Below are positions 1 through 64,000 of a DNA stretch of 64,000 nt, in pieces. Position 1 is the first letter of the stretch, and each line of letters opens with the position of its first letter. The notes beneath the pieces were generated by a model. It did not search any database. It was not told where the DNA came from and was given only the letters and a program-made list of their open reading frames with translations. The stretch is from Taklimakanibacter albus (lineage in GTDB: Bacteria; Pseudomonadota; Alphaproteobacteria; Rhizobiales; Aestuariivirgaceae): contig NZ_JAENHL010000007.1 in NCBI RefSeq assembly GCF_016595235.1, forward strand, positions 1,338,765-1,402,764, given 5' to 3'. A program made the position numbers and the translations under genes.

Positions 1-32
1 CCCTGGTCGATCGCCAGGATGTAAGGCGCCAT
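1..32 (-). CDS. glpK: glycerol kinase GlpK, first ten codons only (cut by window edge)
   Basis: Read on the minus strand from an ATG at 30-32, the frame gives MAPYILAIDQ followed by a partial glycine codon. This is the conserved start of FGGY-family glycerol kinases (LAIDQGT). Upstream, GGGGAG lies six bases before the ATG as a ribosome-binding site. A kinase making glycerol-3-phosphate fits the glpD transport operon about 6 kb away. Only 32 bases are visible, so the assignment is likely but not proven. Confidence 0.6.
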   Translation of the reverse strand, partial: MAPYILAIDQ

Positions 33-35
33 AAA

Positions 36-64
36 AAACTCCCCGCTTTATAGGCGAGGAGTTT
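36..64 (-). terminator. hairpin between wrbA and glpK; its downstream arm holds the glpK ribosome-binding site
   Basis: On the minus strand the arms at 64-54 and 46-36 pair over ten of eleven positions (AAACTCC core with GGAGTTT) and are followed by TTTTTT, the form of a rho-independent terminator for wrbA. The same downstream arm contains GGGGAG (39-44), the Shine-Dalgarno site of glpK. The structure could therefore end transcription, hide the glpK ribosome site, or do both. Confidence 0.6.
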
Positions 65-100
65 CCTGTTCAGGGACCCGCAGGTCAACAATAAACGTAG

Positions 101-700
101 TTATTTCGCGAGCTTGGCGGCGATTTGCGCGACATGGCGGCCCTGGTAGCGGGCCCCGTCGAGTTCGACCGCCGAAGGCTGCCGGCTGCCGTCGCCATCG
201 GTGATGGTCGAGGCGCCATAGGGCGAGCCGCCCTTGATCTCATCGACGCCCATCTGGCCCTGGAAAGCGTAAGGCAGGCCCACCACGACCATGCCCTGGT
301 GGAGCAAGGTGGGGATGAAGGTGAGGATGGTCGATTCCTGGCCGCCATGCTGGGTGGCCGACGAGGTGAAGACCGAGCCGACCTTGCCGACAAGCGCGCC
401 TTTCATCCACAGGCCGCCGGTCTGGTCCATGAAATTGCGCAGCTGCGCGGTGACATTGCCGAAGCGCGTCCCCGATCCAAAAATGACTGCATCATAATTA
501 GGCAGCTCATCGACCGTGGCGATGGGCGCCTTCTGGTCGAGCTTGAAACCCGACTTCTTGGCGACCTCTTCCGGCACCAGTTCCGGCACGCGCTTCACAT
601 CGACATGGGCGCCGGCCGACTTGGCGCCTTCGGCCACGGCATAGGCCATCTGCTCGATATGGCCATAGGCGGAATAATAAAGGACGAGAACTTTGGTCAT
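101..700 (-). CDS. wrbA: WrbA-type NAD(P)H:quinone oxidoreductase
   Basis: This 199-residue flavodoxin-fold protein has the length and landmarks of WrbA. The N-terminal FMN phosphate loop is at about 9-15 (YSAYGHI), [20 protein letters not shown] covers about 75-94, and [13 protein letters not shown] lies near 115. The family reduces quinones to hydroquinones by two-electron transfer from NAD(P)H in the cytosol. It lies 36 bases downstream of the VOC-family gene on the same strand, probably in one transcript, and ends at the hairpin before glpK. Confidence 0.92.
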
Positions 701-736
701 GGGATATCCCCTTTCAGTCTGAGGTCAGTGGAATTG

Positions 737-1237
737 TTAACTCTGGGCGGTGCGCAAGAGATCTTCGATATCGAGACGGCGCGTGAACATCGCGAGTGAT
801 CCATCCGGATTGCGCGGCCACTGGCTCTCGGGCTTGTCCCAATAGAGCTCGACGCCGTTCTCGTCGGGATCGCGCAGATACAGCGCCTCGCTCACACCGT
901 GATCGGACGCACCGTCAAGCGAAATACCGTGCTGGGCCAGCCGTTTCAGCGCATCGGCGAGATCGGCGCGGGTCGGATAGAGGATGGCGAGGTGAAACAG
1001 GCCGGTGGTACCGGGCGGCGGCGGTGAGCCGCCGGCACTTTCCCAGGTATTGAGGCCGATATGATGATGATAGCCGCCGGCCGAGATGAAGGCGGCCTGG
1101 CTGCCATACTTCTGTATGAGGTCGAAACCGAGCACCCCGCAATAGAAGGCGAGCGCCCGATCGAGATCGGACACTTTCAGATGTACATGGCCGATGCGCG
1201 TTCCCGCGGCGATCGGCGCGGTCTGGGTCGTGGACAC
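737..1237 (-). CDS. VOC-family (glyoxalase/extradiol dioxygenase-like) protein
   Basis: The protein carries two vicinal-oxygen-chelate modules. HVHLKVSDLDRALAFY opens the first. DPDENGVELYWDKP near the C-terminus supplies the expected glutamate ligand, as in CatE-like ring-cleavage dioxygenases. The start is taken as GTG at 1237 because AGGAG lies six bases upstream; a longer frame begins at 1264 without such a site. It probably shares a transcript with wrbA, suggesting a joint role in quinone or aromatic stress, but the substrate is unknown. A dyad lies just upstream of the start. Confidence 0.75.
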   Translation of the reverse strand: MSTTQTAPIAAGTRIGHVHLKVSDLDRALAFYCGVLGFDLIQKYGSQAAFISAGGYHHHIGLNTWESAGGSPPPPGTTGLFHLAILYPTRADLADALKRLAQHGISLDGASDHGVSEALYLRDPDENGVELYWDKPESQWPRNPDGSLAMFTRRLDIEDLLRTAQS

Positions 1238-1247
1238 CGGGATCTCC

Positions 1248-1275
1248 TGTAACATTTGTAACATTCTAAGTTACA
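1248..1275. promoter_or_regulatory. TGTAAC repeat and dyad, likely operator of the VOC-wrbA pair
   Basis: TGTAAC occurs at 1248-1253 and 1257-1262, and its inverse GTTACA at 1270-1275, giving TGTAAC-N7-GTTACA. The cluster lies immediately upstream of the VOC gene start, where a repressor would block initiation. The regulator is not in this window, so the role is inferred from symmetry and position. Confidence 0.45.
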
Positions 1276-1346
1276 GAAGAAAATAGGCTAACGTGAAGGT
1301 TATTGCAAGTGTCCTTTCGTGGCACGCCACTTTGGCTGTGAGCGCA

Positions 1347-1394
1347 GAGCGCTCCCCGCCAAAGTTGCCCGACTTTGGCGATAAGGGAGCGCTC
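1347..1394. repeat. palindromic interspersed repeat, type B copy 1
   Basis: GAGCGCTCCC (1347-1356) pairs perfectly with GGGAGCGCTC (1385-1394). Inside, CGCCAAAGT (1357-1365) pairs with ACTTTGGCG (1372-1380). A related copy lies at 57660-57707, where the internal arms have changed together from CCAAAGT to CGAAAGT while pairing is kept. Confidence 0.7.
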
Positions 1395-1420
1395 AAATTA
1401 TAAGTTGTCCGAGCCTTTTT

Positions 1421-1459
1421 CCCGTTTCGATCGAATCGTCTCGATTCGATCGAAACGGG
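1421..1459. repeat. 18-bp perfect inverted repeat with three-base loop
   Basis: The arms at 1421-1438 and 1442-1459 are perfect complements (CCCGTTTCGATCGAATCG and its inverse) around TCT. Weaker pairing continues outward between GAGCC (about 1411) and GGCTC (about 1462). It lies about 95 bases before the binding-protein gene. It resembles the palindromic repeats of Rhizobiales intergenic regions and may also act as a hairpin in the leader. Confidence 0.65.
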
Positions 1460-1553
1460 AAGGGCTCTAGGCAAAGCCGAAAACTCACTTTATAAATTTG
1501 CCAAAACAATAAGTATGACAAATGTCCCTGACATGAAAACGGAGGAACCCCAG

Positions 1554-2561
1554 ATGTCGGACTCAAACGTGCAGTCTCGCCGCGACCTTCTGAAGCTCGC
1601 CACAGTGGCCGGCGCCGCCGGCCTCTTCGCACCCAGTCTTGCGGCGCTCGCCAAGGAAGCCGGCAAATCGGAAAAGCCATTGAAGGCCGCCTTCTCCAAT
1701 GCCGGTCTGCAGGCTACCTGGTGCGCCCAGGGCAAGCAGGCCGCCGAATATTGGGGCAAGCTCTTCAATGTGGAAGTGACCTGGTTCGACGGCCAGCTCG
1801 ATGCGGTGAAGCAACGCGCCGCCATCGACAACATGGCCTCGCAGAAATGGGACTTCGTCGCCATCCAGGCCTTCGGCATCGGCACCCTGACCGCGCCGGT
1901 CAAGAAGATGATCGAGGGCGGCACCCCGGTCATGGACATGGACACGCTGATCGCACCTCTCGACACGATCGACGTCCACACCTTCCTCGCCCCCGACAAT
2001 GAGTTCATGGGCGCCTCGGTGACCCAGGCCCTCGTCAACAAGCTCGGCGGCAAGGGCAAAATCGTGATGACGCAAGGTGCGCTCGGCCATACCGGCGCGC
2101 AGGGCCGCGCCAAGGGCTTCAAGTCGGTGATCGAGAAGTTCCCCGACATGGAGGTGCTCGATGAGCAGCCGGCCGATTGGGACGTCACCAAGGTCGCCCG
2201 CATCTGGGAGACACTGCTTACCAAGCACCCGCAGATCGATGCCGCCTTCTTCCACAATGACGACATGGCGCTCGCCGCCCATAAAGTCATGCAGTCCAAG
2301 GGCCGCGACGGCATCCTGATTGGCGGTGTCGACGCCATGCCGCCGGCCATTGCCGCCGTCTCCGACGGACGGATGTTCGCGACGGTGCGCAACCCGTCTT
2401 GCCGCATCCATGGCGGCGCCATCATCGCCGGCGTCGCCGCCGTCGTGCATGGCACCAAGACGGGTGAAGGCATTCCGAAGCACATCATCACCGACGGTCC
2501 GGTGGTGACCAAGGACAACGCCGCCGGCATGGCCTGGATGGAGGAACAATTCCTGATCTGA
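1554..2561 (+). CDS. sugar ABC transporter substrate-binding protein with Tat signal (probable methylthioribose uptake)
   Basis: This is a periplasmic-binding protein of the ribose/galactose (Peripla_BP_4) type, 335 residues. The N-terminus has a twin-arginine signal, SRRDLLKLATVAGAAGLFAP, so it probably crosses the membrane folded. The start at 1554 is chosen because GGAGG lies eight bases upstream; an earlier in-frame ATG at 1515 has none. It is followed by ATPase, permease and mtnK on the same strand with gaps of 9-22 bases, so 5-methylthioribose is the likely ligand. The ligand is inferred from context, not from binding residues. Confidence 0.85.
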   Translation: MSDSNVQSRRDLLKLATVAGAAGLFAPSLAALAKEAGKSEKPLKAAFSNAGLQATWCAQGKQAAEYWGKLFNVEVTWFDGQLDAVKQRAAIDNMASQKWDFVAIQAFGIGTLTAPVKKMIEGGTPVMDMDTLIAPLDTIDVHTFLAPDNEFMGASVTQALVNKLGGKGKIVMTQGALGHTGAQGRAKGFKSVIEKFPDMEVLDEQPADWDVTKVARIWETLLTKHPQIDAAFFHNDDMALAAHKVMQSKGRDGILIGGVDAMPPAIAAVSDGRMFATVRNPSCRIHGGAIIAGVAAVVHGTKTGEGIPKHIITDGPVVTKDNAAGMAWMEEQFLI

Positions 2562-2570
2562 GGCCTGTTT

Positions 2571-4091
2571 GTGATAGAGTCGGCCGCTATGGATGAGGCC
2601 GCTATTCGCCTGAAAATGTCCCACATCTCGAAGTCCTTCGGCGGTGTCGAAGCGCTTCGGGGTGTGGACTTCACCTTGCGCCGGGGCGAGATCCACGCGC
2701 TGGTCGGTGAAAACGGCGCCGGCAAATCGACCCTGATGAAGATCATCGCCGGCGTGCATGCGGGCTTCGAGGGCGAGATGCTGCTCGACGGCGCGCCCGT
2801 CCACTTCCATTCTGCCCGCGACGCTCTGAAACACGGCATCGGCATGGTGCATCAGGAGCTGAGCGTCGTGCCGCAGCTCACCGTCGCCGAGAATGTCTAT
2901 CTGGGAGTCCAGCCGATCACCCGGCTGGGCGCCGTCGACTGGGCCGCCATGAACAAAGGCGCCCGCGAGCAGCTGCAGAAGCTCGGCCTCGATCTCGATC
3001 CACGCATGATCCTGGGCGACCTGCCGATCGGCATCCAGCAGCTGGTCGAGCTCTCCCGCGTCCTGTTTTCCGGGGCATCCATCATCATCCTGGACGAGCC
3101 GACCTCGGCTCTGTCGCCGCCCGAGATCGAGCGCCTGTTCCGCTCGCTGCGCAGCTTACGCGATCAGGGCAACAGCATCATCTTCATCTCGCACTTCCTC
3201 GAAGACGTGCTCGCCATCGCCGACGAGATCACCATTTTCCGCAACGGCCGCAAGGTGGTCGCGGCACCGGTGACGCCGGAGATCGACAAGGCCTGGATCA
3301 TCCAGCGCATGATCGGCAAGGGCCATGAGGAATTGGAATCGAGCTATCTGGGCGACATCACGCTGGCGAGCCCCAAGGGCGCCAGGACGGTTCTCGAGGC
3401 GGAAGGCCTGAGCAAGGCCGGCGCGTTCCGGGATGTAAGCCTTACCGTCAAAGGCGGCGAGATCCTCGGCATCTATGGCTTCATGGGCTGCGGCCAGATC
3501 GAGCTGGCGCGCGCTTTGTTCGGCAAGCTCAAATGCGACGCGGGCCTGCTCAAGCTCGACGGCGCGCCGCACAAGCTCTCCAACACCGCCCGCGCCGCCA
3601 AGGCCGGCATCGCCTATGTGCCGGAAAGCCGGCGCAGCATGCTGTTCCACCATGAGCCGATCTACAAGAACACGTCGATCGCCATATTGGAGCGCCTGTC
3701 GCGCCTCTGGCTCAAGCCCGATGCCGAGCGCAAGATCGCGCGCCAGCACATCGAAAGCCTGAGCATCAAGACGCCGGGCACCGAGGCGCTGCTCGGCAAT
3801 CTCTCGGGCGGCAACCAGCAGAAAGTCGGCGTCGCCAAATGGCTGACTTATCTGCCCAAGGTTCTGATCCTCAGCGAGCCGACCCGCGGCATGGATGTCG
3901 GCGCCAAGGAAGATGTGGTGAAGATCGTGCGGAATCTGCGCGACCAGGGCGTGGGCATCATTATATTCTCGACCGAGCCCGAAACCGTGCTGTCGCTCGC
4001 CGACCGCATCATGGTGATGCGTAAGGGTACGGTCTCACAGGAATTCGCCGACGAAACGATCAGCAAGGACCGCCTCTTGGCGGCAGCATGA
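2571..4091 (+). CDS. sugar ABC transporter ATP-binding protein, two ATPase domains (MglA/RbsA type)
   Basis: The 506-residue protein has two ABC domains in tandem. The first has Walker A GENGAGKST (about 46-54) and Walker B IIILDEPTSALSP. The second has the signature LSGGNQQKV and the Walker B region LILSEPTRGMDVG, while its Walker A region reads GFMGCGQIEL, the degenerate form normal for the second half of RbsA/MglA proteins. A GTG start at 2571 has TGAGG eight bases upstream, within ten bases of the binding-protein stop. It powers the importer encoded with its neighbours. Confidence 0.9.
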   Translation: MIESAAMDEAAIRLKMSHISKSFGGVEALRGVDFTLRRGEIHALVGENGAGKSTLMKIIAGVHAGFEGEMLLDGAPVHFHSARDALKHGIGMVHQELSVVPQLTVAENVYLGVQPITRLGAVDWAAMNKGAREQLQKLGLDLDPRMILGDLPIGIQQLVELSRVLFSGASIIILDEPTSALSPPEIERLFRSLRSLRDQGNSIIFISHFLEDVLAIADEITIFRNGRKVVAAPVTPEIDKAWIIQRMIGKGHEELESSYLGDITLASPKGARTVLEAEGLSKAGAFRDVSLTVKGGEILGIYGFMGCGQIELARALFGKLKCDAGLLKLDGAPHKLSNTARAAKAGIAYVPESRRSMLFHHEPIYKNTSIAILERLSRLWLKPDAERKIARQHIESLSIKTPGTEALLGNLSGGNQQKVGVAKWLTYLPKVLILSEPTRGMDVGAKEDVVKIVRNLRDQGVGIIIFSTEPETVLSLADRIMVMRKGTVSQEFADETISKDRLLAAA

Positions 4092-4113
4092 ATATGACAG
4101 TGAGGAAACGGGG

Positions 4114-5139
4114 ATGACGTCAACTTCGGAAGCTCGCCCGGCACGGCAGTCAGTTGGCGACTGGTTCCGTAACCAGCTGAGCAATATCGCGCCCTTCCTG
4201 ACACTGCTGTTCCTGGTCGCTTTTTTCAGCTTCGCCAGTTCCTCCTTCATGTCCTTCGGCAATCTGCAGAACATCCTGCAGCAGGTGTCGATCACCGCCA
4301 TCATCGCGGTCGGGTTGACCTTCGTCATCCTCACCGCCGAGATCGACCTGAGCGTCGCCAGCGTCGCCAATGCCACCGGCATCGTCGTCGCCTTCTTCAC
4401 GCTGCAGGATGCGAGCGTCAATATCGCCAATATCCCGCTCGCCGGCGGTTTCGCCATCATCCTGGCGATCGCCACCTGCGTGGCGCTGGGCGGCATCACC
4501 GCCATCGGCGTGACGCGGATCGGCATTCCCTCCTTCATCATGACGCTCGCCATGCTCCAGATCTGCGACGGCATCAGCGCCATGCTGGTGAGGGGCCAGA
4601 TCGCCTATGCCGTGCCGTCCCTCGTCGGCGAGCTGGGCTCGGGCTCCATCTTCGGCATTCCCTGGCTCATCATCGTCGCCGCTCTGGCCTTGCTGATCGG
4701 CCATGTCGTGCTGACCTATACGCGTTTCGGCCGCTATGTTTACATGGTCGGCGGCAATCGCGAGGCCGCCGAATATTCGGGCGTCAATGTCAAGCTCATC
4801 ATCGCCGCCGTGCTGATGATCTCGGCCTTCTGCTCCGGCCTCGCCGGCATGCTCGGCGTCGCCTATTTCGGCAGCGCCCAGCAGAACGAGTTCGGCACCT
4901 ATCTGCTCGATGCCATCGCCGCCGTCGTCGTCGGCGGCACCAGCCTGTTCGGCGGCCGCGGCGGCATCGGCAATACCATCATCGGCCTCTTCGTGCTGGG
5001 GGTGCTCAATAACGGCCTCGATCACATCAATATCGACAGCTTCTTGAAAATCCTGATCCGCGGCCTCATTCTGCTCGCCGCTCTGATCATCAATATCTAT
5101 GCCGAGCGTCTGCGTGTCTCGCGCTCGGCGTCGCATTGA
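4114..5139 (+). CDS. sugar ABC transporter permease (RbsC type)
   Basis: This 341-residue inner-membrane protein has eight or more hydrophobic segments and the family motif TAEIDLSVASVANATG near residues 70-85, equivalent to the GGIDLSVG loop of RbsC. Its start follows the ATPase by 22 bases with GAGG upstream. Its stop overlaps the beginning of the mtnK frame, which suggests translational coupling in one operon. Confidence 0.9.
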   Translation: MTSTSEARPARQSVGDWFRNQLSNIAPFLTLLFLVAFFSFASSSFMSFGNLQNILQQVSITAIIAVGLTFVILTAEIDLSVASVANATGIVVAFFTLQDASVNIANIPLAGGFAIILAIATCVALGGITAIGVTRIGIPSFIMTLAMLQICDGISAMLVRGQIAYAVPSLVGELGSGSIFGIPWLIIVAALALLIGHVVLTYTRFGRYVYMVGGNREAAEYSGVNVKLIIAAVLMISAFCSGLAGMLGVAYFGSAQQNEFGTYLLDAIAAVVVGGTSLFGGRGGIGNTIIGLFVLGVLNNGLDHINIDSFLKILIRGLILLAALIINIYAERLRVSRSASH

Positions 5140-5150
5140 ACCAAGGAACC

Positions 5151-6413
5151 ATGTCGACCGCCTATCGCGCCCTCAATGACGGCACCTTGCCGGGTGTCCT
5201 GTCGGAACTGCCCAATGTCCGCGACTTTCTCGGCGGCGCAGCCGAGACCTGGACCGTCGAGGAAGTGGGCGACGGCAATCTGAACCTCGTCTTCATCGTC
5301 AAGGGCCCCCAGGGCGCCGTCGTCGTCAAGCAGGCACTGCCCTATGTGCGGCTCGTCGGCGACAGCTGGCCCTTGCCGCTCGAGCGCTCCTATTACGAGC
5401 ATATGGCGCTCTCCGAGCAGGCGCGGCACGCGCCGCGCCTGGTGCCCAAGATCCATCATTACGACCGCGATCTGGCGCTGATCGTGATGGAGTACCTGAC
5501 CCCCCATGTCATCATGCGCAAGGGGCTCATCCGCGGCGTCGAATATCCCCTCTTCGCCGGCCACATCGCCGAATTCATGGCGCAGACCCTCTTCAATACC
5601 TCCGCTTTGGCCGTGCCGGCCGCCGTCCACAAGCAGCGCATCGCCGCCTTTGCCGGCAATACCGAGCTGTGCAAGATCACCGAAGACCTGGTCTTCACCG
5701 ATCCCTACCGGGTCGCCAAGCTCAACCGCTGGACGACGCCCTATCTCGACGACATCGCCGCCCAGTTCCGCCGCGACGAGCCTTTGAAGATCAAAGTCCA
5801 GGAGCGCAAATTGCAGTTCCTGACCTCGGCCGAGGCGATGATCCACGGCGATCTCCATACCGGCTCGGTCATGCTCACCCCTCAGGACACGCGCGTCATC
5901 GATCCCGAATTCGCCTTTGTCGGCCCCATGGGCTTCGATGTCGGCGCCGTCATCGGTAATCTGCTCATCGCTTATTACGCTCAGGCCGGCCATGAAGAGC
6001 GCTTCGGCCAGCGCAATCCCTATCGCCACTGGATCCTGCTGCAGACGGAAAATGTCTGGCGCCTGTTCAGCCGGCGCTTCCTCGAGCTCTGGGACAAGAG
6101 CAGATCGGGCGACGCCTATATGCCGGAGCTCTTCACCGAGCCCGAAGGGGCGGTCGCCTTCGCCGCCGAGAAGCAGCGTTTCATGCGCAAGCTTCTGACC
6201 GATACGATTTCCTTCGCCGGCATCAAGATGATCCGCCGGATATTGGGCCTCGCCCACACGGAAGATCTCGAAAGCATCAAGGATCCGGCTCTGCGCGCCA
6301 GATGCGAGCGCAAGGCGCTGACGATGGCGCGGCGCATGGTCCTCGATGCCGATCGCTTCACCGGCATGAACGAGGTCGCCCATGCCGCACGCGCGGTGCT
6401 GGGTGTTAATTGA
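5151..6413 (+). CDS. mtnK: S-methyl-5-thioribose kinase MtnK
   Basis: MtnK phosphorylates 5-methylthioribose with ATP to the 1-phosphate in methionine salvage. The protein (about 420 residues) has the family's N-terminal EVGDGNLNLVF, the aminoglycoside-phosphotransferase-like catalytic loop MIHGDLHTGS, and VIDPEFAFVGPMGFDVG for metal binding. ATG at 5151 is used; an in-frame TTG at 5136 that overlaps the permease stop is an alternative. Being last in a sugar-importer operon, it implies uptake and activation of external methylthioribose. The isomerase mtnA is not in the window. Confidence 0.9.
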   Translation: MSTAYRALNDGTLPGVLSELPNVRDFLGGAAETWTVEEVGDGNLNLVFIVKGPQGAVVVKQALPYVRLVGDSWPLPLERSYYEHMALSEQARHAPRLVPKIHHYDRDLALIVMEYLTPHVIMRKGLIRGVEYPLFAGHIAEFMAQTLFNTSALAVPAAVHKQRIAAFAGNTELCKITEDLVFTDPYRVAKLNRWTTPYLDDIAAQFRRDEPLKIKVQERKLQFLTSAEAMIHGDLHTGSVMLTPQDTRVIDPEFAFVGPMGFDVGAVIGNLLIAYYAQAGHEERFGQRNPYRHWILLQTENVWRLFSRRFLELWDKSRSGDAYMPELFTEPEGAVAFAAEKQRFMRKLLTDTISFAGIKMIRRILGLAHTEDLESIKDPALRARCERKALTMARRMVLDADRFTGMNEVAHAARAVLGVN

Positions 6414-6423
6414 TCTTGGATTT

Positions 6424-6472
6424 GCGCATGACCTTGTCGGAAAACCGGCCGCCACTTTTCCGGGTCATGCGC
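6424..6472. repeat. palindromic interspersed repeat, type A variant
   Basis: GCGCATGACC (6424-6433) pairs with GGTCATGCGC (6463-6472) around inner CGGAAAACCGG and CTTTTCCGG segments. It is the same design as the element at 10624-10668. It lies between the convergent mtnK and glpU genes and touches the glpU stop codon. Confidence 0.6.
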
Positions 6473-6765
6473 TACACCCATTTGAATACCGCGAAAGCGT
6501 AGACGAGCGCGATCGCCAGCGGTCCCCAGAGCGGCGTGCCGACGAGGCCGAGCCAGGCCAGGAAAATGAAGGCGCTGCCGAGCAGCGAGATGAACAGCCG
6601 GTCGCCGCGCGTGGTGTCCAGACCCAATATGCCATGGCGTGGCGTGCCACCCGGCGAATAATACTCCCACACCGACATGCCGACGAGGCACAGGAAGATG
6701 AACAGGAAGAAGGCCGCCGTCGGCCAGGTCCAGGCCATCCAGGAAAGGAACGCAGCGTTTTCCAT
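6472..6765 (-). CDS. glpU: DUF2160-family small membrane protein of the glycerol-3-phosphate transporter
   Basis: A 97-residue protein with about three hydrophobic segments (residues 15-32, 58-75 and 78-95), matching the DUF2160 (GlpU) proteins found only with rhizobial glp ABC operons. It follows glpQ by 17 bases and is the last gene of the operon. Its exact role in transport is not established. Confidence 0.85.
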   Translation of the reverse strand: MENAAFLSWMAWTWPTAAFFLFIFLCLVGMSVWEYYSPGGTPRHGILGLDTTRGDRLFISLLGSAFIFLAWLGLVGTPLWGPLAIALVYAFAVFKWV

Positions 6766-6782
6766 GACAGTTCCCTCCTCCC

Positions 6783-7582
6783 TTACACGCGCCCAAGGGC
6801 GAAGCCCTTGGCGATATAGTTGCGGACGAAATAGATGACGATGGCGCCGGGCACGATGGTCAGCGTGCCGGCTGCCGCCAGGAGGCCCAATTCATAGCCG
6901 GAGGTGCTGGCGGTGCGCGTCATGGTGGCGGCGATCGGCTTCGCCGCGACCGAGGTCAAGGTCTTGGCGAGGAGCAATTCGACCCAGGAGAACATGAAGC
7001 AGAAGAAGGCGGCGACGCCGATGCCGGCGGCGATCGTCGGCACGAAGATCTTGAAGAAGAAGCCCCAGAAGGAATAGCCGTCGACATAGGCCGTCTCGTC
7101 GAGCTCCTTCGGCACCCCCGACATGAAACCTTCGAGAATCCATACGGCGAGCGGAATATTGAACAGCGTATGGGCGAGCGCCACCGCGATCGGCGTGTCG
7201 AACAGGCCTACCGCCGAATAGAGCTGCAGGAAAGGCAGCGCGAAGACGGCGGCCGGCGCCATGCGGTTGGTGAGCAGCCAGAAGAACAGATGTTTGTCGC
7301 CGAGGAAGCGGTAGCGCGAGAAGGCATAGGCCGCCGGCAGCGCCACCACGATCGACAGCACCATGTTGATCAGCACATAGGTGATCGAGTTGATATAGCC
7401 ATTGTACCAGGTCGGGTCGGTGAAGATCTTCACATAATTGTCGAGGGTGAAGTTCCGCGGCCACAGAGTGAACGAGCCAAGAATCTCGTTCGTCGTCTTG
7501 AACGACATGTTGACCAGCCAATAGATCGGCAGCAGCAGGAAGAGGATGTAAAGCGTCGGGACAAGCCAGGGCACGCGTTTCA

Positions 7583-7583
<1 letters not shown>
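6783..7583 (-). CDS. glpQ: glycerol-3-phosphate ABC transporter permease GlpQ
   Basis: This 266-residue MalG-type permease has six predicted membrane spans and the cytoplasmic EAA loop near ELDETAYVDGYSFWGFFFKI, which docks on the ATPase. The start is ATG at 7583, sharing one base with the glpP stop (TGATG). A longer open frame upstream overlaps glpP and lacks membrane character, so it is not part of the gene. It pairs with GlpP to form the channel. Confidence 0.9.
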
Positions 7584-8445
<862 letters not shown>

Positions 8446-8446
<1 letters not shown>

Positions 8447-9513
8447 CAGGACACCATCCATCCGTCTTCATAGATCTGCGTGTGATCGGCGTCGAAGTGG
8501 AGGCGCGCCTGGCCGGAAGGCAGCTCGGCGCCTTCGGCCACCAGCAATTTGATGCTGTGCGCCTGATGCCGCGTCTCGACGATGCGGTAGCGTCCGGCAT
8601 CGGCAACCTTGACGATATCGACGGGGATGCCATCGCCGGCGAAACGCACGAATTCCGGCCTGACGCCGAGCTCGAGCGTCTTGCCATTGCCCTTATAGGC
8701 GGCCGCATTGAACGCCGGCACGTTATTGCCGGCGAAGATCGCTTTGCCGCCCTTCACTTCGCAGGGCAGGACATTCATGCCGGGCGAGCCGATGAAATGG
8801 CCGACGAAAGTGTGCTGCGGCCGCTCGAAGAGCTCGATCGGCGTGCCGATCTGCACGATCTGGCCGTCCTTCATGACCACCACCTGCTCGGCGAAGGTCA
8901 AGGCCTCCGTCTGGTCATGCGTGACATAGATCATGGTGCGGCGGATGCGGTGATGCAGCTCCTTCAGCTTCGAGCGCAGCACCCATTTGAGATGCGGGTC
9001 GATGACGGTGAGCGGCTCGTCGAACATGATGACATTGACGTCCGAGCGCACCAGGCCGCGGCCGAGCGAGATCTTCTGCTTACCGTCGGCGGTGAGGCCC
9101 GAGGCCCGCTTCATCAGCGTCGCGTCGAGCTCGAGCATATGGGCGATCTCGCGCACCCTTGCATCGACCTCCTTTTCGCCGATGCCGCGATTGCGTAACG
9201 GGAAGGCCAGATTGCTGTAGACCGTCATCGTGTCGTAGATGACCGGAAACTGGAACACCTGGGCGATGTTGCGCTGCTCAGGGGAAGCATCCGTGATGTC
9301 GGTGCCGTCGAACAGGATGCGGCCTTCGGTCGGTGCGAGCAGGCCCGAGATGAGATTGAGCAAGGTCGTCTTGCCGCAGCCCGAGGGCCCGAGCAGCGCA
9401 TAGGCGCCGCCATCTTTGAGCTCGAGCGTGAGCTTCTTCAGCGCCCAGTCTTCTTCGCGCTGGGGATCGGGCCCATAGGCATGGCGGATATCCTGGAGCG
9501 TGATCCTGGCCAT
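8446..9513 (-). CDS. glpT: glycerol-3-phosphate ABC transporter ATPase GlpT, degenerate signature motif
   Basis: This 355-residue MalK/UgpC-type ATPase has Walker A GPSGCGKTT (about 42-50), Walker B VIMFDEPLTVID and the switch histidine in YVTHDQTEAL, followed by a C-terminal OB-type regulatory domain. The signature reads GLTADGKQKISLGRG instead of LSGGQQQR. Its partner GlpS shows the opposite defect, so the pair probably has one active and one weak ATP site. Start and stop overlap the neighbours by one base. Confidence 0.9.
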
Positions 9514-10583
9514 CAGGCAGCCGCTCCGATCAGCCGGTTCTCGCCGTCGAAGAAAAAGCCCTGGTCGACATCGACGAACAGCTTCGCCGTCGCCCCGACC
9601 TCGAAGGGATGGATGCCATGCGACTGCGACACCCAGGTCTGGCCGTTCATGTCGAAATGGACGACGCTTTCCGAACCCGACAGCTCCGTCACCAGGACAC
9701 GGCCTTCGATGGTGGAGGCCTCCCGACCCTGCTGCACCGGCGTGATGTGATGCGGCCGGATCGCGATCGTATAGGCCCCGTCCGGCACACGCGCCGCCTT
9801 GGGCGCCCGCCAGGTGACCTTGTTTTCAAGCGTGATCTGGTCGCCTTTCTTCATCACCTTGGCGGTGTTGATCGGCGGATCGGAGAAGACCTGCGCGCTG
9901 GTGAGGTCGGCGGGCTTGCGGTAGATCGATGAGGTCGGTCCGAACTGGGTGACGCGGCCTTCATGGAGAAGCACCGTGTTGCCGCCGAAAAGCAGGGCTT
10001 CAGTGGGTTCGGTCGTCGCATAGACGACGATGCAATTGCGTCCGGCGAAGAGCTTCGGCAGCTCGTCGCGCAATTCCTCGCGCAGTTTGTAATCGAGATT
10101 GGCGAGCGGCTCGTCGAGCAGGATCATGTCGAAATCCTTGACCAGAGCGCGCGCGATCGCGGTGCGCTGCTGCTGGCCGCCCGACAATTCGCTCGGCCGC
10201 CTCTTGAGCATCGGCCCGAGCCGCAGGAGATCGGCCGCCTGCTGCACCCGTTTGTCGATCTGGGCCTCAGCCATGCCGGCGACCCGCAGCGGCGAGGCGA
10301 TATTCTCATAGACGCTGAAATTCGGGTAATTGATGAACTGCTGATAGACCATTGAGACATTGCGTTTCTGCACCGGAACGCCTGTCACGTTCTTGCCCGC
10401 GAACCAGACTTCGCCGGAGCTCGGCCGGTCGAGGCCCGCCATCAGCTGCATCAGCGAGGTCTTGCCGGAAAGTGTGGTGCCGAGAAGGATATTGAACGAC
10501 CCGTCCTCGAATCTGAGGCTCGTCTCATGGATATGCGTGTCGGCGCCGACACGTTTGGTCACATTCTTGAGTTCAAGGGACAT
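9513..10583 (-). CDS. glpS: glycerol-3-phosphate ABC transporter ATPase GlpS, switch histidine missing
   Basis: This 356-residue ATPase of the MalK type has Walker A GTTLSGKTS, signature ELSGGQQQRTAIARAL and Walker B MILLDEPLANLD. Where GlpT and MalK have THD in the H-loop, it reads YATTEPTEAL, so the catalytic histidine is absent. A C-terminal TOBE-like domain follows. It lies 196 bases below glpV, with a strong hairpin and a palindromic repeat between them, which probably lowers its expression relative to the binding protein. Confidence 0.9.
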   Translation of the reverse strand: MSLELKNVTKRVGADTHIHETSLRFEDGSFNILLGTTLSGKTSLMQLMAGLDRPSSGEVWFAGKNVTGVPVQKRNVSMVYQQFINYPNFSVYENIASPLRVAGMAEAQIDKRVQQAADLLRLGPMLKRRPSELSGGQQQRTAIARALVKDFDMILLDEPLANLDYKLREELRDELPKLFAGRNCIVVYATTEPTEALLFGGNTVLLHEGRVTQFGPTSSIYRKPADLTSAQVFSDPPINTAKVMKKGDQITLENKVTWRAPKAARVPDGAYTIAIRPHHITPVQQGREASTIEGRVLVTELSGSESVVHFDMNGQTWVSQSHGIHPFEVGATAKLFVDVDQGFFFDGENRLIGAAA

Positions 10584-10623
10584 CGGCCGCCTGAGCTTTC
10601 TGACGTGAAGATGACACTCTAGA

Positions 10624-10668
10624 GCATGATCCGGAAAAGTGCGAAGCGGTTTTCCGGAAAAATCATGC
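10624..10668. repeat. palindromic interspersed repeat, type A
   Basis: GCATGATCCGGAAAA on the left pairs with TTTTCCGGAAAAATCATGC on the right around GTGCGAAGCGG. This element is typical of Rhizobiales chromosomes. It lies between glpV and glpS, inside the operon. A diverged version may occur at 12570-12612. Confidence 0.75.
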
Positions 10669-10732
10669 GTCGATAAAAAGATAAAGCGTGACGGCGCCTC
10701 TTCTTAAAGCCATCGCGCTTTATTCCCTACAT

Positions 10733-10761
10733 CCCGGGAAACACCAGCGGCGTTTCCCGGG
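10733..10761 (-). promoter_or_regulatory. stable hairpin after glpV
   Basis: CCCGGGAAAC (10733-10742) pairs perfectly with GTTTCCCGGG (10752-10761) around nine bases, just after the glpV stop, with no T-run following. Such stems after binding-protein genes protect the upstream message or cause partial termination, giving more binding protein than membrane components. Function is inferred. Confidence 0.55.
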
Positions 10762-10779
10762 AGAGAGATTGCAGATGAG

Positions 10780-12522
10780 CTACTGGGCCGTGGTCCAGCG
10801 CTTGATCAGCTCGTCATAAGCGATGGTCTGACCTTTTTCCTTCTCGTTTTCGAGCTTGGCATGAGGTCCGCCCTCTTTGCCGAGCCACTCGGAAGGATCC
10901 TTTTCCGCATTGAGCCGCGGTCCGCAGCCGCCATAGGTCTTGTTGGCTTCATCGGCCGCCTGCATACGGGCCATGACCTGGTCCATTTCAGACGCCAGAC
11001 GGTCCATCGCTTCCTGCGGCGTGAAGGCGCCGGAATTGACGTCGCCGATCTGCTGCCACCAGAGCTGCGCCAGCTTCGGATAGTCAGGCACATTGACGCC
11101 GGTGGGCGTCCAGTTCACCCGGTCGGGCGAACGGTAGAACTCGACAAGCCCGCCGAGCTTGGGAGCGCGGTCGGTGAAGGACTGATGGCGAATGTCCGAG
11201 TCGCGGATGATGGTGAGACCGACATGGCTCTTCTTCAGCGACACGGATTTCGACACGGTGAACTGCGCATAGAGCCAGGCGGCCTTGGCGCGATCCGTCG
11301 GCGTCGACTTGAACATCGTCCATGAGCCCGTGTCCTGATAGCCGAGCTTCTGGCCTTCTTTCCAATAAGGACCATGCGGCGACGGCGCCATGCGCCAGAG
11401 CGGCGTATCGGTGTCGTCGACCGTATTGTTGCCGGCGCTCTTGGGCGCCACCATCGAAGCGGTGAAGGCGGTGTACCAGAAGATCTGCTGGGCCACATTG
11501 CCTTGGCTCAGGGCCGGCAGCGACTGATAGAAGTCGTAGTCGGCAGCGCCCGGAGGCGCATATTTCCGGAGCCACTCGTCCCACTTGGCGATCGCATAGA
11601 CGGACGCCGGGCCGTTGGTTTCACCGCCGCGCGACACCGAAGCGCCCGCCGGGTTGCACGAATCCTTCTCCATGCGGATGCCCCATTCGTCGATCGGGCG
11701 TCCATTGGGAAGGCCGGGCGAGCCTGAGCCCGCCATCGACAGCCAGGCATCGGTCATGCGCCAGCCGAGATCCGGCGCGCGCTTGCCGTAGTCCATATGG
11801 CCATAGACGCGCACCCCGTCGATTTCCTTCACATCATTGGTGAAGAACTCGGCGATATCTTCATAGGCGGACCAGTTGACCGGCACGCCGAGGTCATAGC
11901 CATATTTGGCTTTGAACTTCTCCTTGAGATCGGCGCGGTCGAACCAGTCCTTGCGGAACCAGTAGAGATTGGCGAATTGCTGGTCGGGCAGCTGCCACAA
12001 TTTGCCGTCCGGCCCCGTGGTGAAGGACTTGCCGATGAAGTCGTCGATATCGAGCGTCGGCAGGGTCACGTCCTTGCCGTCGCCCGCCATCCAGTCGGTG
12101 AGGTTGACGGCGCTCTGCAGGCGCGAATGCGTGCCGATGAGATCGCTGTCGTTGATATAGGCGTCGTACAGATTGCGGTTGGTCTGCATCTGCGTCTGCA
12201 CCGCCTGCACCACTTCACCTTCGCCGAGCAGCTGGTGATTGACCTTGATGCCGGTGATTTCCTCGAAGGCCTTGGTCAGCGTCTTCGATTCATATTCATG
12301 CGTCGGAATGGTTTCCGACAGCACGTTGATTTCCATGCCCTTGAACGGTTCCGCCGCTTTGACGAACCATTCGAGCTCTTTCAGCTGGTCTTCCTTGGAA
12401 AGCGTCGTCGGCTGGAATTCGCTCTCCGCCCATTTCTTCGCGGCTTCCATATCCGCGAAGGCAGGGGCGGCGCCGAGTGCCAGCAGCAAGGCGGCCGCCG
12501 ATACTGTCTTCAAAAGCGACAT
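10780..12522 (-). CDS. glpV: glycerol-3-phosphate ABC transporter substrate-binding protein GlpV
   Basis: A 580-residue periplasmic solute-binding protein with an N-terminal signal peptide (hydrophobic core AAALLLALGAAP, likely cleavage after AFA). The length, the KWAESEFQPTTLSKEDQLKE opening and the operon position match the large GlpV proteins of rhizobia. ATG at 12522 is preceded by GGAGG seven bases upstream; an ATG at 12537 is less likely. It captures glycerol-3-phosphate for GlpPQ-ST. Here it directly follows glpD rather than closing the operon. Confidence 0.88.
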   Translation of the reverse strand: MSLLKTVSAAALLLALGAAPAFADMEAAKKWAESEFQPTTLSKEDQLKELEWFVKAAEPFKGMEINVLSETIPTHEYESKTLTKAFEEITGIKVNHQLLGEGEVVQAVQTQMQTNRNLYDAYINDSDLIGTHSRLQSAVNLTDWMAGDGKDVTLPTLDIDDFIGKSFTTGPDGKLWQLPDQQFANLYWFRKDWFDRADLKEKFKAKYGYDLGVPVNWSAYEDIAEFFTNDVKEIDGVRVYGHMDYGKRAPDLGWRMTDAWLSMAGSGSPGLPNGRPIDEWGIRMEKDSCNPAGASVSRGGETNGPASVYAIAKWDEWLRKYAPPGAADYDFYQSLPALSQGNVAQQIFWYTAFTASMVAPKSAGNNTVDDTDTPLWRMAPSPHGPYWKEGQKLGYQDTGSWTMFKSTPTDRAKAAWLYAQFTVSKSVSLKKSHVGLTIIRDSDIRHQSFTDRAPKLGGLVEFYRSPDRVNWTPTGVNVPDYPKLAQLWWQQIGDVNSGAFTPQEAMDRLASEMDQVMARMQAADEANKTYGGCGPRLNAEKDPSEWLGKEGGPHAKLENEKEKGQTIAYDELIKRWTTAQ

Positions 12523-12642
12523 CGTTAGTCCTCCCATTTCGCGCGCGGCTTAAGCCCAATCCGGAGCGCACGCATGTCCGGTAAAAGTCGGTAGGCACGT
12601 TCCGGAAAATGGCGTTTGCCTTCCGGGCAGTCCTTAAACTCG

Positions 12643-14178
12643 TTAGAGAGCCGAAACTTTCCGGCGGGTCTTTTCGCCCGCTTCCTTGTTCAGATAGGCT
12701 TGCAGCGCCGATTGCTCGGCCACGGACAGATGCAGTCCGAGCTTCGAGCGGCGCCACAGAATGTCTTCGGGCGTCTCTGCCCACTCCTCCTTCATCAGAT
12801 AATCCACTTCGCAGGCGCTCAAGCGACCGAAGCTTTCACCCAGATCAGACCCCTGGCGTACACCTTCGAAAATCCTGTCCGCCCGCGTGCCATAGGCCCT
12901 GAAGATACGGCGGGCATTCTCGGCATCGAGAAACGTATGGCGACGCTGAAAATCGGCGATCCGTTGCTCGATCTCCGCATAGGGGAAGTCGCCACCGGGC
13001 AGCGCCACACCCGCCGTCCATTGCGGCTTGAGACCGGGAAAGAAGGGGGAAATCTTGTCGAGCACCGCTTCGGCGAGCTTGCGGAATGTGGTGATTTTGC
13101 CGCCGAAGACCGACAGCAAAGGCGGCTGCCCGTCCGGCGCCTCGAGCTTCAGCACATATTCGCGCGTCGCTTCCTGCGCCTTGCTCGCCCCGTCGTCATA
13201 CAGCGGACGAATGCCCGAATAGGTCCAGCGCACCATGTCGGCGGTGACCGGCTTCTTGAAATATTCGCTGACCGAAGCGAGCAGATAATCACGTTCGGCC
13301 ATCGAAATCTCAGGCTTGCCAGGATCACCCTTGTGGTCCTCATCGGTGGTGCCGATCAGCGTGAAATTCTGCTCATAGGGAATGGCGAAGCAGATGCGGC
13401 CATCCTGGTTCTGGAAGATGTAGCAGCGGTCATGATCATAAAGCTTGTCGACCACGATGTGGCTGCCTTTGACCATGCGGATCTTGTCGGGATTGTTCTC
13501 GCCGATCACCCGCCCCAGCACCTGGCTGACCCATGGCCCGCCGGTATTGATGAGAAGCTTCGCCTTGATCTCGGTCTTGGCGCCGCTGTTCACGTCTTCC
13601 AGGACGCAAGTCCACAGATTGCCGTCGCGCCGCGCCGACACGTATCGTGTGCGCGGCCGGATATCGGCGCCGCGCTCCTGCGCGTCGCGCGCATTGAGCA
13701 CCACGAGCCTTGCGTCATTGACCCAGCAGTCGGAATATTCGAAGGCGCGGGTGAATTCCGGTTTGAGGGCGGCCCCGGTGACATCGCTGGCGAGATTGAC
13801 GCCCCGCGTGGCCGGCAGGATCTTGCGCCCGCCCAGATGATCATAAAGGAAGAGGCCGAGCCGCAGCACCGGCCAGGGCCTGAGGCCCTTGTGATGCGGC
13901 AGCACGAAGCGCAAGGGCCAGATGATATGGGGCGCGGCATTGAGCAGGACTTCGCGCTCGATCAGCGCTTCGCGCACCAGGCGGAATTCATAATGTTCGA
14001 GATAACGCAGGCCGCCATGGATGAGCTTGGTCGAGGCGGATGAGGTGCCGGAAGCGAGATCGCCTTGCTCGGCGAGGAAAACCTTGAGACCGCGGCCTTG
14101 CGCATCGCGCGCGATGCCGACGCCATTTATGCCGCCGCCGATAATGGCCAGATCATAGACGCCCGCTTCGCCGGCCAT
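12643..14178 (-). CDS. glpD: aerobic glycerol-3-phosphate dehydrogenase GlpD
   Basis: An FAD enzyme that oxidises glycerol-3-phosphate to dihydroxyacetone phosphate at the membrane, passing electrons to quinone. The Rossmann motif LAIIGGGINGVGIARDA is at the N-terminus, SGTSSASTKLIHGGLRYLE follows, and PLLSVFGGKITTFRKLAE lies near residues 345-365. ATG at 14178 has GGGAG four bases upstream and gives an N-terminus like other rhizobial GlpD; an ATG at 14205 is the alternative. The C-terminal DUF-like domain is intact. It is the first gene of the glp operon. Confidence 0.93.
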   Translation of the reverse strand: MAGEAGVYDLAIIGGGINGVGIARDAQGRGLKVFLAEQGDLASGTSSASTKLIHGGLRYLEHYEFRLVREALIEREVLLNAAPHIIWPLRFVLPHHKGLRPWPVLRLGLFLYDHLGGRKILPATRGVNLASDVTGAALKPEFTRAFEYSDCWVNDARLVVLNARDAQERGADIRPRTRYVSARRDGNLWTCVLEDVNSGAKTEIKAKLLINTGGPWVSQVLGRVIGENNPDKIRMVKGSHIVVDKLYDHDRCYIFQNQDGRICFAIPYEQNFTLIGTTDEDHKGDPGKPEISMAERDYLLASVSEYFKKPVTADMVRWTYSGIRPLYDDGASKAQEATREYVLKLEAPDGQPPLLSVFGGKITTFRKLAEAVLDKISPFFPGLKPQWTAGVALPGGDFPYAEIEQRIADFQRRHTFLDAENARRIFRAYGTRADRIFEGVRQGSDLGESFGRLSACEVDYLMKEEWAETPEDILWRRSKLGLHLSVAEQSALQAYLNKEAGEKTRRKVSAL

Positions 14179-14216
14179 GCCGCTCCCATCGAACCTGCGA
14201 TTCATTTCGATTCGCT

Positions 14217-14254
14217 TTTTGCATATGCGAAAGGATTATCTCGCACATGCGAAC
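14217..14254. promoter_or_regulatory. two GlpR-type operators before glpD
   Basis: TTTTGCATATGCGAAA (14217-14232) and TCTCGCACATGCGAAC (14239-14254) are near-palindromes built on TTTCGCA and TGCGAAA, with centres 22 bases apart, on the same face of the helix. Their place in the glpD leader and the DeoR-type glpR of the same locus make GlpR the likely binder. Confidence 0.55.
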
Positions 14255-14278
14255 CAAATGAACCCTAAACTTTTCTCT

Positions 14279-14311
14279 TTTCGCTATATTACGAAAGAAA
14301 ATGAAACTCAA
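14279..14311 (-). promoter_or_regulatory. glpD operon promoter with overlapping third operator
   Basis: On the minus strand, TTGAGT (14311-14306) and TATAGC (14288-14283) are separated by 17 bases, a good -35/-10 pair. The near-palindrome TTTCGCTATATTACGAAA (14279-14296) covers the -10 box, as expected for repression by GlpR. The prophage end is 63 bases further upstream, so the promoter is intact. Confidence 0.5.
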
Positions 14312-14368
14312 CGAAAATCGCAGAAGCGCGGGTCGTCAATCCTGGATAGCAACCCTTTGGCGATGGAA

Positions 14369-14373
14369 TCACT
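14369..14373. repeat. target site duplication TCACT, right-end copy
   Basis: TCACT directly precedes the terminal TG of the prophage. The same five bases directly follow the terminal CA at 55286-55290. A 5-bp duplication is the mark of Mu-type transposition. Confidence 0.85.
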
Positions 14374-14424
14374 TGTAGCGCGCCAAAAAACTTGGCACAC
14401 GACGACACTAAACTTGGCACACGA
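14374..14424. repeat. prophage right end with two identical transposase-binding repeats
   Basis: The end begins TGTAGCGCGCC. The 15-mer AAACTTGGCACACGA occurs at 14388-14402 and again, identically, at 14410-14424, 22 bases apart. Its core matches the TACCTGGCACGTG at the other prophage end at the same distance from the terminus. These are the likely R1 and R2 sites for the transposase. From 14425 to 14548 nothing else was recognised. Confidence 0.7.
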
Positions 14425-14548
14425 TATTTCAGGCACTTAGCGCCCTAGCTTCGCCCTGCCCTCACCGCCCGGCCCTCCGTTGGTCGCCAGAAACCCTTCC
14501 AAAAGTACCGGCCTGACGCGGGTTTTCAACAGCCCTTGAAACCCCTTC

Positions 14549-15403
14549 TCAGGGCCTTGGGCGGCCTGCGCGGAAGAGGCCGGGGATATTGCTCACCAGG
14601 ATCTCGCGGGCGACCTGGCCCGGTCCCTTCGCGACCGTGTAGGTGGTTCTTACCCCCTTAATCTCGAAGGCCGCGAAGATTTCCCGCAGCTCGGGCCGGT
14701 CATTGACCGACAGCAAGAACATTCCCTTGAGCCCGGCCAGGATATCCGCAAGGGCCTGGAAGTCCCCCCGCCCAAAAATTTTTCGGCCGTAATCGTCTTC
14801 GCTGCCCCAATAGGGCGGGTCCAGATAGAACAGGACCCCCTCGCGATCGTATCGCCGGATGAATTCGGCATAGGGCAGGCACTCAATACCGACGCCGGCC
14901 AGACGATCGTGCAGCTCCTCCAGGAGCGGAATGACGCGGCTCACGTCGAAGCGGGCTGGAGTTTTCACATCGACGCCGAAAACGCGGCTCGCGACCTTCC
15001 CTCCGAAGGTCAGCCGCTGCAGATAGAGGAAACGAGCCCCCCGTTCGAGATCCGTCAGGTTTGCGGGCGGCAGGCCAGCCAGGCGTTCGAATTCAGCGCG
15101 AGATGAGAGCTGCCAGCGGATCATTTCTATGAACGCCACGTAGTGCCGCTGGAGCACCCGGAAGAGTGTGATCAGCTCCTGATTTACATCATTGATGACC
15201 TCGGCTCTTGGCCGTGCCGTCCGGCGTAGGAAAACCCCGCCCATGCCGACAAAAGGCTCCGCATAGGTGCTATGGGGAATGCGCTCGATCAGCGCGACGA
15301 TCTGGGGAGCTAGAAGGCGCTTTCCACCGATCCAGGGCGCTGCCGGCGAGGCCGGGCGAACGGGCTGTAAACCATGGGCGAGTTTTGGGACTCCACGCGA
15401 CAT
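14549..15403 (-). CDS. D12-class N6-adenine DNA methyltransferase (Dam-like)
   Basis: This 284-residue enzyme has the alpha-class motif order: PWIGGKRLLAPQI (motif X, about 22-34), YAEPFVGMGGVFL (AdoMet loop, about 47-59) and the catalytic YLDPPY (about 193-198). It transfers a methyl group from S-adenosylmethionine to adenine in DNA. It is the last gene before the right end, the place where Mu carries its modification gene mom, so protection of phage DNA from host restriction is likely. The recognition sequence is unknown. Confidence 0.88.
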   Translation of the reverse strand: MSRGVPKLAHGLQPVRPASPAAPWIGGKRLLAPQIVALIERIPHSTYAEPFVGMGGVFLRRTARPRAEVINDVNQELITLFRVLQRHYVAFIEMIRWQLSSRAEFERLAGLPPANLTDLERGARFLYLQRLTFGGKVASRVFGVDVKTPARFDVSRVIPLLEELHDRLAGVGIECLPYAEFIRRYDREGVLFYLDPPYWGSEDDYGRKIFGRGDFQALADILAGLKGMFLLSVNDRPELREIFAAFEIKGVRTTYTVAKGPGQVAREILVSNIPGLFRAGRPRP

Positions 15404-15558
15404 TGAAAACCTATCAAAGACACTCCCGCCCGCTGCGCGCGGGTGGCGGGATGGCCGGTCGGCCGGCCGATACGTCCATGGGAGTTACCGCTCCCGGTTC
15501 GGGGCGCTGGAACGCCCCAACACCCCCGCCCCTATTTTGAAAAGGCCGGGGGAAAGAG
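15404..15558. other. non-coding gap with GC hairpins before the methylase gene
   Basis: Several stems are visible: CCCGC with GCGGG near 15427-15450, GGGAG with CTCCC near 15480-15500, and GGGGCG with CGCCCC near 15500-15520. No convincing gene is present. The gap may hold a separate promoter or attenuator for the methylase. Confidence 0.4.
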
Positions 15559-15861
15559 TCAGCCTGGTCGAGTGCCTGGATCGGCTCGGAATAGGCCGGT
15601 GACCTCTTCGCCAAGCGCGCGCGTTTGCGCGATCTGCTCAGCCTGGCCCCAGCTCACAGCGATGATATGGCCGGCAAACTTCCGGGCTCCTTCAGTGAAC
15701 TCGGTGACATAGACAAGGCCGCGCGCCTTAAGGCACTCAGCCGCCCCCGGCTCCATCGCAGCCAATTCGTCGAAAAGGATCGTGACGCCATCCGGCCGCA
15801 TGGCGATCGGCCGGTTCGCATCAATCTGCAGAGCCCATCTCTCAGCGGTCACGCCGGTCAC
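15559..15861 (-). CDS. phage protein of unknown function (100 aa)
   Basis: GTG at 15861 overlaps the upstream gene's stop by four bases (GTGA), indicating coupled translation. The sequence has no recognised domain; it is mixed alpha/beta in character, with VTILFDELAAMEPGAAECLK in the middle. It lies at the end of the tail module, after the tail hub gene, where fibre or accessory proteins are common. Confidence 0.6.
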   Translation of the reverse strand: MTGVTAERWALQIDANRPIAMRPDGVTILFDELAAMEPGAAECLKARGLVYVTEFTEGARKFAGHIIAVSWGQAEQIAQTRALGEEVTGLFRADPGTRPG

Positions 15862-16145
15862 CTTTTCCCCGGCTGCGCCGTGAAGAACGACGCCATATCT
15901 CTGACCATTCCTGGTGTGAGCACGACGCCATGCTTAGTCGCCAATAGCTTGATGTCATGCTCGATCGAATGAGCATCGACATAGTCCGCGACCTTCGCCT
16001 GGGCCTGGCCCAGCAAGGTCACCGCGTCGGTGAGCAGAGGATGCGCGCCGGCCCGTTCGACGACGGCGATGGTATCCCGGATTGCCAGCTCTGCCGTCGT
16101 CATCTGGTCGACGCGAATACGGCGCGGAATCGGCTGATCATTCAT
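15858..16145 (-). CDS. phage protein of unknown function (95 aa)
   Basis: The start at 16145 (MNDQPIPRR) is preferred over 16169 because it fits the short overlap with the upstream gene and has GGGGA upstream. The protein is predicted to be largely helical (MTTAELAIRDTIAVVERAG). It belongs to the chain of overlapping small genes between the tail-tip gene and the methylase. Confidence 0.55.
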   Translation of the reverse strand: MNDQPIPRRIRVDQMTTAELAIRDTIAVVERAGAHPLLTDAVTLLGQAQAKVADYVDAHSIEHDIKLLATKHGVVLTPGMVRDMASFFTAQPGKR

Positions 16146-16605
16146 CGGCTTTAATCCCCACGAAAACATCGTTCAAAACCCATTTGCAGATCCGCATGGA
16201 GCCCTGCTCTCTCACGCCGTCCCAGGTCCCCGGATAATCCGGCCCTTTGCCTCGGCCGACCGTGTGAAAGCTCACCTGGCCGGTGGGCAGATCGAGATAG
16301 AAAACGTCTCGGTGGAACTCCTGCTTGAGGTCGACTCCCCAGCCCCAGTTAAGGCCGAGCTGGTGACCGTGCATCGTCAGAAGGTTCGTCAGGCTGGTGA
16401 TCGCCCAATCCTTGGTCGCATAGGCGGCCGATCGGCCGTGCCGGCGATACTCCTTCGCCTTGCTGGAATTCTTGTGAGCCCGGAAGAGATGCGTCGCGAT
16501 CTGGCCCTTCGGCCCGAGGCGATCGAGCGTGTCATAGAGCGCCTTTGTCGCCGCTCCATCCGAGCCGACATAGATGCCCAGGAGATCGGCCAAGCCGTAG
16601 CTCAC
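16138..16605 (-). CDS. phage-associated protein of unknown function (155 aa)
   Basis: The frame is open further upstream, but GTG at 16605 overlaps the previous stop as GTGA and begins the compact domain VSYGLADLLGIYVG. The C-terminal part (HRDVFYLDLPTGQVSFHT, then GPDYPGTWDG) resembles a family of uncharacterised proteins also found outside phages. The many His, Trp and Asp residues could bind a ligand or metal. Its position suggests a virion tip or host-interaction role, without proof. Confidence 0.6.
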   Translation of the reverse strand: MSYGLADLLGIYVGSDGAATKALYDTLDRLGPKGQIATHLFRAHKNSSKAKEYRRHGRSAAYATKDWAITSLTNLLTMHGHQLGLNWGWGVDLKQEFHRDVFYLDLPTGQVSFHTVGRGKGPDYPGTWDGVREQGSMRICKWVLNDVFVGIKADE

Positions 16606-17369
16606 TTGAAAGCCCACAGCGTGCCCATCGCGGCGGCGTTGCCCGACCACGACCATTGCTGCGACGGGGTGATCGCGCCCGGCTGAATTTCCATGTGACC
16701 GAACCAATTCCGTACCCCCGCTACGGGGCTCAGATCGGCATCGGTCGTTAGAACAGATGACGTTGTCGGATTGGCGTTCGCGTGACCATGTGCCCCGAGC
16801 ATGAAGCCATTGGCGTCGATCGTAACGGAATTGATCGTCAAGGATGTTCCGCTGAACAGTTGCCCTAGCTCGGCATCCGTGCGAGCGCCGCCGACAGGAC
16901 GCTTCGTAACGCGATAGACGGCGATCATGCAGAACTGATGAGTATTGCCCAGAGTGACGACGACGGTGCCGTTCGGTCCTGTCGGAACCGGGGCAAAGCC
17001 ACAGAATTCGCAGCTCGTGGTGCTGACCGAGGACGAGATGGTGGCGGCCACTCCGCCGATCGTCATCGCGCTGATATTGCCGGAGGAGCTACTGTGACGC
17101 GCGCGCCCGACTATGAAGATTTCGCGAGTGCTGTCGGGCGAGCCGAAACCGGTCGTCGCAAAGGTGTAGGTGGACCGGCCAGCAGTGTCGACGATCGGCG
17201 GGCCGAGATATTCCACCGCATATTTGGTGCTCTCGTGAAATTGCTTCCACGCCCCGCCCTGTTTGACATAGCCCTTCGAGACCTTCTTCCAGGTCCCGCC
17301 TTGCTTCACATGGAGCTGCGAGACCGGCACATAGAGGCCGCCCGATCTGACATAGCTCTTCATCGTCAT
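16602..17369 (-). CDS. probable tail fibre or tail-tip protein with aromatic repeats
   Basis: A 255-residue protein starting at 17369, overlapping the previous stop as ATGA. Residues 1-45 contain short repeats of the form V-K-Q-G-G-x-W-K (HVKQGGTWKKVSKG and YVKQGGAWKQF), followed by a Ser/Thr/Gly-rich beta region typical of adhesins. A position downstream of the tail hub gene supports a fibre or receptor-binding role. No catalytic motif is visible. Confidence 0.6.
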   Translation of the reverse strand: MTMKSYVRSGGLYVPVSQLHVKQGGTWKKVSKGYVKQGGAWKQFHESTKYAVEYLGPPIVDTAGRSTYTFATTGFGSPDSTREIFIVGRARHSSSSGNISAMTIGGVAATISSSVSTTSCEFCGFAPVPTGPNGTVVVTLGNTHQFCMIAVYRVTKRPVGGARTDAELGQLFSGTSLTINSVTIDANGFMLGAHGHANANPTTSSVLTTDADLSPVAGVRNWFGHMEIQPGAITPSQQWSWSGNAAAMGTLWAFK

Positions 17370-17725
17370 TGATCGGACTCCGAGGTGAGCCAGCTCGGCG
17401 GCAGACCGAAGCCCGGCTTCAGGAGCTTGACCTTGCCCTCGGCGACGGCCTTGTCGATCGCGGCGCGCTCTTCTTCCGTAATCTTGCGGGCCTGCCGGCG
17501 CAGCCGGCGACGGCCGCGCGCGGCCGACTTTGCCGGCGTCGGTTTGGCCGGCTCCTTGTCGGCCGCCAGGGGGCGCGGCCGGGCCAGCATGAAGTGATCG
17601 AGGAGCACCACGCCCGGCGCGATTTCGTTCGCGCCGAGCAGAAGCATCGTCGCATGTTCTTTCGGCATCAAAACGGTGAGGGCGCGCCGGCCTGGATAGA
17701 GCTTCTCCCAATTCGGCTGGCTCAT
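17366..17725 (-). CDS. phage tail-region protein of unknown function (119 aa)
   Basis: It overlaps gpD upstream and the fibre-like gene downstream by four bases each. The N-terminus (WEKLYPGRRALTVLMPKEHATML) is followed by a Pro/Ala/Arg-rich linker (KPTPAKSAARGRRRLRRQARK) and an acidic helix. It could be a fibre assembly or connector protein; no family was recognised. Confidence 0.5.
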   Translation of the reverse strand: MSQPNWEKLYPGRRALTVLMPKEHATMLLLGANEIAPGVVLLDHFMLARPRPLAADKEPAKPTPAKSAARGRRRLRRQARKITEEERAAIDKAVAEGKVKLLKPGFGLPPSWLTSESDQ

Positions 17726-18699
17726 GCTTTTAGCTCCGCTGTGATCGAGGTTGTGTAGCCGCCAGAGCTGTAGCTGTGCTCGGCATTGGTAATCGTCCAG
17801 TCAATGCCGTCGATGCCGGCACGAAGCCCTCTCATGACGGCCGACTTTTCGGCGGCGATCGACGGATCTCCTATGAGAGTCGCATCGAGCGATCCTTCCG
17901 CCCGCGCCAAGTCACCCGCTCGCGCTTCCGCCTGCCACTGCGCTTCGTCCTTCGACGGCAGATCATGGCGCACCATGAAAGCAGCGTCGCCACCCGTTCC
18001 TCCTTGCGTCTCGGTGGTGCGCTCGCCCTTGTCGCGATCGTGCCAGTGCGCCTTGACTTCCTTGTGGCGCGGCCGGTCCTGCAGAGTAGCGCTCCACTCC
18101 TTGCAATTCGCAGGCGATATAACGACCGTGCCCATCGTCTGCCCGGATGCGCTCTGACCGGCAGATTTGGCCGTGAACAGAAATGCCCCATTTGCCACCT
18201 TGAAAACTGCGCCATGATCCTTCGCGAGCCTGGTCACCAGGTGGAGATCGCTCTCCTCGGTTTGCCCCAGATAAGGGATGACGCGAGACGCCAGTTCCGA
18301 CGAGACGGCCGGGCGCAAATTGTGATTGCCGGCGATCTCGCCGATGATGTCGCCAAGGCTCTTCTTCTCGAAGGACCTGGTTTTCTGTTCTTTGAGCGAC
18401 TCCCGCATGTCGGCGGCCTTGGCGCTGATCGACATTTCGCGCGGATTGCCGCTCAACGTGACTTCATCAACGGTGAACAGGCCCATATGGACGAGGCCCG
18501 TCTCGACATAGCCGAGCGAAACCGAAAGCTGTGCCCCTTTCCGAGGAATTGCCAGGGCCTGGTCGCGATCGTCGATCAGGATCTGGCAAGTATCCGACTC
18601 CTGCCCCTGGGCATCGGAAACGGTCAGCTCCAGAAGCCGATCGTTGATCCGGCCCTTGATCGAAGCGCCGTCAATCAGAATGTCGAAGTCCGGCGTCAT
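17722..18699 (-). CDS. P2 gpD-like tail hub protein (late control gene D family)
   Basis: The 325-residue protein begins TPDFDILIDGASIKG and matches the gpD/gp27-like hub fold that joins the tail tube to the baseplate spike. FTVDEVTLSGNPREMSISAKAAD and SLGDIIGEIAGNHNL are typical family segments. ATG at 18699 coincides with the end of the tail X gene. As in P2, it closes the tail module. Confidence 0.85.
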   Translation of the reverse strand: MTPDFDILIDGASIKGRINDRLLELTVSDAQGQESDTCQILIDDRDQALAIPRKGAQLSVSLGYVETGLVHMGLFTVDEVTLSGNPREMSISAKAADMRESLKEQKTRSFEKKSLGDIIGEIAGNHNLRPAVSSELASRVIPYLGQTEESDLHLVTRLAKDHGAVFKVANGAFLFTAKSAGQSASGQTMGTVVISPANCKEWSATLQDRPRHKEVKAHWHDRDKGERTTETQGGTGGDAAFMVRHDLPSKDEAQWQAEARAGDLARAEGSLDATLIGDPSIAAEKSAVMRGLRAGIDGIDWTITNAEHSYSSGGYTTSITAELKA

Positions 18700-18908
18700 C
18701 AGTCCCAAAGCCTCACAGGTTGCGGCGTCGGGATCGGCGAAATGTCGGGCAAGGTGATCTCAATGCCGAGCGGCAGGACGGCCGGCTGTTGCGAGAGATC
18801 GCGATTGGCTTCGAGCACTACCTCGACGGCACCCGATGAACGCCCATAATGCCGGAAACAGATCAGGTCGATCATATCGCCTTGCTTTGTCCGATAGATC
18901 ACAGCCAT
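18699..18908 (-). CDS. tail protein X (LysM-like)
   Basis: A 69-residue protein with a single LysM-like domain: YRTKQGDMIDLICFRHYG, then EANRDLSQQPAVLPLGIEI. This is the tail protein X family of P2-like phages. It is packed between gpU and gpD with one- and few-base overlaps. Confidence 0.85.
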   Translation of the reverse strand: MAVIYRTKQGDMIDLICFRHYGRSSGAVEVVLEANRDLSQQPAVLPLGIEITLPDISPIPTPQPVRLWD

Positions 18909-19321
18909 CAGAATAGGCCCCCGAAGTTCTGGCCGTCCTCACCATAGGATTTCAGCTCGGTCGTGAATTCGACCTTCAGTGGCGCACCGTCCGCCAGGAA
19001 GAAGGTCTGCGTCGTGTCCAGGTTCTGGATCACATATTTGCCGAAGACGCGCCCATAGCCGCTGACGAGGATATGCGGCCGACCCTTCCCCATTTCCGAC
19101 CGCATGCGCTCGATCTGGCTGAAGCCGCCCGAATAGTGTGTGTATATCGTTCCGTCGATCGTCAGCGTGTGGACGCCAGGCCCGATGAATTGCATGGCCG
19201 GCGCGCGGCTCAGCCTGTCTTGCTGCTCCCAGCGGGCTTCCGTCGACAGGTTGAGCTTCTCATAGGAAGGTCCGCGCACCTGGAAGCGAAAGGGACCGAG
19301 CGCCAACAAGACGGTGTTCAT
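18908..19321 (-). CDS. tail terminator protein (P2 gpU-like)
   Basis: A 137-residue protein with the gpU features: LGPFRFQVRGPSYEKL at the N-terminus, a central DGTIYTHYSGGFSQIERMR and a C-terminal glycine-rich FGGLF. gpU caps the tail tube in contractile phages. It overlaps the tape-measure stop by four bases. Confidence 0.85.
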   Translation of the reverse strand: MNTVLLALGPFRFQVRGPSYEKLNLSTEARWEQQDRLSRAPAMQFIGPGVHTLTIDGTIYTHYSGGFSQIERMRSEMGKGRPHILVSGYGRVFGKYVIQNLDTTQTFFLADGAPLKVEFTTELKSYGEDGQNFGGLF

Positions 19322-21471
19322 GCGGTGACACCATCATGGAGCGCGGAGCGCAGCCGACGCATCAGAGCGCGCGACAGCGCCTCGGCCGCGCCACGCTCGA
19401 CATTGCCATGGATATGGATGCCCCCAAGATTGACCATCCTTCCGCCCCGCCCGCCACCCAGGCCTTCCCGCATGAGCCGATTGGAGACGATCGAGCCCGA
19501 GACGCCAGGCGCAAATAGCTCGATGCCCTTCTCGTTGATCTGGTAGAGCGATCCCTTGCGCACGTCGCCGCCGCGCGCGCGAGCGCCGTCGATCGACGGC
19601 TGCGCCGGCAATTGCGGCGCTGGCGTTCCGCGCCGGCCGCCAGCAAAGGACGGCGGCATGCCCGGCACCCATCTCGGCTGAACCGTCACCGACATGGTCG
19701 CCTGGATCTGTTGCGCCTTGGCCTGCAGATCCGCGAGAAACGAAGTCCAGATCGCGTTGATGCCGTCCCATAGGCTCTTCATGATCCGGCCGCCGATCGA
19801 GAACAGCGACACGGTGTTGAGCGTGCTCTCGATCGAGCTTCCGATCTGAGCCGCCTTGTTCGGCGCATTGGTTCCAGGCGGAGCCCTGCGCCCTTCATCG
19901 GGAACCGGCGCGAAGTCCTCCAGGCGATCAGCCTTGAAGTAGGGATAGCGCTCGTCGATCCACTTCCGCTTCTCGTCGGGCGACAACTCTTCTGGCGGAT
20001 GCGCCGCCCGCGATGTCTGATCGAGAAATTCGTAGATCAAGGACCCGGCAGTCAGCCAGCCAGCCCCCTTGATAAACCGCATGAGCCAGCCTCCGCCGCC
20101 TCTCGTCGCTGCAGCACCGGCCGCGCCAGCCGCGCCACCGGCCACTGTTGACGCGGCCGTGCTCGCGGCGGTCTTGGCCCCCGCGCCAAGTACCGCCCCG
20201 CCCAAAGCGCCGGCAATGCCGCCGAGCGTCTTGATCGTCGACAGTGCGCCGGCAATGGCCTTCAGCGCCAGGGCGATGCCGCCGAGAATCATCAGGTTCT
20301 GCCATCCCCCTGCAAAGTCCGCTAGCGACTGCATGAAGCCGACCACCTGCGGGATAACCACGATCAGGGCCTTGATGATCTCCAGCGTCGTTTGGAGGAT
20401 CAGTTTGATATTCTCCGACACCTTGACCGCGATTTCCTTGAGCTGGCCGCTCTTCTCCATGCGGTCGATCATCGCCAGGAATTTCGACAGCTCCGACTTC
20501 ATCCAGTCGAACAGGCCCGCGTCCATGATCATATTGCGGAAGCGCCACCAGACGTCCGCGACGTTCGACGTCATGCCGCGCCAGGACTTCGAGAATTTCT
20601 CCGAAGCTCCGGCCGCGCGCTCGCCCATGCCTTCGAGCAAGAGAGCGATCTCCTTGCGCCCGAGCTTGCCCTTTGACGACAGCTTTTGGAGATCCGCGAC
20701 GGACTTGCCCATCTTCTTCGACAGGATGTCCCAGACGGGAACGCCACGCTCCTGGAGCTGCATGATCTCCTCGCCCTGGAGCTTCTGCTTGGTCCAGGCC
20801 TGACCAACCGCCATGATGAGGCCCTGAAGCTGCTCGGCACCTTTGCCTTGCATCGCCATCGTATCGGTCAGAGTCATCAGCGATCCGTTGGTCGGATCGA
20901 GCCCATAGGCGCGCAGCGAGGCATAGGCGTCGGCGACTTCGCGCAATTCGAGCGGCGTCTTCACCGCGAATTCTTCCGCCCATGCAAAAGCCTTTCTGCC
21001 GGCTTCGACGCTGCCTTCCAGGGCTTCGAACTGGATGCGGAAGCCTTCCAGCTCCGACGCCGGGCTGATGAGCTGACTCTGCACCAGGCCCGCCGCCAGG
21101 CCGGCCGTCGCCACCGCACCCACCGCGAGATTGCGCGCCCCCCGGAATGCCTTGTCCTTCAGCCGGTCGGACATGGCCTTCAGGTCTTTGAGATAGGGCT
21201 TCATGGCCCGGCTCGCTTCCCTGACGCTCCGGCCGACCTTGGCTTGTGCCGCTGCAAATCGATCGGTCGACCTGGCAGCGGCGCGCATCCGCTCATCGAG
21301 CTTGCGCGAGGTTCGCTCCCACGAGGAATTTGCGGTCTGGGCCTTAGCGGTCTGCGCGCTTAGCCGCTTCTGAATGCCCTCGGCACCTTTCATGGTGCCC
21401 ATCATCTTCTTGTAGGGACCCGAGAGGCGATCGATCAGGCGGACGAGAACCGATGCTTCCATATCAGCCAT
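19318..21471 (-). CDS. tail tape-measure protein
   Basis: This 717-residue protein has long N-terminal helices (residues 1-115), the TP901-type tape-measure domain around SELEGFRIQFEALEGSVEAG, hydrophobic stretches at about 385-470 and a Gly/Arg-rich C-terminus. The tape measure sets tail length and enters the host envelope at DNA ejection. It directly follows the frameshifted chaperone genes, the invariant order in contractile phages. Confidence 0.9.
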   Translation of the reverse strand: MADMEASVLVRLIDRLSGPYKKMMGTMKGAEGIQKRLSAQTAKAQTANSSWERTSRKLDERMRAAARSTDRFAAAQAKVGRSVREASRAMKPYLKDLKAMSDRLKDKAFRGARNLAVGAVATAGLAAGLVQSQLISPASELEGFRIQFEALEGSVEAGRKAFAWAEEFAVKTPLELREVADAYASLRAYGLDPTNGSLMTLTDTMAMQGKGAEQLQGLIMAVGQAWTKQKLQGEEIMQLQERGVPVWDILSKKMGKSVADLQKLSSKGKLGRKEIALLLEGMGERAAGASEKFSKSWRGMTSNVADVWWRFRNMIMDAGLFDWMKSELSKFLAMIDRMEKSGQLKEIAVKVSENIKLILQTTLEIIKALIVVIPQVVGFMQSLADFAGGWQNLMILGGIALALKAIAGALSTIKTLGGIAGALGGAVLGAGAKTAASTAASTVAGGAAGAAGAAATRGGGGWLMRFIKGAGWLTAGSLIYEFLDQTSRAAHPPEELSPDEKRKWIDERYPYFKADRLEDFAPVPDEGRRAPPGTNAPNKAAQIGSSIESTLNTVSLFSIGGRIMKSLWDGINAIWTSFLADLQAKAQQIQATMSVTVQPRWVPGMPPSFAGGRRGTPAPQLPAQPSIDGARARGGDVRKGSLYQINEKGIELFAPGVSGSIVSNRLMREGLGGGRGGRMVNLGGIHIHGNVERGAAEALSRALMRRLRSALHDGVTA

Positions 21472-21915
21472 GCTTCACCAACACCTTGATCAATGCGCCC
21501 CAGGTTCCTTCCCATCGCTCCACCGCTTTGTTGCGATGGAGGATCAGCTCGTCGATTGTCAGCTCTTCACAGTCCCGGATTGTCCATCCGAGGACAAAGG
21601 CAAGCTCGCCGCAAAGTTCAGCAAGCCACTCTTCTCCGGCTGGTAGATCGCGAAAAAAAGCCGGGCGACGTTGACCACCTCCGCATGTGCTTCGAACGGC
21701 AGCTCGTCGATCACGGCTTCCGGCACCTGGCCGATATCCGAGAGAAAGCCCATGAGCCTCCGCTCTTCGTTCCCTTCCTTGTGCCAGCGCCGCCAATCCC
21801 GGCCGCGCGGCTGGCGGAAGGTGATGGTCGAATAGCTCGTGCCGTCGACGCTGATCGGCTCATCGAGCGTGACGACATGCGGGAAAAGCTTCTCTTCCTT
21901 CTTTTTCTCTGTCAT
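21464..21915 (-). CDS. tail assembly chaperone E-E' made by -1 ribosomal frameshift
   Basis: The gpE frame contains the slippery heptamer T-TTT-TTC (minus strand, 21658-21652) at codons 87-88. Slipping back one base gives FFRDLPAGEEWLAELCGEL and continues to a stop at 21464, for a product of about 150 residues. The extension (IDELILHRNKAVERWEGTW) has the character of P2 E' and overlaps the tape-measure start, as in other phages. The fusion binds the tape measure and guides tail tube assembly. Confidence 0.8.
21559..21915 (-). CDS. tail assembly chaperone gpE (unshifted product)
   Basis: The 118-residue zero-frame product has the E/41/14 tail-chaperone pattern: VDGTSYSTITFRQPRGRDW, then an acidic alpha-helical part. 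Most ribosomes should end at 21559. The last 30 residues differ from the frameshifted form. It lies 11 bases below the tail tube gene. Confidence 0.85.
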   Translation of the reverse strand: MTEKKKEEKLFPHVVTLDEPISVDGTSYSTITFRQPRGRDWRRWHKEGNEERRLMGFLSDIGQVPEAVIDELPFEAHAEVVNVARLFFAIYQPEKSGLLNFAASLPLSSDGQSGTVKS

Positions 21916-21926
21916 TGCCGCCTCCG

Positions 21927-22436
21927 TTACAGGCCGAGATTGGCGCGCTGGGCGGCGAGCTGATCGACGCCACCGATCTTGTAGACGAGGTTGATCGGGT
22001 CATATTCGACCATGTCCTCATCACCCACGCGCAGCCGGTAGTAATGCATTTTGACGACGTAGGAGATGTTGGCGAGCGATCCCGTCTTGAACTCGTCGAA
22101 CTCGATCTCGCCGAGCTTTCCGCGCACATAGGCGGAAACACCCAGCGACTCGTCGCTGTCCTCGGCGACGGCATGGCCGAGGATCTGGAACGGCTTGATC
22201 GCGCCCTGCTGCAGGCCCCACATCTTCAGCAGGTTCCGATCGACGCCGCCGATCTTGAACTCGATCTGCATCTTCTCGATGCCGAGTTCCACCTCGACGG
22301 CGCCGGGCATGCCGCCACCGCGCCAGTCCTCAAAGACCTGCTTGAGGTCGGGAAGCTTGACGCTCTCCATCTTCCCGAGCTGGCCGAAGCCGTCCGCGAT
22401 GATGGTGGATTGTTTGACAAAATGCGGAAGTGCCAT
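21927..22436 (-). CDS. major tail tube protein (FII)
   Basis: A 169-residue protein of the P2 FII family. It begins ALPHFVKQSTIIADGFGQLG and contains DLKQVFEDWRGGGMPGAVEVELG and a KTGSLANISYVVKMHYYRL segment typical of the tube fold. It forms the rigid inner tube inside the sheath encoded just upstream. Confidence 0.9.
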   Translation of the reverse strand: MALPHFVKQSTIIADGFGQLGKMESVKLPDLKQVFEDWRGGGMPGAVEVELGIEKMQIEFKIGGVDRNLLKMWGLQQGAIKPFQILGHAVAEDSDESLGVSAYVRGKLGEIEFDEFKTGSLANISYVVKMHYYRLRVGDEDMVEYDPINLVYKIGGVDQLAAQRANLGL

Positions 22437-22448
22437 TGCGTTTCTCCT

Positions 22449-23888
22449 TTAAGCGGCCGGCGACAGGCGGTTGAGATCGCGCAGCACGTCCTGGACCAGG
22501 ACCCGGTAATAGGCCGGGTTGCGGTGAGCGCGATATGTGAGGCGTTCCAGCGGCGCGGGCGGCTCGTAATCGAACGAGATGTTCAGATGGCCGGCCATGA
22601 GCTGGCTTTCCGTGTTCATATCCGGGTCCAGCCAGCAATTGCCGCCGACAATCGCCCCCAGCGAAGCCAACTCGCGCATATAGGCGCGGGAGGACTCGAC
22701 GATATTGAGGATGAGCTGCTTCTGACTAAGCGGCCGATCCATCCAGGTCAGGGCGGCCCGGATGATCGAGTCGAAGATCATATCAGCCGTACGGCGCACC
22801 GGCGTGAAGCGCTTCTGCTCGTCGCTTGAGAGCGTATGATTGCCCCAGGACCGCCAGCCTTCCCAATTGACCACGGTGTTGATGTTCTTCTCGTTGAGAA
22901 GATTGGCCTCGCAATCGTAGTCGCCGAAGGTGAAGTCGATCGGCCGAGAGGTACCGCCGATCTGGTTCATCGGTGTGTTCGAGGGCGAGTGCCAGAAGCC
23001 GCGGTTGTGGTCGATATAGACCTGGATGCCGGCGAGCGCGGCCGAGGCCGAACGTTGGACATAGCCATTTGTGACCGTATCCCACTGCAGCACATCGGGC
23101 ACAGTCATGTGGACGCGATCCGTGTCGAAGTCGTTGCGCCAGGCGAGGGCGTCGGCGAAGCTGGTGGCAGGGCCATCGGCGAAGACCATGCCGCGCAGCT
23201 TATTGGCGATGCCGACCATGGCGGCGGTGACCGGGTTCTTGGCCGCGCCGCGTGTCGCGGTGGCCGTGGCTCCCGTACCGCCTCCCCCCGCGATCGTGAC
23301 GGTCGGAGCGGTTGTGTAGCCCGCCCCCTGGCTGTCGACTACGATCGAGGTCACGACGCCGGCCGTGAGCACCGCATGCGCCGTCGCGCCGCTGCCGTCG
23401 CCAGTGATCGTGACATTGGGAACTGTCGTGTAGCCGGTGCCTCCCGCCGTGACGGCGATCGACACGACGCCATTGGCCGGCCGCTGCGCCGTATAGCCAG
23501 GCGCGAGCAAGAGCCTCGGGGTGAAGCCATACTTTCCCTGCGCCCGCTGAAGGGCATGGAGGCCGGTATAGGAGCCCTGCGAGCCGATGATGTTGCTCAT
23601 CGTCTCGGGAACGCCGGCACCTTCATCGACTCGGACAACGATCGCGGTGACGCCGGTCATGTAGAACATGGCCTTCAAGGCGTCTTGAAGGGTGCCGTCA
23701 ACGCCGAGCTTCGGCAGCATGTGCTGATTGCCGGCGATGAGGACCGGCTCATTGAGCGGGAAAGTCACCGTGTCGGCATCGGGCGCGGTGCCGACCAGGC
23801 CGATGACGGATGACTTGACCGTCCTGATCGGACGGATGCCATCATCGACCTCGATGACCTCTGCGCCATGAAGGAATTCAGTAGCCAT
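22449..23888 (-). CDS. contractile tail sheath protein (FI) with glycine-rich repeat insert
   Basis: A 479-residue sheath protein: N-terminal FLHGAEVIEVDDGIRPI, a conserved SSVIGLVGTAPDAD strand, and the C-terminal sheath domain with RRTADMIFDSIIRAALTWMD. Residues about 145-210 hold two glycine-rich repeats, GGTGYTTVPNVTITGDGSG and GAGYTTAPTVTIAGGGG, which are not part of the P2 core and are probably displayed on the outer surface. It contracts to drive the tube into the host. Confidence 0.9.
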   Translation of the reverse strand: MATEFLHGAEVIEVDDGIRPIRTVKSSVIGLVGTAPDADTVTFPLNEPVLIAGNQHMLPKLGVDGTLQDALKAMFYMTGVTAIVVRVDEGAGVPETMSNIIGSQGSYTGLHALQRAQGKYGFTPRLLLAPGYTAQRPANGVVSIAVTAGGTGYTTVPNVTITGDGSGATAHAVLTAGVVTSIVVDSQGAGYTTAPTVTIAGGGGTGATATATRGAAKNPVTAAMVGIANKLRGMVFADGPATSFADALAWRNDFDTDRVHMTVPDVLQWDTVTNGYVQRSASAALAGIQVYIDHNRGFWHSPSNTPMNQIGGTSRPIDFTFGDYDCEANLLNEKNINTVVNWEGWRSWGNHTLSSDEQKRFTPVRRTADMIFDSIIRAALTWMDRPLSQKQLILNIVESSRAYMRELASLGAIVGGNCWLDPDMNTESQLMAGHLNISFDYEPPAPLERLTYRAHRNPAYYRVLVQDVLRDLNRLSPAA

Positions 23889-23921
23889 AGCAGTTCTCCT
23901 CGTTGAGTGCGTTCTTCAAGA

Positions 23922-24917
23922 TTACGGGTCCACCTGGTAGTGAATGTCGCCGTCGTTGCCGCCCGTAGGTGCGGCGGTTGAGATGGTCCTCGCGCCGAAG
24001 CTGTTGGAGCCGATTTCCGTGCCGGCGATCTGAACGCCTGCAAAATTCGCTTTGCCGGCACCAGGATCGGACTGCCCGGCCGCGTACAGGCCCGCGCCGA
24101 TGTAGAGGCGATAGGCGATCGCGCCGCCGATGATGGTCTCGAAAGCGAAACGCCCGTCTTCCGTCGCATCGACAGGATCGACGATCTGCGCGCGCATGGT
24201 CGCATAGTTGATCGTCTCGGCAGCGCTGTTGCGGCCCTGGAAGAATTTCGCGGCGAGTGAGTCGTTGGCGGCCGGGCTGCTCGACTGCCGGTCCAAATAG
24301 ACGTCCGGTCCACTCCCCGCGCCATCATCGGTATAACGTTGATATTGATATTGCGCCGTCCAGGCGTAGTAGCCGGCCGAGCCGATGGTGAGTTGCTTCA
24401 GATTGTTGGTGCGGCTGAATGACTCGAAGTCGCCAGTGTCGTAGTTCATCGTCACGCTGGTGCCCACGAGCTTCCAGACCGCTCCAGCATCGAGCGCATA
24501 AGAGACCCCGATCACCGGCTGCGAGAACGTGCCGCCGCCAATGCCGAAGCCCTCGATCGAGTTTGGCTTGCCGCCGAGATTGCCCCAGGTGTAGCCGACC
24601 GGTATCCACTGCGAGCCGGACTTGCCGAGGATCTGACCGTTCTCGCTGACCGCCACATTCACATCGGTGAGATCGTTAAGGCTGAAGGTGGCCCCGATAG
24701 TCATCTTGCTGTCGAGTGCTTCCTGAAGCCCGGTGATCTGAGCGATCTCGTGAACATGGCTTAGCGCCGCCTTGAGACCGAGTTGAAGGATCACGGCCTG
24801 CACGTCGGCATCAAGCGCATTGAAAGCCTGCCGCAGGCGCTCGACGTCATCCGCAAGCGTGTTGCTCGCATGCGGTTGAGGGTAGTCGCGGTTAGGTGTT
24901 CTGTCGTTGATCGGCAT
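23922..24917 (-). CDS. tail fibre protein
   Basis: A 331-residue protein with an N-terminal helical part (LADDVERLRQAFNALDADVQ) and a long Gly/Ser/Thr-rich beta region ending APTGGNDGDIHYQVDP, a fibre-type C-terminus. It lies where P2 has the fibre genes H and G, between gpI and the sheath gene. It is the best candidate for receptor binding together with the 1,060-residue protein upstream. Confidence 0.75.
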   Translation of the reverse strand: MPINDRTPNRDYPQPHASNTLADDVERLRQAFNALDADVQAVILQLGLKAALSHVHEIAQITGLQEALDSKMTIGATFSLNDLTDVNVAVSENGQILGKSGSQWIPVGYTWGNLGGKPNSIEGFGIGGGTFSQPVIGVSYALDAGAVWKLVGTSVTMNYDTGDFESFSRTNNLKQLTIGSAGYYAWTAQYQYQRYTDDGAGSGPDVYLDRQSSSPAANDSLAAKFFQGRNSAAETINYATMRAQIVDPVDATEDGRFAFETIIGGAIAYRLYIGAGLYAAGQSDPGAGKANFAGVQIAGTEIGSNSFGARTISTAAPTGGNDGDIHYQVDP

Positions 24918-24926
24918 TGCTCAACC

Positions 24927-27900
24927 TCAAATCGACACTGACCGGAATTCGGCGATCGCCGGCCGCGCGCCAGGTCCGCCTGTGATCGTCACGCGCAGCC
25001 GGCCCTGCACCGCCGTGACCGGGTTCGCTGTGAACTCGCGTTCCATCCAGCCGTTGTTGAGCGCCGTGGCCTGGGTCTCATCGACCTCGATCCAGTTATC
25101 GTCGGCCGCGTCGCGCTCGATGGTGACCGCCGCGCCAGCCGGCAATTGCGACCACAGGAAGGTGGAGAGGCGGATCGCAGTCCCCATGGCGAAGGCGCGC
25201 GTTACATATGTGCCGCTCGTCCGTATCTTGCCCACAACCAGAAGCACCCCCGGATAAAGAATGGGGCTGATCTTCTCGCTGCCCTTCAGCACCGCCCGGA
25301 ATTGCACGGTCTCGGTGATGTACTCAGTCAGCTCCCAGGGCTGGTCCGGCTGGAGCCTGGTGATCTGCCCGCTCGCGCGCTCGATTTCGAAATAGAAGCT
25401 GGCGTCTCCGGTTGGCAGCTCCACCGCCGCGCGCGCCAGGAAATCGCTCGCCATCGTCACCGCATGGCTTCCGAGCGGCACTACTTTCGTTGTCGGCGAG
25501 AATTTCGCCGCCACGATCTGGAACGTCAGATCCTCGTCCTGGTGAGGCGTCCAGGTCCGAGCGTTCGAAGATGAAAGCATGACGCCGACCGAATAGGGCT
25601 GCGCGCCGACAAATTGCTGCGCCACCGGATCGAATGCGCCGACCTTGGCATAGGCGAGCCCATGCACCGCGTCATCGGTCTTGGCGACAATGGCGAACTC
25701 GCGATCGGCCGGAAGATAGACGGGGATCGGAAAGCGGATCGGCGTCCATTGATTGAGGACGACCGGCCCCATCTCGACGAAGGCCTCCGCCACCACCTCG
25801 ACCGTCGGAATGCCGTTCTCGACGGTCACGATCTGGATAAGGACGCCATTCGAGGCGACGCCTTTTGCGCAAAAACGAAGATTGACGCCCGCGACATGCC
25901 GCCCTTCCGGAAGCGTGAAAGTCTGGGCCAGCGGATCGGCATTGCCGTTGCCTTCGTTGCGCGGCGGCCGTCCCTGCGCCACCGTCTGGTTTGCCGGCGC
26001 GCGCGTGATCGTTGTCACCCGTCGCATGGTCTCGATCTCGACCCGGCCTTGCCCAACGAAGAGCGCCTGGGCCGAGGTGCCGCCCGCGCCGGTAGCGATT
26101 ACCGCCTTCTGGCCGGCCGTCACATTCGCCGGGATCTGGAAGGTGCCGATGATGCGGCCATTGGCGTCCGCCGTCAGACCGGGCGGAGTCACATTCACGC
26201 CATCGAAGGTGAGCGATGCGAGGTTCTCTCCCGCCCCAAATCCTCGCGCCGTGAAGTCGATATTAATCTGGCGAAGGAACTCAAGAAGCTCCTCGCGTTC
26301 GTCGACCAGCTCTTCGCTCGTCGTCGTGCGGTTGCTGTTGCCGGTAAATTGCCGCGTGACCGGCGAAGTCCACTCGGTCACATGCTCAACCCAGAAGTCC
26401 GAGGAAGGCGTGAGCGCAAGCGCGCCAGGCAAAGGCTCATAGTTCGAATAGGGATTGATCTTCGAGCAGCCGGAGACGAGCGGCTGGCTGATGATGATCT
26501 CCTCGGTGTAATCGAGACAGACCGGCCCATCAAGTTCAGGGAGCTTGAAAGTCGGATCGATGGCGAGTTGCATCGACCCGAGGAAGATCGCCGCCGTCTG
26601 AGCCTCGCCCTGGTCGCGATATCGGTCAGAAGTGAAGGGATCGACGAAGACGCCTTTTTTTGCCACCGGCTCGCGGGAGTCGATGTCTCTGCGCAGCCGC
26701 TCCTGAGCCGTCAAGTCGAGCAGGTCGACGATGCGCTTATACATGCGGTCGATCGCCGTCATGTGATAGGCGCGAACGCCGGTATTCACCACGCTCGGCT
26801 TGGTGAGCCAGTTGTTGGTGATCTCAGCCAGCGGCAGGAGCGTGAAAGGCGCCAGCGGCGCGACAGGCGTCTCGCGGCTTGCAACGCCTGTCAGATAGAC
26901 CGGGAGCCCGTCGCTATCGAGACAAAGAAGATCGATGCGGTTGAGCTTCCACCGGTAGGTGATGAGCGCCGTCGTGCCGGCGACGCCCCCGGTCACCGTG
27001 ACGCTGTTCGGGCCGATTGCGCTCGGCGCGACGGGCGAGAGATATCGATAGGTGACGGAGTAGGAAGAGCCGGTGGCAGGTTCGGCTCCCCCCGAAGTCC
27101 AGTCGACTCGATCATTGTTCAGGACATAGTCCGTCGTCGGCGTGAAGGTGGTTGCGCCTTGTGTCACGCTGATGATCGAGGTCACCGAAGCATGCGGAAG
27201 ATTGTCCATCGTGTTGGTGACCGCACCGCGCACAACGGTCTGCGTCGTCTGGCGGGTGATGATGACCGTTTGAACGCTGTCGATGGGCGAATGATTGACT
27301 GGAATGACGACAGCACCGCCACCTGCAGGATAGTTATGCGGCTCGGCGCTGATCTGCTCGTTGTCCCAGGTCTCTTCCTGCTGGTGACGAAGCGCGGCCG
27401 CCCGGCTGCGCTTGAAACCCATGATGTTGGCGACGCCTTCGGAGATCGAGAAATGCTGCTTGCTGCCGATCTTTCCGAGCGCCGTAACGCGACAGCCCTC
27501 AACGATGTAGTTGCCGTTCGAGTCGCGATCGTAAAGCGCGAGCGCCTGATTGAAGCCAGACAGTTGCGGCGGCGGTGTCTGATCGACGACGGTCCCGTCC
27601 TTCAAGAGATAGACGGGAATGAAGTCGCCGGCTTCTTCATCGCCCTCGATGCTCCAGGCGATTGCCTGCGCCACGCGGACAGCACCTGGCTCGCCTTCGC
27701 TCGGCTCGCCGGGGTGAAGGCCGTACAGCGCCGGCTCGGCGATCTCATCGATCACCGTGGTGGTAATCCTCACCCCGATGCGGATCTCGCCGGTCATCGG
27801 CACGGCCGAGATCAGCTTCTCGCCGATCGGTCGAACGTCGCCCCGAATGTAGAGCGTGCCCGGCGTCAGCCTGGCTGTGCCGGCGACGCGATCGACAATG

Positions 27901-28109
27901 ATCTCCGCGCCGGATACGCGATCGCCATCCCTGGCGACAAGATTGCCGACACGGCGATGACGCCGCTCCGCGAGGGATTGCGCCTCGTTGATCTCCGCGC
28001 CTTGAGAGTATCCCACTCCTTCGCGCATGATGACCGCTTCCCACTGCGGAAAGCTCGGGGAACGATCATAGGCATTGGGAACCAGCGGGTGAGCATAGGG
28101 ACTCGCCAT
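24927..28109 (-). CDS. large DUF4815-type baseplate/tail-fibre protein
   Basis: The largest gene of the prophage, about 1,060 residues. The N-terminal 300 residues (AYDRSPSFPQWEAVIMREGV, then SQGAEINEAQSLAERR) look like DUF4815 baseplate proteins; the rest is beta-rich with immunoglobulin-like segments near 640-700. ATG at 28109 has GAGG eight bases upstream; a TTG at 28115 overlaps the gpI stop. It follows gpI and probably links the baseplate to fibres. Confidence 0.75.
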   Translation of the reverse strand: MASPYAHPLVPNAYDRSPSFPQWEAVIMREGVGYSQGAEINEAQSLAERRHRRVGNLVARDGDRVSGAEIIVDRVAGTARLTPGTLYIRGDVRPIGEKLISAVPMTGEIRIGVRITTTVIDEIAEPALYGLHPGEPSEGEPGAVRVAQAIAWSIEGDEEAGDFIPVYLLKDGTVVDQTPPPQLSGFNQALALYDRDSNGNYIVEGCRVTALGKIGSKQHFSISEGVANIMGFKRSRAAALRHQQEETWDNEQISAEPHNYPAGGGAVVIPVNHSPIDSVQTVIITRQTTQTVVRGAVTNTMDNLPHASVTSIISVTQGATTFTPTTDYVLNNDRVDWTSGGAEPATGSSYSVTYRYLSPVAPSAIGPNSVTVTGGVAGTTALITYRWKLNRIDLLCLDSDGLPVYLTGVASRETPVAPLAPFTLLPLAEITNNWLTKPSVVNTGVRAYHMTAIDRMYKRIVDLLDLTAQERLRRDIDSREPVAKKGVFVDPFTSDRYRDQGEAQTAAIFLGSMQLAIDPTFKLPELDGPVCLDYTEEIIISQPLVSGCSKINPYSNYEPLPGALALTPSSDFWVEHVTEWTSPVTRQFTGNSNRTTTSEELVDEREELLEFLRQINIDFTARGFGAGENLASLTFDGVNVTPPGLTADANGRIIGTFQIPANVTAGQKAVIATGAGGTSAQALFVGQGRVEIETMRRVTTITRAPANQTVAQGRPPRNEGNGNADPLAQTFTLPEGRHVAGVNLRFCAKGVASNGVLIQIVTVENGIPTVEVVAEAFVEMGPVVLNQWTPIRFPIPVYLPADREFAIVAKTDDAVHGLAYAKVGAFDPVAQQFVGAQPYSVGVMLSSSNARTWTPHQDEDLTFQIVAAKFSPTTKVVPLGSHAVTMASDFLARAAVELPTGDASFYFEIERASGQITRLQPDQPWELTEYITETVQFRAVLKGSEKISPILYPGVLLVVGKIRTSGTYVTRAFAMGTAIRLSTFLWSQLPAGAAVTIERDAADDNWIEVDETQATALNNGWMEREFTANPVTAVQGRLRVTITGGPGARPAIAEFRSVSI

Positions 28110-28111
28110 CG

Positions 28112-29230
28112 TCAAAACCTCAAAATGAAGCGGAAGCGTTCGCGGACGGTCTTACCGAGCTTGATCTCGATGGCCTGCTGCGCCACGCCAGGACTTCCCC
28201 CGGCTAGTTCTGCAGCGCTCGCCCATGGAAGGCCTGGCTTGGCCGGATCGATCGGCTCCGCGTCAAAGACAAGCCTGGCCGAAGTCGCCACTCGATCAGC
28301 GCCATCGCCGAAGCCTGTCAGGAATTCGAGATATACGATCTCGGCCAGCTCGATCGGCGCGTAGTGCAGACCGTTCACCGAATAGGGGCCGGAGAAATTG
28401 GCGACGACGCCACAGGCGGCCCGCGCGCGCCGATAGCCGATGACCAGGCCGTCGCCGTCCTTGAGTTCCAGCCAGACCGGCCGATCGAGCATGCCGGCGC
28501 ACATGGCCCTGCGCCGGGCTTGCGCCGCCGATGACGTCCAGGATGAGCCGGCATCCGCCCAAGTGATGTCCGCCCAGCCGAGCGCGTCGCCTTCCTCGCC
28601 AGGCTCGACCCAGACCCCTAACGTTACGAGGTCCGCCTGCGAGAGCGCCAGGTCGAAATCATAGGAGCGGCCAAAGCTCCACTTTGTCCCACCTGGACGA
28701 AGGCGCGCGCCGGAGTCGGCGGAATAGATCGAGCGCGACCATGTCGAGTAGCCATATTCATGGGCTCTGACGTCATATCCATGGAAGCCCCGATAAAAGA
28801 CGCTTCGAAGGCACGGAGAAAGCCCTGCAATGCCCTCGATCCTTTCGAGGTCCGGCGTCTCTTCGTCCCGTACCCGGTCGAGATGGAGCTGGAACAAATG
28901 CCAGCGCCGCCGCCTGACCGGTGCCTCCTCGATCGCGGCCTCGTAGTTGATCCAGGAGAGACCGAGAGCCATGGCGGCCGGAGTGCCGCGCACCCGCTGC
29001 CAGGCGATGCCCTCCCGGATCAGCGCGTAGAGGTTCGGCACGTAAGGCGTCAGTTCCTGCAATCCATATTCATAGATCAGGAACGGCAGCAGGCTCGGCG
29101 GGGTGTTCACCAGCTTGATGCCGCGCATCGAGTCGATCTCGTTCCTGGTGCGCGGGATCATGTCGCCGGCAAGGGAAAGAGCGTCTTCGAAGGGCGTGGC
29201 ATTGTTGGGAAGCAGGGACGGCCGGGTCAT
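28112..29230 (-). CDS. tail protein I (baseplate wedge, P2 gpI-like, long form)
   Basis: A 372-residue protein whose N-terminal 120 residues match gpI: PPSLLPFLIYEYGLQELTPY, then REGIAWQRVRGTPAAM. P2 gpI has about 175 residues, so the C-terminal 200 are an extension, seen in other alphaproteobacterial phages. It overlaps gpJ by one base. Confidence 0.82.
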   Translation of the reverse strand: MTRPSLLPNNATPFEDALSLAGDMIPRTRNEIDSMRGIKLVNTPPSLLPFLIYEYGLQELTPYVPNLYALIREGIAWQRVRGTPAAMALGLSWINYEAAIEEAPVRRRRWHLFQLHLDRVRDEETPDLERIEGIAGLSPCLRSVFYRGFHGYDVRAHEYGYSTWSRSIYSADSGARLRPGGTKWSFGRSYDFDLALSQADLVTLGVWVEPGEEGDALGWADITWADAGSSWTSSAAQARRRAMCAGMLDRPVWLELKDGDGLVIGYRRARAACGVVANFSGPYSVNGLHYAPIELAEIVYLEFLTGFGDGADRVATSARLVFDAEPIDPAKPGLPWASAAELAGGSPGVAQQAIEIKLGKTVRERFRFILRF

Positions 29231-30084
29231 CAGAAGTCCCTGCCCCGGATGGTGAGATCAATATTGCCCAGCGCGATCGCTTCGAAGGGCGGGATCTGCA
29301 CATCGGCGGCCGGCCCGATGATCGAGACGCGCTGAACGCCGGGCTGCATGAGCCGTGCGGTAAGCCATGACCTGGTGAGATCGAAACCCAGGCCGCCTTC
29401 GGAAGCCCAGGCCTCCCGGAGCTTCTGGACCAGGCGCGGCCCGATATCCGCGGCCGTGTCAGGATAGAGCCAGATATCGGCGGTGATCGGCACCGTCACC
29501 GTGATGGCTGACCGCACCGCGATCGTGTCATTGACCATGCGAACCGCCGCATTGTTGAGAGCGGTTCGGACTGTCTCGAGCAAGGGCTCGTCCGCCACGC
29601 CATTGCTGTCCGTCGAGATGACCGCAACGTTGACGGTTGGCAGAATTCCTTCGCGATATGCGATCGCATCCTTGACGCGGATGGATGCACCGAGCGCCAC
29701 GGCGCGGTAACGCGGAGCGGTGCCGCCCGTCGAGCGGGAAGCAATGATGAGAATGGTGCGACGGCGGAAGGCATCGTCGCTCTCGCCCACTAAGCGAACG
29801 GCATCATAGAAGGAGGCCAGATGATCGAGATCAGATCCACGCGCGAAGGCGATCAGGTTTGCCCTCAGCGCGTCATTGATGCGCTGGCGCAGGAGCATTT
29901 CGCGATAGGCGCCAACCTCCAGCACCTTCCGCGCGGGCTCGCTCTCCAGGTCGATGATCGGGTCCAGGTCCGGATAGAGCTGGACGACTTTGTCGCGATA
30001 TGCCCGGAGGATGATCTCATAGTCGATCTCCTCGATCGCTTCAGGTAGTGGCAGGCCTTCGAGGCCGGTGATCGTGATCGTCAC
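29230..30084 (-). CDS. baseplate protein J
   Basis: A 284-residue gpJ-like baseplate wedge: N-terminal DYEIILRAYRDKVVQLYPDL, central YREMLLRQRINDALRANLIAFARGSDLD split over about 60-90, and a C-terminal domain rich in hydrophobic strands. gpJ with gpW and gpI builds the wedges around the hub. It overlaps gpW by four bases. Confidence 0.88.
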   Translation of the reverse strand: MTITITGLEGLPLPEAIEEIDYEIILRAYRDKVVQLYPDLDPIIDLESEPARKVLEVGAYREMLLRQRINDALRANLIAFARGSDLDHLASFYDAVRLVGESDDAFRRRTILIIASRSTGGTAPRYRAVALGASIRVKDAIAYREGILPTVNVAVISTDSNGVADEPLLETVRTALNNAAVRMVNDTIAVRSAITVTVPITADIWLYPDTAADIGPRLVQKLREAWASEGGLGFDLTRSWLTARLMQPGVQRVSIIGPAADVQIPPFEAIALGNIDLTIRGRDF

Positions 30085-30431
30085 AGGACCACCTCCACTT
30101 CACGGCCGCCTTCGCGTCGCGGCCAATCGGGATACCAGATACCCTTCAGCTCCAGGCCGACGCGCCCGTCCGCCCCTGCCTCCGGCATCGCAAGCTGCAC
30201 AAGCTTGAAGCGCGGCTCCCATCTGTCGATCGCGTCGGCCGCCGCCGCGAAGACGTCGATGATCGTCTCCGGGTTGATCGGCTTGTCGATGACGTTGGGC
30301 ACCTCAGATCCGTATTCGCGACGCATGACGCGCGTGCCGACCGGCGTGGTGAGAATATCCCACACGGACTGCTTGAGGTGATCGATGCCCTCAAGCCGTT
30401 TACCGCTCGATCGGCTCATGCCCGTCATCAT
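30081..30431 (-). CDS. baseplate protein W (gp25-like)
   Basis: A 116-residue gp25/gpW-family protein: GIDHLKQSVWDILTTPVGTR, the characteristic RREYGSEVPNVIDKPIN, and a C-terminal beta part. The family has a lysozyme-like name but serves as a baseplate wedge. Several ATGs lie close together (30431, 30428 and 30419); the first is used. Confidence 0.88.
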   Translation of the reverse strand: MMTGMSRSSGKRLEGIDHLKQSVWDILTTPVGTRVMRREYGSEVPNVIDKPINPETIIDVFAAAADAIDRWEPRFKLVQLAMPEAGADGRVGLELKGIWYPDWPRREGGREVEVVL

Positions 30432-30437
30432 CGGCGG

Positions 30438-30659
30438 TTACTTTCTCTTGCCGGTGCCGTTCTTGCCGCTCTCGACAGGAGCCGAGGGCGTTTCGTCCAC
30501 GACGGTCTCATTCGCCTCGACTGGCGGCTTGTCTTCCTTCACCTGGCCGGCGAGCTCAGGGAAGCGCATGGCGGCTTTGGGGGCGAAGACGATCTCGCCC
30601 TTCTTTCTCCAGACGCCATTGACCCACCCGTCATGCTGCACTTCCCACTTCAAGTTCAT
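30438..30659 (-). CDS. small phage protein with Trp-rich head and acidic tail (73 aa)
   Basis: ATG at 30659 has a strong AAGGAGG seven bases upstream; the longer frame to 30779 lies inside gpV and is rejected. Residues 1-25 (NLKWEVQHDGWVNGVWRKKG) form a compact segment; the rest is acidic, then Ser/Lys-rich. It sits between gpV and gpW. Function unknown. Confidence 0.7.
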   Translation of the reverse strand: MNLKWEVQHDGWVNGVWRKKGEIVFAPKAAMRFPELAGQVKEDKPPVEANETVVDETPSAPVESGKNGTGKRK

Positions 30660-30670
30660 AGGAACCTCCT

Positions 30671-31258
30671 TCATTGAACAAAGACTTTGGTCGCCAGGTT
30701 TTCGACTTCGGTGTCGCCATCGCTGTCGATCGAGCCGAGCATCGCGGCCGGCACACCGCCCTCGCCACCGAAGTGGCATTCGCCATCGGCGACGATCTCG
30801 TCCGACTCCTGCTTGATCTTGCCGTCCGTGATCGTGATGGTGCTGCCGCCCTGTTTGATCACGATGGCCTGGCCGGTGATGTGGATTGAGCTGGCTCCGA
30901 GCGTGAGCTTATATTCGCCACCCTTGTTGTGGTTCTGCTGGAAGCCGTTTGAGAAGCCGCCCCAGTCCGCCCAGCCTTGACCAGGCTCGCCAGACGGCGA
31001 GAATAGCATGACCTGCTCACCCACCGCTGGCGGGTCCCACAGTCGCTGCGAGCCGGCGCGCGTCCGCCAAGGCACCCAGGCCGACTGCAAATCTCCGACC
31101 TTCACCTTGACCAGGCCCTTTTCGTAGTCGGCTTCTTCGACCTTGCCCGGCCGGGCCACGTTGGCGATGCGCCGCTCGGCATCCTCGACGCGACGGATCA
31201 GCTCGCCAATCTGCTTGCCGATGCGATCGGCATAGAGCCTTTCAAGGGAGCGGCTCAC
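30671..31258 (-). CDS. baseplate assembly protein V (tail spike)
   Basis: A 195-residue gpV-type protein with an N-terminal helix, an OB-fold (VKVKVGDLQSAWVPWRTRAG, then PPAVGEQVMLFSPSGEPGQG) and a C-terminal beta-helix part with repeated ITI strands. The trimer forms the membrane-piercing spike. It opens the P2-ordered tail module. Confidence 0.88.
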   Translation of the reverse strand: MSRSLERLYADRIGKQIGELIRRVEDAERRIANVARPGKVEEADYEKGLVKVKVGDLQSAWVPWRTRAGSQRLWDPPAVGEQVMLFSPSGEPGQGWADWGGFSNGFQQNHNKGGEYKLTLGASSIHITGQAIVIKQGGSTITITDGKIKQESDEIVADGECHFGGEGGVPAAMLGSIDSDGDTEVENLATKVFVQ

Positions 31259-31785
31259 GGTGCCACCTCAAGGACCAGCTCGCCATTGATATAAAGCTCG
31301 TTAAGAACCGCGCCACCTTCCATGATGAAGCTCGCGCCGATCGTGATCTTCGTCTCCCAGCTCACCGCCGTGAGCAAGACGCCCTTTTTGTCGGTGTCCG
31401 AGGTGTAAAGGATGTCATGCCGCAAATTGCGCGCGGCCTCCGACAAAGTCTTGCCCCCCACCTTGGGCTGATAGCGATCGAAGGCGACCAGGAGCGCCTC
31501 GGCAATGTTGAGCGCCTGGGCGTCGCGTTTCATGGGCTCGCCGTCTTTCGTGACGATGAAGACCCCAAATTTGGCGAGACAGCCGAGACGGCCGTCCTGG
31601 TTTTCGTCGGTCTTCGGCGATCCGAGATAGGCCAGGCGCAAGGCCGGCGCTTTCATGATCAACCGGCCGATCTCTTCGTCGTCGAACCGGCCGGCGTGAG
31701 TGTCGATGTCTTTCAACAACGGAAAGAGGGCCTTGAGATCGGCCAGGGCCTGAGTGCGATAGGTGAGGATGCGGCCAGCGCTCAT
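31255..31785 (-). CDS. Mu gp37-like (DUF1834-type) protein
   Basis: A 176-residue protein overlapping its neighbours by four bases. Its length, its place between the virion morphogenesis gene and gpV, and segments such as LKALFPLLKDIDTHAGRFDD suggest the gp37 family of Mu-like phages, a tail completion component. Recognition is moderate. Confidence 0.6.
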   Translation of the reverse strand: MSAGRILTYRTQALADLKALFPLLKDIDTHAGRFDDEEIGRLIMKAPALRLAYLGSPKTDENQDGRLGCLAKFGVFIVTKDGEPMKRDAQALNIAEALLVAFDRYQPKVGGKTLSEAARNLRHDILYTSDTDKKGVLLTAVSWETKITIGASFIMEGGAVLNELYINGELVLEVAP

Positions 31786-32261
31786 TTAAGGCGCTCCTCG
31801 ATCCAGGCATGGACGGTCTCGCGGATCTCCGCCAGGTTCGCGGAGCTGAAGCCAAGATAGGGCCTCGCTGGAATATTGACCTGGCGCGCGAAGACCATCT
31901 GATTGCCGACACGGAACGCCAGGCGCTTGGCGCGCTTCGGCCGGATCGTGCCGCCCCGCTGATGGATGGCCGCATAAACCAGGTTGCTTCCCCAGCTCAC
32001 CTGGTCGCTTCCCACCTGGTGGGAGAGTGAGCCGAGGAGATGGCCCATCAGCATGAGGATCGAACCGCCGCGCCGGTTCGGAGCCCAGGGCGCGCCATCG
32101 GGCGAGCGTTTCTCAGTCGCGATCCGCTGCTGCGTCTGCGAGACGCCGAGCGCTCCCAGACTGTCGAGCAGCTCGTGCTTGTCGAGATCACCGAGGCGAT
32201 TGAAGCGATCGGCGATGATCGAGAGCTGGCTCGCGTCGACTTCGATTTGGATGCCGCTCAA
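31782..32261 (-). CDS. phage virion morphogenesis protein (Mu gpG / tail completion type)
   Basis: A 159-residue protein with the family pattern: N-terminal coiled segment, then QQRIATEKRSPDGAPWAPNR, LMLMGHLLGSLSHQVG and NLVYAAIHQRGGTIRP, ending in PARPYLGFS. In Mu this gene stands between F and I; here it is moved to the head-tail border. Confidence 0.88.
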   Translation of the reverse strand: MSGIQIEVDASQLSIIADRFNRLGDLDKHELLDSLGALGVSQTQQRIATEKRSPDGAPWAPNRRGGSILMLMGHLLGSLSHQVGSDQVSWGSNLVYAAIHQRGGTIRPKRAKRLAFRVGNQMVFARQVNIPARPYLGFSSANLAEIRETVHAWIEERLK

Positions 32262-32698
32262 CGAAGGTTCTCCCGCTTGAAGAGCGACGGGCTCGAAATG
32301 AACTCGAAGCCGCCTGGCGCGGGTTGCGGCTCGCCTGTGCCGCTGCCGTTGTCCCCGCCTGCGAGATTGGCGCGGCCGGTCGAGATATCGCGCAGCCAGC
32401 GCAGTGCGTCCTCGTAGCGCTGCCGGATGATCTCGGTCATGCGATCATGCGTCGAGGCGAGAAGATGGCATGCGATATTGATCACATGCGAGCGGACGAT
32501 CGAGGGCGGGTTCTGGACCGGCGTCGGGTAGCGCACTGCGAAGAAGGAGTCGGCCTCGCTCGACGCATTCGCACAGGCGTCGGTGATCGCCTCATTAGTG
32601 AGCGGGCCGGCAAGGCCGGTCTCTTCGCCCCTGGTGGCGATCAGAGCCAGGAACTCATCGCCGTACAGATCGATGATGTCTTGCTTCGTCGCGTACAT
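32258..32698 (-). CDS. Mu gp36-like (DUF1320) protein
   Basis: A 146-residue protein beginning MYATKQDIIDLYGDEFLALI, the typical DUF1320 start, with a helical core (ACHLLASTHDRMTEIIRQRYEDA kept in the family). ATG at 32698 has AGG upstream; a GTG at 32710 is less likely. It is probably a head-tail connector. Confidence 0.85.
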   Translation of the reverse strand: MYATKQDIIDLYGDEFLALIATRGEETGLAGPLTNEAITDACANASSEADSFFAVRYPTPVQNPPSIVRSHVINIACHLLASTHDRMTEIIRQRYEDALRWLRDISTGRANLAGGDNGSGTGEPQPAPGGFEFISSPSLFKRENLR

Positions 32699-32725
32699 CG
32701 CCAGGGGCACCTATTGTTGCTTTGG

Positions 32726-32806
32726 GCCGGCGGAGCGCTCGAAAGCAGCTTTCACGCCGGCCCCTCGGGTATTGGGGTGGGCGGGTCCAACCAGAAGGAC
32801 CCGCCC
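32726..32806. terminator. two strong hairpins after the capsid genes
   Basis: GGGCCGGCG (from about 32726) pairs with CGCCGGCCC (near 32756-32764), and GGGCGGGTCC (32779-32788) pairs with GGACCCGCCC (32797-32806). Neither is followed by a T-run. Their place after the major capsid gene suggests attenuation or message protection, lowering expression of the connector and tail genes. Confidence 0.45.
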
Positions 32807-32832
32807 GTCTGAAGCGGCGGATGAGCGCCGCC

Positions 32833-33015
32833 TCAGCTCAGAATGCGGAGAAGAGGATCGGCCTTGATCACGTCCAGCTCGGCCTTCGTGACTTCGATGG
32901 GCGTGCCCTCGGGTCCGAATTTCGTGCCGAGGCGCCAGCGGCCCTTATCCGGGCCGGCGACGATCACCTTGATCTTCTTCTCGTCGGTCTTGGGGGTATC
33001 AGCCTTCGTGTTCAT
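32833..33015 (-). CDS. Mu gp35/FluMu-type small head protein (60 aa)
   Basis: A 60-residue protein: Lys-rich N-terminus, then RWRLGTKFGPEGTPIEVTKA and ELDVIKADPLLRIL. This is the short Mu-like prophage FluMu N-terminal domain that follows the major head gene. It may stabilise the capsid or connect to the tail. Confidence 0.7.
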   Translation of the reverse strand: MNTKADTPKTDEKKIKVIVAGPDKGRWRLGTKFGPEGTPIEVTKAELDVIKADPLLRILS

Positions 33016-33028
33016 GCGTCAGCGCTCC

Positions 33029-33928
33029 TCAAACCAGCCAGGGCACGACCACCAGCTCCACCGCATTGCGGAGGGTGTTGGTCTCGCCGCCTGAGTTCTG
33101 TTCCTTCTTGAGGATGTCCTCGCCGGCATCGCGCAACGTCGGACCGACAACGAGGATCTTCGGCGAAACGCCAAGGGGCGAACCGCTGTCGTTCACCTGC
33201 GTTTCCATCGCTGTCCGCGCCGACTTGAAGTTGGCGGCGTTGAGAGTGTCCTTCGATCCGAAGGCGAGCTGCCAGAACCCATAGCCCGCGCTATAGCGAC
33301 CATCGACGCCGTAGATGAATTCCTTCTTGTGGAAGACATTCGGATCGGTGGGATCGTCCAGGCGATCGAGCCTGTCGGCCTTCTTTCTCTCCTGGAAGAT
33401 GAGCGGGAGAAGAGGCCGGCTCGTATCCAGCAGGAACCAGGGCGCGCCTGCACCCGCCTGCATGTTGGACTTGGTAGTGACCGGCGTGTCGCCGACGCCA
33501 CCGACAGGATGATCGGTGTCGAAGAAATTCTGGCCGTCATAGCAGATGCTGCTGAAGCCATCTTTCAAGGCGCCGAAAACCAGCACGTCGGGATGTTCGG
33601 CTGCGGCGGCCCCGAGGCCTTCCATGAACGGGGCATATATGCCGAACTCGTCGTCCATGATGCTGTTGCGCTTCACGCGAACCGAGTCTTCCCAGTCACG
33701 GTTCTTGATAGTGTAGTCGTGCATGCCGATCAGCCGGAGCTGGCGATCGCCGATCCACTCGCGCATGCCGGGGAAGTCGCCGAGCATCGGATAGACGTTC
33801 TGCGAGGTCGTCGATCCGATGCGGGTGGCGATACGCTGCCAGAGCGGCTTCACCTTGCCAAAGCCGGTGGAGAAATTGCGCTTGTAGCCGGTGTAGAGGC
33901 TGTCAAGCGTAGTCCTGTTGATGTCCAT
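33029..33928 (-). CDS. major capsid protein (Mu gpT-like)
   Basis: A 299-residue protein beginning MDINRTTLDSLYTGYKRNFS, with GEFSGMR-like loop KYPMLGDFPGMREWIGDRQL variant and the C-terminal LVVGPTLRDAGEDILKKE, all features of the Mu-like prophage major head subunit. It forms the icosahedral shell. It is flanked by the decoration-type gene and hairpins, as expected for a strongly expressed gene. Confidence 0.92.
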   Translation of the reverse strand: MDINRTTLDSLYTGYKRNFSTGFGKVKPLWQRIATRIGSTTSQNVYPMLGDFPGMREWIGDRQLRLIGMHDYTIKNRDWEDSVRVKRNSIMDDEFGIYAPFMEGLGAAAAEHPDVLVFGALKDGFSSICYDGQNFFDTDHPVGGVGDTPVTTKSNMQAGAGAPWFLLDTSRPLLPLIFQERKKADRLDRLDDPTDPNVFHKKEFIYGVDGRYSAGYGFWQLAFGSKDTLNAANFKSARTAMETQVNDSGSPLGVSPKILVVGPTLRDAGEDILKKEQNSGGETNTLRNAVELVVVPWLV

Positions 33929-33942
33929 GGAAGAGATCTCCG

Positions 33943-34341
33943 TTAGAGGATTTTCACCCAGACGCCGGCACTGTCGACGTCTTCGATCCGCCCGAAGCCG
34001 GAGCGCGTGTTGGTGCCGTTGTCATGAGCGACGGTCTGGTCGTCGACGATGAAGGCCTGGCCGCCAATGTGAGCACGGGTGACGCCACCGGCATTGGCGA
34101 ACAGGAATGTTCCCTTCTCGACCGGGATCATCTTCGCGCCGTTGCCGCCGCCAGTGTTGTCGACGAATTCCGTCGCGATGCCGACTGCGACGAGGTTCTG
34201 CGCCGTGGCACCAGCCTTGGCCCAGGTGGCATCCAGCACGACGAGACTGCCTTCCTGGACCTTGGCATTGGCCGCAGCCGGGAAGCCGAAGTGATTGGCT
34301 TCGCGGCGGGTGATGAGCTTGCGTTCGGTGAGCGGTGCCAT
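33943..34341 (-). CDS. capsid decoration/cement-type protein (132 aa)
   Basis: A 132-residue small-domain protein with alternating beta strands (GSLVVLDATWAKAGATAQNL, then PVEKGTFLFANAGGVTRAHI). Its position between protease/scaffold and major capsid matches head-stabilising proteins (gpD or DUF2190-type). It is separated from the protease stop by three bases. Confidence 0.75.
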   Translation of the reverse strand: MAPLTERKLITRREANHFGFPAAANAKVQEGSLVVLDATWAKAGATAQNLVAVGIATEFVDNTGGGNGAKMIPVEKGTFLFANAGGVTRAHIGGQAFIVDDQTVAHDNGTNTRSGFGRIEDVDSAGVWVKIL

Positions 34342-34344
34342 TGA

Positions 34345-34851
34345 TCAGGCCTCCTTCTTCGCGTCGGCGGCGAGATCCTTGGCGAAATCCTCCTCGGAAA
34401 TGCCCAGGCTGGCCGCGATCTTCTTCTGCTGCGACGTGAGCGCCTTGGCGGTGCCTTTGTCGCCAGTGTCCTCGCCGATCGTCGTAGGCACGACGGTCGG
34501 AGCGGAGGCGATGAAGGCCTTGAGCTTGTCGATGCCCTCGCGGCTGCTGCACAGCGACAGATAGAACCCCTTCGAGGCCGGCGCTATCTTCGCGTCCTTG
34601 ATCGCCTGCTCGACCAGGGCGGTGCCCTCAGTCGTCAGATCAGCCGCCTGCCGGCTGGCGATCGACGTCTGAAGGTTGTTGCGATCGGCGAGGACCGCAT
34701 CGTAGTCGGCGCGCGGCACATACTGCGCCAGGTCGACCTGGCTGGCGGAGGCGGTGGCCTTCTGTTGGAGCGTACCGATCGCGGCGGCGATATCAGCGTC
34801 CGTCGCGTTTTCGGCAAGCCCGAGCTTCTGGCACAGGGCTTTCCTGTCCAT
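34345..34851 (-). CDS. scaffold protein from an internal start in the protease gene
   Basis: ATG at 34851 (residue 189 of the protease frame) is preceded by AAGGAG ten bases upstream and begins MDRKALCQKLGLAENATDAD, the natural boundary between protease and scaffold. Mu makes gpZ in the same way from within gene I. The product would have 168 residues, largely helical, and would shape the prohead before being degraded. Confidence 0.6.
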   Translation of the reverse strand: MDRKALCQKLGLAENATDADIAAAIGTLQQKATASASQVDLAQYVPRADYDAVLADRNNLQTSIASRQAADLTTEGTALVEQAIKDAKIAPASKGFYLSLCSSREGIDKLKAFIASAPTVVPTTIGEDTGDKGTAKALTSQQKKIAASLGISEEDFAKDLAADAKKEA

Positions 34852-35415
34852 TTCGTCGTTCTCCTTCTCTTGCGGGTTTTGCCGGGAAGCGATCGCCGGC
34901 AGCGATGAAATTGCAGGGCTCAGACAAAGAGCTGCGGAAGACAGCGAAACGATCCGCCCCGTCTCAAGCTCATGGTGGAAGGCGGGTGATACGTAGCGCA
35001 CCTCCTTCGCCTCGATGGCGCTCCGGCCGCGTTCGGTCCACTGCACCCTTGCCCAGATCGCACCTTCGCGATTGGCAACGTCGACGATCCAGCCAGCGGC
35101 CGGCACGAACTCGCCGAGCGGCGCGCGCTTCTCGGAACCGTGCTCAAAGTCGAACGGAAGATCGAGCCCACCGGAATTGAAATTCGCGACGACCACGTCG
35201 GGACGATCATTCAGCCAGGCGCGCCCATCATTTGCCTCGATGCGGCCGGCCGGCAGAAGCATGACCCACTCAGGCGCGGTGCCTTGGCTCGTCAGGGCGA
35301 GCGCGAAGGCCTTTCCCGATTTGGGCGTCAGTGTCTCTCTTGCGTTTTCTCGCGACATGCGGCCAATATCGCGACAGAGGCTCAATGCAATGACGGGGAC
35401 GCGCGTCCCCGTCAT
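34345..35415 (-). CDS. head maturation protease with C-terminal scaffold (Mu gpI/gpZ-like)
   Basis: A 356-residue protein of the Mu gp32 type. The N-terminal half (LPAGRIEANDGRAWLNDRPD, then LPFDFEHGSEKRAPLGEF with a likely catalytic His, then VSLSSAALCLSPA with likely Ser) is the protease; the C-terminal half is helical scaffold. Its annotated start at 35415 lies inside a 28-bp palindrome; ATG at 35358 may be the true start. It cuts scaffold and capsid proteins during head maturation. Confidence 0.85.
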   Translation of the reverse strand: MTGTRVPVIALSLCRDIGRMSRENARETLTPKSGKAFALALTSQGTAPEWVMLLPAGRIEANDGRAWLNDRPDVVVANFNSGGLDLPFDFEHGSEKRAPLGEFVPAAGWIVDVANREGAIWARVQWTERGRSAIEAKEVRYVSPAFHHELETGRIVSLSSAALCLSPAISSLPAIASRQNPQEKENDEMDRKALCQKLGLAENATDADIAAAIGTLQQKATASASQVDLAQYVPRADYDAVLADRNNLQTSIASRQAADLTTEGTALVEQAIKDAKIAPASKGFYLSLCSSREGIDKLKAFIASAPTVVPTTIGEDTGDKGTAKALTSQQKKIAASLGISEEDFAKDLAADAKKEA

Positions 35416-35416
35416 T
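35389..35416. promoter_or_regulatory. 28-bp perfect palindrome at the start of the head-gene block
   Basis: Fourteen bases on each side of 35402/35403 are perfectly complementary; the centre is GGGGAC-GCGC-GTCCCC. On the minus strand a GATATT box lies 18 bases downstream. The same GGGGAC-N4-GTCCCC motif lies before the endolysin gene at 43398-43413. Mu has activator-dependent late promoters at exactly these two places (P-I and P-lys). Confidence 0.5.
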
Positions 35417-35810
35417 TGCGTTCATGGGGCGGCGATGATCGGGCCACTCGACTTCCACCCCCACCATGGAGGCAGGCCCATGAAGTAGCCCCCAAACAGT
35501 TAGCGCAACACTTCAGAACTCAGTTGGTTTTTGCTTCGAAGCCCGGCCCCCAAACCGGGCTTCACCTGTTTAGGGGCTTCCCCTGGCCTCCAGTCGGCCC
35601 TTTAAAGGGGTTTAGAACGGGTTTTCTGGCAAAAACGGGGGTCTCCGGCCACAGTCGGGCCTTCCGGGGGCCTTCACCCCCTTTTTGGGGGTTTTCCCAG
35701 CCGCGTTGTTTTTGGGGGCGGGATGGCCTATATTCCGCGTTACGACAGCAGCATATGGGGGACGGCCAATGGCGGCCGTTGGAGGCAAGCCCTACTCCCT
35801 GCTGTCGTTT
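35417..35810. other. 394-bp non-coding gap with GC hairpins between Mu F-like and protease genes
   Basis: Visible stems are GAAGCCCGG with CCGGGCTTC (near 35540-35565) and ACCCCC-TTTTT-GGGGGT followed by T (near 35680-35698), plus several shorter G/C runs. No minus-strand gene fills the gap; a plus-strand frame near 35721 of about 42 codons has no ribosome site. In Mu the gene G stands here, but in this phage it is elsewhere, so the gap may be a scar and a terminator/promoter region. Confidence 0.45.
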
Positions 35811-36980
35811 CTATTTCCGGTCCTTCTCAGCTCGCGCAGGGCTATACGGCATGAAGGACTTGAGCCGCATATATCCGGCCTCTGACTTCACGATCACAAC
35901 CTTCCACACTCGGCCGAAGATCGCCGGGTAGAGCCAGACCTCGCCAGGCCGGCGATCAAGAAGCGGGTCCTCTTCACCGGCCTCGATCACCTGGTCGAGC
36001 GCCATGAGCGCGTCCGCCATCTCCTGGGCGTGGCCGTGCTTCTTCCTGGCCGCGCGCCATTTGTCGTTCCACATGGCGACGGAAGCGCCGCGCGCCCCGG
36101 TGATCGCCTGCAGCTTGCGCGAGGCCCCAACCGGTAGAGGTACGCGCTCCTCCATGGTTCCGATGACAGCCGACATGGGAAGGCCCCAAAACTCCCGGAT
36201 CGATTCGCGCGCGGCCGGCTCGTCCGCTCCGTCCACGCGCCGCAAGAATTCATTCGAGAGAAACCGCGCCCGGCCCTTCCCAGGCGAAGTCTGCCAGCCG
36301 GGATCGATGCCGACCGGCAGCTCCTCCACGATGCCGCGCCGCGTGTTCTCATAGCGGCGGCGCGGAACGATCGGCCGCGCGGATACGCCACCGGCAGCGC
36401 TCGCGGCCGAGCGCGAGATCTGGCGCAGCCAGCATTTGCAGCCCCAGCCGTTCGGCGGGAACCACTCATCCCAGAAAGGATCATCGATCGGCAGAATAAT
36501 ACCGGCCTTCTCGACATGGTGCGGCCGGTGTCGCTCGGATGGGCCGAGGCGATACTCAAAATAGGGCAACGCCGCTTTCGTCCGCTGCGCCCTTTCCCAT
36601 TGGCCGGCCGCGCGCGCCGACCGGACATTGGCCTCATAGATCACGCGAAGCCGGCGCGCTGATCCGAGCTGCGCGTCGACGAGCTCGCCGGTCTTGGGAT
36701 CAATGAGCTTCTTCTTGCCCCACCATCCCTTCCCTCGGAGGATCGGCTCCAGCTCGGCCTGGAAAGTTTCAAAGGTTTTGCCCTCGCGCAGCGCGTCGGC
36801 AACAGCGCCCCGCACATCGGTCAAGATGTCGAAGCCGGCGCTCTTCGCAACGGTGAAGGCATGAGCATGTTCCTCGCCCCAGACGTCGCGCCAGTTGAAG
36901 GAAGGGCGAAGCGACTTCTCTTCGAAGAAGCGCATGACCTCCGGCGAAGGCTCGCTCGATATCTTGATCGTCGCCTTCAT
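35811..36980 (-). CDS. Mu F-like head morphogenesis protein (gp30)
   Basis: A 389-residue minor head protein of the Mu F/SPP1 gp7 family. The family block is the region NVRSARAAGQWERAQRTK to HVEKAGIILPIDDPFWDEWF, and then PPNGWGCKCWLRQISR. It overlaps the portal gene by four bases. It is needed for assembly and stays in the capsid in small numbers. Confidence 0.9.
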   Translation of the reverse strand: MKATIKISSEPSPEVMRFFEEKSLRPSFNWRDVWGEEHAHAFTVAKSAGFDILTDVRGAVADALREGKTFETFQAELEPILRGKGWWGKKKLIDPKTGELVDAQLGSARRLRVIYEANVRSARAAGQWERAQRTKAALPYFEYRLGPSERHRPHHVEKAGIILPIDDPFWDEWFPPNGWGCKCWLRQISRSAASAAGGVSARPIVPRRRYENTRRGIVEELPVGIDPGWQTSPGKGRARFLSNEFLRRVDGADEPAARESIREFWGLPMSAVIGTMEERVPLPVGASRKLQAITGARGASVAMWNDKWRAARKKHGHAQEMADALMALDQVIEAGEEDPLLDRRPGEVWLYPAIFGRVWKVVIVKSEAGYMRLKSFMPYSPARAEKDRK

Positions 36981-38563
36981 GCCTGGGGATCATCGGTGGC
37001 ACTGCCGAGGCCGCGAGCCTTGAATGTCGCCTCGCCGAGCCTGGTGATGATCGATGCCGCATCCATTTCGCCGGCCGCCTGCGTGAGCTTTGTCATGAAC
37101 TCGTCGAAACTCCGAGATCCCCGCGCAGCCGCGAGAACCGGTTCGACCAGCCCGTCCATGGCATCGTCCGCAAGCGCAGCCGCGACGATCTCGTCCAGGC
37201 TGTCCTGCCCCTCGCTCGTCGCAAGCGCGATCGCCTTGCCGCCGCAACATGGGCAGTCGGAGCGGTGCGCTCTCGCCTTTCTGGAGCGCGGAGCAATCTC
37301 GTCATCCGGTTCGAGTGATGACCGTGGCGCGCGGCCGACAAGGGCGTCCGCCTCGTCGATCGGCTCATCGAGCACGATCTTCTCGCGGATTTGCTTCCGG
37401 CTAACGGGCAGGCCTCGGTCCATGAACTCGGTGACATTCGCAGTCCATGCCTTCAGATCCTCCGGCTCTTCAACGGGCAGACGGAAGGTCGGATATTTCT
37501 CCAACATTCCGAAGTTAAGCGCGCAGGCTGGAATGATCAGGCTCTTCTGGATCGACGCCGCGAGCTGGCGCGCATCGACTGCTTTGATATCGAGCCGCAC
37601 TTCATTGTGGACCTCGGACTGCGCGCGGCTTGCGCCGTCATCGGTCGTCATCGTCTGACCGAGCACGCCTTTGGAGATTTGCTTGTCGAGATAGTCGGCG
37701 AATTGGCCGAAGACCGGCCCTTGCGCTGCAGTGCCGGCACCCGTCTGCACAAAGTCGATATTCATCGTGTTCGGTATGATGCCGGCCGCGTCGGTGCCGA
37801 TATTGGCGAGTGCCCGAAGAAGGTTGCGCTTGTCATCCTCATTCGCGTTCGGACCATATTTGCCGACCCGCAAAGGCATGCCGTAGACTTCGATGAACCT
37901 CACCCAGTCTTTCACCGTGTAGTTCTTGAACAAGAAGCTCCAGGAGGCCAGGCGCGCCAGAGCGCCGCGGACTGGCGCGCCCGACTTCAAACGCGGCACA
38001 TGCGTCACATAGCGGCCGGGATCGAGATCGACCAACGAACCGTCCGCAAGCCGGCGCTTTATCGTCCGCGTGGCCCTGTCCCACCGGAAGCTTCGCGGAT
38101 CTCGCCAGACATAATTCTCCGGCTTCCAAAGGTTCTTGCTGGTGTCCCACTCGATCGCACAGACGGCGTAGCCCTTGCCGAGTCCATCAAGGCAATCGGC
38201 GAGCAGATCCGGGAAGTTTGGCGCGTCGACGATCTCCCGCGCGAATTTGGCGATCTCCTGGTCTTTCGCATCCTCCGAGGCCGCGACGATCTCGGCCTCG
38301 ATCGAGGAGATCGCGAGCTTGCGGGTTCGCAGGACCGATCCATAATGCGGATCAAGCTCCTCCATCTCCTCGGCCATGCCGAGGAAGTCGTCTGGATCAT
38401 CCCCCGCCGCATCTTTGAGGATCTGCGCCATGCGGCCTGGCGTGAGACCGGCGACAATGGTTTCTTCCCATTTGTCGGCGATGCTTCCGGTCTCGGCTTC
38501 GCCGGCCGGCTCGGCAAGTTTCTTGGAGCTGACCTTCTTTAGGAAATCTTCGAGCCACTTCAT
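36977..38563 (-). CDS. portal protein (Mu gp29-like, DUF935)
   Basis: A 528-residue DUF935 portal. Typical segments are LTPGRMAQILKDAAGDDPDD, ELDPHYGSVLRTRKLAISS, IEWDTSKNLWKPENYVWRDP and EVYGMPLRVGKYGPNANEDD. It forms the ring through which DNA enters the head. The C-terminus has CPCCGG, a possible metal site not needed for the family. Confidence 0.92.
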   Translation of the reverse strand: MKWLEDFLKKVSSKKLAEPAGEAETGSIADKWEETIVAGLTPGRMAQILKDAAGDDPDDFLGMAEEMEELDPHYGSVLRTRKLAISSIEAEIVAASEDAKDQEIAKFAREIVDAPNFPDLLADCLDGLGKGYAVCAIEWDTSKNLWKPENYVWRDPRSFRWDRATRTIKRRLADGSLVDLDPGRYVTHVPRLKSGAPVRGALARLASWSFLFKNYTVKDWVRFIEVYGMPLRVGKYGPNANEDDKRNLLRALANIGTDAAGIIPNTMNIDFVQTGAGTAAQGPVFGQFADYLDKQISKGVLGQTMTTDDGASRAQSEVHNEVRLDIKAVDARQLAASIQKSLIIPACALNFGMLEKYPTFRLPVEEPEDLKAWTANVTEFMDRGLPVSRKQIREKIVLDEPIDEADALVGRAPRSSLEPDDEIAPRSRKARAHRSDCPCCGGKAIALATSEGQDSLDEIVAAALADDAMDGLVEPVLAAARGSRSFDEFMTKLTQAAGEMDAASIITRLGEATFKARGLGSATDDPQA

Positions 38564-40221
38564 CCGTATGCACCTCTCATCGAGCCTATGCCGCTGCTGA
38601 TCCGCACGTCGCGCTCGAAAATGTCTTCGTCGCCTTTGCGCACATCGCCATTGACGGCCGGAACAGCCGTCCAGCCGTAAGCAGCAATATCTTGCCGGCT
38701 CGCGAAGTAGCCGAGCATGCCGGCGATCGCCGTGTCGCCATGCCGGTCCATGCCGTCGGCACCTTTGGCGATATGATCGTCCGGCACCTTGGTGACACCG
38801 TTTACGTTTGCCAGCGCCTGGTGATCCTTCAAGACGTCGTCGTCGCGGGGGATCTCGATCGTCTGGTCGTTGAAGGCCTCGATATAAGGCGTCGCATTAA
38901 GCCGATACCACTCGGCCGAGAATTTCACTTCATGGATCAGCTCGCCATATTTCTGGCGAGCGACTTCCGCTAGGTACTGGCCGTTGCCGGTCGCGTCATT
39001 TGCGCCGCCCGAGAAACGCGGCAGGCGATCCACGACAAGGAAGAGCAGCTCGCGCTGCTGATCGAAGGGCACGTTCCGGAATTCCAAGAGCAGCTTGCAG
39101 CGTCGCTTCAGATCGGTTCCGATCTCGAATATCTTCATGGCGGAGATCGCGCCCGACCTGGCGAAGTCATATCCATAAACATGAGGCCGGCTGACGTTCA
39201 GTCGATCGAGCGCCGGCTTCACCTTGGCGACAAACCACGCATGCGCCTCTAGCTTGCGCATCGCGGGAGGCTTGTCCTTGAAGGAGTCGGGGAGGCTCAG
39301 CCGGGCGATCGGGCACGGCACCATGCAGCTCTCGATCTGGATGCGCGACAATGAGGCCCCTTCCGACTCGGCCGCGACGCAATCCAGTTCCTGCTTCATC
39401 GCGGACTCGCGCGGGCCATAGGCCTTGCGGATCTCCGCTTCCCACGCCTGCTCAGCTTCCGCCGACCAGATCTCGCCCGTCTTCGCGCAAACCCGCTTGA
39501 ACAGGCCGTTGTCGATAGCTTTGCGGAAAGGGATATGGTGGACCTTGAAAGCATTCTTTCCGGCGAGCGCTTCGTGGATCAGCTCATTGAAGGGGTTGAG
39601 CACACCATTATGCGTCGAGATCACCCTGATCTTGCCGCCCCAGATGAGAAGCGCCATCACGGCATCGAGCACTGCGCGCACATCGCGATGGAAAGCCGCC
39701 TCGTCGATCACGACGATGCCCTGCAGACCGCGAATGTTCTCCGGCCGGGAAGACAAAGCTTCTACGCGCTTGCCGCTGGCGAACACAATGCGGAAGGCGC
39801 TGATGAACGACGATCGGCCATCCTCCCGCTTGTCCTCGAAGAGAAACTCCTCGATCTTCACCAGCTCTTGCGCGACGACCCGGGCGAAGTGTGCGACATA
39901 GCCGATAAATTCCCGGCCTTTGTCCTTCGTATCGCCGATGTAAAAGACGTTTGAGCCGCCTTCCTTGGCGGCTTCGAGCGTATCGTCCAGGGCCTCGGCG
40001 AAGGTTATACCAGTGCGTCGTCCCTTCTCGGCGATCTTCAACCTGGATGCATCGGCCAGCCAGTCGACTTGGTGCTTCATCAGGATGCCTTCCGCGAAGG
40101 GATCAAGATCCGGCGCTATGTCCGCGCCGCGCGGAAGGTCCCCCGGAAGCTCCGCCTCGGGGTCTCTCGGCAGGACGGGCTGCAGCTCGGCCGGCAGCGG
40201 CTTGTCGGGCTCATCGTTCAT
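38560..40221 (-). CDS. terminase large subunit (Mu gp28-like)
   Basis: A 553-residue terminase. The ATPase has an adenine/Walker region KIAEKGRRTGITFAEALDD (about 62-80) and Walker B GIVVIDEAAFHRD; the nuclease begins with VYGYDFARSGAISAMKIFE. In Mu it packages headfuls starting near the left prophage end. It overlaps both neighbours by four bases. Confidence 0.9.
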   Translation of the reverse strand: MNDEPDKPLPAELQPVLPRDPEAELPGDLPRGADIAPDLDPFAEGILMKHQVDWLADASRLKIAEKGRRTGITFAEALDDTLEAAKEGGSNVFYIGDTKDKGREFIGYVAHFARVVAQELVKIEEFLFEDKREDGRSSFISAFRIVFASGKRVEALSSRPENIRGLQGIVVIDEAAFHRDVRAVLDAVMALLIWGGKIRVISTHNGVLNPFNELIHEALAGKNAFKVHHIPFRKAIDNGLFKRVCAKTGEIWSAEAEQAWEAEIRKAYGPRESAMKQELDCVAAESEGASLSRIQIESCMVPCPIARLSLPDSFKDKPPAMRKLEAHAWFVAKVKPALDRLNVSRPHVYGYDFARSGAISAMKIFEIGTDLKRRCKLLLEFRNVPFDQQRELLFLVVDRLPRFSGGANDATGNGQYLAEVARQKYGELIHEVKFSAEWYRLNATPYIEAFNDQTIEIPRDDDVLKDHQALANVNGVTKVPDDHIAKGADGMDRHGDTAIAGMLGYFASRQDIAAYGWTAVPAVNGDVRKGDEDIFERDVRISSGIGSMRGAYG

Positions 40222-40799
40222 TTGCGGTCAATCACTCCCAGGACTTCCCGCCTGATCTGGCTCACCACCTCGGGCGCGAGGCCGGCCCTCCCGGCCGCCA
40301 CGTCGATCGCCTTCGTGGCCTTGTCGCTGAAGTCGTCGACGATGCGCTTGCGCGTCACGACCGAAATCTTGCGAGCCTGTTCGAGCCTGAAGAGCGTCAG
40401 TGCTGCTTCCTTCAGCATTTCCATGCTGGCGGAGCTGTCATTCAGCGACTGCTCCATGATCACGTCATAGACGATCGTCTTGATTGTCTCGTTCAAGAGG
40501 AGGCCCACATCGCCCTGAGGTGCCTCGTTGAGTTTCTCGGCAAGGATTGCCGCGACCTCGCGTGCCTGTGTGAGCTGCTCGCCATAGGTGGCGAGCCACA
40601 ATGCTTTCCGATGGAAGGCTGATCGAGAGATCGGCTTCTGTCCCATGGCGAGAAGATGACTGTTCAGCTCCTCGCGGATATCATCCTGCTGCCGGCGCCG
40701 TTCCTTGAGCGCCTCCATGGCCGCGATGACATGCGGACGAGCCTCTTCCGGCAAGAGGTCGATCGACGACAGCCGGCCACGCTTGGCGTCTTTCGCCAT
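40218..40799 (-). CDS. Mu gp27-like DUF3486 protein (probable terminase small subunit)
   Basis: A 193-residue helical protein of the DUF3486 type: GRLSSIDLLPEEARPHVIAA, REELNSHLLAMGQKPISRSA with a helix-turn-helix, and a long helical C-terminus. Its place directly before the large terminase suggests the small, DNA-recognising subunit. Confidence 0.85.
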   Translation of the reverse strand: MAKDAKRGRLSSIDLLPEEARPHVIAAMEALKERRRQQDDIREELNSHLLAMGQKPISRSAFHRKALWLATYGEQLTQAREVAAILAEKLNEAPQGDVGLLLNETIKTIVYDVIMEQSLNDSSASMEMLKEAALTLFRLEQARKISVVTRKRIVDDFSDKATKAIDVAAGRAGLAPEVVSQIRREVLGVIDRK

Positions 40800-40803
40800 G
40801 TCG

Positions 40804-41103
40804 TCACTCCTTCGGAGAGGGTTTTTTCACCCCGGCGATCTCGATGAGACCGTCGACATGATCCTGGCCACGACGATGCAGCGTCGCGATGGCATAGCTT
40901 CCCTGATTGACGACGGTGATCGCACTGACGTCAGCAAGGAAGTTCAATTCGGTCCGGATCACTTCACGGGTCCGGCTCATTCCGTATCCCGCCGCCACCT
41001 TCTGCAGCAAAACTTCATTCGCCGTATATCCCGGCTGCTCGGCAAGCGCGCGAAGGAGGCAGAGGCGGAGATCGCGCAGAACAAAATCGTTGAAGCTTGT
41101 CAT
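40804..41103 (-). CDS. Mu gp26-like small winged-helix protein (99 aa)
   Basis: A 99-residue protein: LRDLRLCLLRALAEQPGYTA, then NEVLLQKVAAGYGMSRTREV and LNFLADVSAITVVNQGSYAI, a winged-helix pattern shared by small proteins before DUF3486 in Mu-like phages (VpaChn25-type). It may assist DNA recognition by the terminase. Confidence 0.7.
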   Translation of the reverse strand: MTSFNDFVLRDLRLCLLRALAEQPGYTANEVLLQKVAAGYGMSRTREVIRTELNFLADVSAITVVNQGSYAIATLHRRGQDHVDGLIEIAGVKKPSPKE

Positions 41104-41432
41104 CGGTCCTTGCTCGAATTCATGAGGAATGTCTCGACGCGGTTGACGGTGGCCGCGATCGGCGTGAGCTTCTCGGTGAAGACGTTTAGCTTGCCCTGCA
41201 TTTCGGTCATGCCCAGCTCGATCTTGTGGATCGCATCGCTCGTCGGCATGTCGTCGACTTTCTGCTCAAGCCCAGCAAAGCCAGTCTCCAGCTTCGTCAC
41301 TTTGTCGCGCAGATCCGTGACGTCCTTTTCGGCCGCCTTCTTGCTTTGCGAGTGGCGCGTCCAGAAAGTCAGATAGACCGTCCAGACGAATGCCGCGCCG
41401 GAGATCATCCATCCCCAATTGACTTGATCCAT
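41100..41432 (-). CDS. DUF2730-type membrane coiled-coil protein (Mu gp25-like)
   Basis: A 110-residue protein with one N-terminal membrane span (ISGAAFVWTVYLTFW) and a coiled coil (DVTDLRDKVTKLETGFAGLE, then MTEMQGKLNVFTEKLT). DUF2730 proteins stand at this position in Mu-like phages. A role in lysis or membrane anchoring is possible. Confidence 0.75.
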   Translation of the reverse strand: MDQVNWGWMISGAAFVWTVYLTFWTRHSQSKKAAEKDVTDLRDKVTKLETGFAGLEQKVDDMPTSDAIHKIELGMTEMQGKLNVFTEKLTPIAATVNRVETFLMNSSKDR

Positions 41433-41641
41433 TATCGCCGCCCCCGCCTTTCATGCTTCTCCTGGCAGGTCGAGCAGCGGCGCGCGTTCGGCATCGCCTT
41501 CTTGCGATCCTCCGGGATCTCCTCGGCGCAGTCGACGCAATCGACCGTTCCGTCAGCGAGTAGACCCGCCCTGATCCGACCTACCCCGCTGAAACGTGCG
41601 CGTTGCTCCAGCTCCTGCGCCTTGTCGACTATGTCCATCAC
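41432..41641 (-). CDS. TraR/DksA-type C4 zinc-finger protein (69 aa)
   Basis: A 69-residue protein with an N-terminal helix (MDIVDKAQELEQRARFSG) and four cysteines, CVDC and CSTC, in the order of the DksA/TraR finger. Such short phage proteins can bind RNA polymerase through the secondary channel. It overlaps the 42-residue membrane protein gene by four bases. Confidence 0.85.
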   Translation of the reverse strand: MMDIVDKAQELEQRARFSGVGRIRAGLLADGTVDCVDCAEEIPEDRKKAMPNARRCSTCQEKHERRGRR

Positions 41642-41766
41642 TTACACTTGTCCGCTTTCTGCCCCATCACGCAGGGCTGGGGCGGCCCCGAATAGGAAGC
41701 GACCCAGAGCACCGCGCCGATGCCGATGAGGCAGAGCAAGACCGCGACTCTCCATGCCAGGCTCAT
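41638..41766 (-). CDS. small membrane protein of the lysis block (42 aa)
   Basis: ATG at 41766 overlaps the Rz1 stop by four bases; the longer frame to 41847 lies within Rz1 and is rejected. The protein is mostly one membrane span (WRVAVLLCLIGIGAVLWVAS) followed by a short tail with two cysteines. It could be a holin-like or antiholin factor, but no family was recognised. Confidence 0.65.
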   Translation of the reverse strand: MSLAWRVAVLLCLIGIGAVLWVASYSGPPQPCVMGQKADKCK

Positions 41767-42047
41767 GGCTTTTTCTCCTTGCGGCGGCGTTCCTCTTCCT
41801 GCGCCCACCGGGTGAATTCGTTGTTGGCTTCGACCTTCGCGGCGCATGTGTTGCGCTGCAGGCGAGTCCTGGTCAGTTCATTGGCCAGGTCTTCGTTGAG
41901 TGGGGGATCGCGCTCGCTCGTGTCGCAAGGGGCTTGCTCGGCCGGGTACAAGAAGACCGTCTCGCTTCCCGTTCCCTCTTTTCTTGCCGAGCACGCGGCG
42001 CACAGCGTCAGGCACAGGAGTGTCAAGCCAAGTTTTGGCATCAGCAT
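41763..42047 (-). CDS. outer-membrane spanin lipoprotein (Rz1-like)
   Basis: A 94-residue protein starting inside the Rz gene in another frame. The N-terminus has a signal with a lipobox ending LCAACS, then a Pro- and Glu-rich part. Rz1 is anchored in the outer membrane and joins Rz to fuse the two membranes at lysis. The residue at -3 of the lipobox is Cys, slightly unusual. Confidence 0.78.
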   Translation of the reverse strand: MLMPKLGLTLLCLTLCAACSARKEGTGSETVFLYPAEQAPCDTSERDPPLNEDLANELTRTRLQRNTCAAKVEANNEFTRWAQEEERRRKEKKP

Positions 42048-42336
42048 CGGTCTTACCCAGATTGGTGATCTCGTCCTGGATGTCCTGGCTCTCCGCCGCC
42101 AGTTTCTCGATCTTCGAAATCAGATCGGTCTGGATGCCATCGGACTTCTCCTTCCAGGATTTCAGGAGATCGATGGTCTTGTCCTTCTCGCGGTTCTGGA
42201 TGAGCGCGATCGTCAGCTTGTCCTGCAGGAGATCGCGCTCGGCCTCCGCCTTTATCGCTTCACCGCGATAGTAGAGCAGCACGATGAGAAGGATCGCGCC
42301 GATGGCATAGGGAAGATATCGGAGGAGCCCGATCAC
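41878..42336 (-). CDS. inner-membrane spanin (Rz-like)
   Basis: A 152-residue protein with an N-terminal anchor (LLRYLPYAIGAILLIVLLYY) and a periplasmic coiled coil (EAERDLLQDKLTIALIQNRE, then DGIQTDLISKIEKLAAESQD). The Rz1 gene overlaps its last 170 bases in a different frame, the classic nested arrangement. It begins four bases inside the endolysin gene. Confidence 0.82.
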   Translation of the reverse strand: MIGLLRYLPYAIGAILLIVLLYYRGEAIKAEAERDLLQDKLTIALIQNREKDKTIDLLKSWKEKSDGIQTDLISKIEKLAAESQDIQDEITNLGKTDADAKTWLDTPVPDAVRRVLGKKRGNGKRDGLLVPGRASPLRHERARSPTQRRPGQ

Positions 42337-43361
42337 ATGATCCTCCCGGCTCTTTCGCCCTGGACGCGGGCGTCGCCAGACTTCCAGGCCTGCCAGGCGA
42401 TCCAGGCGCCGACGCCGATTACCGCCGCTCCGATCAGAAACCCATTATCCGCGACGAAGCCCTTCACGATCTGCAGCGCGTCACCGACGACGCCGAGAGT
42501 GCCGCTGAATTCGCCGAGGATGCCGACAACCCCGGCACCGGACAGAATGCTTCCGGCGCTGATATTGTGGACGGCGGCATTGGCAATGGTCGAGCGCCCC
42601 GCAAGAGACGTGAGAGTGGCGTTTTTCCGTGCTTCCGAGATCTCGCGCTTCTTCGCCTTTTCCATCACCCCCATATCGGCCTCGCTGGCGATGCCGTCCG
42701 TCTGGAGGTCGTTGTCGGCTTCAAAGGCGAGCTGCGCTTCGCGCGTCCGAGATCCGAAGGTCCCGTCGACATGCCCGACGGCATAGCCGAGATCAGTGAG
42801 CTGCTGCTGCAGCGCTTCGACGCGCCGGCCGCGATCGCCAAACTTGAGGCCCGAGGCCTTGACGCTGTACTTGCCGACGCGGCGAATGCCGAGCAGTCTC
42901 TCGCGCGGATAGCGGGCGATCGAGACCGAATTGTTCTGGTTGCCGCCCAGGACCTCGACGAATTTATCTGCGACCCGGAGGACAAAGGCGACATGCCCCT
43001 GCCAGGTGTTCTTGCCCCGCGTGAAGATAGCGACGTCACCAGGGCGGCCGAACTCGGGATCGACCGCCTCGCCCCATTTGAGGTACGAGCGAGCATTCAG
43101 GGCGCGAGTGGATCGGACGCCGCAGCGCTCGAACATCGCGCCGAGGAAAGCGGCGCACCAGGCGACTTCATCGTGTTCGACGTAGTCATGCCCGACGTCG
43201 GCATAGAATTGCATGATGACGGGATTGTCGCGCTTGCCGGAAGTCTCCTTCGTTCCGAGGAAGTTTCGGGCAAGCTGCAGATGCCGGGGTTCTTCCGCCA
43301 GAGCGGCGGCGCTCAGGTTGAAGTTGACAAATTCGGCTGCGGTGGCGCGTCTCGTTTCCAT
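42333..43361 (-). CDS. endolysin with peptidoglycan-binding domain and hydrophobic C-terminus
   Basis: A 342-residue protein. Residues about 25-170 form a TIGR02594/CHAP-like peptidase with the likely catalytic Cys in WCAAFLGAMFERCG and His in GHVAFVLRV. Residues about 170-235 are a peptidoglycan-binding domain (LKFGDRGRRVEALQQQLTDL, DGTFGSRTREAQLAFE). The C-terminal 80 residues hold two hydrophobic segments (ILSGAGVVGILGEF and FLIGAAVIGVGAWIAW). No separate holin is seen, so the tail may handle membrane insertion. Confidence 0.85.
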   Translation of the reverse strand: METRRATAAEFVNFNLSAAALAEEPRHLQLARNFLGTKETSGKRDNPVIMQFYADVGHDYVEHDEVAWCAAFLGAMFERCGVRSTRALNARSYLKWGEAVDPEFGRPGDVAIFTRGKNTWQGHVAFVLRVADKFVEVLGGNQNNSVSIARYPRERLLGIRRVGKYSVKASGLKFGDRGRRVEALQQQLTDLGYAVGHVDGTFGSRTREAQLAFEADNDLQTDGIASEADMGVMEKAKKREISEARKNATLTSLAGRSTIANAAVHNISAGSILSGAGVVGILGEFSGTLGVVGDALQIVKGFVADNGFLIGAAVIGVGAWIAWQAWKSGDARVQGERAGRIM

Positions 43362-43397
43362 GACGAGACAGTGCAGCGATTTCCGGGATTACTTGCG

Positions 43398-43413
43398 GGG
43401 GACGCCCGTCCCC
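43398..43413. promoter_or_regulatory. GGGGAC-N4-GTCCCC dyad before the lysis genes
   Basis: The dyad lies directly after the mor stop codon and 37 bases before the endolysin start, the place of the late lysis promoter in Mu. The arms are identical to the centre of the palindrome at 35389-35416. A late activator, perhaps the Mor-like protein itself, may bind both sites. Confidence 0.45.
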
Positions 43414-43415
43414 AT

Positions 43416-43817
43416 CTATTCGAAGAGGTCTTTCTGAGCCAGGACGCGATCGACGGTGCGGCGCTTGCCGTTCACGATGCGCTGTACTGTTTTATGATGC
43501 ACTCCGGCCGCCCTGGCAATGGCAGGCTTTGAGTGACCTTCGTCCGACATTTCGATGATCATCCGCCAGCGCTTGGCCTGGCTGGCGCTCGGCCCCATGG
43601 GCACCTCGTGCCATTGGCCTGGCGCAAGGGCCTTGCCGATCGCGCCGGCTTTGTCCTTGCCGACGAGCTGCGAGAGCCAGTGTTCGGCCCCCGGCACGGC
43701 CGGGAAATAGGCCCTGGCCCCACCTTTCGCCTCGGCGATCTTTATGGCAGCTTCCAGCCCCGCCACATCGGCGATCTCCCGCAATATACCCGGCAGGTAT
43801 AGGCGGCGAGGTCTCAT
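43416..43817 (-). CDS. Mor-family transcription activator
   Basis: A 133-residue protein with the Mor/C pattern: N-terminal dimerisation part LYLPGILREIADVAGLEAAI, then IAEAKGGARAYFPAVPG and a C-terminal helix-turn-helix SKPAIARAAGVHHKTVQRIV. In Mu, Mor turns on middle transcription and its relative C turns on late genes. No second family member is seen here, so one protein may do both jobs. Confidence 0.85.
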   Translation of the reverse strand: MRPRRLYLPGILREIADVAGLEAAIKIAEAKGGARAYFPAVPGAEHWLSQLVGKDKAGAIGKALAPGQWHEVPMGPSASQAKRWRMIIEMSDEGHSKPAIARAAGVHHKTVQRIVNGKRRTVDRVLAQKDLFE

Positions 43818-43840
43818 GCGCAGATCACCGGAGAAACTAG

Positions 43841-44173
43841 ATGCTTCGAGCCACCACCGCCCTGTTCGCCCTGGCCCTCCTTGCCCTTCCAGCCCATGCC
43901 GCGCCAGATCTCAAGCCCTGGCAGATCCGCGCCAAGGAAGAGATCGGCATGCAGCTCGGGGTCCGGGCGGTGGAATGGACGCAGGCGATGAGCCTTTGGG
44001 TTTACGTCACCGATGACGGCAAGACCAAATGGAACGCCTGGGCGAGTTCCCTTTGTGTCTTCACCCGCGATATCGGTCGAGATGAGAAGGACTACATCAC
44101 GGTCACGGTCCTCGACCACGCCGCCAGTGCTCGAAACGAGTGGCAAGAATATGCTAAGGCCTATTGCGACTAG
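43841..44173 (+). CDS. secreted protein of unknown function, inverted insertion (moron-like)
   Basis: A 110-residue protein on the opposite strand to nearly all prophage genes. It has a clear signal peptide (TTALFALALLALPAHA, cleavage likely after AHA) and a mature part of about 90 residues with two cysteines. GGAG lies seven bases before the ATG. It starts 23 bases from the mor start and ends two bases from the next gene, leaving no free space. It could be expressed from the prophage and act in the host envelope. Confidence 0.75.
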   Translation: MLRATTALFALALLALPAHAAPDLKPWQIRAKEEIGMQLGVRAVEWTQAMSLWVYVTDDGKTKWNAWASSLCVFTRDIGRDEKDYITVTVLDHAASARNEWQEYAKAYCD

Positions 44174-44175
44174 GC

Positions 44176-44466
44176 TCATTCCGACAGTTCCTTCTTGATC
44201 GGAACCTTGCGCGCCTGGCGCATGATCTTCTTCATCGCGACGGCATGCTGCCTGCGCACCGGGAACGCCTTGCCGACGTGAAGGGTGATCACCCGGCCGC
44301 GCCGGATACGGTAGTTGATGCCCTCGGCCGTGATGCCGTTGGCCGCCTTGTCCAAGGCCGGCTCGGCCGCCGTGAAGATGCGCCGCCGAACCTCGGCGAC
44401 GTCGACACCACAGATCCGCTCCAGGTAGCGCAGGACCGCATGATCGGTGACGGGGAGCCTCGCCAT
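44176..44466 (-). CDS. phage protein of unknown function (96 aa)
   Basis: A 96-residue basic protein: VTDHAVLRYLERICGVDVAE, then RRRIFTAAEPALDKAANG and a Lys/Arg-rich C-terminus. The N-terminal segment resembles small nuclease-inhibitor or toxin-like folds seen in phages (DUF4258-like) but recognition is weak. It abuts the MT-A70 gene. Confidence 0.6.
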   Translation of the reverse strand: MARLPVTDHAVLRYLERICGVDVAEVRRRIFTAAEPALDKAANGITAEGINYRIRRGRVITLHVGKAFPVRRQHAVAMKKIMRQARKVPIKKELSE

Positions 44467-45035
44467 CAGGCGGCCTCCTCGTATTTGCCGAGCTGATCGC
44501 CCCAGACGTCATATCCAGGCCATTGCTCGGTAGCGAAAAGCTCGCAGCCGAATTCGGTCGGCAAGAGACGCGTGATCAGCTCGCGCATTTCAGGCGGCTT
44601 GCGAGAGTGTTCCCGTCGAAGCGACTCGATCGAGTTTTTGATCGACCGTGATCCATAAGTTGGCGAGCCTATCGTCCCGATGATGAACGGCTCGCACGAA
44701 GAGCGCAGAATGTAGCCGCCTCCCATTGCGGTCTTGCCGGTCTTCGTGAGCTTCAACCAACTCCCGCCAGTTTTGTATTTGAAGCCATGACGCTTCATCA
44801 CCTCCAGGGCGAACGGCAGTCGTGGCCAGATCGCCCACATGATGTAGACGCAATCACCGCGCGCGAGCTGCGAGACCGGAAGGTTTAATATCTCCTCATC
44901 CGGCATCGTCTTGTAGTGCGCCTCGGGCGATCGGCCATAGCCCTTGGAGCTACGCATTTTGTAGCGCCAGGGGAAGTCGGCGAGGATGACGCCATAGGAA
45001 AGCGGCTTGAGATTGTCGAAGGGCCAGCCTGTCAT
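44466..45035 (-). CDS. MT-A70-family N6-adenine methyltransferase
   Basis: A 189-residue enzyme with YGVILADFPWRYK near residues 14-26, the catalytic DPPW-type motif (here DFPW), then YIMWAIWPRLPFALEVMKRH and TEFGCELFATEQWPGYDVWG. The family methylates adenine in DNA or RNA. It lies in the early/middle operon, so it acts before or during replication, unlike the D12 methylase at the right end. Confidence 0.88.
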   Translation of the reverse strand: MTGWPFDNLKPLSYGVILADFPWRYKMRSSKGYGRSPEAHYKTMPDEEILNLPVSQLARGDCVYIMWAIWPRLPFALEVMKRHGFKYKTGGSWLKLTKTGKTAMGGGYILRSSCEPFIIGTIGSPTYGSRSIKNSIESLRREHSRKPPEMRELITRLLPTEFGCELFATEQWPGYDVWGDQLGKYEEAA

Positions 45036-45322
45036 TGGACTAGCCCCTGCGATCTGGCGAACCTGTAGATCGCCGCGGCCTCCTGGGCTGTGATCCCGAC
45101 CCGGACCAGGTGGCCGCAGGTCGACGCGACCAAGGCCATCAGGAGCGGCTCCTCGGGATCATAGATCTGCTTTTCGTCGAGCATCACAACTCGCCCGTTG
45201 GCCTGCGCCCTCTCGAATTGCGCTCGCCGCACTTCGACGAACTGCTCACGCGCCGGCTTGCCGGAAGCGTCGGCCGCGTCGAAATGAGCGATCAGCTCCC
45301 GCATCGTGATTGTGGGGCTCAT
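45032..45322 (-). CDS. phage protein of unknown function (96 aa)
   Basis: A helical 96-residue protein overlapping both neighbours by four bases. The middle is acidic (LDEKQIYDPEEPLLMALVAS), and the C-terminus ITAQEAAAIYRFARSQGLV looks like a helical hairpin. No family was recognised. Confidence 0.6.
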   Translation of the reverse strand: MSPTITMRELIAHFDAADASGKPAREQFVEVRRAQFERAQANGRVVMLDEKQIYDPEEPLLMALVASTCGHLVRVGITAQEAAAIYRFARSQGLVQ

Positions 45323-46020
45323 TCGGCCTCCTGCAGCGCTTTACGCAGCTTGCGGCCGAGCGCCTTGGTGATCGTGACCCAATCGGCGTTGGACCATTCT
45401 GCCGGCTCGCTCTTGTCCAGCACCTTCTGGCCGTAGAGGAACAGGCCTTCGCTGCGCTCGCCATCTGAGCAGGTCCAGGTGTGGGGAATGGAAACCGCGC
45501 CGATCGCGATGAGCTTCAGCCATTGCGCCACGGCGATGCGGTATCCGGGGAAGTCGCGGAAGGCTGACGCCATCGGGCCTGGCTTGCTCCAATCCACATT
45601 GCCTTCTCGCGCCAGCCACTTCTTCAGCGCTTCGATCACCCTCAAGGCATCTTCCGAACTCTTGAGCCAGCGCACAGACGCGATGCCGGTCTGCCGATGG
45701 ATGAAAGTCCACATCGCCTTCTCTTCGGGATCGCGGATGATGCCGAGGTTCCAGCCGGAGAGCCAAAGTGCCCTGATCTTGGGGGCATATTTATGCTCGG
45801 CATAGCCTGGCATCCGGCCTTTCGAGGGCTTCACGTGAAACCCCTTTTTGCCGAACAGCTCGATGACTTTCACAAGCTCATGGTCCGAGCAGTCGCGGGC
45901 AGAGTTCTTCCCGGTCACCAGGACGAGCATGTCGCGATACGTCTCGTCGTCGAGGCCCAACTCTTTTTTGGCGACATGGACCTTGGCGAGCATCTTGTTC
46001 CTGGGGGCGAGCGCGATCAT
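45319..46020 (-). CDS. gemA: GemA-like regulatory protein (Mu gp16, DUF1018)
   Basis: A 233-residue protein with the DUF1018 N-terminus: KVHVAKKELGLDDETYRDML, then VTGKNSARDCSDHELVKVIE, KIRALWLSGWNLGIIRDP and the aromatic WLKSSEDALRVIEALKKWL. In Mu, GemA changes host gene expression and DNA topology. The last 90 residues exceed the usual length and may be an added domain. Confidence 0.85.
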   Translation of the reverse strand: MIALAPRNKMLAKVHVAKKELGLDDETYRDMLVLVTGKNSARDCSDHELVKVIELFGKKGFHVKPSKGRMPGYAEHKYAPKIRALWLSGWNLGIIRDPEEKAMWTFIHRQTGIASVRWLKSSEDALRVIEALKKWLAREGNVDWSKPGPMASAFRDFPGYRIAVAQWLKLIAIGAVSIPHTWTCSDGERSEGLFLYGQKVLDKSEPAEWSNADWVTITKALGRKLRKALQEAE

Positions 46021-46196
46021 GACGCGCCCCCGCTGCGATCGCCTTCGACGAGCCAGATCGCCACCTGCAAAGTGTCGAAGAGATAGACGGTTCCGTCTTC
46101 GGTCGGCATCTCTTCGAGCTGCTCGGGCCGGTCCTTCAGGCGCGCGTCGCGAAAATAGGTGAGTTGACGGAGCAGAGCTTCCTTGTCGATGATCAT
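46017..46196 (-). CDS. small acidic phage protein (59 aa)
   Basis: ATG at 46196 overlaps the previous stop by four bases; the longer frame to 46268 is rejected. The protein has IIDKEALLRQLTYFRDARLK, then PTEDGTVYLFDTLQVAIWLV. Function unknown. Confidence 0.6.
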   Translation of the reverse strand: MIIDKEALLRQLTYFRDARLKDRPEQLEEMPTEDGTVYLFDTLQVAIWLVEGDRSGGAS

Positions 46197-46390
46197 TGCA
46201 TGAACCTCACGCAGTTTTCTGTCTTGCACTGGCCCCAAAGGTGGCCGTTGCCCGGCGCAGCGCTCCAAGCGAGCGGCTGACTACAGCCAGGGCAGGGAAA
46301 TGAGCCGCTGCTCGCACCGGCCTTCTGGGCTTCCTGCGCGATGGCAAAGGCGGCCAGGCAGGTGAGTATTTTTCCCTTCAGGATCGTCAT
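46193..46390 (-). CDS. small zinc-ribbon-like protein (65 aa)
   Basis: A 65-residue protein with an Ala-rich helix followed by CPGC and CKTENC, a four-cysteine pattern able to bind one zinc. It resembles the translation factor Com of Mu only in being a small zinc protein, and its position differs. It overlaps both neighbours by four bases. Confidence 0.65.
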   Translation of the reverse strand: MTILKGKILTCLAAFAIAQEAQKAGASSGSFPCPGCSQPLAWSAAPGNGHLWGQCKTENCVRFMQ

Positions 46391-46737
46391 TGCCGGCCCC
46401 TATGGTCGAACGTGATGCTGAACGTCACCGTTGTTTCGCCACCCTCCTCGATCACGTCACTTGCGATCGCGACCAGCTCCGCGCGGATCGCCGACATGCT
46501 TTGGTCGATCACCATGAGGTTTCGGGCATGGCTGCCTGCGCCCACCGTGAAGGTCATTTCACGAGTGTGTCGGCTTCCAAATCGGTGATCGGGGAAGAGC
46601 GCCGGCAGCGTCTCAGGGCGCGGGTTCATATCCGACCAGCGCGGCAAGCCAAGCTCCTTGGCGCGCTGGCAATCGTCGGCGTGAATGTAGGTGCTCCCAA
46701 CGAGTGTGGGGCTGCAATCCTGGTCAGCGTTCGCCAT
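46387..46737 (-). CDS. phage protein of unknown function (116 aa)
   Basis: ATG at 46737 has AAAGGGGG upstream and lies within the end of the 37-residue gene. The protein opens ANADQDCSPTLVGSTYIHAD and ends in beta strands (EGGETTVTFSITFDHRG). No family was recognised. Confidence 0.55.
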   Translation of the reverse strand: MANADQDCSPTLVGSTYIHADDCQRAKELGLPRWSDMNPRPETLPALFPDHRFGSRHTREMTFTVGAGSHARNLMVIDQSMSAIRAELVAIASDVIEEGGETTVTFSITFDHRGRQ

Positions 46738-46837
46738 TGCCGCCCCCTTTCCGCGCCGAGAGCAGCATCCAGTAAGGCAGGATGGCAAAGGCAATGCAGC
46801 CGATTTGCAGGGCGACGAGAACAAGGTGCCCGGTCAT
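46724..46837 (-). CDS. 37-residue membrane protein between gam and the next gene
   Basis: The short frame starts at ATG 46837, overlapping the gam stop as ATGA, and ends at TGA 46724. It encodes MTGHLVLVALQIGCIAFAIL, then PYWMLLSARKGGGNGER, one membrane span with a basic tail. The end overlaps the next gene's start. The tight fit at both ends supports a real gene. Confidence 0.6.
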   Translation of the reverse strand: MTGHLVLVALQIGCIAFAILPYWMLLSARKGGGNGER

Positions 46838-47364
46838 TGCGCTGCCTCCAGCCCCTCGGGCGTGAATGGCTCGACAATGAAGTCCTCGCCCTCTGACTTG
46901 ACCTTCACCCCATCTATGCCGTCGATCAGGGCGGGATTGGCCAGAATGGCCTCCTTGTTGATCTCGAATTTGTGGCGAAGGGCTTTCCGCCGCCTCAACT
47001 CGAGCAACCGCTTCACCAGGTCGTCGAGCTTCCAGATCTTCCCGATCGACACAGAGGGCGGCCGAAGTCGCCAGCTAGCCTTCCCGGCCGCGAAGCTGAT
47101 CGTCTTGGATTTGCCGTCCGTGAGAGTTGCGCGGTTCGCTTCGCAGTAGATTTGAATGCCCTTCACCAGGGCACTCTTACGGGTGACTAGCGGAAGCGCT
47201 CTCGCTTCCACCCGCGCCTTGATCGCAGCCAGCTCCTCCTTCAAGTCCGCATCCAGGCGGACGATCGCCAGGTCGATCGAGCCGATCTCGGCGATGAAGT
47301 CTGAAGCCTCGTTCCGGTCTTTCGGGACCGGCGCGTTGCTGGCCTTCGATTTAGTCTTGGTCAT
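46834..47364 (-). CDS. gam: Gam-like host-nuclease inhibitor
   Basis: A 176-residue Mu Gam-type protein: the coiled-coil core DFIAEIGSIDLAIVRLDADL, then VTRKSALVKGIQIYCEANRA, SFAAGKASWRLRPPSV and C-terminal IDGIDGVKVKSEGEDFIVEP. Gam is a Ku-like ring that shields phage DNA ends from exonucleases such as RecBCD. Confidence 0.92.
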   Translation of the reverse strand: MTKTKSKASNAPVPKDRNEASDFIAEIGSIDLAIVRLDADLKEELAAIKARVEARALPLVTRKSALVKGIQIYCEANRATLTDGKSKTISFAAGKASWRLRPPSVSIGKIWKLDDLVKRLLELRRRKALRHKFEINKEAILANPALIDGIDGVKVKSEGEDFIVEPFTPEGLEAAQ

Positions 47365-47638
47365 GCGGCGTTACCTCGGAGAGCTGTCGATAGATTTGGG
47401 GATCAAAGAAGCCGTGCCTGACCATCGTTGCGAGAATGGCTCGGGCAACCTGCTGTCCGGATGCAGACGCCACACACTGTTGTTCTGCCAGGACGGCGAT
47501 CTCCGAGAGCAGCTCGTTCTGCCCGTAGATCAGGCCGCCCATGGCCTTTATGTCGTTGATCGAAATGCCGGTGATTAGGCGGATATCGCCGCCGAGCGCG
47601 CGCGCGGCGGCGGCGTATGGATCGGCCTCGCGAGTCAT
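47351..47638 (-). CDS. phage protein of unknown function (95 aa)
   Basis: A mainly helical 95-residue protein: RLITGISINDIKAMGGLIYG, then QQVARAILATMVRHGFFDPQ. It overlaps gam by 14 bases and the upstream gene by four. No family recognised. Confidence 0.6.
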   Translation of the reverse strand: MTREADPYAAAARALGGDIRLITGISINDIKAMGGLIYGQNELLSEIAVLAEQQCVASASGQQVARAILATMVRHGFFDPQIYRQLSEVTPHDQD

Positions 47639-47892
47639 GCTTGGTCCATGTTGTTGATGATGAGGAGGAGCGCCGGCCGCCGCCGAAGCGGCGGAGTACT
47701 GTTTGCCGGCGCGGGAACGACCATCCCCGCGCCCTTTTCGAGATCGGCAGCCTCGCCAGCCATTTCGCGGACGAGCAGGCCCATGACGGCGAGTGCTTCC
47801 GGCGTCATGGACAGGCCTCGCGCGGAAAGCGTCAGGAGATCATCGGCGAGCACGGCCAGGCGTTCGCTGAAGGGGTCCGCTTCATTCAGCAT
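47635..47892 (-). CDS. phage protein of unknown function (85 aa)
   Basis: An 85-residue protein with two helices (FSERLAVLADDLLTLSARGL and PEALAVMGLLVREMAGEAAD) and a Pro/Arg-rich C-terminus. It overlaps the regulator-like gene by 11 bases. No family recognised. Confidence 0.55.
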   Translation of the reverse strand: MLNEADPFSERLAVLADDLLTLSARGLSMTPEALAVMGLLVREMAGEAADLEKGAGMVVPAPANSTPPLRRRPALLLIINNMDQA

Positions 47893-48316
47893 TGCCGCCC
47901 TCCTCCGCGCTCGTTGTCTTGATCCGGGAGTGGATGCAGCCGCCGCGACAAGCCCGATAGAGCTTCACGCGGAGGGAGGACGCCGAAGAAAAATTCCTGG
48001 CGCGCTTCTGATGATCTAGGCAGACATGCGCCGGTATCTCTTCGAGTACCGGGCACACGAGCGTGTCACCCATCAGCGCGCCGCGAGTCGCCTTCTCGAC
48101 GGTCTCATAGGTGCCGGCGTAGGTCTGCCGCAGCACTCCCGAGACCACGGAGCCCGAGACCCCGAGTCGCTTCGCGATTGCGCTCTGCGAAGAGCGATCG
48201 CAAGCTTCAGCCAAGCATCTGATCCAATCGGGCATAGCGTCGCCCCATGCATCGGTGGCATTGGCAAGCGAGACGCGCGGCGCACTGGTACCGGGCTTTG
48301 GTCCACGCGCACTCAC
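47882..48316 (-). CDS. helix-turn-helix protein of the early operon (144 aa)
   Basis: A 144-residue protein whose middle SSQSAIAKRLGVSGSVVSGV reads as a helix-turn-helix; the C-terminus has six cysteine/histidine residues (VCLDHQKRARN, CRGGCIHSR) that may bind metal. It lies in the early/middle operon after transposition genes and could regulate the switch to middle transcription. Confidence 0.65.
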   Translation of the reverse strand: MSARGPKPGTSAPRVSLANATDAWGDAMPDWIRCLAEACDRSSQSAIAKRLGVSGSVVSGVLRQTYAGTYETVEKATRGALMGDTLVCPVLEEIPAHVCLDHQKRARNFSSASSLRVKLYRACRGGCIHSRIKTTSAEEGGNAE

Positions 48317-48972
48317 AGCGGCACCTCGTCGACGTGAATTACATCGTTCACGACTGATCGGCGGTTCGGATCATAGACAAGGCGACCGGTCATGATGCGC
48401 GGCGGCACTGGTCCTGTTGCCATGCCAGGGGCGAGCCCATAGACCGGGCTGGTGCCGTATTTGTTGACGCGCCGAAGATATCCCGCTTCGATAAGATGCG
48501 AGACATAGGTCTCCGCTATCGCCTCCGACACGGTCAAGACGCCAGGAAGCGTGGATTGAAGGGCAAGCTCTCGGACATTGAACGACTTCAGCATCTTCAT
48601 CGCCCGCCACATCAGATCCATGACTTGATATCGCGGGCAAACGTTCCCTGCCCCGTCCAGGAAGTGAGGCAGATGCCGGGGCTTGATGATCGTGTAGAGC
48701 TTCGTCCGATCGACGCCGATGCCGGCGTAGGAGGCGACGCGCGCCTGGATGAGCAGGTGGACATAGCTATCCATCGCGCCGGCCGTGACAATGCAGCTCA
48801 CATTGCCCATGGGAATAGCCGTCGCAGCTTGAACCGCATCGGCGATCGAGAACGGCGCGCCGTTCTCACTGACCGCGAGAATTGCCGCCCACATGATTTC
48901 CGGCGTGGCGGCAGATAGGGCGAAAGTCGCGCCTTTTGCAGGAACCGTCGCCAAGCTTTGCGCTGCTCTCAT
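48313..48972 (-). CDS. early protein of unknown function next to transposition genes (219 aa)
   Basis: A 219-residue protein overlapping the B gene by four bases. The C-terminal half (ALQSTLPGVLTVSEAIAETY, then HLIEAGYLRRVNKYGTSPVY) looks like a winged helix; the N-terminal half is Ala-rich and helical. It may be a replication or regulation factor. No family recognised. Confidence 0.65.
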   Translation of the reverse strand: MRAAQSLATVPAKGATFALSAATPEIMWAAILAVSENGAPFSIADAVQAATAIPMGNVSCIVTAGAMDSYVHLLIQARVASYAGIGVDRTKLYTIIKPRHLPHFLDGAGNVCPRYQVMDLMWRAMKMLKSFNVRELALQSTLPGVLTVSEAIAETYVSHLIEAGYLRRVNKYGTSPVYGLAPGMATGPVPPRIMTGRLVYDPNRRSVVNDVIHVDEVPL

Positions 48973-49739
48973 GACGCCCTCCGCCGAAGCTGACGAGCGC
49001 GCGGCTTGGGCGAGCCCGTATAGACGTCATGGTCCCCCCAATCCGATAGCCCCACCTTTGAGAGGTTCTTCTGAAGCGCAACCTGGCGGATGCTCTCGAA
49101 GTTGATCACCAGTCGGCGCGTGATCCCGTCCGTCGTCTCAACGATGTGCTTCAACAGATCGTCGTGGATCGCCAGCTCCGGCACATAGATTTTCGCCAGA
49201 GATTTCGCGTCGTTGATATCGGCCGGCTCGGCCGGCACCCATTCGAGAACGCGATTATGAGCGCGCTCGAAGGCGATGAGCTTTTGCGGCAGTTGCTCCT
49301 CGCCGATAAAAACGACAGGCGCGGCGGACTTGTCCGAGATCTCGCGAACGACGTCGACCATCGTTTTTTTGACCAGGTGATCGGCCTCGTCGATGATCAG
49401 CGGCTTCGGGTCCTGTGCCAGTAGCTGAATGATCCGCTCAACCTTCGTCGCGACCGTTCCCTTGCTAGGATGACCGGTCAGCTCGTGCAGGATGGCATCG
49501 ACAAGCGAGGATGCATGCCATGATGAACCGCACTCGACGTAATAGGCATTATGCCGCTGCGCGCCGTGAACAGCGGCCGTCGTCTTGCCGAAGCCGCTCG
49601 GCCCATAGAAAACGCCGATGCCGGGAAGATGCGCCGGCCTCTCGCTCAGTCGAGTGATGAGCTGCAGACAGAGCGTGACGTTGCGAAGCGGCGCGGTCCC
49701 TCCGACGCTTGCATTGACTTTCTTCGTTCCGGTAGTCAT
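48969..49739 (-). CDS. Mu B-like AAA ATPase (transposition target protein)
   Basis: A 256-residue ATPase with Walker A YGPSGFGKTTAAVHG and Walker B KPLIIDEADHLVKK. The start at 49739 (MTTGTKKV) has AAAGG nine bases upstream; an ATG at 49790 is open but weaker. MuB coats target DNA, stimulates the transposase and gives target immunity. It follows A by 67 bases. Confidence 0.9.
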   Translation of the reverse strand: MTTGTKKVNASVGGTAPLRNVTLCLQLITRLSERPAHLPGIGVFYGPSGFGKTTAAVHGAQRHNAYYVECGSSWHASSLVDAILHELTGHPSKGTVATKVERIIQLLAQDPKPLIIDEADHLVKKTMVDVVREISDKSAAPVVFIGEEQLPQKLIAFERAHNRVLEWVPAEPADINDAKSLAKIYVPELAIHDDLLKHIVETTDGITRRLVINFESIRQVALQKNLSKVGLSDWGDHDVYTGSPKPRARQLRRRAS

Positions 49740-49806
49740 GATTTGCCTTTCCATATTGCTTTGCCTTCCGCCCGCGCTCGTCTGATCCACGAGCGCGGGT
49801 TTTCAC

Positions 49807-51921
49807 TCACGCTTCCTCAAGCCACTCACGTCCAAAGTCCTCGAACATCGCGATGTGCGCCTTGAATTCGGCGCTCTGCACGTAGCTGGTCAGCCAGCGC
49901 GCAGCGTCCGCGTCGACGGCATCGCTCTTCGTCATTGCTTCCTGGATCGCAATCGCGCGGCGGAACCGCTGCTTTGCGGTCTCGGGCAGGGAAACGACGT
50001 TTGTCGTCGCCTGTGCGATCGGCAATTGCCCCGGCATCGCAATCGGAGCTGAAAGAGCCGAAGCGGCCTCATCCAATGCTGGCGAGCTGTGTGTGTCGGC
50101 CGGCTTGGGGAAAGGCATGATGTTGCGGTTCTTGCTCTTCGCCAGCCCGAGCACGTCATCGATCATGTCGCGCGGCTTGATCCGGCGAGCTTCGCGACGG
50201 ATCTCTTGGGTTCTCTCACGGATAAGGTCTTGCTGCGCCGCCCGAGCTGCTGCAACGAGCTGGCGCGGATTGACGCCGGAGCGTTCGGGGCAGATGGCTT
50301 CGGCGAGGAAGGCACCGGTCTCGGACTCGAAGATATAGAGCCGTCCCAAGTCCTCCGGGTCCTGCCGGCAATAGACCTTCGCGCCCGCCATCAGCTCGTG
50401 CGCAATATAGTAGCCATAATCCAGGCGGATGCCTTGCTTCGTAACCGTTCGATAGCCGTCGCTGCCGGCGACCGGCGCGAGGAGCAGATCGAGCGCCCGC
50501 AGGTTCTCGATCTTCCGAAGCGCGCCATTGTAAGCCTGAGCGCGCAGGAAGGGCGTCTGTCCGTCGAGCCCTTTATGTGGCGAGTGCGCAAACTTGTCGG
50601 TGCACCAGGCATCCATGGCGCGCTGTAGCTCGTCGTGATCGAGGTCGACGCAGAACGTCTTTGCGTCGCTCTCGCCCAGGCGCGCCGCGAAGGCCCTGCG
50701 GGCCTCAATCTGCTTTCGATCCTGCACATTGTGGCCGATGAACCCAGGCAGAAGCGGCATGAGACCGCGCTGCAGAGTTCCGATGTGCCGCTCGACAATG
50801 CCCTTTTCTTCAGGCGAGAAGGGGTTGGTGATGTCGTGACCAATCCCGAGCGAATGCACCGCGCGCTTGAAGTGGTAGCTGGTAAAGTCCGCGCCGTTGT
50901 CCGTCCTGATCTGCTCCGGCACTCCCCAGGCGATGATCGCGCGGCGGATGAGTAGCAGCGCCGCCTCGGTCCTGGGCGTCCGGGTGACATAAGTCATCAT
51001 GCGCCGGGACCAGACGTCGACTGCGACATAGATCGAGTAGCGACCATCCTTCAGGAGGACGTCGGCCGGGGACGCGTCGATCTCCCATAGCTCATTGAGC
51101 CGACGAATATGGGAATAGGCGCCGGAGCCTGAAAGACGGATGCTGTTCCTGAAGCCATCGGGATTGGTGAGCTTCGCCACCACCGCGCCGTTCCTGGACT
51201 TCCAGGTCGAAATATAGCGCTGGAATGACCGGATCGAAGGAAGGGTCTCCGGCGCGAATTTCGCTTCGACGAGATCGCGAATGTGGTCGGCGGTCAGATG
51301 AGGCTGCGCGACGAGCAGCCCACTGATATAAATTGCGATCTCACCGTCGTCGGCAGTGCCGAGGGTGCTCTTCCGGCCCCGTTTTGAAACGCCATTGCCG
51401 ATCTGATGCCAATGTCCGGCGTCGCGAAGCATGCGCCAGCGCTTGATCGAGCGACCGGACGCATAGGCTATTTGCTGTTTGATCCAGCCGGGTATTTCGA
51501 TCAGGCCCTGATTGTAGCGGCCAGCGAAGTCGTAGTCGGCCGCCGCGCGGCCAAGCGCCAGGTTCGCGGAATAGTGGGCATCAGCCAGGCTCAGCAGCGC
51601 CAGTCGGGAGTCTCTCCGAAGCATATTCTTCTCGGTGAATACCGGGGGTGGCGGTGCGATCTCTGTTGTTGGAGTCGCGATCACGTCGACCTTCAACTCC
51701 TCGCTCTTCATTGCAACGCGAGCAGAAGCCGGGAGGACCGAAATGTGGTATTCGAAGCCGCCGCCAGGCCCTTTTCTCCGGCGCGCCAGCGGCTCACCGT
51801 CACTCGCCTTGGCGGACTTCCAGCCTTCCCGATCGGCCATCGATTGAATGTTGGATTTAGAGCCGGGCAGTCCCGGCAGTTTCCGCGCGGCGATCTCGGC
51901 GGCAGTGAGCCACTCTTTCAC
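49807..51921 (-). CDS. Mu A-like DDE transposase
   Basis: A 704-residue transposase. Residues 1-75 are the Mu-type winged helix that binds enhancer or ends (EWLTAAEIAARKLPGLPGSK), followed by the end-binding helices. The RNase-H core has D282 (WEIDASPAD), D341 (RTDNGADF) and E377 (EEKGIVERH), with exactly 35 residues between the last two. The C-terminal part should bind B. GTG at 51921 overlaps the ParB-like stop as GTGA. It joins phage ends to target DNA with a 5-bp stagger, matching the observed duplication. Confidence 0.95.
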   Translation of the reverse strand: MKEWLTAAEIAARKLPGLPGSKSNIQSMADREGWKSAKASDGEPLARRRKGPGGGFEYHISVLPASARVAMKSEELKVDVIATPTTEIAPPPPVFTEKNMLRRDSRLALLSLADAHYSANLALGRAAADYDFAGRYNQGLIEIPGWIKQQIAYASGRSIKRWRMLRDAGHWHQIGNGVSKRGRKSTLGTADDGEIAIYISGLLVAQPHLTADHIRDLVEAKFAPETLPSIRSFQRYISTWKSRNGAVVAKLTNPDGFRNSIRLSGSGAYSHIRRLNELWEIDASPADVLLKDGRYSIYVAVDVWSRRMMTYVTRTPRTEAALLLIRRAIIAWGVPEQIRTDNGADFTSYHFKRAVHSLGIGHDITNPFSPEEKGIVERHIGTLQRGLMPLLPGFIGHNVQDRKQIEARRAFAARLGESDAKTFCVDLDHDELQRAMDAWCTDKFAHSPHKGLDGQTPFLRAQAYNGALRKIENLRALDLLLAPVAGSDGYRTVTKQGIRLDYGYYIAHELMAGAKVYCRQDPEDLGRLYIFESETGAFLAEAICPERSGVNPRQLVAAARAAQQDLIRERTQEIRREARRIKPRDMIDDVLGLAKSKNRNIMPFPKPADTHSSPALDEAASALSAPIAMPGQLPIAQATTNVVSLPETAKQRFRRAIAIQEAMTKSDAVDADAARWLTSYVQSAEFKAHIAMFEDFGREWLEEA

Positions 51922-52793
51922 TTGCTGGCCCTCTTCTTCTTCGATGCGGCGGGGGGCTTTTTCGTCGGAGTGAGGCTCAGCGCCTTATGCTGGCGCAGAT
52001 ACTCGACAAACTGCCGTTGCGCTTTGTGCGGGGCCTTGTGCCAAGCCTTCACCAGCGCGGCGAAGGCCGCTTCATCGGCGGACTTGGGATCGACCTTGTT
52101 GTCGATGATGGACACGGCATCGGAGATCGACGCCGCCTTGGGCTTCTCCCCCTCCTTCGCCGGCAGCACCAGGGAAAGCACTCGGCCCTGCTTTTTCTGC
52201 TCGACCTTAGCGAGCTGGGCTAGCTGGGCTCCGTTGTCGGCCAGCCAAGTGCCGGTGACGGCCTTGCGAGTTTCCGGTGCGAGGCCGTTCCAGACTGCGA
52301 CGGCCGCGAAGAATGTCTGCTTGCTCAGGCCCGCCTTGCTGGCGATCTCGTCTGCGACTCCAAAGATCGGAGTTGCAGCATCATGCTTCTTTTTCGCGCC
52401 CGCGACGCCGCGCCGGCTGTCGGGGTAAAGCTCCTCATAGACCCGTTTCAGCTCGGCCAGGTGGCCAGCGCGATCAAGCGCCGTCAGCTCTTCGCGCCCG
52501 ACATTCTCAACACATTCGCGAAGGCGGATTTCAAGGTCCGGCTTGTCGGTCTCGCATTCCACGACGCGAGCCGAGATTTCTTCCATGCCGAGGAGCTTGT
52601 GCGCGGCCAGCCGGTGAGCACCGAAGACCAGGACATGCTTGTTGCCGCGCTTAACGATCTCGATCGGCTGCAGAAGGCCGTTCTTCTTGATCGTCTCGGC
52701 CATAACAGCGGCCTTGGCATCGTTGACTTCGCGGATACGATCCCCGACCTCGATATCCTCGATCGGAAAGAGGCGGACTTCGACGAGCTTCAT
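51918..52793 (-). CDS. ParB/RepB-like nuclease-domain protein between ner and A
   Basis: A 291-residue protein with the ParB N-terminal fold: VRLFPIEDIEVGDRIREVND, LLQPIEIVKRGNKHVLVFGA and the box GAHRLAAHKLL (the GERR-type motif), then a helical centre (EELTALDRAGHLAELKRVYE). ATG at 52793 overlaps the ner stop as ATGA; the longer frame to 52895 lies in ner. No ParA or parS was seen. It may bind CTP and spread on DNA, or act as a regulator during transposition. Confidence 0.88.
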   Translation of the reverse strand: MKLVEVRLFPIEDIEVGDRIREVNDAKAAVMAETIKKNGLLQPIEIVKRGNKHVLVFGAHRLAAHKLLGMEEISARVVECETDKPDLEIRLRECVENVGREELTALDRAGHLAELKRVYEELYPDSRRGVAGAKKKHDAATPIFGVADEIASKAGLSKQTFFAAVAVWNGLAPETRKAVTGTWLADNGAQLAQLAKVEQKKQGRVLSLVLPAKEGEKPKAASISDAVSIIDNKVDPKSADEAAFAALVKAWHKAPHKAQRQFVEYLRQHKALSLTPTKKPPAASKKKRASK

Positions 52794-53110
52794 GCCGCCA
52801 CCCGCTCGGGCCTTTCCCCGGAACCTATTTTGTGAGTAGAGTTTCGCTGACGGGCGGGGATGAGCTCGCCGTGATCGTCGAACCACTTCGGCCATAACGC
52901 TTGCACCGGTTGGCCGAGGTACTGAGCCATGGCGCGATTTGCGCCGGAGATGGGTTTTTTGAACGCTGCGCGAAAGGTGGACGGCTCGTAACCGTTTGCT
53001 CTCGCGAGCGATGTCAGAGTTTGGCCGTTACGGCGGATTTCCGCCTTTATGGCGTACTCGTCCCACATCTTTTCTGGTTCTGGCTTCTTCGGCTTTTTCG
53101 ACTTGCTCAT
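52790..53110 (-). CDS. ner: Ner-like early regulator (winged helix)
   Basis: About 106 residues: Lys-rich N-terminus, then IKAEIRRNGQTLTSLARANG and RAMAQYLGQPVQALWPKWFD, a clear Ner/Nlp helix-turn-helix with the terminal WP motif. ATG at 53110 has GAGG eight bases upstream; the open frame to 53167 runs into the operator and is rejected. In Mu, Ner turns down both early and repressor transcription after infection. Confidence 0.92.
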   Translation of the reverse strand: MSKSKKPKKPEPEKMWDEYAIKAEIRRNGQTLTSLARANGYEPSTFRAAFKKPISGANRAMAQYLGQPVQALWPKWFDDHGELIPARQRNSTHKIGSGERPERVAA

Positions 53111-53153
53111 CCCCAACCTCGTTGCCGCCAACAGCGGCGGCGGAAATGAACGG

Positions 53154-53197
53154 TGCCGAATCGGCAACGTTCGATGCCATTATAGGCATCGTTCGTT
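53154..53197. promoter_or_regulatory. repressor/Ner operator pair between ner and the c gene
   Basis: TGCCGAATCGGCA (53154-53166) is a perfect palindrome. Next to it, 53166-53197 is a 32-base dyad with arms AACGTTCGATGCC and GGCATCGTTCGTT around ATTATA, matching at 11 of 13 positions. Both share TGCC...GGCA. They lie between the divergent early operon and the repressor gene, as the Mu operators do. Confidence 0.7.
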
Positions 53198-53238
53198 GCC
53201 TCTCTCAACGGGTATTTCCGCGTTTAGGGAAATGAGTT

Positions 53239-53640
53239 GTGATCGATAAGAAGAAGAGAAAAAAAGGCGATGTGGGGCAAAGGCTTAGGCAGGCGCGAGG
53301 AAACGCCTCGCTGGTCGCGTTTGCTGCCCAGGTCGGCAGTAACAAGACCAGCTGGAGCCTTTATGAAAGCGAGGAACGCTCGCCGGATCTGGACCTGTTG
53401 ATTCGCGTCCGCGAAGTGACCGGCATAAGCCTTGATTGGCTCGCCGACGGAGATGAGCGCACCGCCGCGCCGGCACCAATCGATGCCGAGATTCTCGCAG
53501 GAATCGTCCGGGCGATCGAAGACGAAACGCCGAAGCTCGACACCGATTCGAAGGCGCGCTTGATCGCCGGCTTCTACAATCGCCACCTGAAGCTGACCGC
53601 GAGTCCAATACCCGCCGCGTCGGCAAAGAAGGTCGGCTGA
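53239..53640 (+). CDS. prophage c-type repressor (XRE/CI-like)
   Basis: A 133-residue protein with an N-terminal Cro/CI helix-turn-helix: VGQRLRQARGNASLVAFAAQ, then NKTSWSLYESEERSPDLDLL and VTGISLDWLADGD, and a small helical C-terminal part. GTG at 53239 has AGGGA nine bases upstream. It is transcribed away from ner and probably holds the prophage silent. It lacks a peptidase domain, so induction would not follow the LexA-like cleavage route. Confidence 0.88.
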   Translation: MIDKKKRKKGDVGQRLRQARGNASLVAFAAQVGSNKTSWSLYESEERSPDLDLLIRVREVTGISLDWLADGDERTAAPAPIDAEILAGIVRAIEDETPKLDTDSKARLIAGFYNRHLKLTASPIPAASAKKVG

Positions 53641-53829
53641 CGCAAAATCACAACTAGTAATAATTCGAAGAATTCCGACATATCCTGGTTAACGCTGAAT
53701 TCCTCTGCCTGTTCGTGACGGGGAGATGTGGCCTTGCTGCCCATCTAACCAGAAGTGAGAATTCCTCGCCGGCCGTTCCGCCTCGTCAGCACGATTCGTT
53801 TTGCCGGCTGACCGAGGAGGTCGTTGGCA

Positions 53830-54195
53830 GTGTCTTTCGAGGATGAGGTGCGTCAAATTTTGATTGCGGCGCGGACGGCGAATGACAATCGCCCCGAGCT
53901 TCCGCCGCCGTCCGCTCGACGACGCTCGCCGAGGAAGCCAGGAGCGCGCGGACGCCGGAAGAGATCGGCAAAGCCAGCGCACAATGGTCTAGCGCCGCGC
54001 CCGCCTCCGCCTCCCTGGCCCTACCGCCGCAAATTCTTCTACTGCGCAGCTCTCGCGATCATCGTCGCGGTGGTGCATGCGCTCGTGCTCGGTTTTTCCG
54101 TCACTTCCTTCTCAGGCTATGCGCGAGGCAATTACTCATGGGGACCAAGCGGACAATATTACCACCTTCAAGATGGCCGGCGCGGGAACCATTGA
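53830..54195 (+). CDS. Pro/Arg-rich membrane protein next to the repressor (about 121 aa)
   Basis: A basic, proline-rich cytoplasmic part (PPPSARRRSPRKPGARG) precedes one membrane span (CAALAIIVAVVHALVLGF) and a short outer tail. GAGGAGG lies nine bases before GTG 53830; a TTG at 53824 is closer. It follows the repressor by about 190 bases, in the accessory zone near the left end, where Mu-like phages often carry lysogenic-conversion genes. Function unknown. Confidence 0.6.
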   Translation: MSFEDEVRQILIAARTANDNRPELPPPSARRRSPRKPGARGRRKRSAKPAHNGLAPRPPPPPWPYRRKFFYCAALAIIVAVVHALVLGFSVTSFSGYARGNYSWGPSGQYYHLQDGRRGNH

Positions 54196-54407
54196 TCTTC
54201 GAATCGGCGCGGGCTCTCGATCAAAAAGTAAGCATCAGGCTCGGGCATGTCGCATCCGCTGCAGCGCGATCGCTTGCGCATATGCCCCAGCGTCGAAGCG
54301 GAGCCGTATTTGTCGATGCGTGTGATCATGTCGACCTTCGCTCGTCGCCGGCAATCGGGCGTCCTGCAGATCAGCACCAGCTCAATCTGATAGTTGAGCT
54401 GCATCTC
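54168..54407 (-). CDS. small zinc-ribbon protein (79 aa)
   Basis: About 79 residues with CRTPDCRRRAK and CSGCDMP, a two-pair cysteine pattern able to bind zinc. ATG at 54407 has AAGGG about nine bases upstream; the frame is open to 54476. It overlaps the end of the plus-strand membrane-protein gene. Function unknown. Confidence 0.6.
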   Translation of the reverse strand, partial: EMQLNYQIELVLICRTPDCRRRAKVDMITRIDKYGSASTLGHMRKRSRCSGCDMPEPDAYFLIESPRRFEDQWFPRRPS

Positions 54408-54510
54408 GAACACCCTTCGCAAGGTAAGGGTATCGGGATCGATCCGGTGAAGGTCTAAACGATGAAACCAGTCCATCGGAACAGACTGAGAACGGCCGGA
54501 CCATCAAGTC

Positions 54511-54545
54511 AAATGAAAAAGGCTCGCTGTGACAAGCAGCGAGCC
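54511..54545 (-). terminator. rho-independent terminator
   Basis: On the minus strand GGCTCGCTG pairs with CAGCGAGCC (arms 54545-54537 and 54529-54521) around seven bases and is followed by TTTTTCATTT. It should end the transcript of the 78-residue gene upstream. Confidence 0.8.
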
Positions 54546-54603
54546 GAGTATTGTGGTGCCGCCGAGGCGACTTTTGGGAACTCGTCGATCAGGCAACGTT
54601 CCC

Positions 54604-54840
54604 TCATCTTGGCCGCTTCTTTTTCCGCCCCGTCGGACGTGTATTTTTAGCGGCCTCGATCTCCTCTACCTTGAAGATGATGGTGAAGCCCTTGTCGGCC
54701 ATGTCGATCGCGATATTCGCCAGAATTTCGGTGTCCAGATGCTCGATCACTTGCATTGGGCAGGTGACGAATACTCTGACCGGCCGATCCCGCCTTGTCA
54801 GTCCGTGATAGACCTCATGTTCCTGGGTATAGGTGGGCAT
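54604..54840 (-). CDS. accessory phage protein near the left end (78 aa)
   Basis: ATG at 54840 has GAGGG ten bases upstream; the frame is open to 54954. The 78 residues contain RPVRVFVTCPMQVIEHLDTE, then IAIDMADKGFTIIFKVEEIE, and a Lys/Arg-rich C-terminus. It has its own terminator, so it is probably a one-gene unit, perhaps expressed in the lysogen. No family recognised. Confidence 0.6.
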   Translation of the reverse strand: MPTYTQEHEVYHGLTRRDRPVRVFVTCPMQVIEHLDTEILANIAIDMADKGFTIIFKVEEIEAAKNTRPTGRKKKRPR

Positions 54841-54954
54841 CGCGGCACCCTCGCGCCTGGCTGAAAGTCGATTAGTGAGCAGGTCAGTTCTCACCGGCCA
54901 GTTTAGGCCCGCCTTTCGCCCTAAGTCACTAAATTCTAAGCCGAAATCGGCCAT

Positions 54955-55285
54955 CTGGCCTGTTAGGTGTCATCTGACCTGCTTTCAGGCCAGTTCTCCA
55001 CCTCGTCTGACCTGCCAAGCCGACCGATCGAAGGCCGGTTGAGGGCGCTTCGAGGCCCTTTTTAACGGGGTTTCCGTGGCATAGGGCCTTAATCGGCCGT
55101 GCCACGCGTTCTGGCAGCCTCCACGGGGAATTCTGTCGCCGGTACAGCATCTCGCGCGCGTCGTTTTGGATGCGCCCCGATGGCTGCAAAAGCCTTGTGT
55201 CTATTGAGTTTCGCCCGCGTGGTCCCGGTTAATCCCGGTCAATCCCGCATGGTCCCCCACGTGCCAGGTAAACTGTCGGGTGACA
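54955..55285. repeat. prophage left end with transposase-site and other short repeats
   Basis: Read inward from 55285 the end is TGTCACCCGACAG, and TACCTGGCACGTG (near 55258-55270) matches the right-end repeat at the same distance. A second TGGCAC lies at 55104-55099, about 180 bases in, as Mu L2/L3 do. At 55220-55260 four blocks of GTCCC/ATCCC repeat every ten bases. CTGACCTG occurs twice near 54975-55017 and its inverse near 54881. No gene is evident. Confidence 0.6.
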
Positions 55286-55290
55286 TCACT
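55286..55290. repeat. target site duplication TCACT, left-end copy
   Basis: These five bases follow the terminal CA of the prophage and match 14369-14373 exactly, marking the original insertion point between glpD and the orphan gene at 55392. Confidence 0.85.
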
Positions 55291-55391
55291 CTCCCGGAGG
55301 CCATTCTCAGGGCCTTGTTTTAGCTGGCTTTTCCCAATGGTTTTGACTATGCAACAGCGCGAAAGGCACCTGATGAACCATCGACAAGCCC

Positions 55392-55787
55392 ATGGCAGAC
55401 GATCTGATCCGCTTCGTGACGGATGGCCGCCATCTACCCTATGGCCATCGCACCGGTATCTTTCCGAGCGCATATAAAGCGCGTCGGGAGAATTGGCTTG
55501 CCTCCGGCCGCCACGACGAGCTTTGCGATCTCCTCCTCTGGTTCAGCGACAATCTGCCGGTCCCCGATCGTTTCGCAGCGTCACGACAGCACAACGGAAA
55601 ACATTCGGGAATCAGCTGGATTCGCTCATCGGCGGCCGATCACATGAGACGCTTACGCCGAATAGCAGACCTGCTGGACGGCGTTGGCGTCCAGGTGCAG
55701 GAGCTGCGCACAACGCGGCCCGGCTACATTCTCTACGAAGACGAATTTCAGGTCGTCGCTTTGCCCTTCAAGGATACACCTCGCTGA
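55392..55787 (+). CDS. conserved-type hypothetical protein between the prophage and glpR (131 aa)
   Basis: A 131-residue protein: IRFVTDGRHLPYGHRTGIFP, LLLWFSDNLPVPDRF, GISWIRSSAADHMRRLRRIA and GYILYEDEFQVVALPF. It has the look of a family of uncharacterised proteins scattered through proteobacteria and often mobile; I know no function. It stands outside the prophage end, on the opposite strand to glpR and glpD, so it entered the glp locus separately. The ribosome site is weak. Confidence 0.65.
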   Translation: MADDLIRFVTDGRHLPYGHRTGIFPSAYKARRENWLASGRHDELCDLLLWFSDNLPVPDRFAASRQHNGKHSGISWIRSSAADHMRRLRRIADLLDGVGVQVQELRTTRPGYILYEDEFQVVALPFKDTPR

Positions 55788-55883
55788 ACCGCCGACTGCC
55801 CTTGATTCCTCGGGCACATTTGTTGGAAATTGCGAAGATCGCGTTGACAGGGACCATTCCGCTGTTCCGCCGCCTTCTCGAAG

Positions 55884-55949
55884 ATCCCTGCAAATCCCTG
55901 CAGATCCGCTGATAATCCCCTGATAATTCCGCTGTTATTTACAGCGGAA
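55884..55949. repeat. 10-11-bp phased repeats and perfect hairpin after glpR
   Basis: TCCCTG, TCCCTG, TCCGCTG, TCCCCTG and TTCCGCTG begin at 55885, 55895, 55905, 55916 and 55927, one per helical turn; another TTCCGCTG is at 55857. The last merges with a perfect hairpin, TTCCGCTGT (55927-55935) and ACAGCGGAA (55941-55949), ending 11 bases before the glpR stop. The array lies outside the prophage and resembles the terminal arrays of other mobile elements. Confidence 0.6.
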
Positions 55950-55959
55950 GAACAGCGGA

Positions 55960-56760
55960 TCAGGCCGCCGACAAGCCGCTGGCTGGCTCTTCCGCGGCCT
56001 GCGCCACTTCGAGCGTCACGCCGTGATGGCGGCAGATATCGACGATCGTATCGGGCGGCGGCTGGTCGGTCACGAACGTATCGATCTGGCTCAAATGCCC
56101 GATGCGCACCGGCGCCGACCGGGTGAACTTCATCGCGTCCGAGACCAGGATGGTGCGCCTGGCATTGGCGATGATCGCCTGCGCCGCGCGCACTTCGCGA
56201 TAGTCGAAATCGAGCAGCGCCCCGTCATCGTCGATCGCCGACACGCCGATCACCGCGTAATCGACCTTGAACTGGCGGATGAAATCGACCGCCGCCTCGC
56301 CGACGATGCCACCATCCGAGCGCCGGACCATGCCGCCGATGACGATGACATCGACGCCCGGGCACGGCGTCAGTGTGGTCGCCACATGGATGTTGTTGGT
56401 GATGACGAGTAGCCCCTCATGCTTCACGAGGGCGCGCGCCACTTCCTCGGTCGTCGTGCCGATATTGACGAAGAGCGAGCAGTTGTTGGGGATGAGCTGT
56501 GCCGCCCGCTCGCCGATCCGCTGCTTTTCATATTCGGCCAGCAGCCGGCGCGCTTCATAGGCGACGTTTTCGACGCCCGAGGACAACAACGCCCCGCCGT
56601 GGGTACGGGTCAGGAGCCGCTGCTCGCACAGGTCGTTCAGGTCCTTGCGGATGGTCTGGGGGGTGACGTCGAAACGCTCGGCCAGTCCGTCGACCGTCAC
56701 CTTGCCGCTCTGGCGGGCGATGAGCAGGATTTCATGCTGGCGGAAATTGAGCGATGTCAT
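55960..56760 (-). CDS. glpR: DeoR-family regulator GlpR
   Basis: A 266-residue DeoR-type repressor: N-terminal helix-turn-helix RQHEILLIARQSGKVTVDGL, then LAERFDVTPQTIRKDLNDLC, and a sugar-phosphate sensing domain with NIGTTTEEVARAL and VIGVSAIDDDGALLDFDYRE. It controls glp genes, with glycerol-3-phosphate as likely inducer. In the uninterrupted chromosome it lay just upstream of glpD; now 41 kb of prophage separates them. Confidence 0.9.
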   Translation of the reverse strand: MTSLNFRQHEILLIARQSGKVTVDGLAERFDVTPQTIRKDLNDLCEQRLLTRTHGGALLSSGVENVAYEARRLLAEYEKQRIGERAAQLIPNNCSLFVNIGTTTEEVARALVKHEGLLVITNNIHVATTLTPCPGVDVIVIGGMVRRSDGGIVGEAAVDFIRQFKVDYAVIGVSAIDDDGALLDFDYREVRAAQAIIANARRTILVSDAMKFTRSAPVRIGHLSQIDTFVTDQPPPDTIVDICRHHGVTLEVAQAAEEPASGLSAA

Positions 56761-56854
56761 GGGCTTTTCCGGTGGATGAAGGCGAATTTGCCCACAGTCC
56801 GGCTTGAGTTTAGAGCGCCCGACCCTCTAAGAAAAGGCGGTTAAGGAGACCTCC

Positions 56855-57502
56855 ATGAGCAAAGCCGATCTGCCCGCGAACCTGGTCATCGTCGACCATC
56901 CGCTGGTGCTGCACAAGCTGACCCTGATGCGCGACAAGCACACGCCCTCGGCGGTGTTCCGCCAGCTGCTGCGCGAGATCAGCCTGCTGCTCGCCTATGA
57001 GGTGGCGCGCGACCTGCCGATGACGACGCAGACCATCGAGACGCCGCTCGCCGAGATGGAGGCGCCCATCCTCAAGGGCAAGAAGCTCGTGATCGTCTCG
57101 ATCCTCAGGGCCGGCAACGGCCTGCTCGAAGGCATGCTCGATCTGATGCCCTCGGCGCGTGTCGGCCATATCGGCATATACCGCAATCCCGACACGCTGC
57201 AGCCGGTCGAATATTACATGAAGGTGCCCGAGGACATCGCCGAGCGCCGCGTGATCGTCGTCGACCCGATGCTCGCCACCGGCAATTCGGTGTCGGCCGC
57301 CATCCAGCGCCTGAAGGACAAGGGCGCCAAGGACATCAAGCTCGTCTGCCTCCTGTCGGCGCCGGAAGGCATCAAACATGTGAATGCCGATCATCCCGAC
57401 GTGCAGATCTTCACCGCCGCGGTCGACCGCAAGCTCAACAGCCACGGCTATATCGTGCCGGGCCTGGGTGATGCCGGCGACCGCATGTTCGGGACGAAGT
57501 AA
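56855..57502 (+). CDS. upp: uracil phosphoribosyltransferase
   Basis: A 215-residue enzyme that makes UMP from uracil and PRPP. The PRPP motif is [16 protein letters not shown] (about 133-148), and [20 protein letters not shown] and the C-terminal [19 protein letters not shown] are typical of Upp. GGAG lies six bases before the ATG. It diverges from glpR with 94 bases between starts. Confidence 0.97.
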
Positions 57503-57659
57503 GCCGCATCGGCAGGAAAAGCATATGGCCGGGCTCGACCCGGCCATCCAAGCGACAAGGAATTGATGCCGCGGCGTCAGTTACCCTTCGTTAGCTATGC
57601 GTTGCGCTTTTTGGTTTCGACAATATTTAGGCAGGAATTGGCAGGCACAATCCGGTCCC

Positions 57660-57707
57660 TAGAGCGCTCCCCGCGAAAGTTGCTCGACTTTCGCGACAAG
57701 GGAACGC
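57660..57707. repeat. palindromic interspersed repeat, type B copy 2
   Basis: Same design as 1347-1394: outer GCGCTCCC and GGGAACGC (one mismatch), inner CGCGAAAGT and ACTTTCGCG. The inner arms differ from copy 1 at the same position on both sides, keeping the pairing. Confidence 0.7.
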
Positions 57708-57732
57708 CCAAGAACAGAAGACCACACAGGAT

Positions 57733-58143
57733 ATGGCGCCGACAATGCAGACCCAGCTCAAATGCACCAATGGATCGCGGCCGCGCATCCTGTTCGCTGA
57801 GGATTCCGACACGGTACGCCTGGTGACCGCGGCACTTCTGCGGCGCATGGGCTGCGATGTCGATGCGGTGGAGCATGGCGAGGAAGCGCTGGAGCAGGTG
57901 CGCACCCAGACCTATGATCTGGTTCTGCTCGATATCGAAATGCCGGTGATGGACGGAATGATCGCGGCGCGCGAGATCCGTGCTCTGGGCGGATGTGCCG
58001 CGCGCACCCCCCTGATGGCGCTCTCGGCCTATCTCGCCGACTGGCACAAGGGCGGCAACTGGCATGAATGTTTCGACATGGCGCTGCCCAAGCCCGCGGG
58101 CCGCAGCGAGCTGCAGTCGGCGATCCAGAAGATCCTGCGCTGA
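57733..58143 (+). CDS. CheY-like single-domain response regulator
   Basis: A 136-residue receiver domain: acidic pair in ILFAEDSDTVRLV, phosphorylation Asp67 in DLVLLDIEMPVMDG, conserved Ser in LMALSAY and Lys in ALPKPAGR. No output domain follows, so it passes a signal by protein contact. No histidine kinase is adjacent. A TxxxLRRMG segment is ordinary for the family. Confidence 0.9.
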   Translation: MAPTMQTQLKCTNGSRPRILFAEDSDTVRLVTAALLRRMGCDVDAVEHGEEALEQVRTQTYDLVLLDIEMPVMDGMIAAREIRALGGCAARTPLMALSAYLADWHKGGNWHECFDMALPKPAGRSELQSAIQKILR

Positions 58144-58263
58144 ACGCCGCCTTTCAGCGGGCGCTCGCCAACATCATTTCAATTGTTTGAGAGCTTGACG
58201 CTTTGCGCGCAAGGGCGGAACTCTTCGCCGCGCGGCCGATCACGCATTGTTAAGCATGATGAC

Positions 58264-58294
58264 AAAAAGTGAAGCCTGCGCCATGGCGCAGGCT
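58264..58294 (-). terminator. rho-independent terminator of the 49-residue gene
   Basis: A perfect 22-base palindrome (58273-58294; AGCCTGCGCC arm) lies after the small gene's stop and is followed on the minus strand by TTCACTTTTTG. Confidence 0.75.
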
Positions 58295-58312
58295 GGCAAC
58301 GGACGAAGCTGC

Positions 58313-58462
58313 TCAGTCCGTTCTGTTGGTCTTCTCGACCAGATGATTCTCGAGCGAATTCAGCATATGGAGGAATTCCGCGAGTTCGGGGCTCACACGT
58401 GCCGGCCGGTTGACATGCCCTTGATAGGGCTCCGTTCGGTCTGACGCCTCGAGGCTACGCAT
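58313..58462 (-). CDS. small acidic protein of 49 residues
   Basis: The frame from ATG 58462 to TGA 58313 encodes MRSLEASDRTEPYQGHVNRP, then ARVSPELAEFLHMLNSLENH and LVEKTNRTD. AAGGAG lies eight bases upstream, and a terminator follows 18 bases after the stop. An in-frame ATG at 58492 lacks a ribosome site. The C-terminal half is a likely amphipathic helix. Function unknown. Confidence 0.7.
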   Translation of the reverse strand: MRSLEASDRTEPYQGHVNRPARVSPELAEFLHMLNSLENHLVEKTNRTD

Positions 58463-58730
58463 AACTTCTTCTCCTTCGGTATTTTTGCTCATAACACGCT
58501 AAATCTAAGAATTACCTAAGACCTGTTACTACGCCGCAATGACTGACTCACATCCGAATGAGCGGTTCATTCTGCGTTCATGAGTAAAGATGGGAGTCGA
58601 GACGGGCGCTCGCGCGGCTGAAGCCGGGCCATTTCATGGCGAAGGAAAAAAACAATAATTCGTGATGAAATTGCCACAGGTTCCTGTGCGTATACTCCTG
58701 TTGCGAGCCAATGCCATTCGGGAGACATAC

Positions 58731-59183
58731 ATGGTGAAGCCAGCCACAATCTTGAAGACGATGCCTGTTCTTGCCGTCCTGGCGGGACTGGGCGCCACTT
58801 TTGCCCTTGCCGGTCCGATCGAGGACCGTCAGGCGGGGATGAAACAGGTCGGCAAGGCCATGGGCGCCTTCGCCGGTATCGCCAAGGGCGAAGCCCCATA
58901 CGATGCGGCCGTCGTCAAGACCAACGCCGATGCCATGCTCGCCGGCATGAAGCAGGCTTTCGCCAATTTCACCCCAGGCAGTGAAAAAGGTCCGCCCGAG
59001 ACCTATGCCAAGCCTGAGATCTGGAGCGACCCGGAAGGCGTCAAGGCGGCCGAGGATACGGCGCTGAAAGCGGTCGAGGCCATGGCGGCGACCACCGACG
59101 AGGCGGGCTTCAAGACGGCACTTGCCGGTCTCGGCGAAGGCTGCAAGGGTTGCCACACCAAATATCGCCGGCCGAAGGATTAA
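58731..59183 (+). CDS. cytochrome c' (c-prime) family protein
   Basis: A 150-residue periplasmic haem protein. After a signal peptide (ILKTMPVLAVLAGLGATFAL) comes a four-helix bundle, and the haem site CKGCHTKYR lies near the C-terminus as in all cytochromes c'. The family binds NO or carries electrons. ATG at 58731 is used; the frame is open to 58662. The dihaem cytochrome gene follows in the same frame directly after the stop. Confidence 0.9.
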   Translation: MVKPATILKTMPVLAVLAGLGATFALAGPIEDRQAGMKQVGKAMGAFAGIAKGEAPYDAAVVKTNADAMLAGMKQAFANFTPGSEKGPPETYAKPEIWSDPEGVKAAEDTALKAVEAMAATTDEAGFKTALAGLGEGCKGCHTKYRRPKD

Positions 59184-59189
59184 CTCAAC

Positions 59190-60101
59190 CTGGCTGTTAC
59201 GAAACGATCGACGCTGCTCGGCCTGGCAGGCCTCGTCCTGCTGGGCGGAGCAGTGTTCTGGTTTCTCTCGGCGCCAAGGCCTTTAGGCCCGGACGCCATT
59301 CCCCAGCATCAGGCCGATCTCGCCAACGGCGCGCTGATGTTCAATATCGGCGGCTGCCTCAACTGCCATAGACCCGATCCCGCCAATGCTTCCGCCGATG
59401 CCGGCCTGCCGTCCGGCGGGGCACCGCTCAAGACGCCGATCGGCACGCTGTTTCCGCCCAATCTGACGCCCGACCCGGAAACCGGCATCGGCAAATGGAG
59501 CGAGCTCGATTTCGTCAACGCGCTCGAACGCGGCCTGTCGCCCTCAGGCGACCACGCCATACCGGCCTTCCCCTATACGTCCTATGCGCTCATGCGCACC
59601 GAGGACGTTCTCGACATTCGCGCCTTTCTGATGTCGCTCACCCCGGTGCGGGCGGAGGACAAGCCGGATGATATTCCCTTGCCCTTCTTCCTCCGTCGCG
59701 GTGTCGGCCTGTGGAACTATCTCGGCCTCTCCACGGCCAAATGGCAACCCGACCCGCGAGAGACGGCGAGCTGGAACCGCGGCGCCTATCTGGTGAACGG
59801 TCCCGGCCACTGCGCCCAGTGCCACACGCCACGGACCCTCTTCATGACACTCGATGAGACGCGCGCCTTCGCCGGCGGTCCGCATCCCGAAGGTGACGGC
59901 AATGTCCCTTCGCTGCGTGGCCTCATCGAACGTGGCCGCTACAAGGACGCCAAGGACCTCGTCTCGGCCATGCAGTTCGGCGAGACCTTCGGCTATGACA
60001 AGCTGTCCTCGGGCGGCATGGGCGCCGTCCAGACCAATCTGTCGAAGCTGCCGGAAGCCGACGTGCAGGCCATCGCCGAATATCTCGTCAGCCTGAAATA
60101 A
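59190..60101 (+). CDS. membrane-anchored dihaem cytochrome c, probable CTG start
   Basis: Two class-I haem sites are visible: CLNCH (about residue 54) and CAQCH (about 208). The family includes cytochrome subunits of alcohol, aldehyde and other dehydrogenases. The first ATG/GTG in frame is GTG 59253, but that would cut the obvious signal-anchor. From CTG 59190 the N-terminus reads (M)AVTKRSTLLGLAGLVLLGGA followed by VFWFLS, a normal anchor, with AAGGA eleven bases upstream. It forms an operon with the cytochrome c'. Confidence 0.8.
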   Translation: MAVTKRSTLLGLAGLVLLGGAVFWFLSAPRPLGPDAIPQHQADLANGALMFNIGGCLNCHRPDPANASADAGLPSGGAPLKTPIGTLFPPNLTPDPETGIGKWSELDFVNALERGLSPSGDHAIPAFPYTSYALMRTEDVLDIRAFLMSLTPVRAEDKPDDIPLPFFLRRGVGLWNYLGLSTAKWQPDPRETASWNRGAYLVNGPGHCAQCHTPRTLFMTLDETRAFAGGPHPEGDGNVPSLRGLIERGRYKDAKDLVSAMQFGETFGYDKLSSGGMGAVQTNLSKLPEADVQAIAEYLVSLK

Positions 60102-60243
60102 GTGGGGCGACCTGCTCCTGTGGCCTAATTATCACACCCGTCCGAAAAGCGGTCGGAGCCCCGTCATATGCCGGGTAGGCGCACCGGCCATTCCCCGGTT
60201 ATCTTCCGGCCAGGTTGCAGACTATCTTTTCCGGGGGATTTCC

Positions 60244-60954
60244 ATGCTGAAGAACGTGCTTTTGGCCGGCGCCGCGTCGCTGTTCGTCGTCTCGGCCGCG
60301 CAGGCCGCCGATATTGTGGCGCCTGAAGCCTATGACTGGACCGGGCCTTATGTCGGCCTCCAGGGCGGTTATGCCTGGGGCGAAAACGATGTCAGCTCGA
60401 CGGGGACGGAATCGACGGAAGAAGTGCTCGGGCGCGCCGCGGTGCTGAATGGCCGTGACGGGCATATGGATCTCGACGGTTTCGTCGGCGGCCTCCATGC
60501 CGGCTATAACTGGCAGTCGGACGCCCTGGTTCTCGGCATCGAGGGCGACATCGAATTCGCCGACATCAACGGCGACACCGATGTCATCAACGGCAATGGA
60601 ATCAAGGTCGGCGAGGTCGAGCAGGAGATCGACTGGCTGGGGTCGCTCAGATTGCGCGCCGGATTTGCGGCGGACCGCGCACTCTTCTACGCCACCGGTG
60701 GTCTGGCTGTCGGCGGCGTCGAGCTCACCTTGAAGGACAGCGATGGCGATGAATTCGCCAGCAATAGCGAGACGAACTGGGGCTGGACGCTGGGCGGCGG
60801 CATCGAATATGCCGTCACCGACGATCTCAGCGCCCGGATCGAATATCGCTATACCGATCTTGGCGACATCGATGCCGACAATGGCGACGATGATGATGGC
60901 AAGGCCGACACCGCTTTCCATGCGGTCCGCGCCGGCCTGAGCTGGCACTTCTAG
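60244..60954 (+). CDS. outer-membrane beta-barrel protein (Omp25/RopB type)
   Basis: A 236-residue protein with a signal peptide (LLAGAASLFVVSAAQA) and the Rhizobiales pattern DWTGPYVGLQGGYAWG near the mature start, strands such as SLRLRAGFAADRALFYATGG and LSARIEYRYTDLG, and a terminal Phe (LSWHF) for barrel insertion. Acidic loops (DNGDDDDGK) could bind calcium. A terminator follows. Confidence 0.9.
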   Translation: MLKNVLLAGAASLFVVSAAQAADIVAPEAYDWTGPYVGLQGGYAWGENDVSSTGTESTEEVLGRAAVLNGRDGHMDLDGFVGGLHAGYNWQSDALVLGIEGDIEFADINGDTDVINGNGIKVGEVEQEIDWLGSLRLRAGFAADRALFYATGGLAVGGVELTLKDSDGDEFASNSETNWGWTLGGGIEYAVTDDLSARIEYRYTDLGDIDADNGDDDDGKADTAFHAVRAGLSWHF

Positions 60955-60983
60955 AAGAAGAGTCTCTCCCTCGTAGACTTTGC

Positions 60984-61014
60984 AGGGCGCCTCTCACAGT
61001 GGGCGCCCTTTTTT
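60984..61014 (+). terminator. rho-independent terminator after the outer-membrane gene
   Basis: AGGGCGCC (60984-60991) pairs with GGCGCCCT (61002-61009) around ten bases, followed by a run of T to 61014. Confidence 0.85.
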
Positions 61015-61080
61015 CGTCACAGGTAAGGGGAACTCTGGCGCAACCGGAGAACCGGGGCAGACGCATTGGGGGCGGCTTGT

Positions 61081-62217
61081 ATGCTTGGGGGCTATTCGGA
61101 CGGCATGGCGAATGCCATGGACACTCTCTATGGCGCTGCCGCCGGCGAGGTGGAATGGACAGTGGCGATCGAAACGCTGCGCCGCCTCTTTCACGGTTCG
61201 AGCGCGAATTTCGTGCGCCACGGCCCCGATATCGGCCCCCAGGACCTCATCACCATGGGAACCGACCCGGTTTTCCTGCACAGCTTCGTCGCGGAATTCG
61301 CGACCGAAGCAAACCCCTTCATTCAGAGCGCGATGCGGGCTGAAACCGGCAAGGTCTTCACCGACCGCACATTGTTCGACCGTGACGCATTGCGCACCAG
61401 CCGCTACTGGAATGAATGGATGGCGCCGCAGGACATGTATGGCGGCATGTTCTGCAAGATCTGGATTTCCGACTCGTCCGTCTGGGCGTTCAATGTCCAG
61501 CGCGGCCGCAAGCAGGAGGAATTCGGCGCTGCCGAGATCACGCTGCTGCAGCAGCTGTTGCCACATCTCACGCGTGCGATGCGCATCAGCCGCCACAGGC
61601 AGACCGCGCAGGCATTGACGTCTTCCTTCTATCAGCTGCCTTTCGGCATTCTGCTGGTCGGCGCCGAGCAGCATATCATCGAGATGAACGAAAACGCCGA
61701 AGCGCTGCTGTCGCGGCCCGGCAGCGGCTTGCGGATCGAGGCCGGACGCCTGGTCTCGACATCATCCAATGACGGAGTATTGCGTGGCGCCATCGCTGAT
61801 GCGCGTATGGCGTCGCCCGGCGAAATGCCGGCGAGTTTCGATCTCCTGCTCCGTCAGCCCGCGTTGAATGGAAGGAGCGGCAATCTGATGATCTCGGTGA
61901 CGCCGCTCGCCAACCGAAAGGACTTCGGCCCGGCCTGGGAACCGATGGCGGCGGTCATACTGCGTGAAGTGGCGCCGCAACTGCCTGATGGCTTCGATGT
62001 GCATTTGCGGGCGATCTTCAATTTCACCCCGGCCGAGGCGCGCCTCGCCGCCAATCTCTGCGCCGGCCAATCGCTCAAGTCAGCGGCCGAGCTGCAGGAT
62101 ATCCGCTTCAGCACCGCGCGGCATTATCTCGAGAACATCTTCCAGAAGACCGGAATGCGCCAGCAGAGCCAGCTCGTGGCCCTGCTGAAGAACGTCCAGC
62201 CTTTGCAAAGAAGATGA
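61081..62217 (+). CDS. LuxR-type helix-turn-helix regulator
   Basis: About 378 residues. The N-terminal 150 residues are a sensory part without a clear motif, a PAS-like centre (LPFGILLVGAEQHIIEMNEN) follows, and the C-terminus is a LuxR helix-turn-helix (FTPAEARLAANLCAGQSLKS, then TARHYLENIFQKTGMRQQSQ). ATG at 61081 is used, with GGGGG upstream; TTG 61066 and ATG 61105 are alternatives. Its stop meets that of the cupin gene without a gap. Confidence 0.82.
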   Translation: MLGGYSDGMANAMDTLYGAAAGEVEWTVAIETLRRLFHGSSANFVRHGPDIGPQDLITMGTDPVFLHSFVAEFATEANPFIQSAMRAETGKVFTDRTLFDRDALRTSRYWNEWMAPQDMYGGMFCKIWISDSSVWAFNVQRGRKQEEFGAAEITLLQQLLPHLTRAMRISRHRQTAQALTSSFYQLPFGILLVGAEQHIIEMNENAEALLSRPGSGLRIEAGRLVSTSSNDGVLRGAIADARMASPGEMPASFDLLLRQPALNGRSGNLMISVTPLANRKDFGPAWEPMAAVILREVAPQLPDGFDVHLRAIFNFTPAEARLAANLCAGQSLKSAAELQDIRFSTARHYLENIFQKTGMRQQSQLVALLKNVQPLQRR

Positions 62218-63147
62218 TCAGACGGGCTTCTTCTCGTCCTTGCCGTAGTAGTAATTGGCCTTCTTGCCATAGATGGCGCCGCGCAGCAGGCGGCGCATGC
62301 CTTCCGACTTGCGCAACGGATCGATGACGGCGCGCATTGCGTCATGGGCGGCGACCTTGATGCCGTCCATCGCCGGCGAGACGCCGGGTGCGCGCTGCGG
62401 CAAGCCGAAATGGCGCAGCGTGCCGTTCATCAGGCGGATCTTGTTGAGGCGGTTGACCTCCGGCGTCTTCCAGGTCATCGCCATCGACACCGAATAGCGC
62501 CCGCCAGTGCGCACCCAATGCGGCCACATATAGGGCAGATGCACCGCATCGCCCTCCTTCATGGCGAAGACCTGGGCACGCGCCTCGAAGGACGGATCGT
62601 AATGCTGGTTGCGATGCTTCGAGGGAGAAATCTCCAGCGCCTCCTCGGAGATCAGCGTGCGATCGCCGTTCTCGAAGATATGGACGAACTTGTCGCCGCG
62701 GATCTGGATCAGGATGTTCTCCTCGGCGTCGACATGGAAGGGCGTCGTCGAATTGGCCGACGAAACGAAGATGTAGCCCTGTAGGTCGCTGTAATCGTCC
62801 GCCTTCTTGCCGGCCGCCGCTTGCGCCGCATCGACGAAGCCCTTGAGGATCGCCGCATAATCGGGATCGACCTCGACGCCTTTGATCACCATCCAGGCAT
62901 TGGCTTCCTCGATGCGCTTGATCACTTCAGCCGGCGCCATGTCGATGGTCGGGATGTCTTCCGGCTTCTGGCCGGGCAGCAGCTTGCCGGAATTATATTC
63001 GATGCGGTCGCGCGGCATCGACTGAGCGAGCTGGATCAGGCGCTCGAGCGTGAACAGCGGATGATCGGCGAGGCCGTGCTGGAGCGCGAAGGGGGCCTTG
63101 AGGAATTTCTCGCGCGCCACTTGCGCGTCGAAGGTGACGATGCTCAT
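62218..63147 (-). CDS. cupin/JmjC-like protein
   Basis: A 309-residue protein of the cupin-8/JmjC type. The double-stranded beta helix has the metal ligands HVD in STTPFHVDAEENILIQIRG and the second His in VHLPYMWPHWVRTGG, as in iron/2-oxoglutarate hydroxylases. ATG at 63147 has GGAG upstream; the frame extends to 63282 but overlaps the next gene. It is coupled to the acetyltransferase-like gene by a four-base overlap. Substrate unknown. Confidence 0.85.
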   Translation of the reverse strand: MSIVTFDAQVAREKFLKAPFALQHGLADHPLFTLERLIQLAQSMPRDRIEYNSGKLLPGQKPEDIPTIDMAPAEVIKRIEEANAWMVIKGVEVDPDYAAILKGFVDAAQAAAGKKADDYSDLQGYIFVSSANSTTPFHVDAEENILIQIRGDKFVHIFENGDRTLISEEALEISPSKHRNQHYDPSFEARAQVFAMKEGDAVHLPYMWPHWVRTGGRYSVSMAMTWKTPEVNRLNKIRLMNGTLRHFGLPQRAPGVSPAMDGIKVAAHDAMRAVIDPLRKSEGMRRLLRGAIYGKKANYYYGKDEKKPV

Positions 63148-64000
63148 GATTCTTTTCTCCTCATAACGCGATAGAAAAAGCTCTTGGCCATGGCGCGCGC
63201 CGCGACACGCGCCTTCTCGGCTTCGACCAGCAGCCGGAAAGCCGGCGCCGGCAGCCCGGGCCCGCGGATCATCACATCGCAAAGCGCGATGCGGTCGCGC
63301 CAGATATTGCTGATCATCGGATGGCCCGGAATGGCGCAGGAATCGACGAGCGCCAGACGCTCCTTGTCGATCAGCCTCTCGGTCGCATCGAGGATCAGCA
63401 TGACCCCTGGCGAATAACGCGCGAAGCTCTCGTCATAGGCGATCTTGCCGAGCCAGCCTTGGTCGCCCTTGACGATGCCCGACATCATGGCGATCGGCTT
63501 GCCGTTGAAGGCGATCTTCCAGAACCGGAGGCTGCCCTCGCCGGCCAGATGATGAAGCGCGTCACGGAATGAATTTGCCATGACGACATCGGTAGCAAGA
63601 GCCGTGCCGCGCCGGCCTTTCCAGCCGAGCGCCTCGAGCGCGATCAGTTCGTCCACCCAGGGATCGACCGGGTCGCCCGGCGCCCAGGCAAGGCTCTCGA
63701 GCCTGCCCTCCTCGCCGAGCCTTGACCGCAGCCGACGAAATTCCTTGCGCCGCTTGCGCTCGAAATTGCCTGAGAACCAGTCTTCGAAACTCGGCTGTGC
63801 CGCAAGCGCCGCGCGTTCCCAGCGGTTCAGGATCTCGACGGCCCCGCCTACTGACGCAGCGGCAGTGACCAGCATGTCCCAAAATGGGCCGGAAGCCGGG
63901 ATCGTGCGCAGTTGGATGGCGCGGCCACGCTGGGCGCCGAGAAAGGCCTGAAGCACCGAAGCGGGGTCATGCGCTGCAATCAGCGGGGTGCCTGAGAAGC
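63144..64000 (-). CDS. GNAT-like (CelD/BioF2-type Acetyltransf_6) protein, 5' end outside the window
   Basis: The frame is open to the window edge; the visible part has about 285 residues beginning FSGTPLIAAHDPASVLQAFL. FERKRRKEFRRLRSRLGEEG, then the GNAT-like core FWKIAFNGKPIAMMSGIVKG and ARYSPGVMLILDATERLI match the Acetyltransf_6 family, often linked to polysaccharide or lipid modification. It precedes and overlaps the cupin gene, suggesting one pathway. The true start is not visible. Confidence 0.82.
   Translation of the reverse strand, partial: FSGTPLIAAHDPASVLQAFLGAQRGRAIQLRTIPASGPFWDMLVTAAASVGGAVEILNRWERAALAAQPSFEDWFSGNFERKRRKEFRRLRSRLGEEGRLESLAWAPGDPVDPWVDELIALEALGWKGRRGTALATDVVMANSFRDALHHLAGEGSLRFWKIAFNGKPIAMMSGIVKGDQGWLGKIAYDESFARYSPGVMLILDATERLIDKERLALVDSCAIPGHPMISNIWRDRIALCDVMIRGPGLPAPAFRLLVEAEKARVAARAMAKSFFYRVMRRKES

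Follow-up and report, generated by a model that had tools for sequence, protein, structure and literature searches.

An Intact-Looking Mu-Like Prophage in Taklimakanibacter albus With a 10-bp-Phased GGGA Array, a Candidate Packaging Signal, Inside Its Left End

Genes Encoded by the Prophage

The window analyzed here, a 64,000-nucleotide stretch of a Taklimakanibacter albus contig, contains a Mu-like prophage of 40,912 bp (14374–55285). The element lies on the minus strand, with its genetic left end at 55285 and its genetic right end at 14374, and its genes are mostly on that strand; coordinates below refer to the minus strand unless noted. Family searches place a CI-type repressor (53239–53640, plus strand) at the left, divergent from the early genes, which comprise a Ner-like repressor (52790–53167; phrog_769, HTH_35), a ParB-like protein (51918–52895), a MuA-type DDE transposase (49807–51921), and, adjoining the transposase gene, a MuB-type AAA ATPase (48969–49790). 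Further inward are a Gam-like end protection protein (46834–47364), GemA (45319–46020), an MT-A70 DNA methyltransferase (44466–45035), and a late transcription activator (43416–43817) that matched phrog_836, and Mor only under its Pfam cut-off. The transposase matched the profiles HTH_Tnp_Mu_1, rve, and Mu-transpos_C, all above cut-off, and its core resembles TnsB and retroviral integrases in a structure match. Residues D282, D341, and E377, which we read as the DDE triad, are unchanged in the three transposases compared.

The late region comprises an endolysin or tail lysozyme-like protein (42333–43361), two overlapping Rz-like spanin frames (41763–42336; 41763–42047 and 41878–42336), a small terminase (TerS) of the Mu gp27 family (40218–40799; PF11985), and the large terminase (TerL; 38560–40221). 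These are followed by a Mu gp29-type portal (36977–38563), a minor head protein of the Mu gp30/F type (35811–36980), a head maturation protease (34345–35415), and a major head protein of the Mu gpT family (33029–33928); the Mu head genes gp27 to gp30, the protease, and gpT were thus all matched. A connector and contractile tail module (17722–32710) holds neck and baseplate genes, a VrlC-like gene (24927–28115), the tail sheath (22449–23888), and the tape measure (19318–21471), and a Dam-type (D12) DNA adenine methyltransferase (14549–15403) adjoins the right end. The core frames are open and the profile matches cover most of each profile. The first-pass annotation had called the element a Mu-like prophage with every expected module in open frames, and the family searches, which recovered the MuA-type transposase, MuB, and the head genes, bear this out.

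Termini, Target Duplication, and Empty Site

Both junctions can be read directly. In window orientation the left junction is GGAA TCACT | TGTAGCGCGCC, with TCACT at 14369–14373, and the far junction is GTGACA | TCACT CTCCC, with the second TCACT at 55286–55290. The duplication and the start of a glpD-like gene are 168 bp apart. The termini take the form TGT...ACA. The earlier placement of the ends at 14374 and 55285 is supported by this reading, by an empty site in a related species, and by the same register in relatives, and the length of 40,912 bp is confirmed; a TGGCAC reported near both ends is also correct, with TGGCA at inward offset 19 in each. The proposed 5-bp duplication needs a qualification, since an A precedes TCACT at both junctions and the literal direct repeat is the 6-bp ATCACT. 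Were this the true duplication, the element would be one base shorter at the right and its termini would become TGT...GAC instead of TG...CA, and 14 of 20 relatives have 5-bp duplications at the top pick (15 with a tie in G378). We therefore read the duplication as 5 bp on the basis of the TG...CA ends and the relatives, and consider a 6-bp duplication highly improbable. Mu itself makes a 5-bp target duplication.

Alignment to a related genome that lacks the prophage had been suggested as a check. In G001, another species of the same genus, the joined prophage flanks align at 93% (query 1–598 of 600), and the sequence is collinear at the junction, with no gap in the 11 bases preceding it or the 16 following it and with one target copy; the target 5-mer is TCACT in the window and TCGCC in G001 (two of five bases changed). 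No empty site breaking at other bases was found in the four same-genus genomes, of which G001 alone spans the junction. A search of the whole host genome with the left-end DNA of the prophage returned this single occurrence.

A close transposase was detected in 37 of 397 sampled genomes of the order, host included. Among 21 elements (window included) whose ends were placed by motif, flanking 5-mers were identical in 15, or 16 with the G378 tie; the remaining five lack one end in the fetched DNA. All 11 elements rated clear at both ends had matching 5-mers (shuffled mean, 1.0). The motif templates were taken from a template-free search requiring a duplication, in which the family-type pair of ends took or shared the top rank in 13 of 21 elements and the window fell in a three-way tie. 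Motif-based placement added G097, G400, and G118; the window's row in that test is circular because the templates include its own ends. In G052, a syntenic element has ends in the same register and its own 5-bp duplication. Three named genomes also have a related transposase, one titled Rhizobiales and one Methylosinus, and a Rhizobiales setting fits the phage.

The ends carry several putative transposase sites, as in Mu-like phages. At the right end, tandem repeats point to two 22-bp sites, R1 (14381–14402, plus strand) and R2 (14403–14424, plus strand), which abut at 22-bp spacing; at the left end there is probably one strong site, L1 (55257–55278). No strong second left-end site was found in the prophage. 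Repeated CAGGTCAGTTCTC and CTGACCTGC motifs at 54880–55015 may correspond to the internal enhancer or operators that bridge the ends in Mu-like phages.

Collectively, these observations indicate that 14374–55285 is an intact-looking Mu-type transposable prophage (probability about 0.93), and its sequence is consistent with an element that could be active. The absence of a strong second left-end site and a left end (TGTCACCCG) that differs from the commonest type in relatives, TGTAAC(G/C)CG (13 of 19), could instead indicate a defective remnant. This is improbable given the open core frames with matches spanning most of each profile, the perfect duplication, and the unoccupied site in G001.

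Comparison With Described Phages

Prophages of this Mu-like kind are already known. The gene order of Ochrobactrum phage POA1180 (KX669658, genus Abaiavirus) is nearly equal to that of the window prophage; the two share CI-side regulators, ParB, transposase, a second transposition gene, a GemA match, endolysin, TerS, TerL, portal, head, baseplate, VrlC-like, sheath, tape measure, and DNA methylase genes, and in both a right-type end with two sites adjoins the methylase. Identities are 59% for TerL, 45% for the portal, 38% for GemA, 36% for VrlC-like, and 30% for TerS, whereas the POA1180 transposase is far more distant (a 74-residue match at 42%). Rhodobacter phage RcapMu (NC_016165) resembles the window prophage in its MuA, its MuB, a ParB-like gene before the transposase, and divergent repressors, and the sites annotated in its record are arranged as in the window prophage, with one at the left and two in tandem at the right (right end, TGTAGCGCGC). 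RcapMu differs in that no sheath is annotated, its tail genes being of tape-measure, minor-tail, and central-fiber kinds, and in that it has a DUF1804-type rather than a gp27-type TerS and a left end without the phased array described below.

The best-placed transposase matches among phage records were Rhodovulum phage RS1 and Rhodobacter phage RC1 (34.8% over 99%). In both, a DNA methyltransferase directly precedes the late activator, as in the window, and the RS1 TerS is likewise gp27-type; unlike the window prophage, RS1 has no annotated sheath, and beside its repressor lies a right-type end without the array. Escherichia phage Mu (NC_000929) shares the gp27, portal, gp30, and gpT families with the window prophage, and the Gam and GemA families are named for Mu. 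The left end of Mu also has the phased array, although the end sequences differ.

Phased GGGA Units Inside the Left End

Just inside the left end, GGGA is repeated at exact 10-bp steps (55223–55256, minus strand; inward offsets 29, 39, 49, and 59). Strict three-unit matches were expected 0.02 times in the window and seen twice (overlapping), both at the left end. In 19 relatives (529,620 bases, both strands), the strict array, defined as three of four units, was found at 10 left ends and at no other position. Mu, B3, and most relatives likewise carry the array at their left ends, with different gene orders beside it. The score used to compare ends was chosen after the ends had been seen, its shuffles preserve composition and not dinucleotides, and the RS1 end was trimmed two bases too late, with no effect on the result. 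Three records with gp27-type TerS, MuM16-2 (700 bases), Pasteurella AFS-2018a, and YPCBV-1, were left unscored, their opening bases either showing little or not forming an evident phage end. AFS-2018a has GGGA at 8, 28, and 48, that is, at 20-bp steps.

Among viral contigs, 80 of the 117 stretches with the 10-bp pattern were sampled, and Mu-like genes lay alongside in 43 (five called by a ParB-like match alone), with MuA or MuB in 29. By comparison, an 11-bp control had Mu-like genes alongside in one of 32 matches and a 9-bp control in one of 80 among the matches listed, neither with MuA or MuB; the 9-bp spacing is a weak control because three-codon coding repeats match it, and the 11-bp control is cleaner. 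The inward side holds every Mu-like gene found in 41 of the 43 loci. Two viral loci (L204 and L214) have an identical array sequence. The host genome as a whole shows no enrichment of the strict pattern (10 matches vs. seven for the pattern read backward). Literature searches and passages of PMC5977238, PMC2628397, PMC5557969, PMC8601537, PMC12135933, and PMC8541194 yielded no account of phased repeats at the left ends of Mu-like phages or Mu itself; older papers on Mu pac are outside this coverage, and such a description may be in print.

Proposed Role of the Array

We propose that the array is a packaging-start (pac) signal for the gp27-type TerS. In this model, the prophage would have transposed into a target cut with a 5-bp stagger and would be silenced by CI together with Ner; upon induction, MuA and MuB would copy it by replicative transposition, and the gp27-type TerS would initiate headful packaging from the left end with a cut slightly into host DNA, the array being read as the pac signal. 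For the window prophage we put this role at even odds, judging from sequence comparisons. The broader proposal is that Mu-like phages with gp27-type TerS, from coliphage Mu to the prophages of this order, generally use as their packaging-start signal a GGGA ladder with one unit per 10 bp that begins approximately 27–44 bp inside the left end; its odds fall a little short of even. If this is correct, the terminase ring would recognize a single face of the double helix, and slippage from unit to unit would yield host-tail lengths stepping by approximately one helical turn.

The main rival is that the array aids transposition by making the segment that separates L1 from its neighboring site easy to bend, for example by HU, as the transpososome forms. 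The L1-L2 spacer of Mu is bound by HU, and, in keeping with such a role, in several relatives the array occupies the interval from L1 to the following site-like motif, its GC and AT steps alternate with helical periodicity, and it is present in two relatives (G139 and G014) in whose genomes a gp27-type TerS was not found. Against this, the array tends to accompany the gp27-type TerS, with exceptions given below: among elements of the order the strict array was identified in 13 of 22 loci with gp27-type TerS and none of eight with DUF1804-type TerS (p = 0.004, ignoring relatedness), and with named phages added the counts are 18 of 33 and none of 10 (p = 0.002, ignoring relatedness). Moreover, Kp4866-3, the transposase of which lies nearest to that of RcapMu in the small set compared, has the array, and RcapMu does not. 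These observations make a transposition role possible but rather unlikely.

For the TerS count, 10 new loci were fetched from 19 gp27 matches; five of the 10, none showing a strict array, were excluded because 5.1 kb or less of contig precedes their TerS. Exceptions to the association run in both directions and weigh against the pac proposal. Besides G139 and G014, they include RS1 and MuM16-1, which have a gp27-type TerS but where a clear array was not found, and G265, which has such a TerS and a weak array only. In POA1180, which encodes a gp27-like TerS, the left end was not located and the complete record contains no strict array; this and the backward-pattern control slightly lower the odds of the pac proposal.

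The proximity of CI, Ner, and ParB-like genes to the left end of the window prophage would also be compatible with an operator or ParB-type centromere serving adjacent regulators, and of the 43 viral loci, 33 have an early gene as the nearest Mu-like gene and a further two have an early gene in reversed orientation there. That reversal is itself difficult to reconcile with such a role, as are the head genes that adjoin the array in seven of the 43 loci, the B3 array approximately 10 kb from the repressor, and perhaps the presence of the array in Mu. The array keeps its terminal position even where other genes adjoin it, and we therefore rank this reading low, at long odds.

Implications

The phages to which this prophage belongs are transposable and common in this order, and for them the analysis provides a base-exact end map that is repeated in relatives; empty sites therefore become predictable and insertions datable. 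The phased array offers a concrete shared sequence with which to test how Mu-like phages pick their packaging start, for which the gp27-type TerS would be the proposed reader, and a simple DNA mark by which the left ends of Mu-like phages may be spotted in metagenomes.

Boundaries and Gene Content of the Prophage

Direct sequence at both junctions bore out the base-level ends and the 5-bp TCACT duplication claimed in the first-pass annotation: the right-end junction (window 14365-14384) reads GGAA-TCACT-TGTAGCGCGCC and the left-end junction (55280-55295) reads GTGACA-TCACT-CTCCC, giving an element that spans 14374-55285 (40,912 bp). Taken literally, the direct repeat is 6 bp (ATCACT), since A is both the last base of the element and the host base preceding the TCACT copy at 14369-14373. 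A 5-bp duplication is the better reading of the sequence since the ends are TG...CA. Predicted 22-bp transposase sites are in tandem at the right end (14381-14402 and 14403-14424) and single at the left end (L1, 55257-55278), a layout of one left and two right sites that the record of phage RcapMu also annotates; further candidates at either end did not rise above roughly the 95% background score. At 54880-55015, some 270-405 bp inward of the left end, CAGGTCAGTTCTC and CTGACCTGC motifs recur, some inverted, and are possible repressor operators or an enhancer.

The full set of Mu modules that had been proposed was supported by family matches in PHROG and Pfam searches. Inward from the left end, the first gene encodes a CI repressor (53239-53640, + strand), followed on the - strand by genes for Ner-like, ParB-like, MuA, MuB, regulator, Gam, and GemA proteins; an MT-A70 methyltransferase, late activator, endolysin, and spanins; a gp27-type small terminase (TerS), large terminase, gp29-type portal, gp30-type protein, protease, and gpT; and neck, baseplate, VrlC-like, sheath, tape measure, and tail proteins and the fiber region, with a Dam-type methyltransferase last, adjoining the right end. 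These searches returned no family of known function for several small frames, the region 15559-17711, or the 1.6 kb that separates CI from the left end. MuA residues D282, D341, and E377 were invariant in three relatives and lie within a core matching TnsB and integrase structures; because of the motif, they are read as a putative catalytic triad. The two DNA methyltransferases (Dam type, 14549-15403; MT-A70 type, 44466-45035) may both protect from host restriction, and the DNA-modification gene of Mu is also at its right end. Collectively, both the observation and the interpretation of a Mu-like prophage were right, and it belongs to an already known kind.

An Unoccupied Site in a Related Genome

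The start of a glpD/GlpO-like gene (12643-14205, - strand) is 168 bp away from the prophage, and a solute-binding protein gene (10780-12537) is located beyond it. On the other side of the prophage, within 55392-56760, are a 131-aa frame and the gene for a DeoR-family regulator (55960-56760, - strand), both now separated from the glpD-like gene. The insertion may disconnect glpD from its control region.

The flanks, joined with a single TCACT (600 bases), were searched in four genomes of the same genus. One, G001, matched at 93% over query positions 1-598, and the other three yielded only partial matches, nearly all from the left flank. Base-level alignment of G001 (2.4 kb) is collinear through the junction and without gaps from 11 bases before it to 16 after, with TCGCC opposite TCACT (2 of 5 bases differ). 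A single target copy without phage DNA is the pattern that should be found at an unoccupied site. The junction zone is diverged, with small gaps on both sides outside the gapless stretch, and the break is therefore fixed to that stretch and not to a single base.

Ends of Related Elements

Transposase matches of some kind were detected in 16 of 60 genomes searched (host counted), nearly full-length besides the host in G014 and G052; close transposases were identified in 37 of 397 genomes of the order (host counted). The G052 element is syntenic (41,784 bp, 5-bp duplication) and its ends share the register of those in the window (TGT at 0, TGGCA at 19). End regions of 19 further genomes were taken as far as contigs reached. 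The ends of 21 elements, including the window and G052, were placed by motif without use of the duplication, and 15 of these had the same 5-mer on both flanks (16 with a tie in G378 resolved). For the other five (G236, G139, G311, G388, and G083), only one of the two ends could be placed in the DNA examined. All 18 located right ends start TGTAGCGCG, like that of the window, as do the motif templates; a template-free search recovered 13 of the 18. Left ends start TGTAAC(G/C)CG in 13 of 19 elements (window, G052, and relatives), and that of the window starts TGTCACCCG.

Among named phages, the closest is Ochrobactrum phage POA1180. Its gene order is nearly identical, with genes for ParB, VrlC-like, and sheath proteins and a DNA methylase gene in last place, and the methylase adjoins a right-type end that carries two sites, as in the window. 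Its large terminase and portal are 59% and 45% identical, its transposase matches over 74 residues only, and the templates failed to locate its left end. Phages RS1 and RC1 diverge at TGTAGCGCG by the repressor (RS1 locus L069, about 294), a right-type end, and the last 0.7 kb of RS1 carries left-type sequence (TGTAACCCG) beyond the tail fiber genes. The ends of RS1 thus seem swapped relative to the window.

A Phased Array inside the Left End

Just inside L1, GGGA recurs at inward offsets 29, 39, 49, and 59 (55223-55256, - strand). This phased array might be the part of the prophage that a specialist would not expect. The strict three-unit pattern was found twice in the window against 0.02 expected, in overlapping matches at this array. 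At least three of four GGGA units at 10-bp phase were present at the left end of 10 of 19 relatives and nowhere else in their 529,620 bases (both strands). A looser score, devised after the ends were seen, was judged against composition shuffles (threshold p < 0.02). Of the 20 elements of the order that have a left end, among them the window, G052, and G014, 18 reached this threshold and two (G236 and G265) missed it. The score was also applied to 12 named phages, of which MuM16-1, RS1 (either end), RcapMu, and D3112 missed the threshold; Mu, D108, Kp4866-3, Vibrio 1.028.O, HS6, martha 12B12, ZX4290, and B3 reached it.

Across the 7.17-Mb host genome, the strict pattern had 10 matches, two being this array, versus 7 for a backward control, which counts against uniqueness; the remaining eight are of CAGGGATTT type. 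These eight (C4:62009, C6:1107762, C7:807996, C7:1984837, C8:255040, C8:975977, C8:2086383, and C8:2368571) are short repeats of type CAGGGATTTACAGGGATTTGCAGGGA that share the 10-bp phase with a different unit. Three were inspected, and the two of these checked for frames were intergenic, with neighbors that by eye resembled ordinary host genes.

A CGGGATNNNNCGGGATNNNNCGGGA query of 2.9 million viral contigs recovered 117 stretches. Among the 80 examined, 43 had Mu-like genes (tblastn) and 29 had MuA or MuB, versus 1 of 32 and 0 at 11-bp spacing (Fisher p = 1e-7 and 2e-5) and, among the matches listed, 1 of 80 and 0 at 9-bp spacing (p = 3e-15 and 2e-10). For 41 of the 43 loci, the Mu-like genes found were all inward of the array, and TGT preceded the array by 26-30 or 36-40 bases in 36 (hand count). 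The nearest gene found was early in 33, reversed early in two (L209, L212), TerS in one, and a reversed head gene in seven (L162, L166, L170, L187, L199, L207, L213). In G014 (L066, G014:C161, about 9.1 kb) the end and array adjoin GemA, with an early region that, like that of Pseudomonas phage B3, is in reversed orientation with respect to the end. Since the neighbors vary, the array tracks the physical end and not any single neighboring gene.

Packaging or Transposition

The array may be a packaging-start signal for the gp27-type TerS; the main rival explanation is that it bends DNA for transposition. In packaged Mu DNA, the left side, at which packaging begins, carries 50-150 bp of host sequence; three P. 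aeruginosa transposable phages have 31-36 bp, consistent with RcapMu and the D3112 group, and hankyphage has 29-31 bp (PMC5977238, PMC12135933). The gp27 family (PF11985) is encoded by the window element, Mu, B3, Kp4866-3, G052, and RS1, and RcapMu and D3112 encode a DUF1804 TerS. Within the order, the strict array was present in 11 of the 17 gp27 elements identified through their transposase and in 2 of 5 additional gp27 loci for which 20 kb of upstream sequence was available, totaling 13 of 22 versus 0 of 8 DUF1804 loci, five of them from one genus (p = 0.004, relatedness ignored). Among named phages it was present in 5 of 11 with gp27 (Mu, Kp4866-3, Vibrio 1.028.O, HS6, and B3; absent in D108, martha, ZX4290, MuM16-1, RS1, and the whole record of POA1180) and 0 of 2 with DUF1804. 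Combined, these yield 18 of 33 versus 0 of 10 (p = 0.002, relatedness ignored). Exceptions occur in both directions: RS1, MuM16-1, and G265 have gp27 without a clear array, and G139 and G014 carry the array in genomes where a gp27-type terminase was not found.

The Mu pac site has been mapped to within roughly the first 60 bases, and the host tails of Mu differ in length by increments of approximately one helical turn. If the array is a packaging-start signal, a ring-shaped TerS would read the 10-bp ladder as the start, and this would explain both the position of the Mu pac site and the helical-turn steps of its tails.
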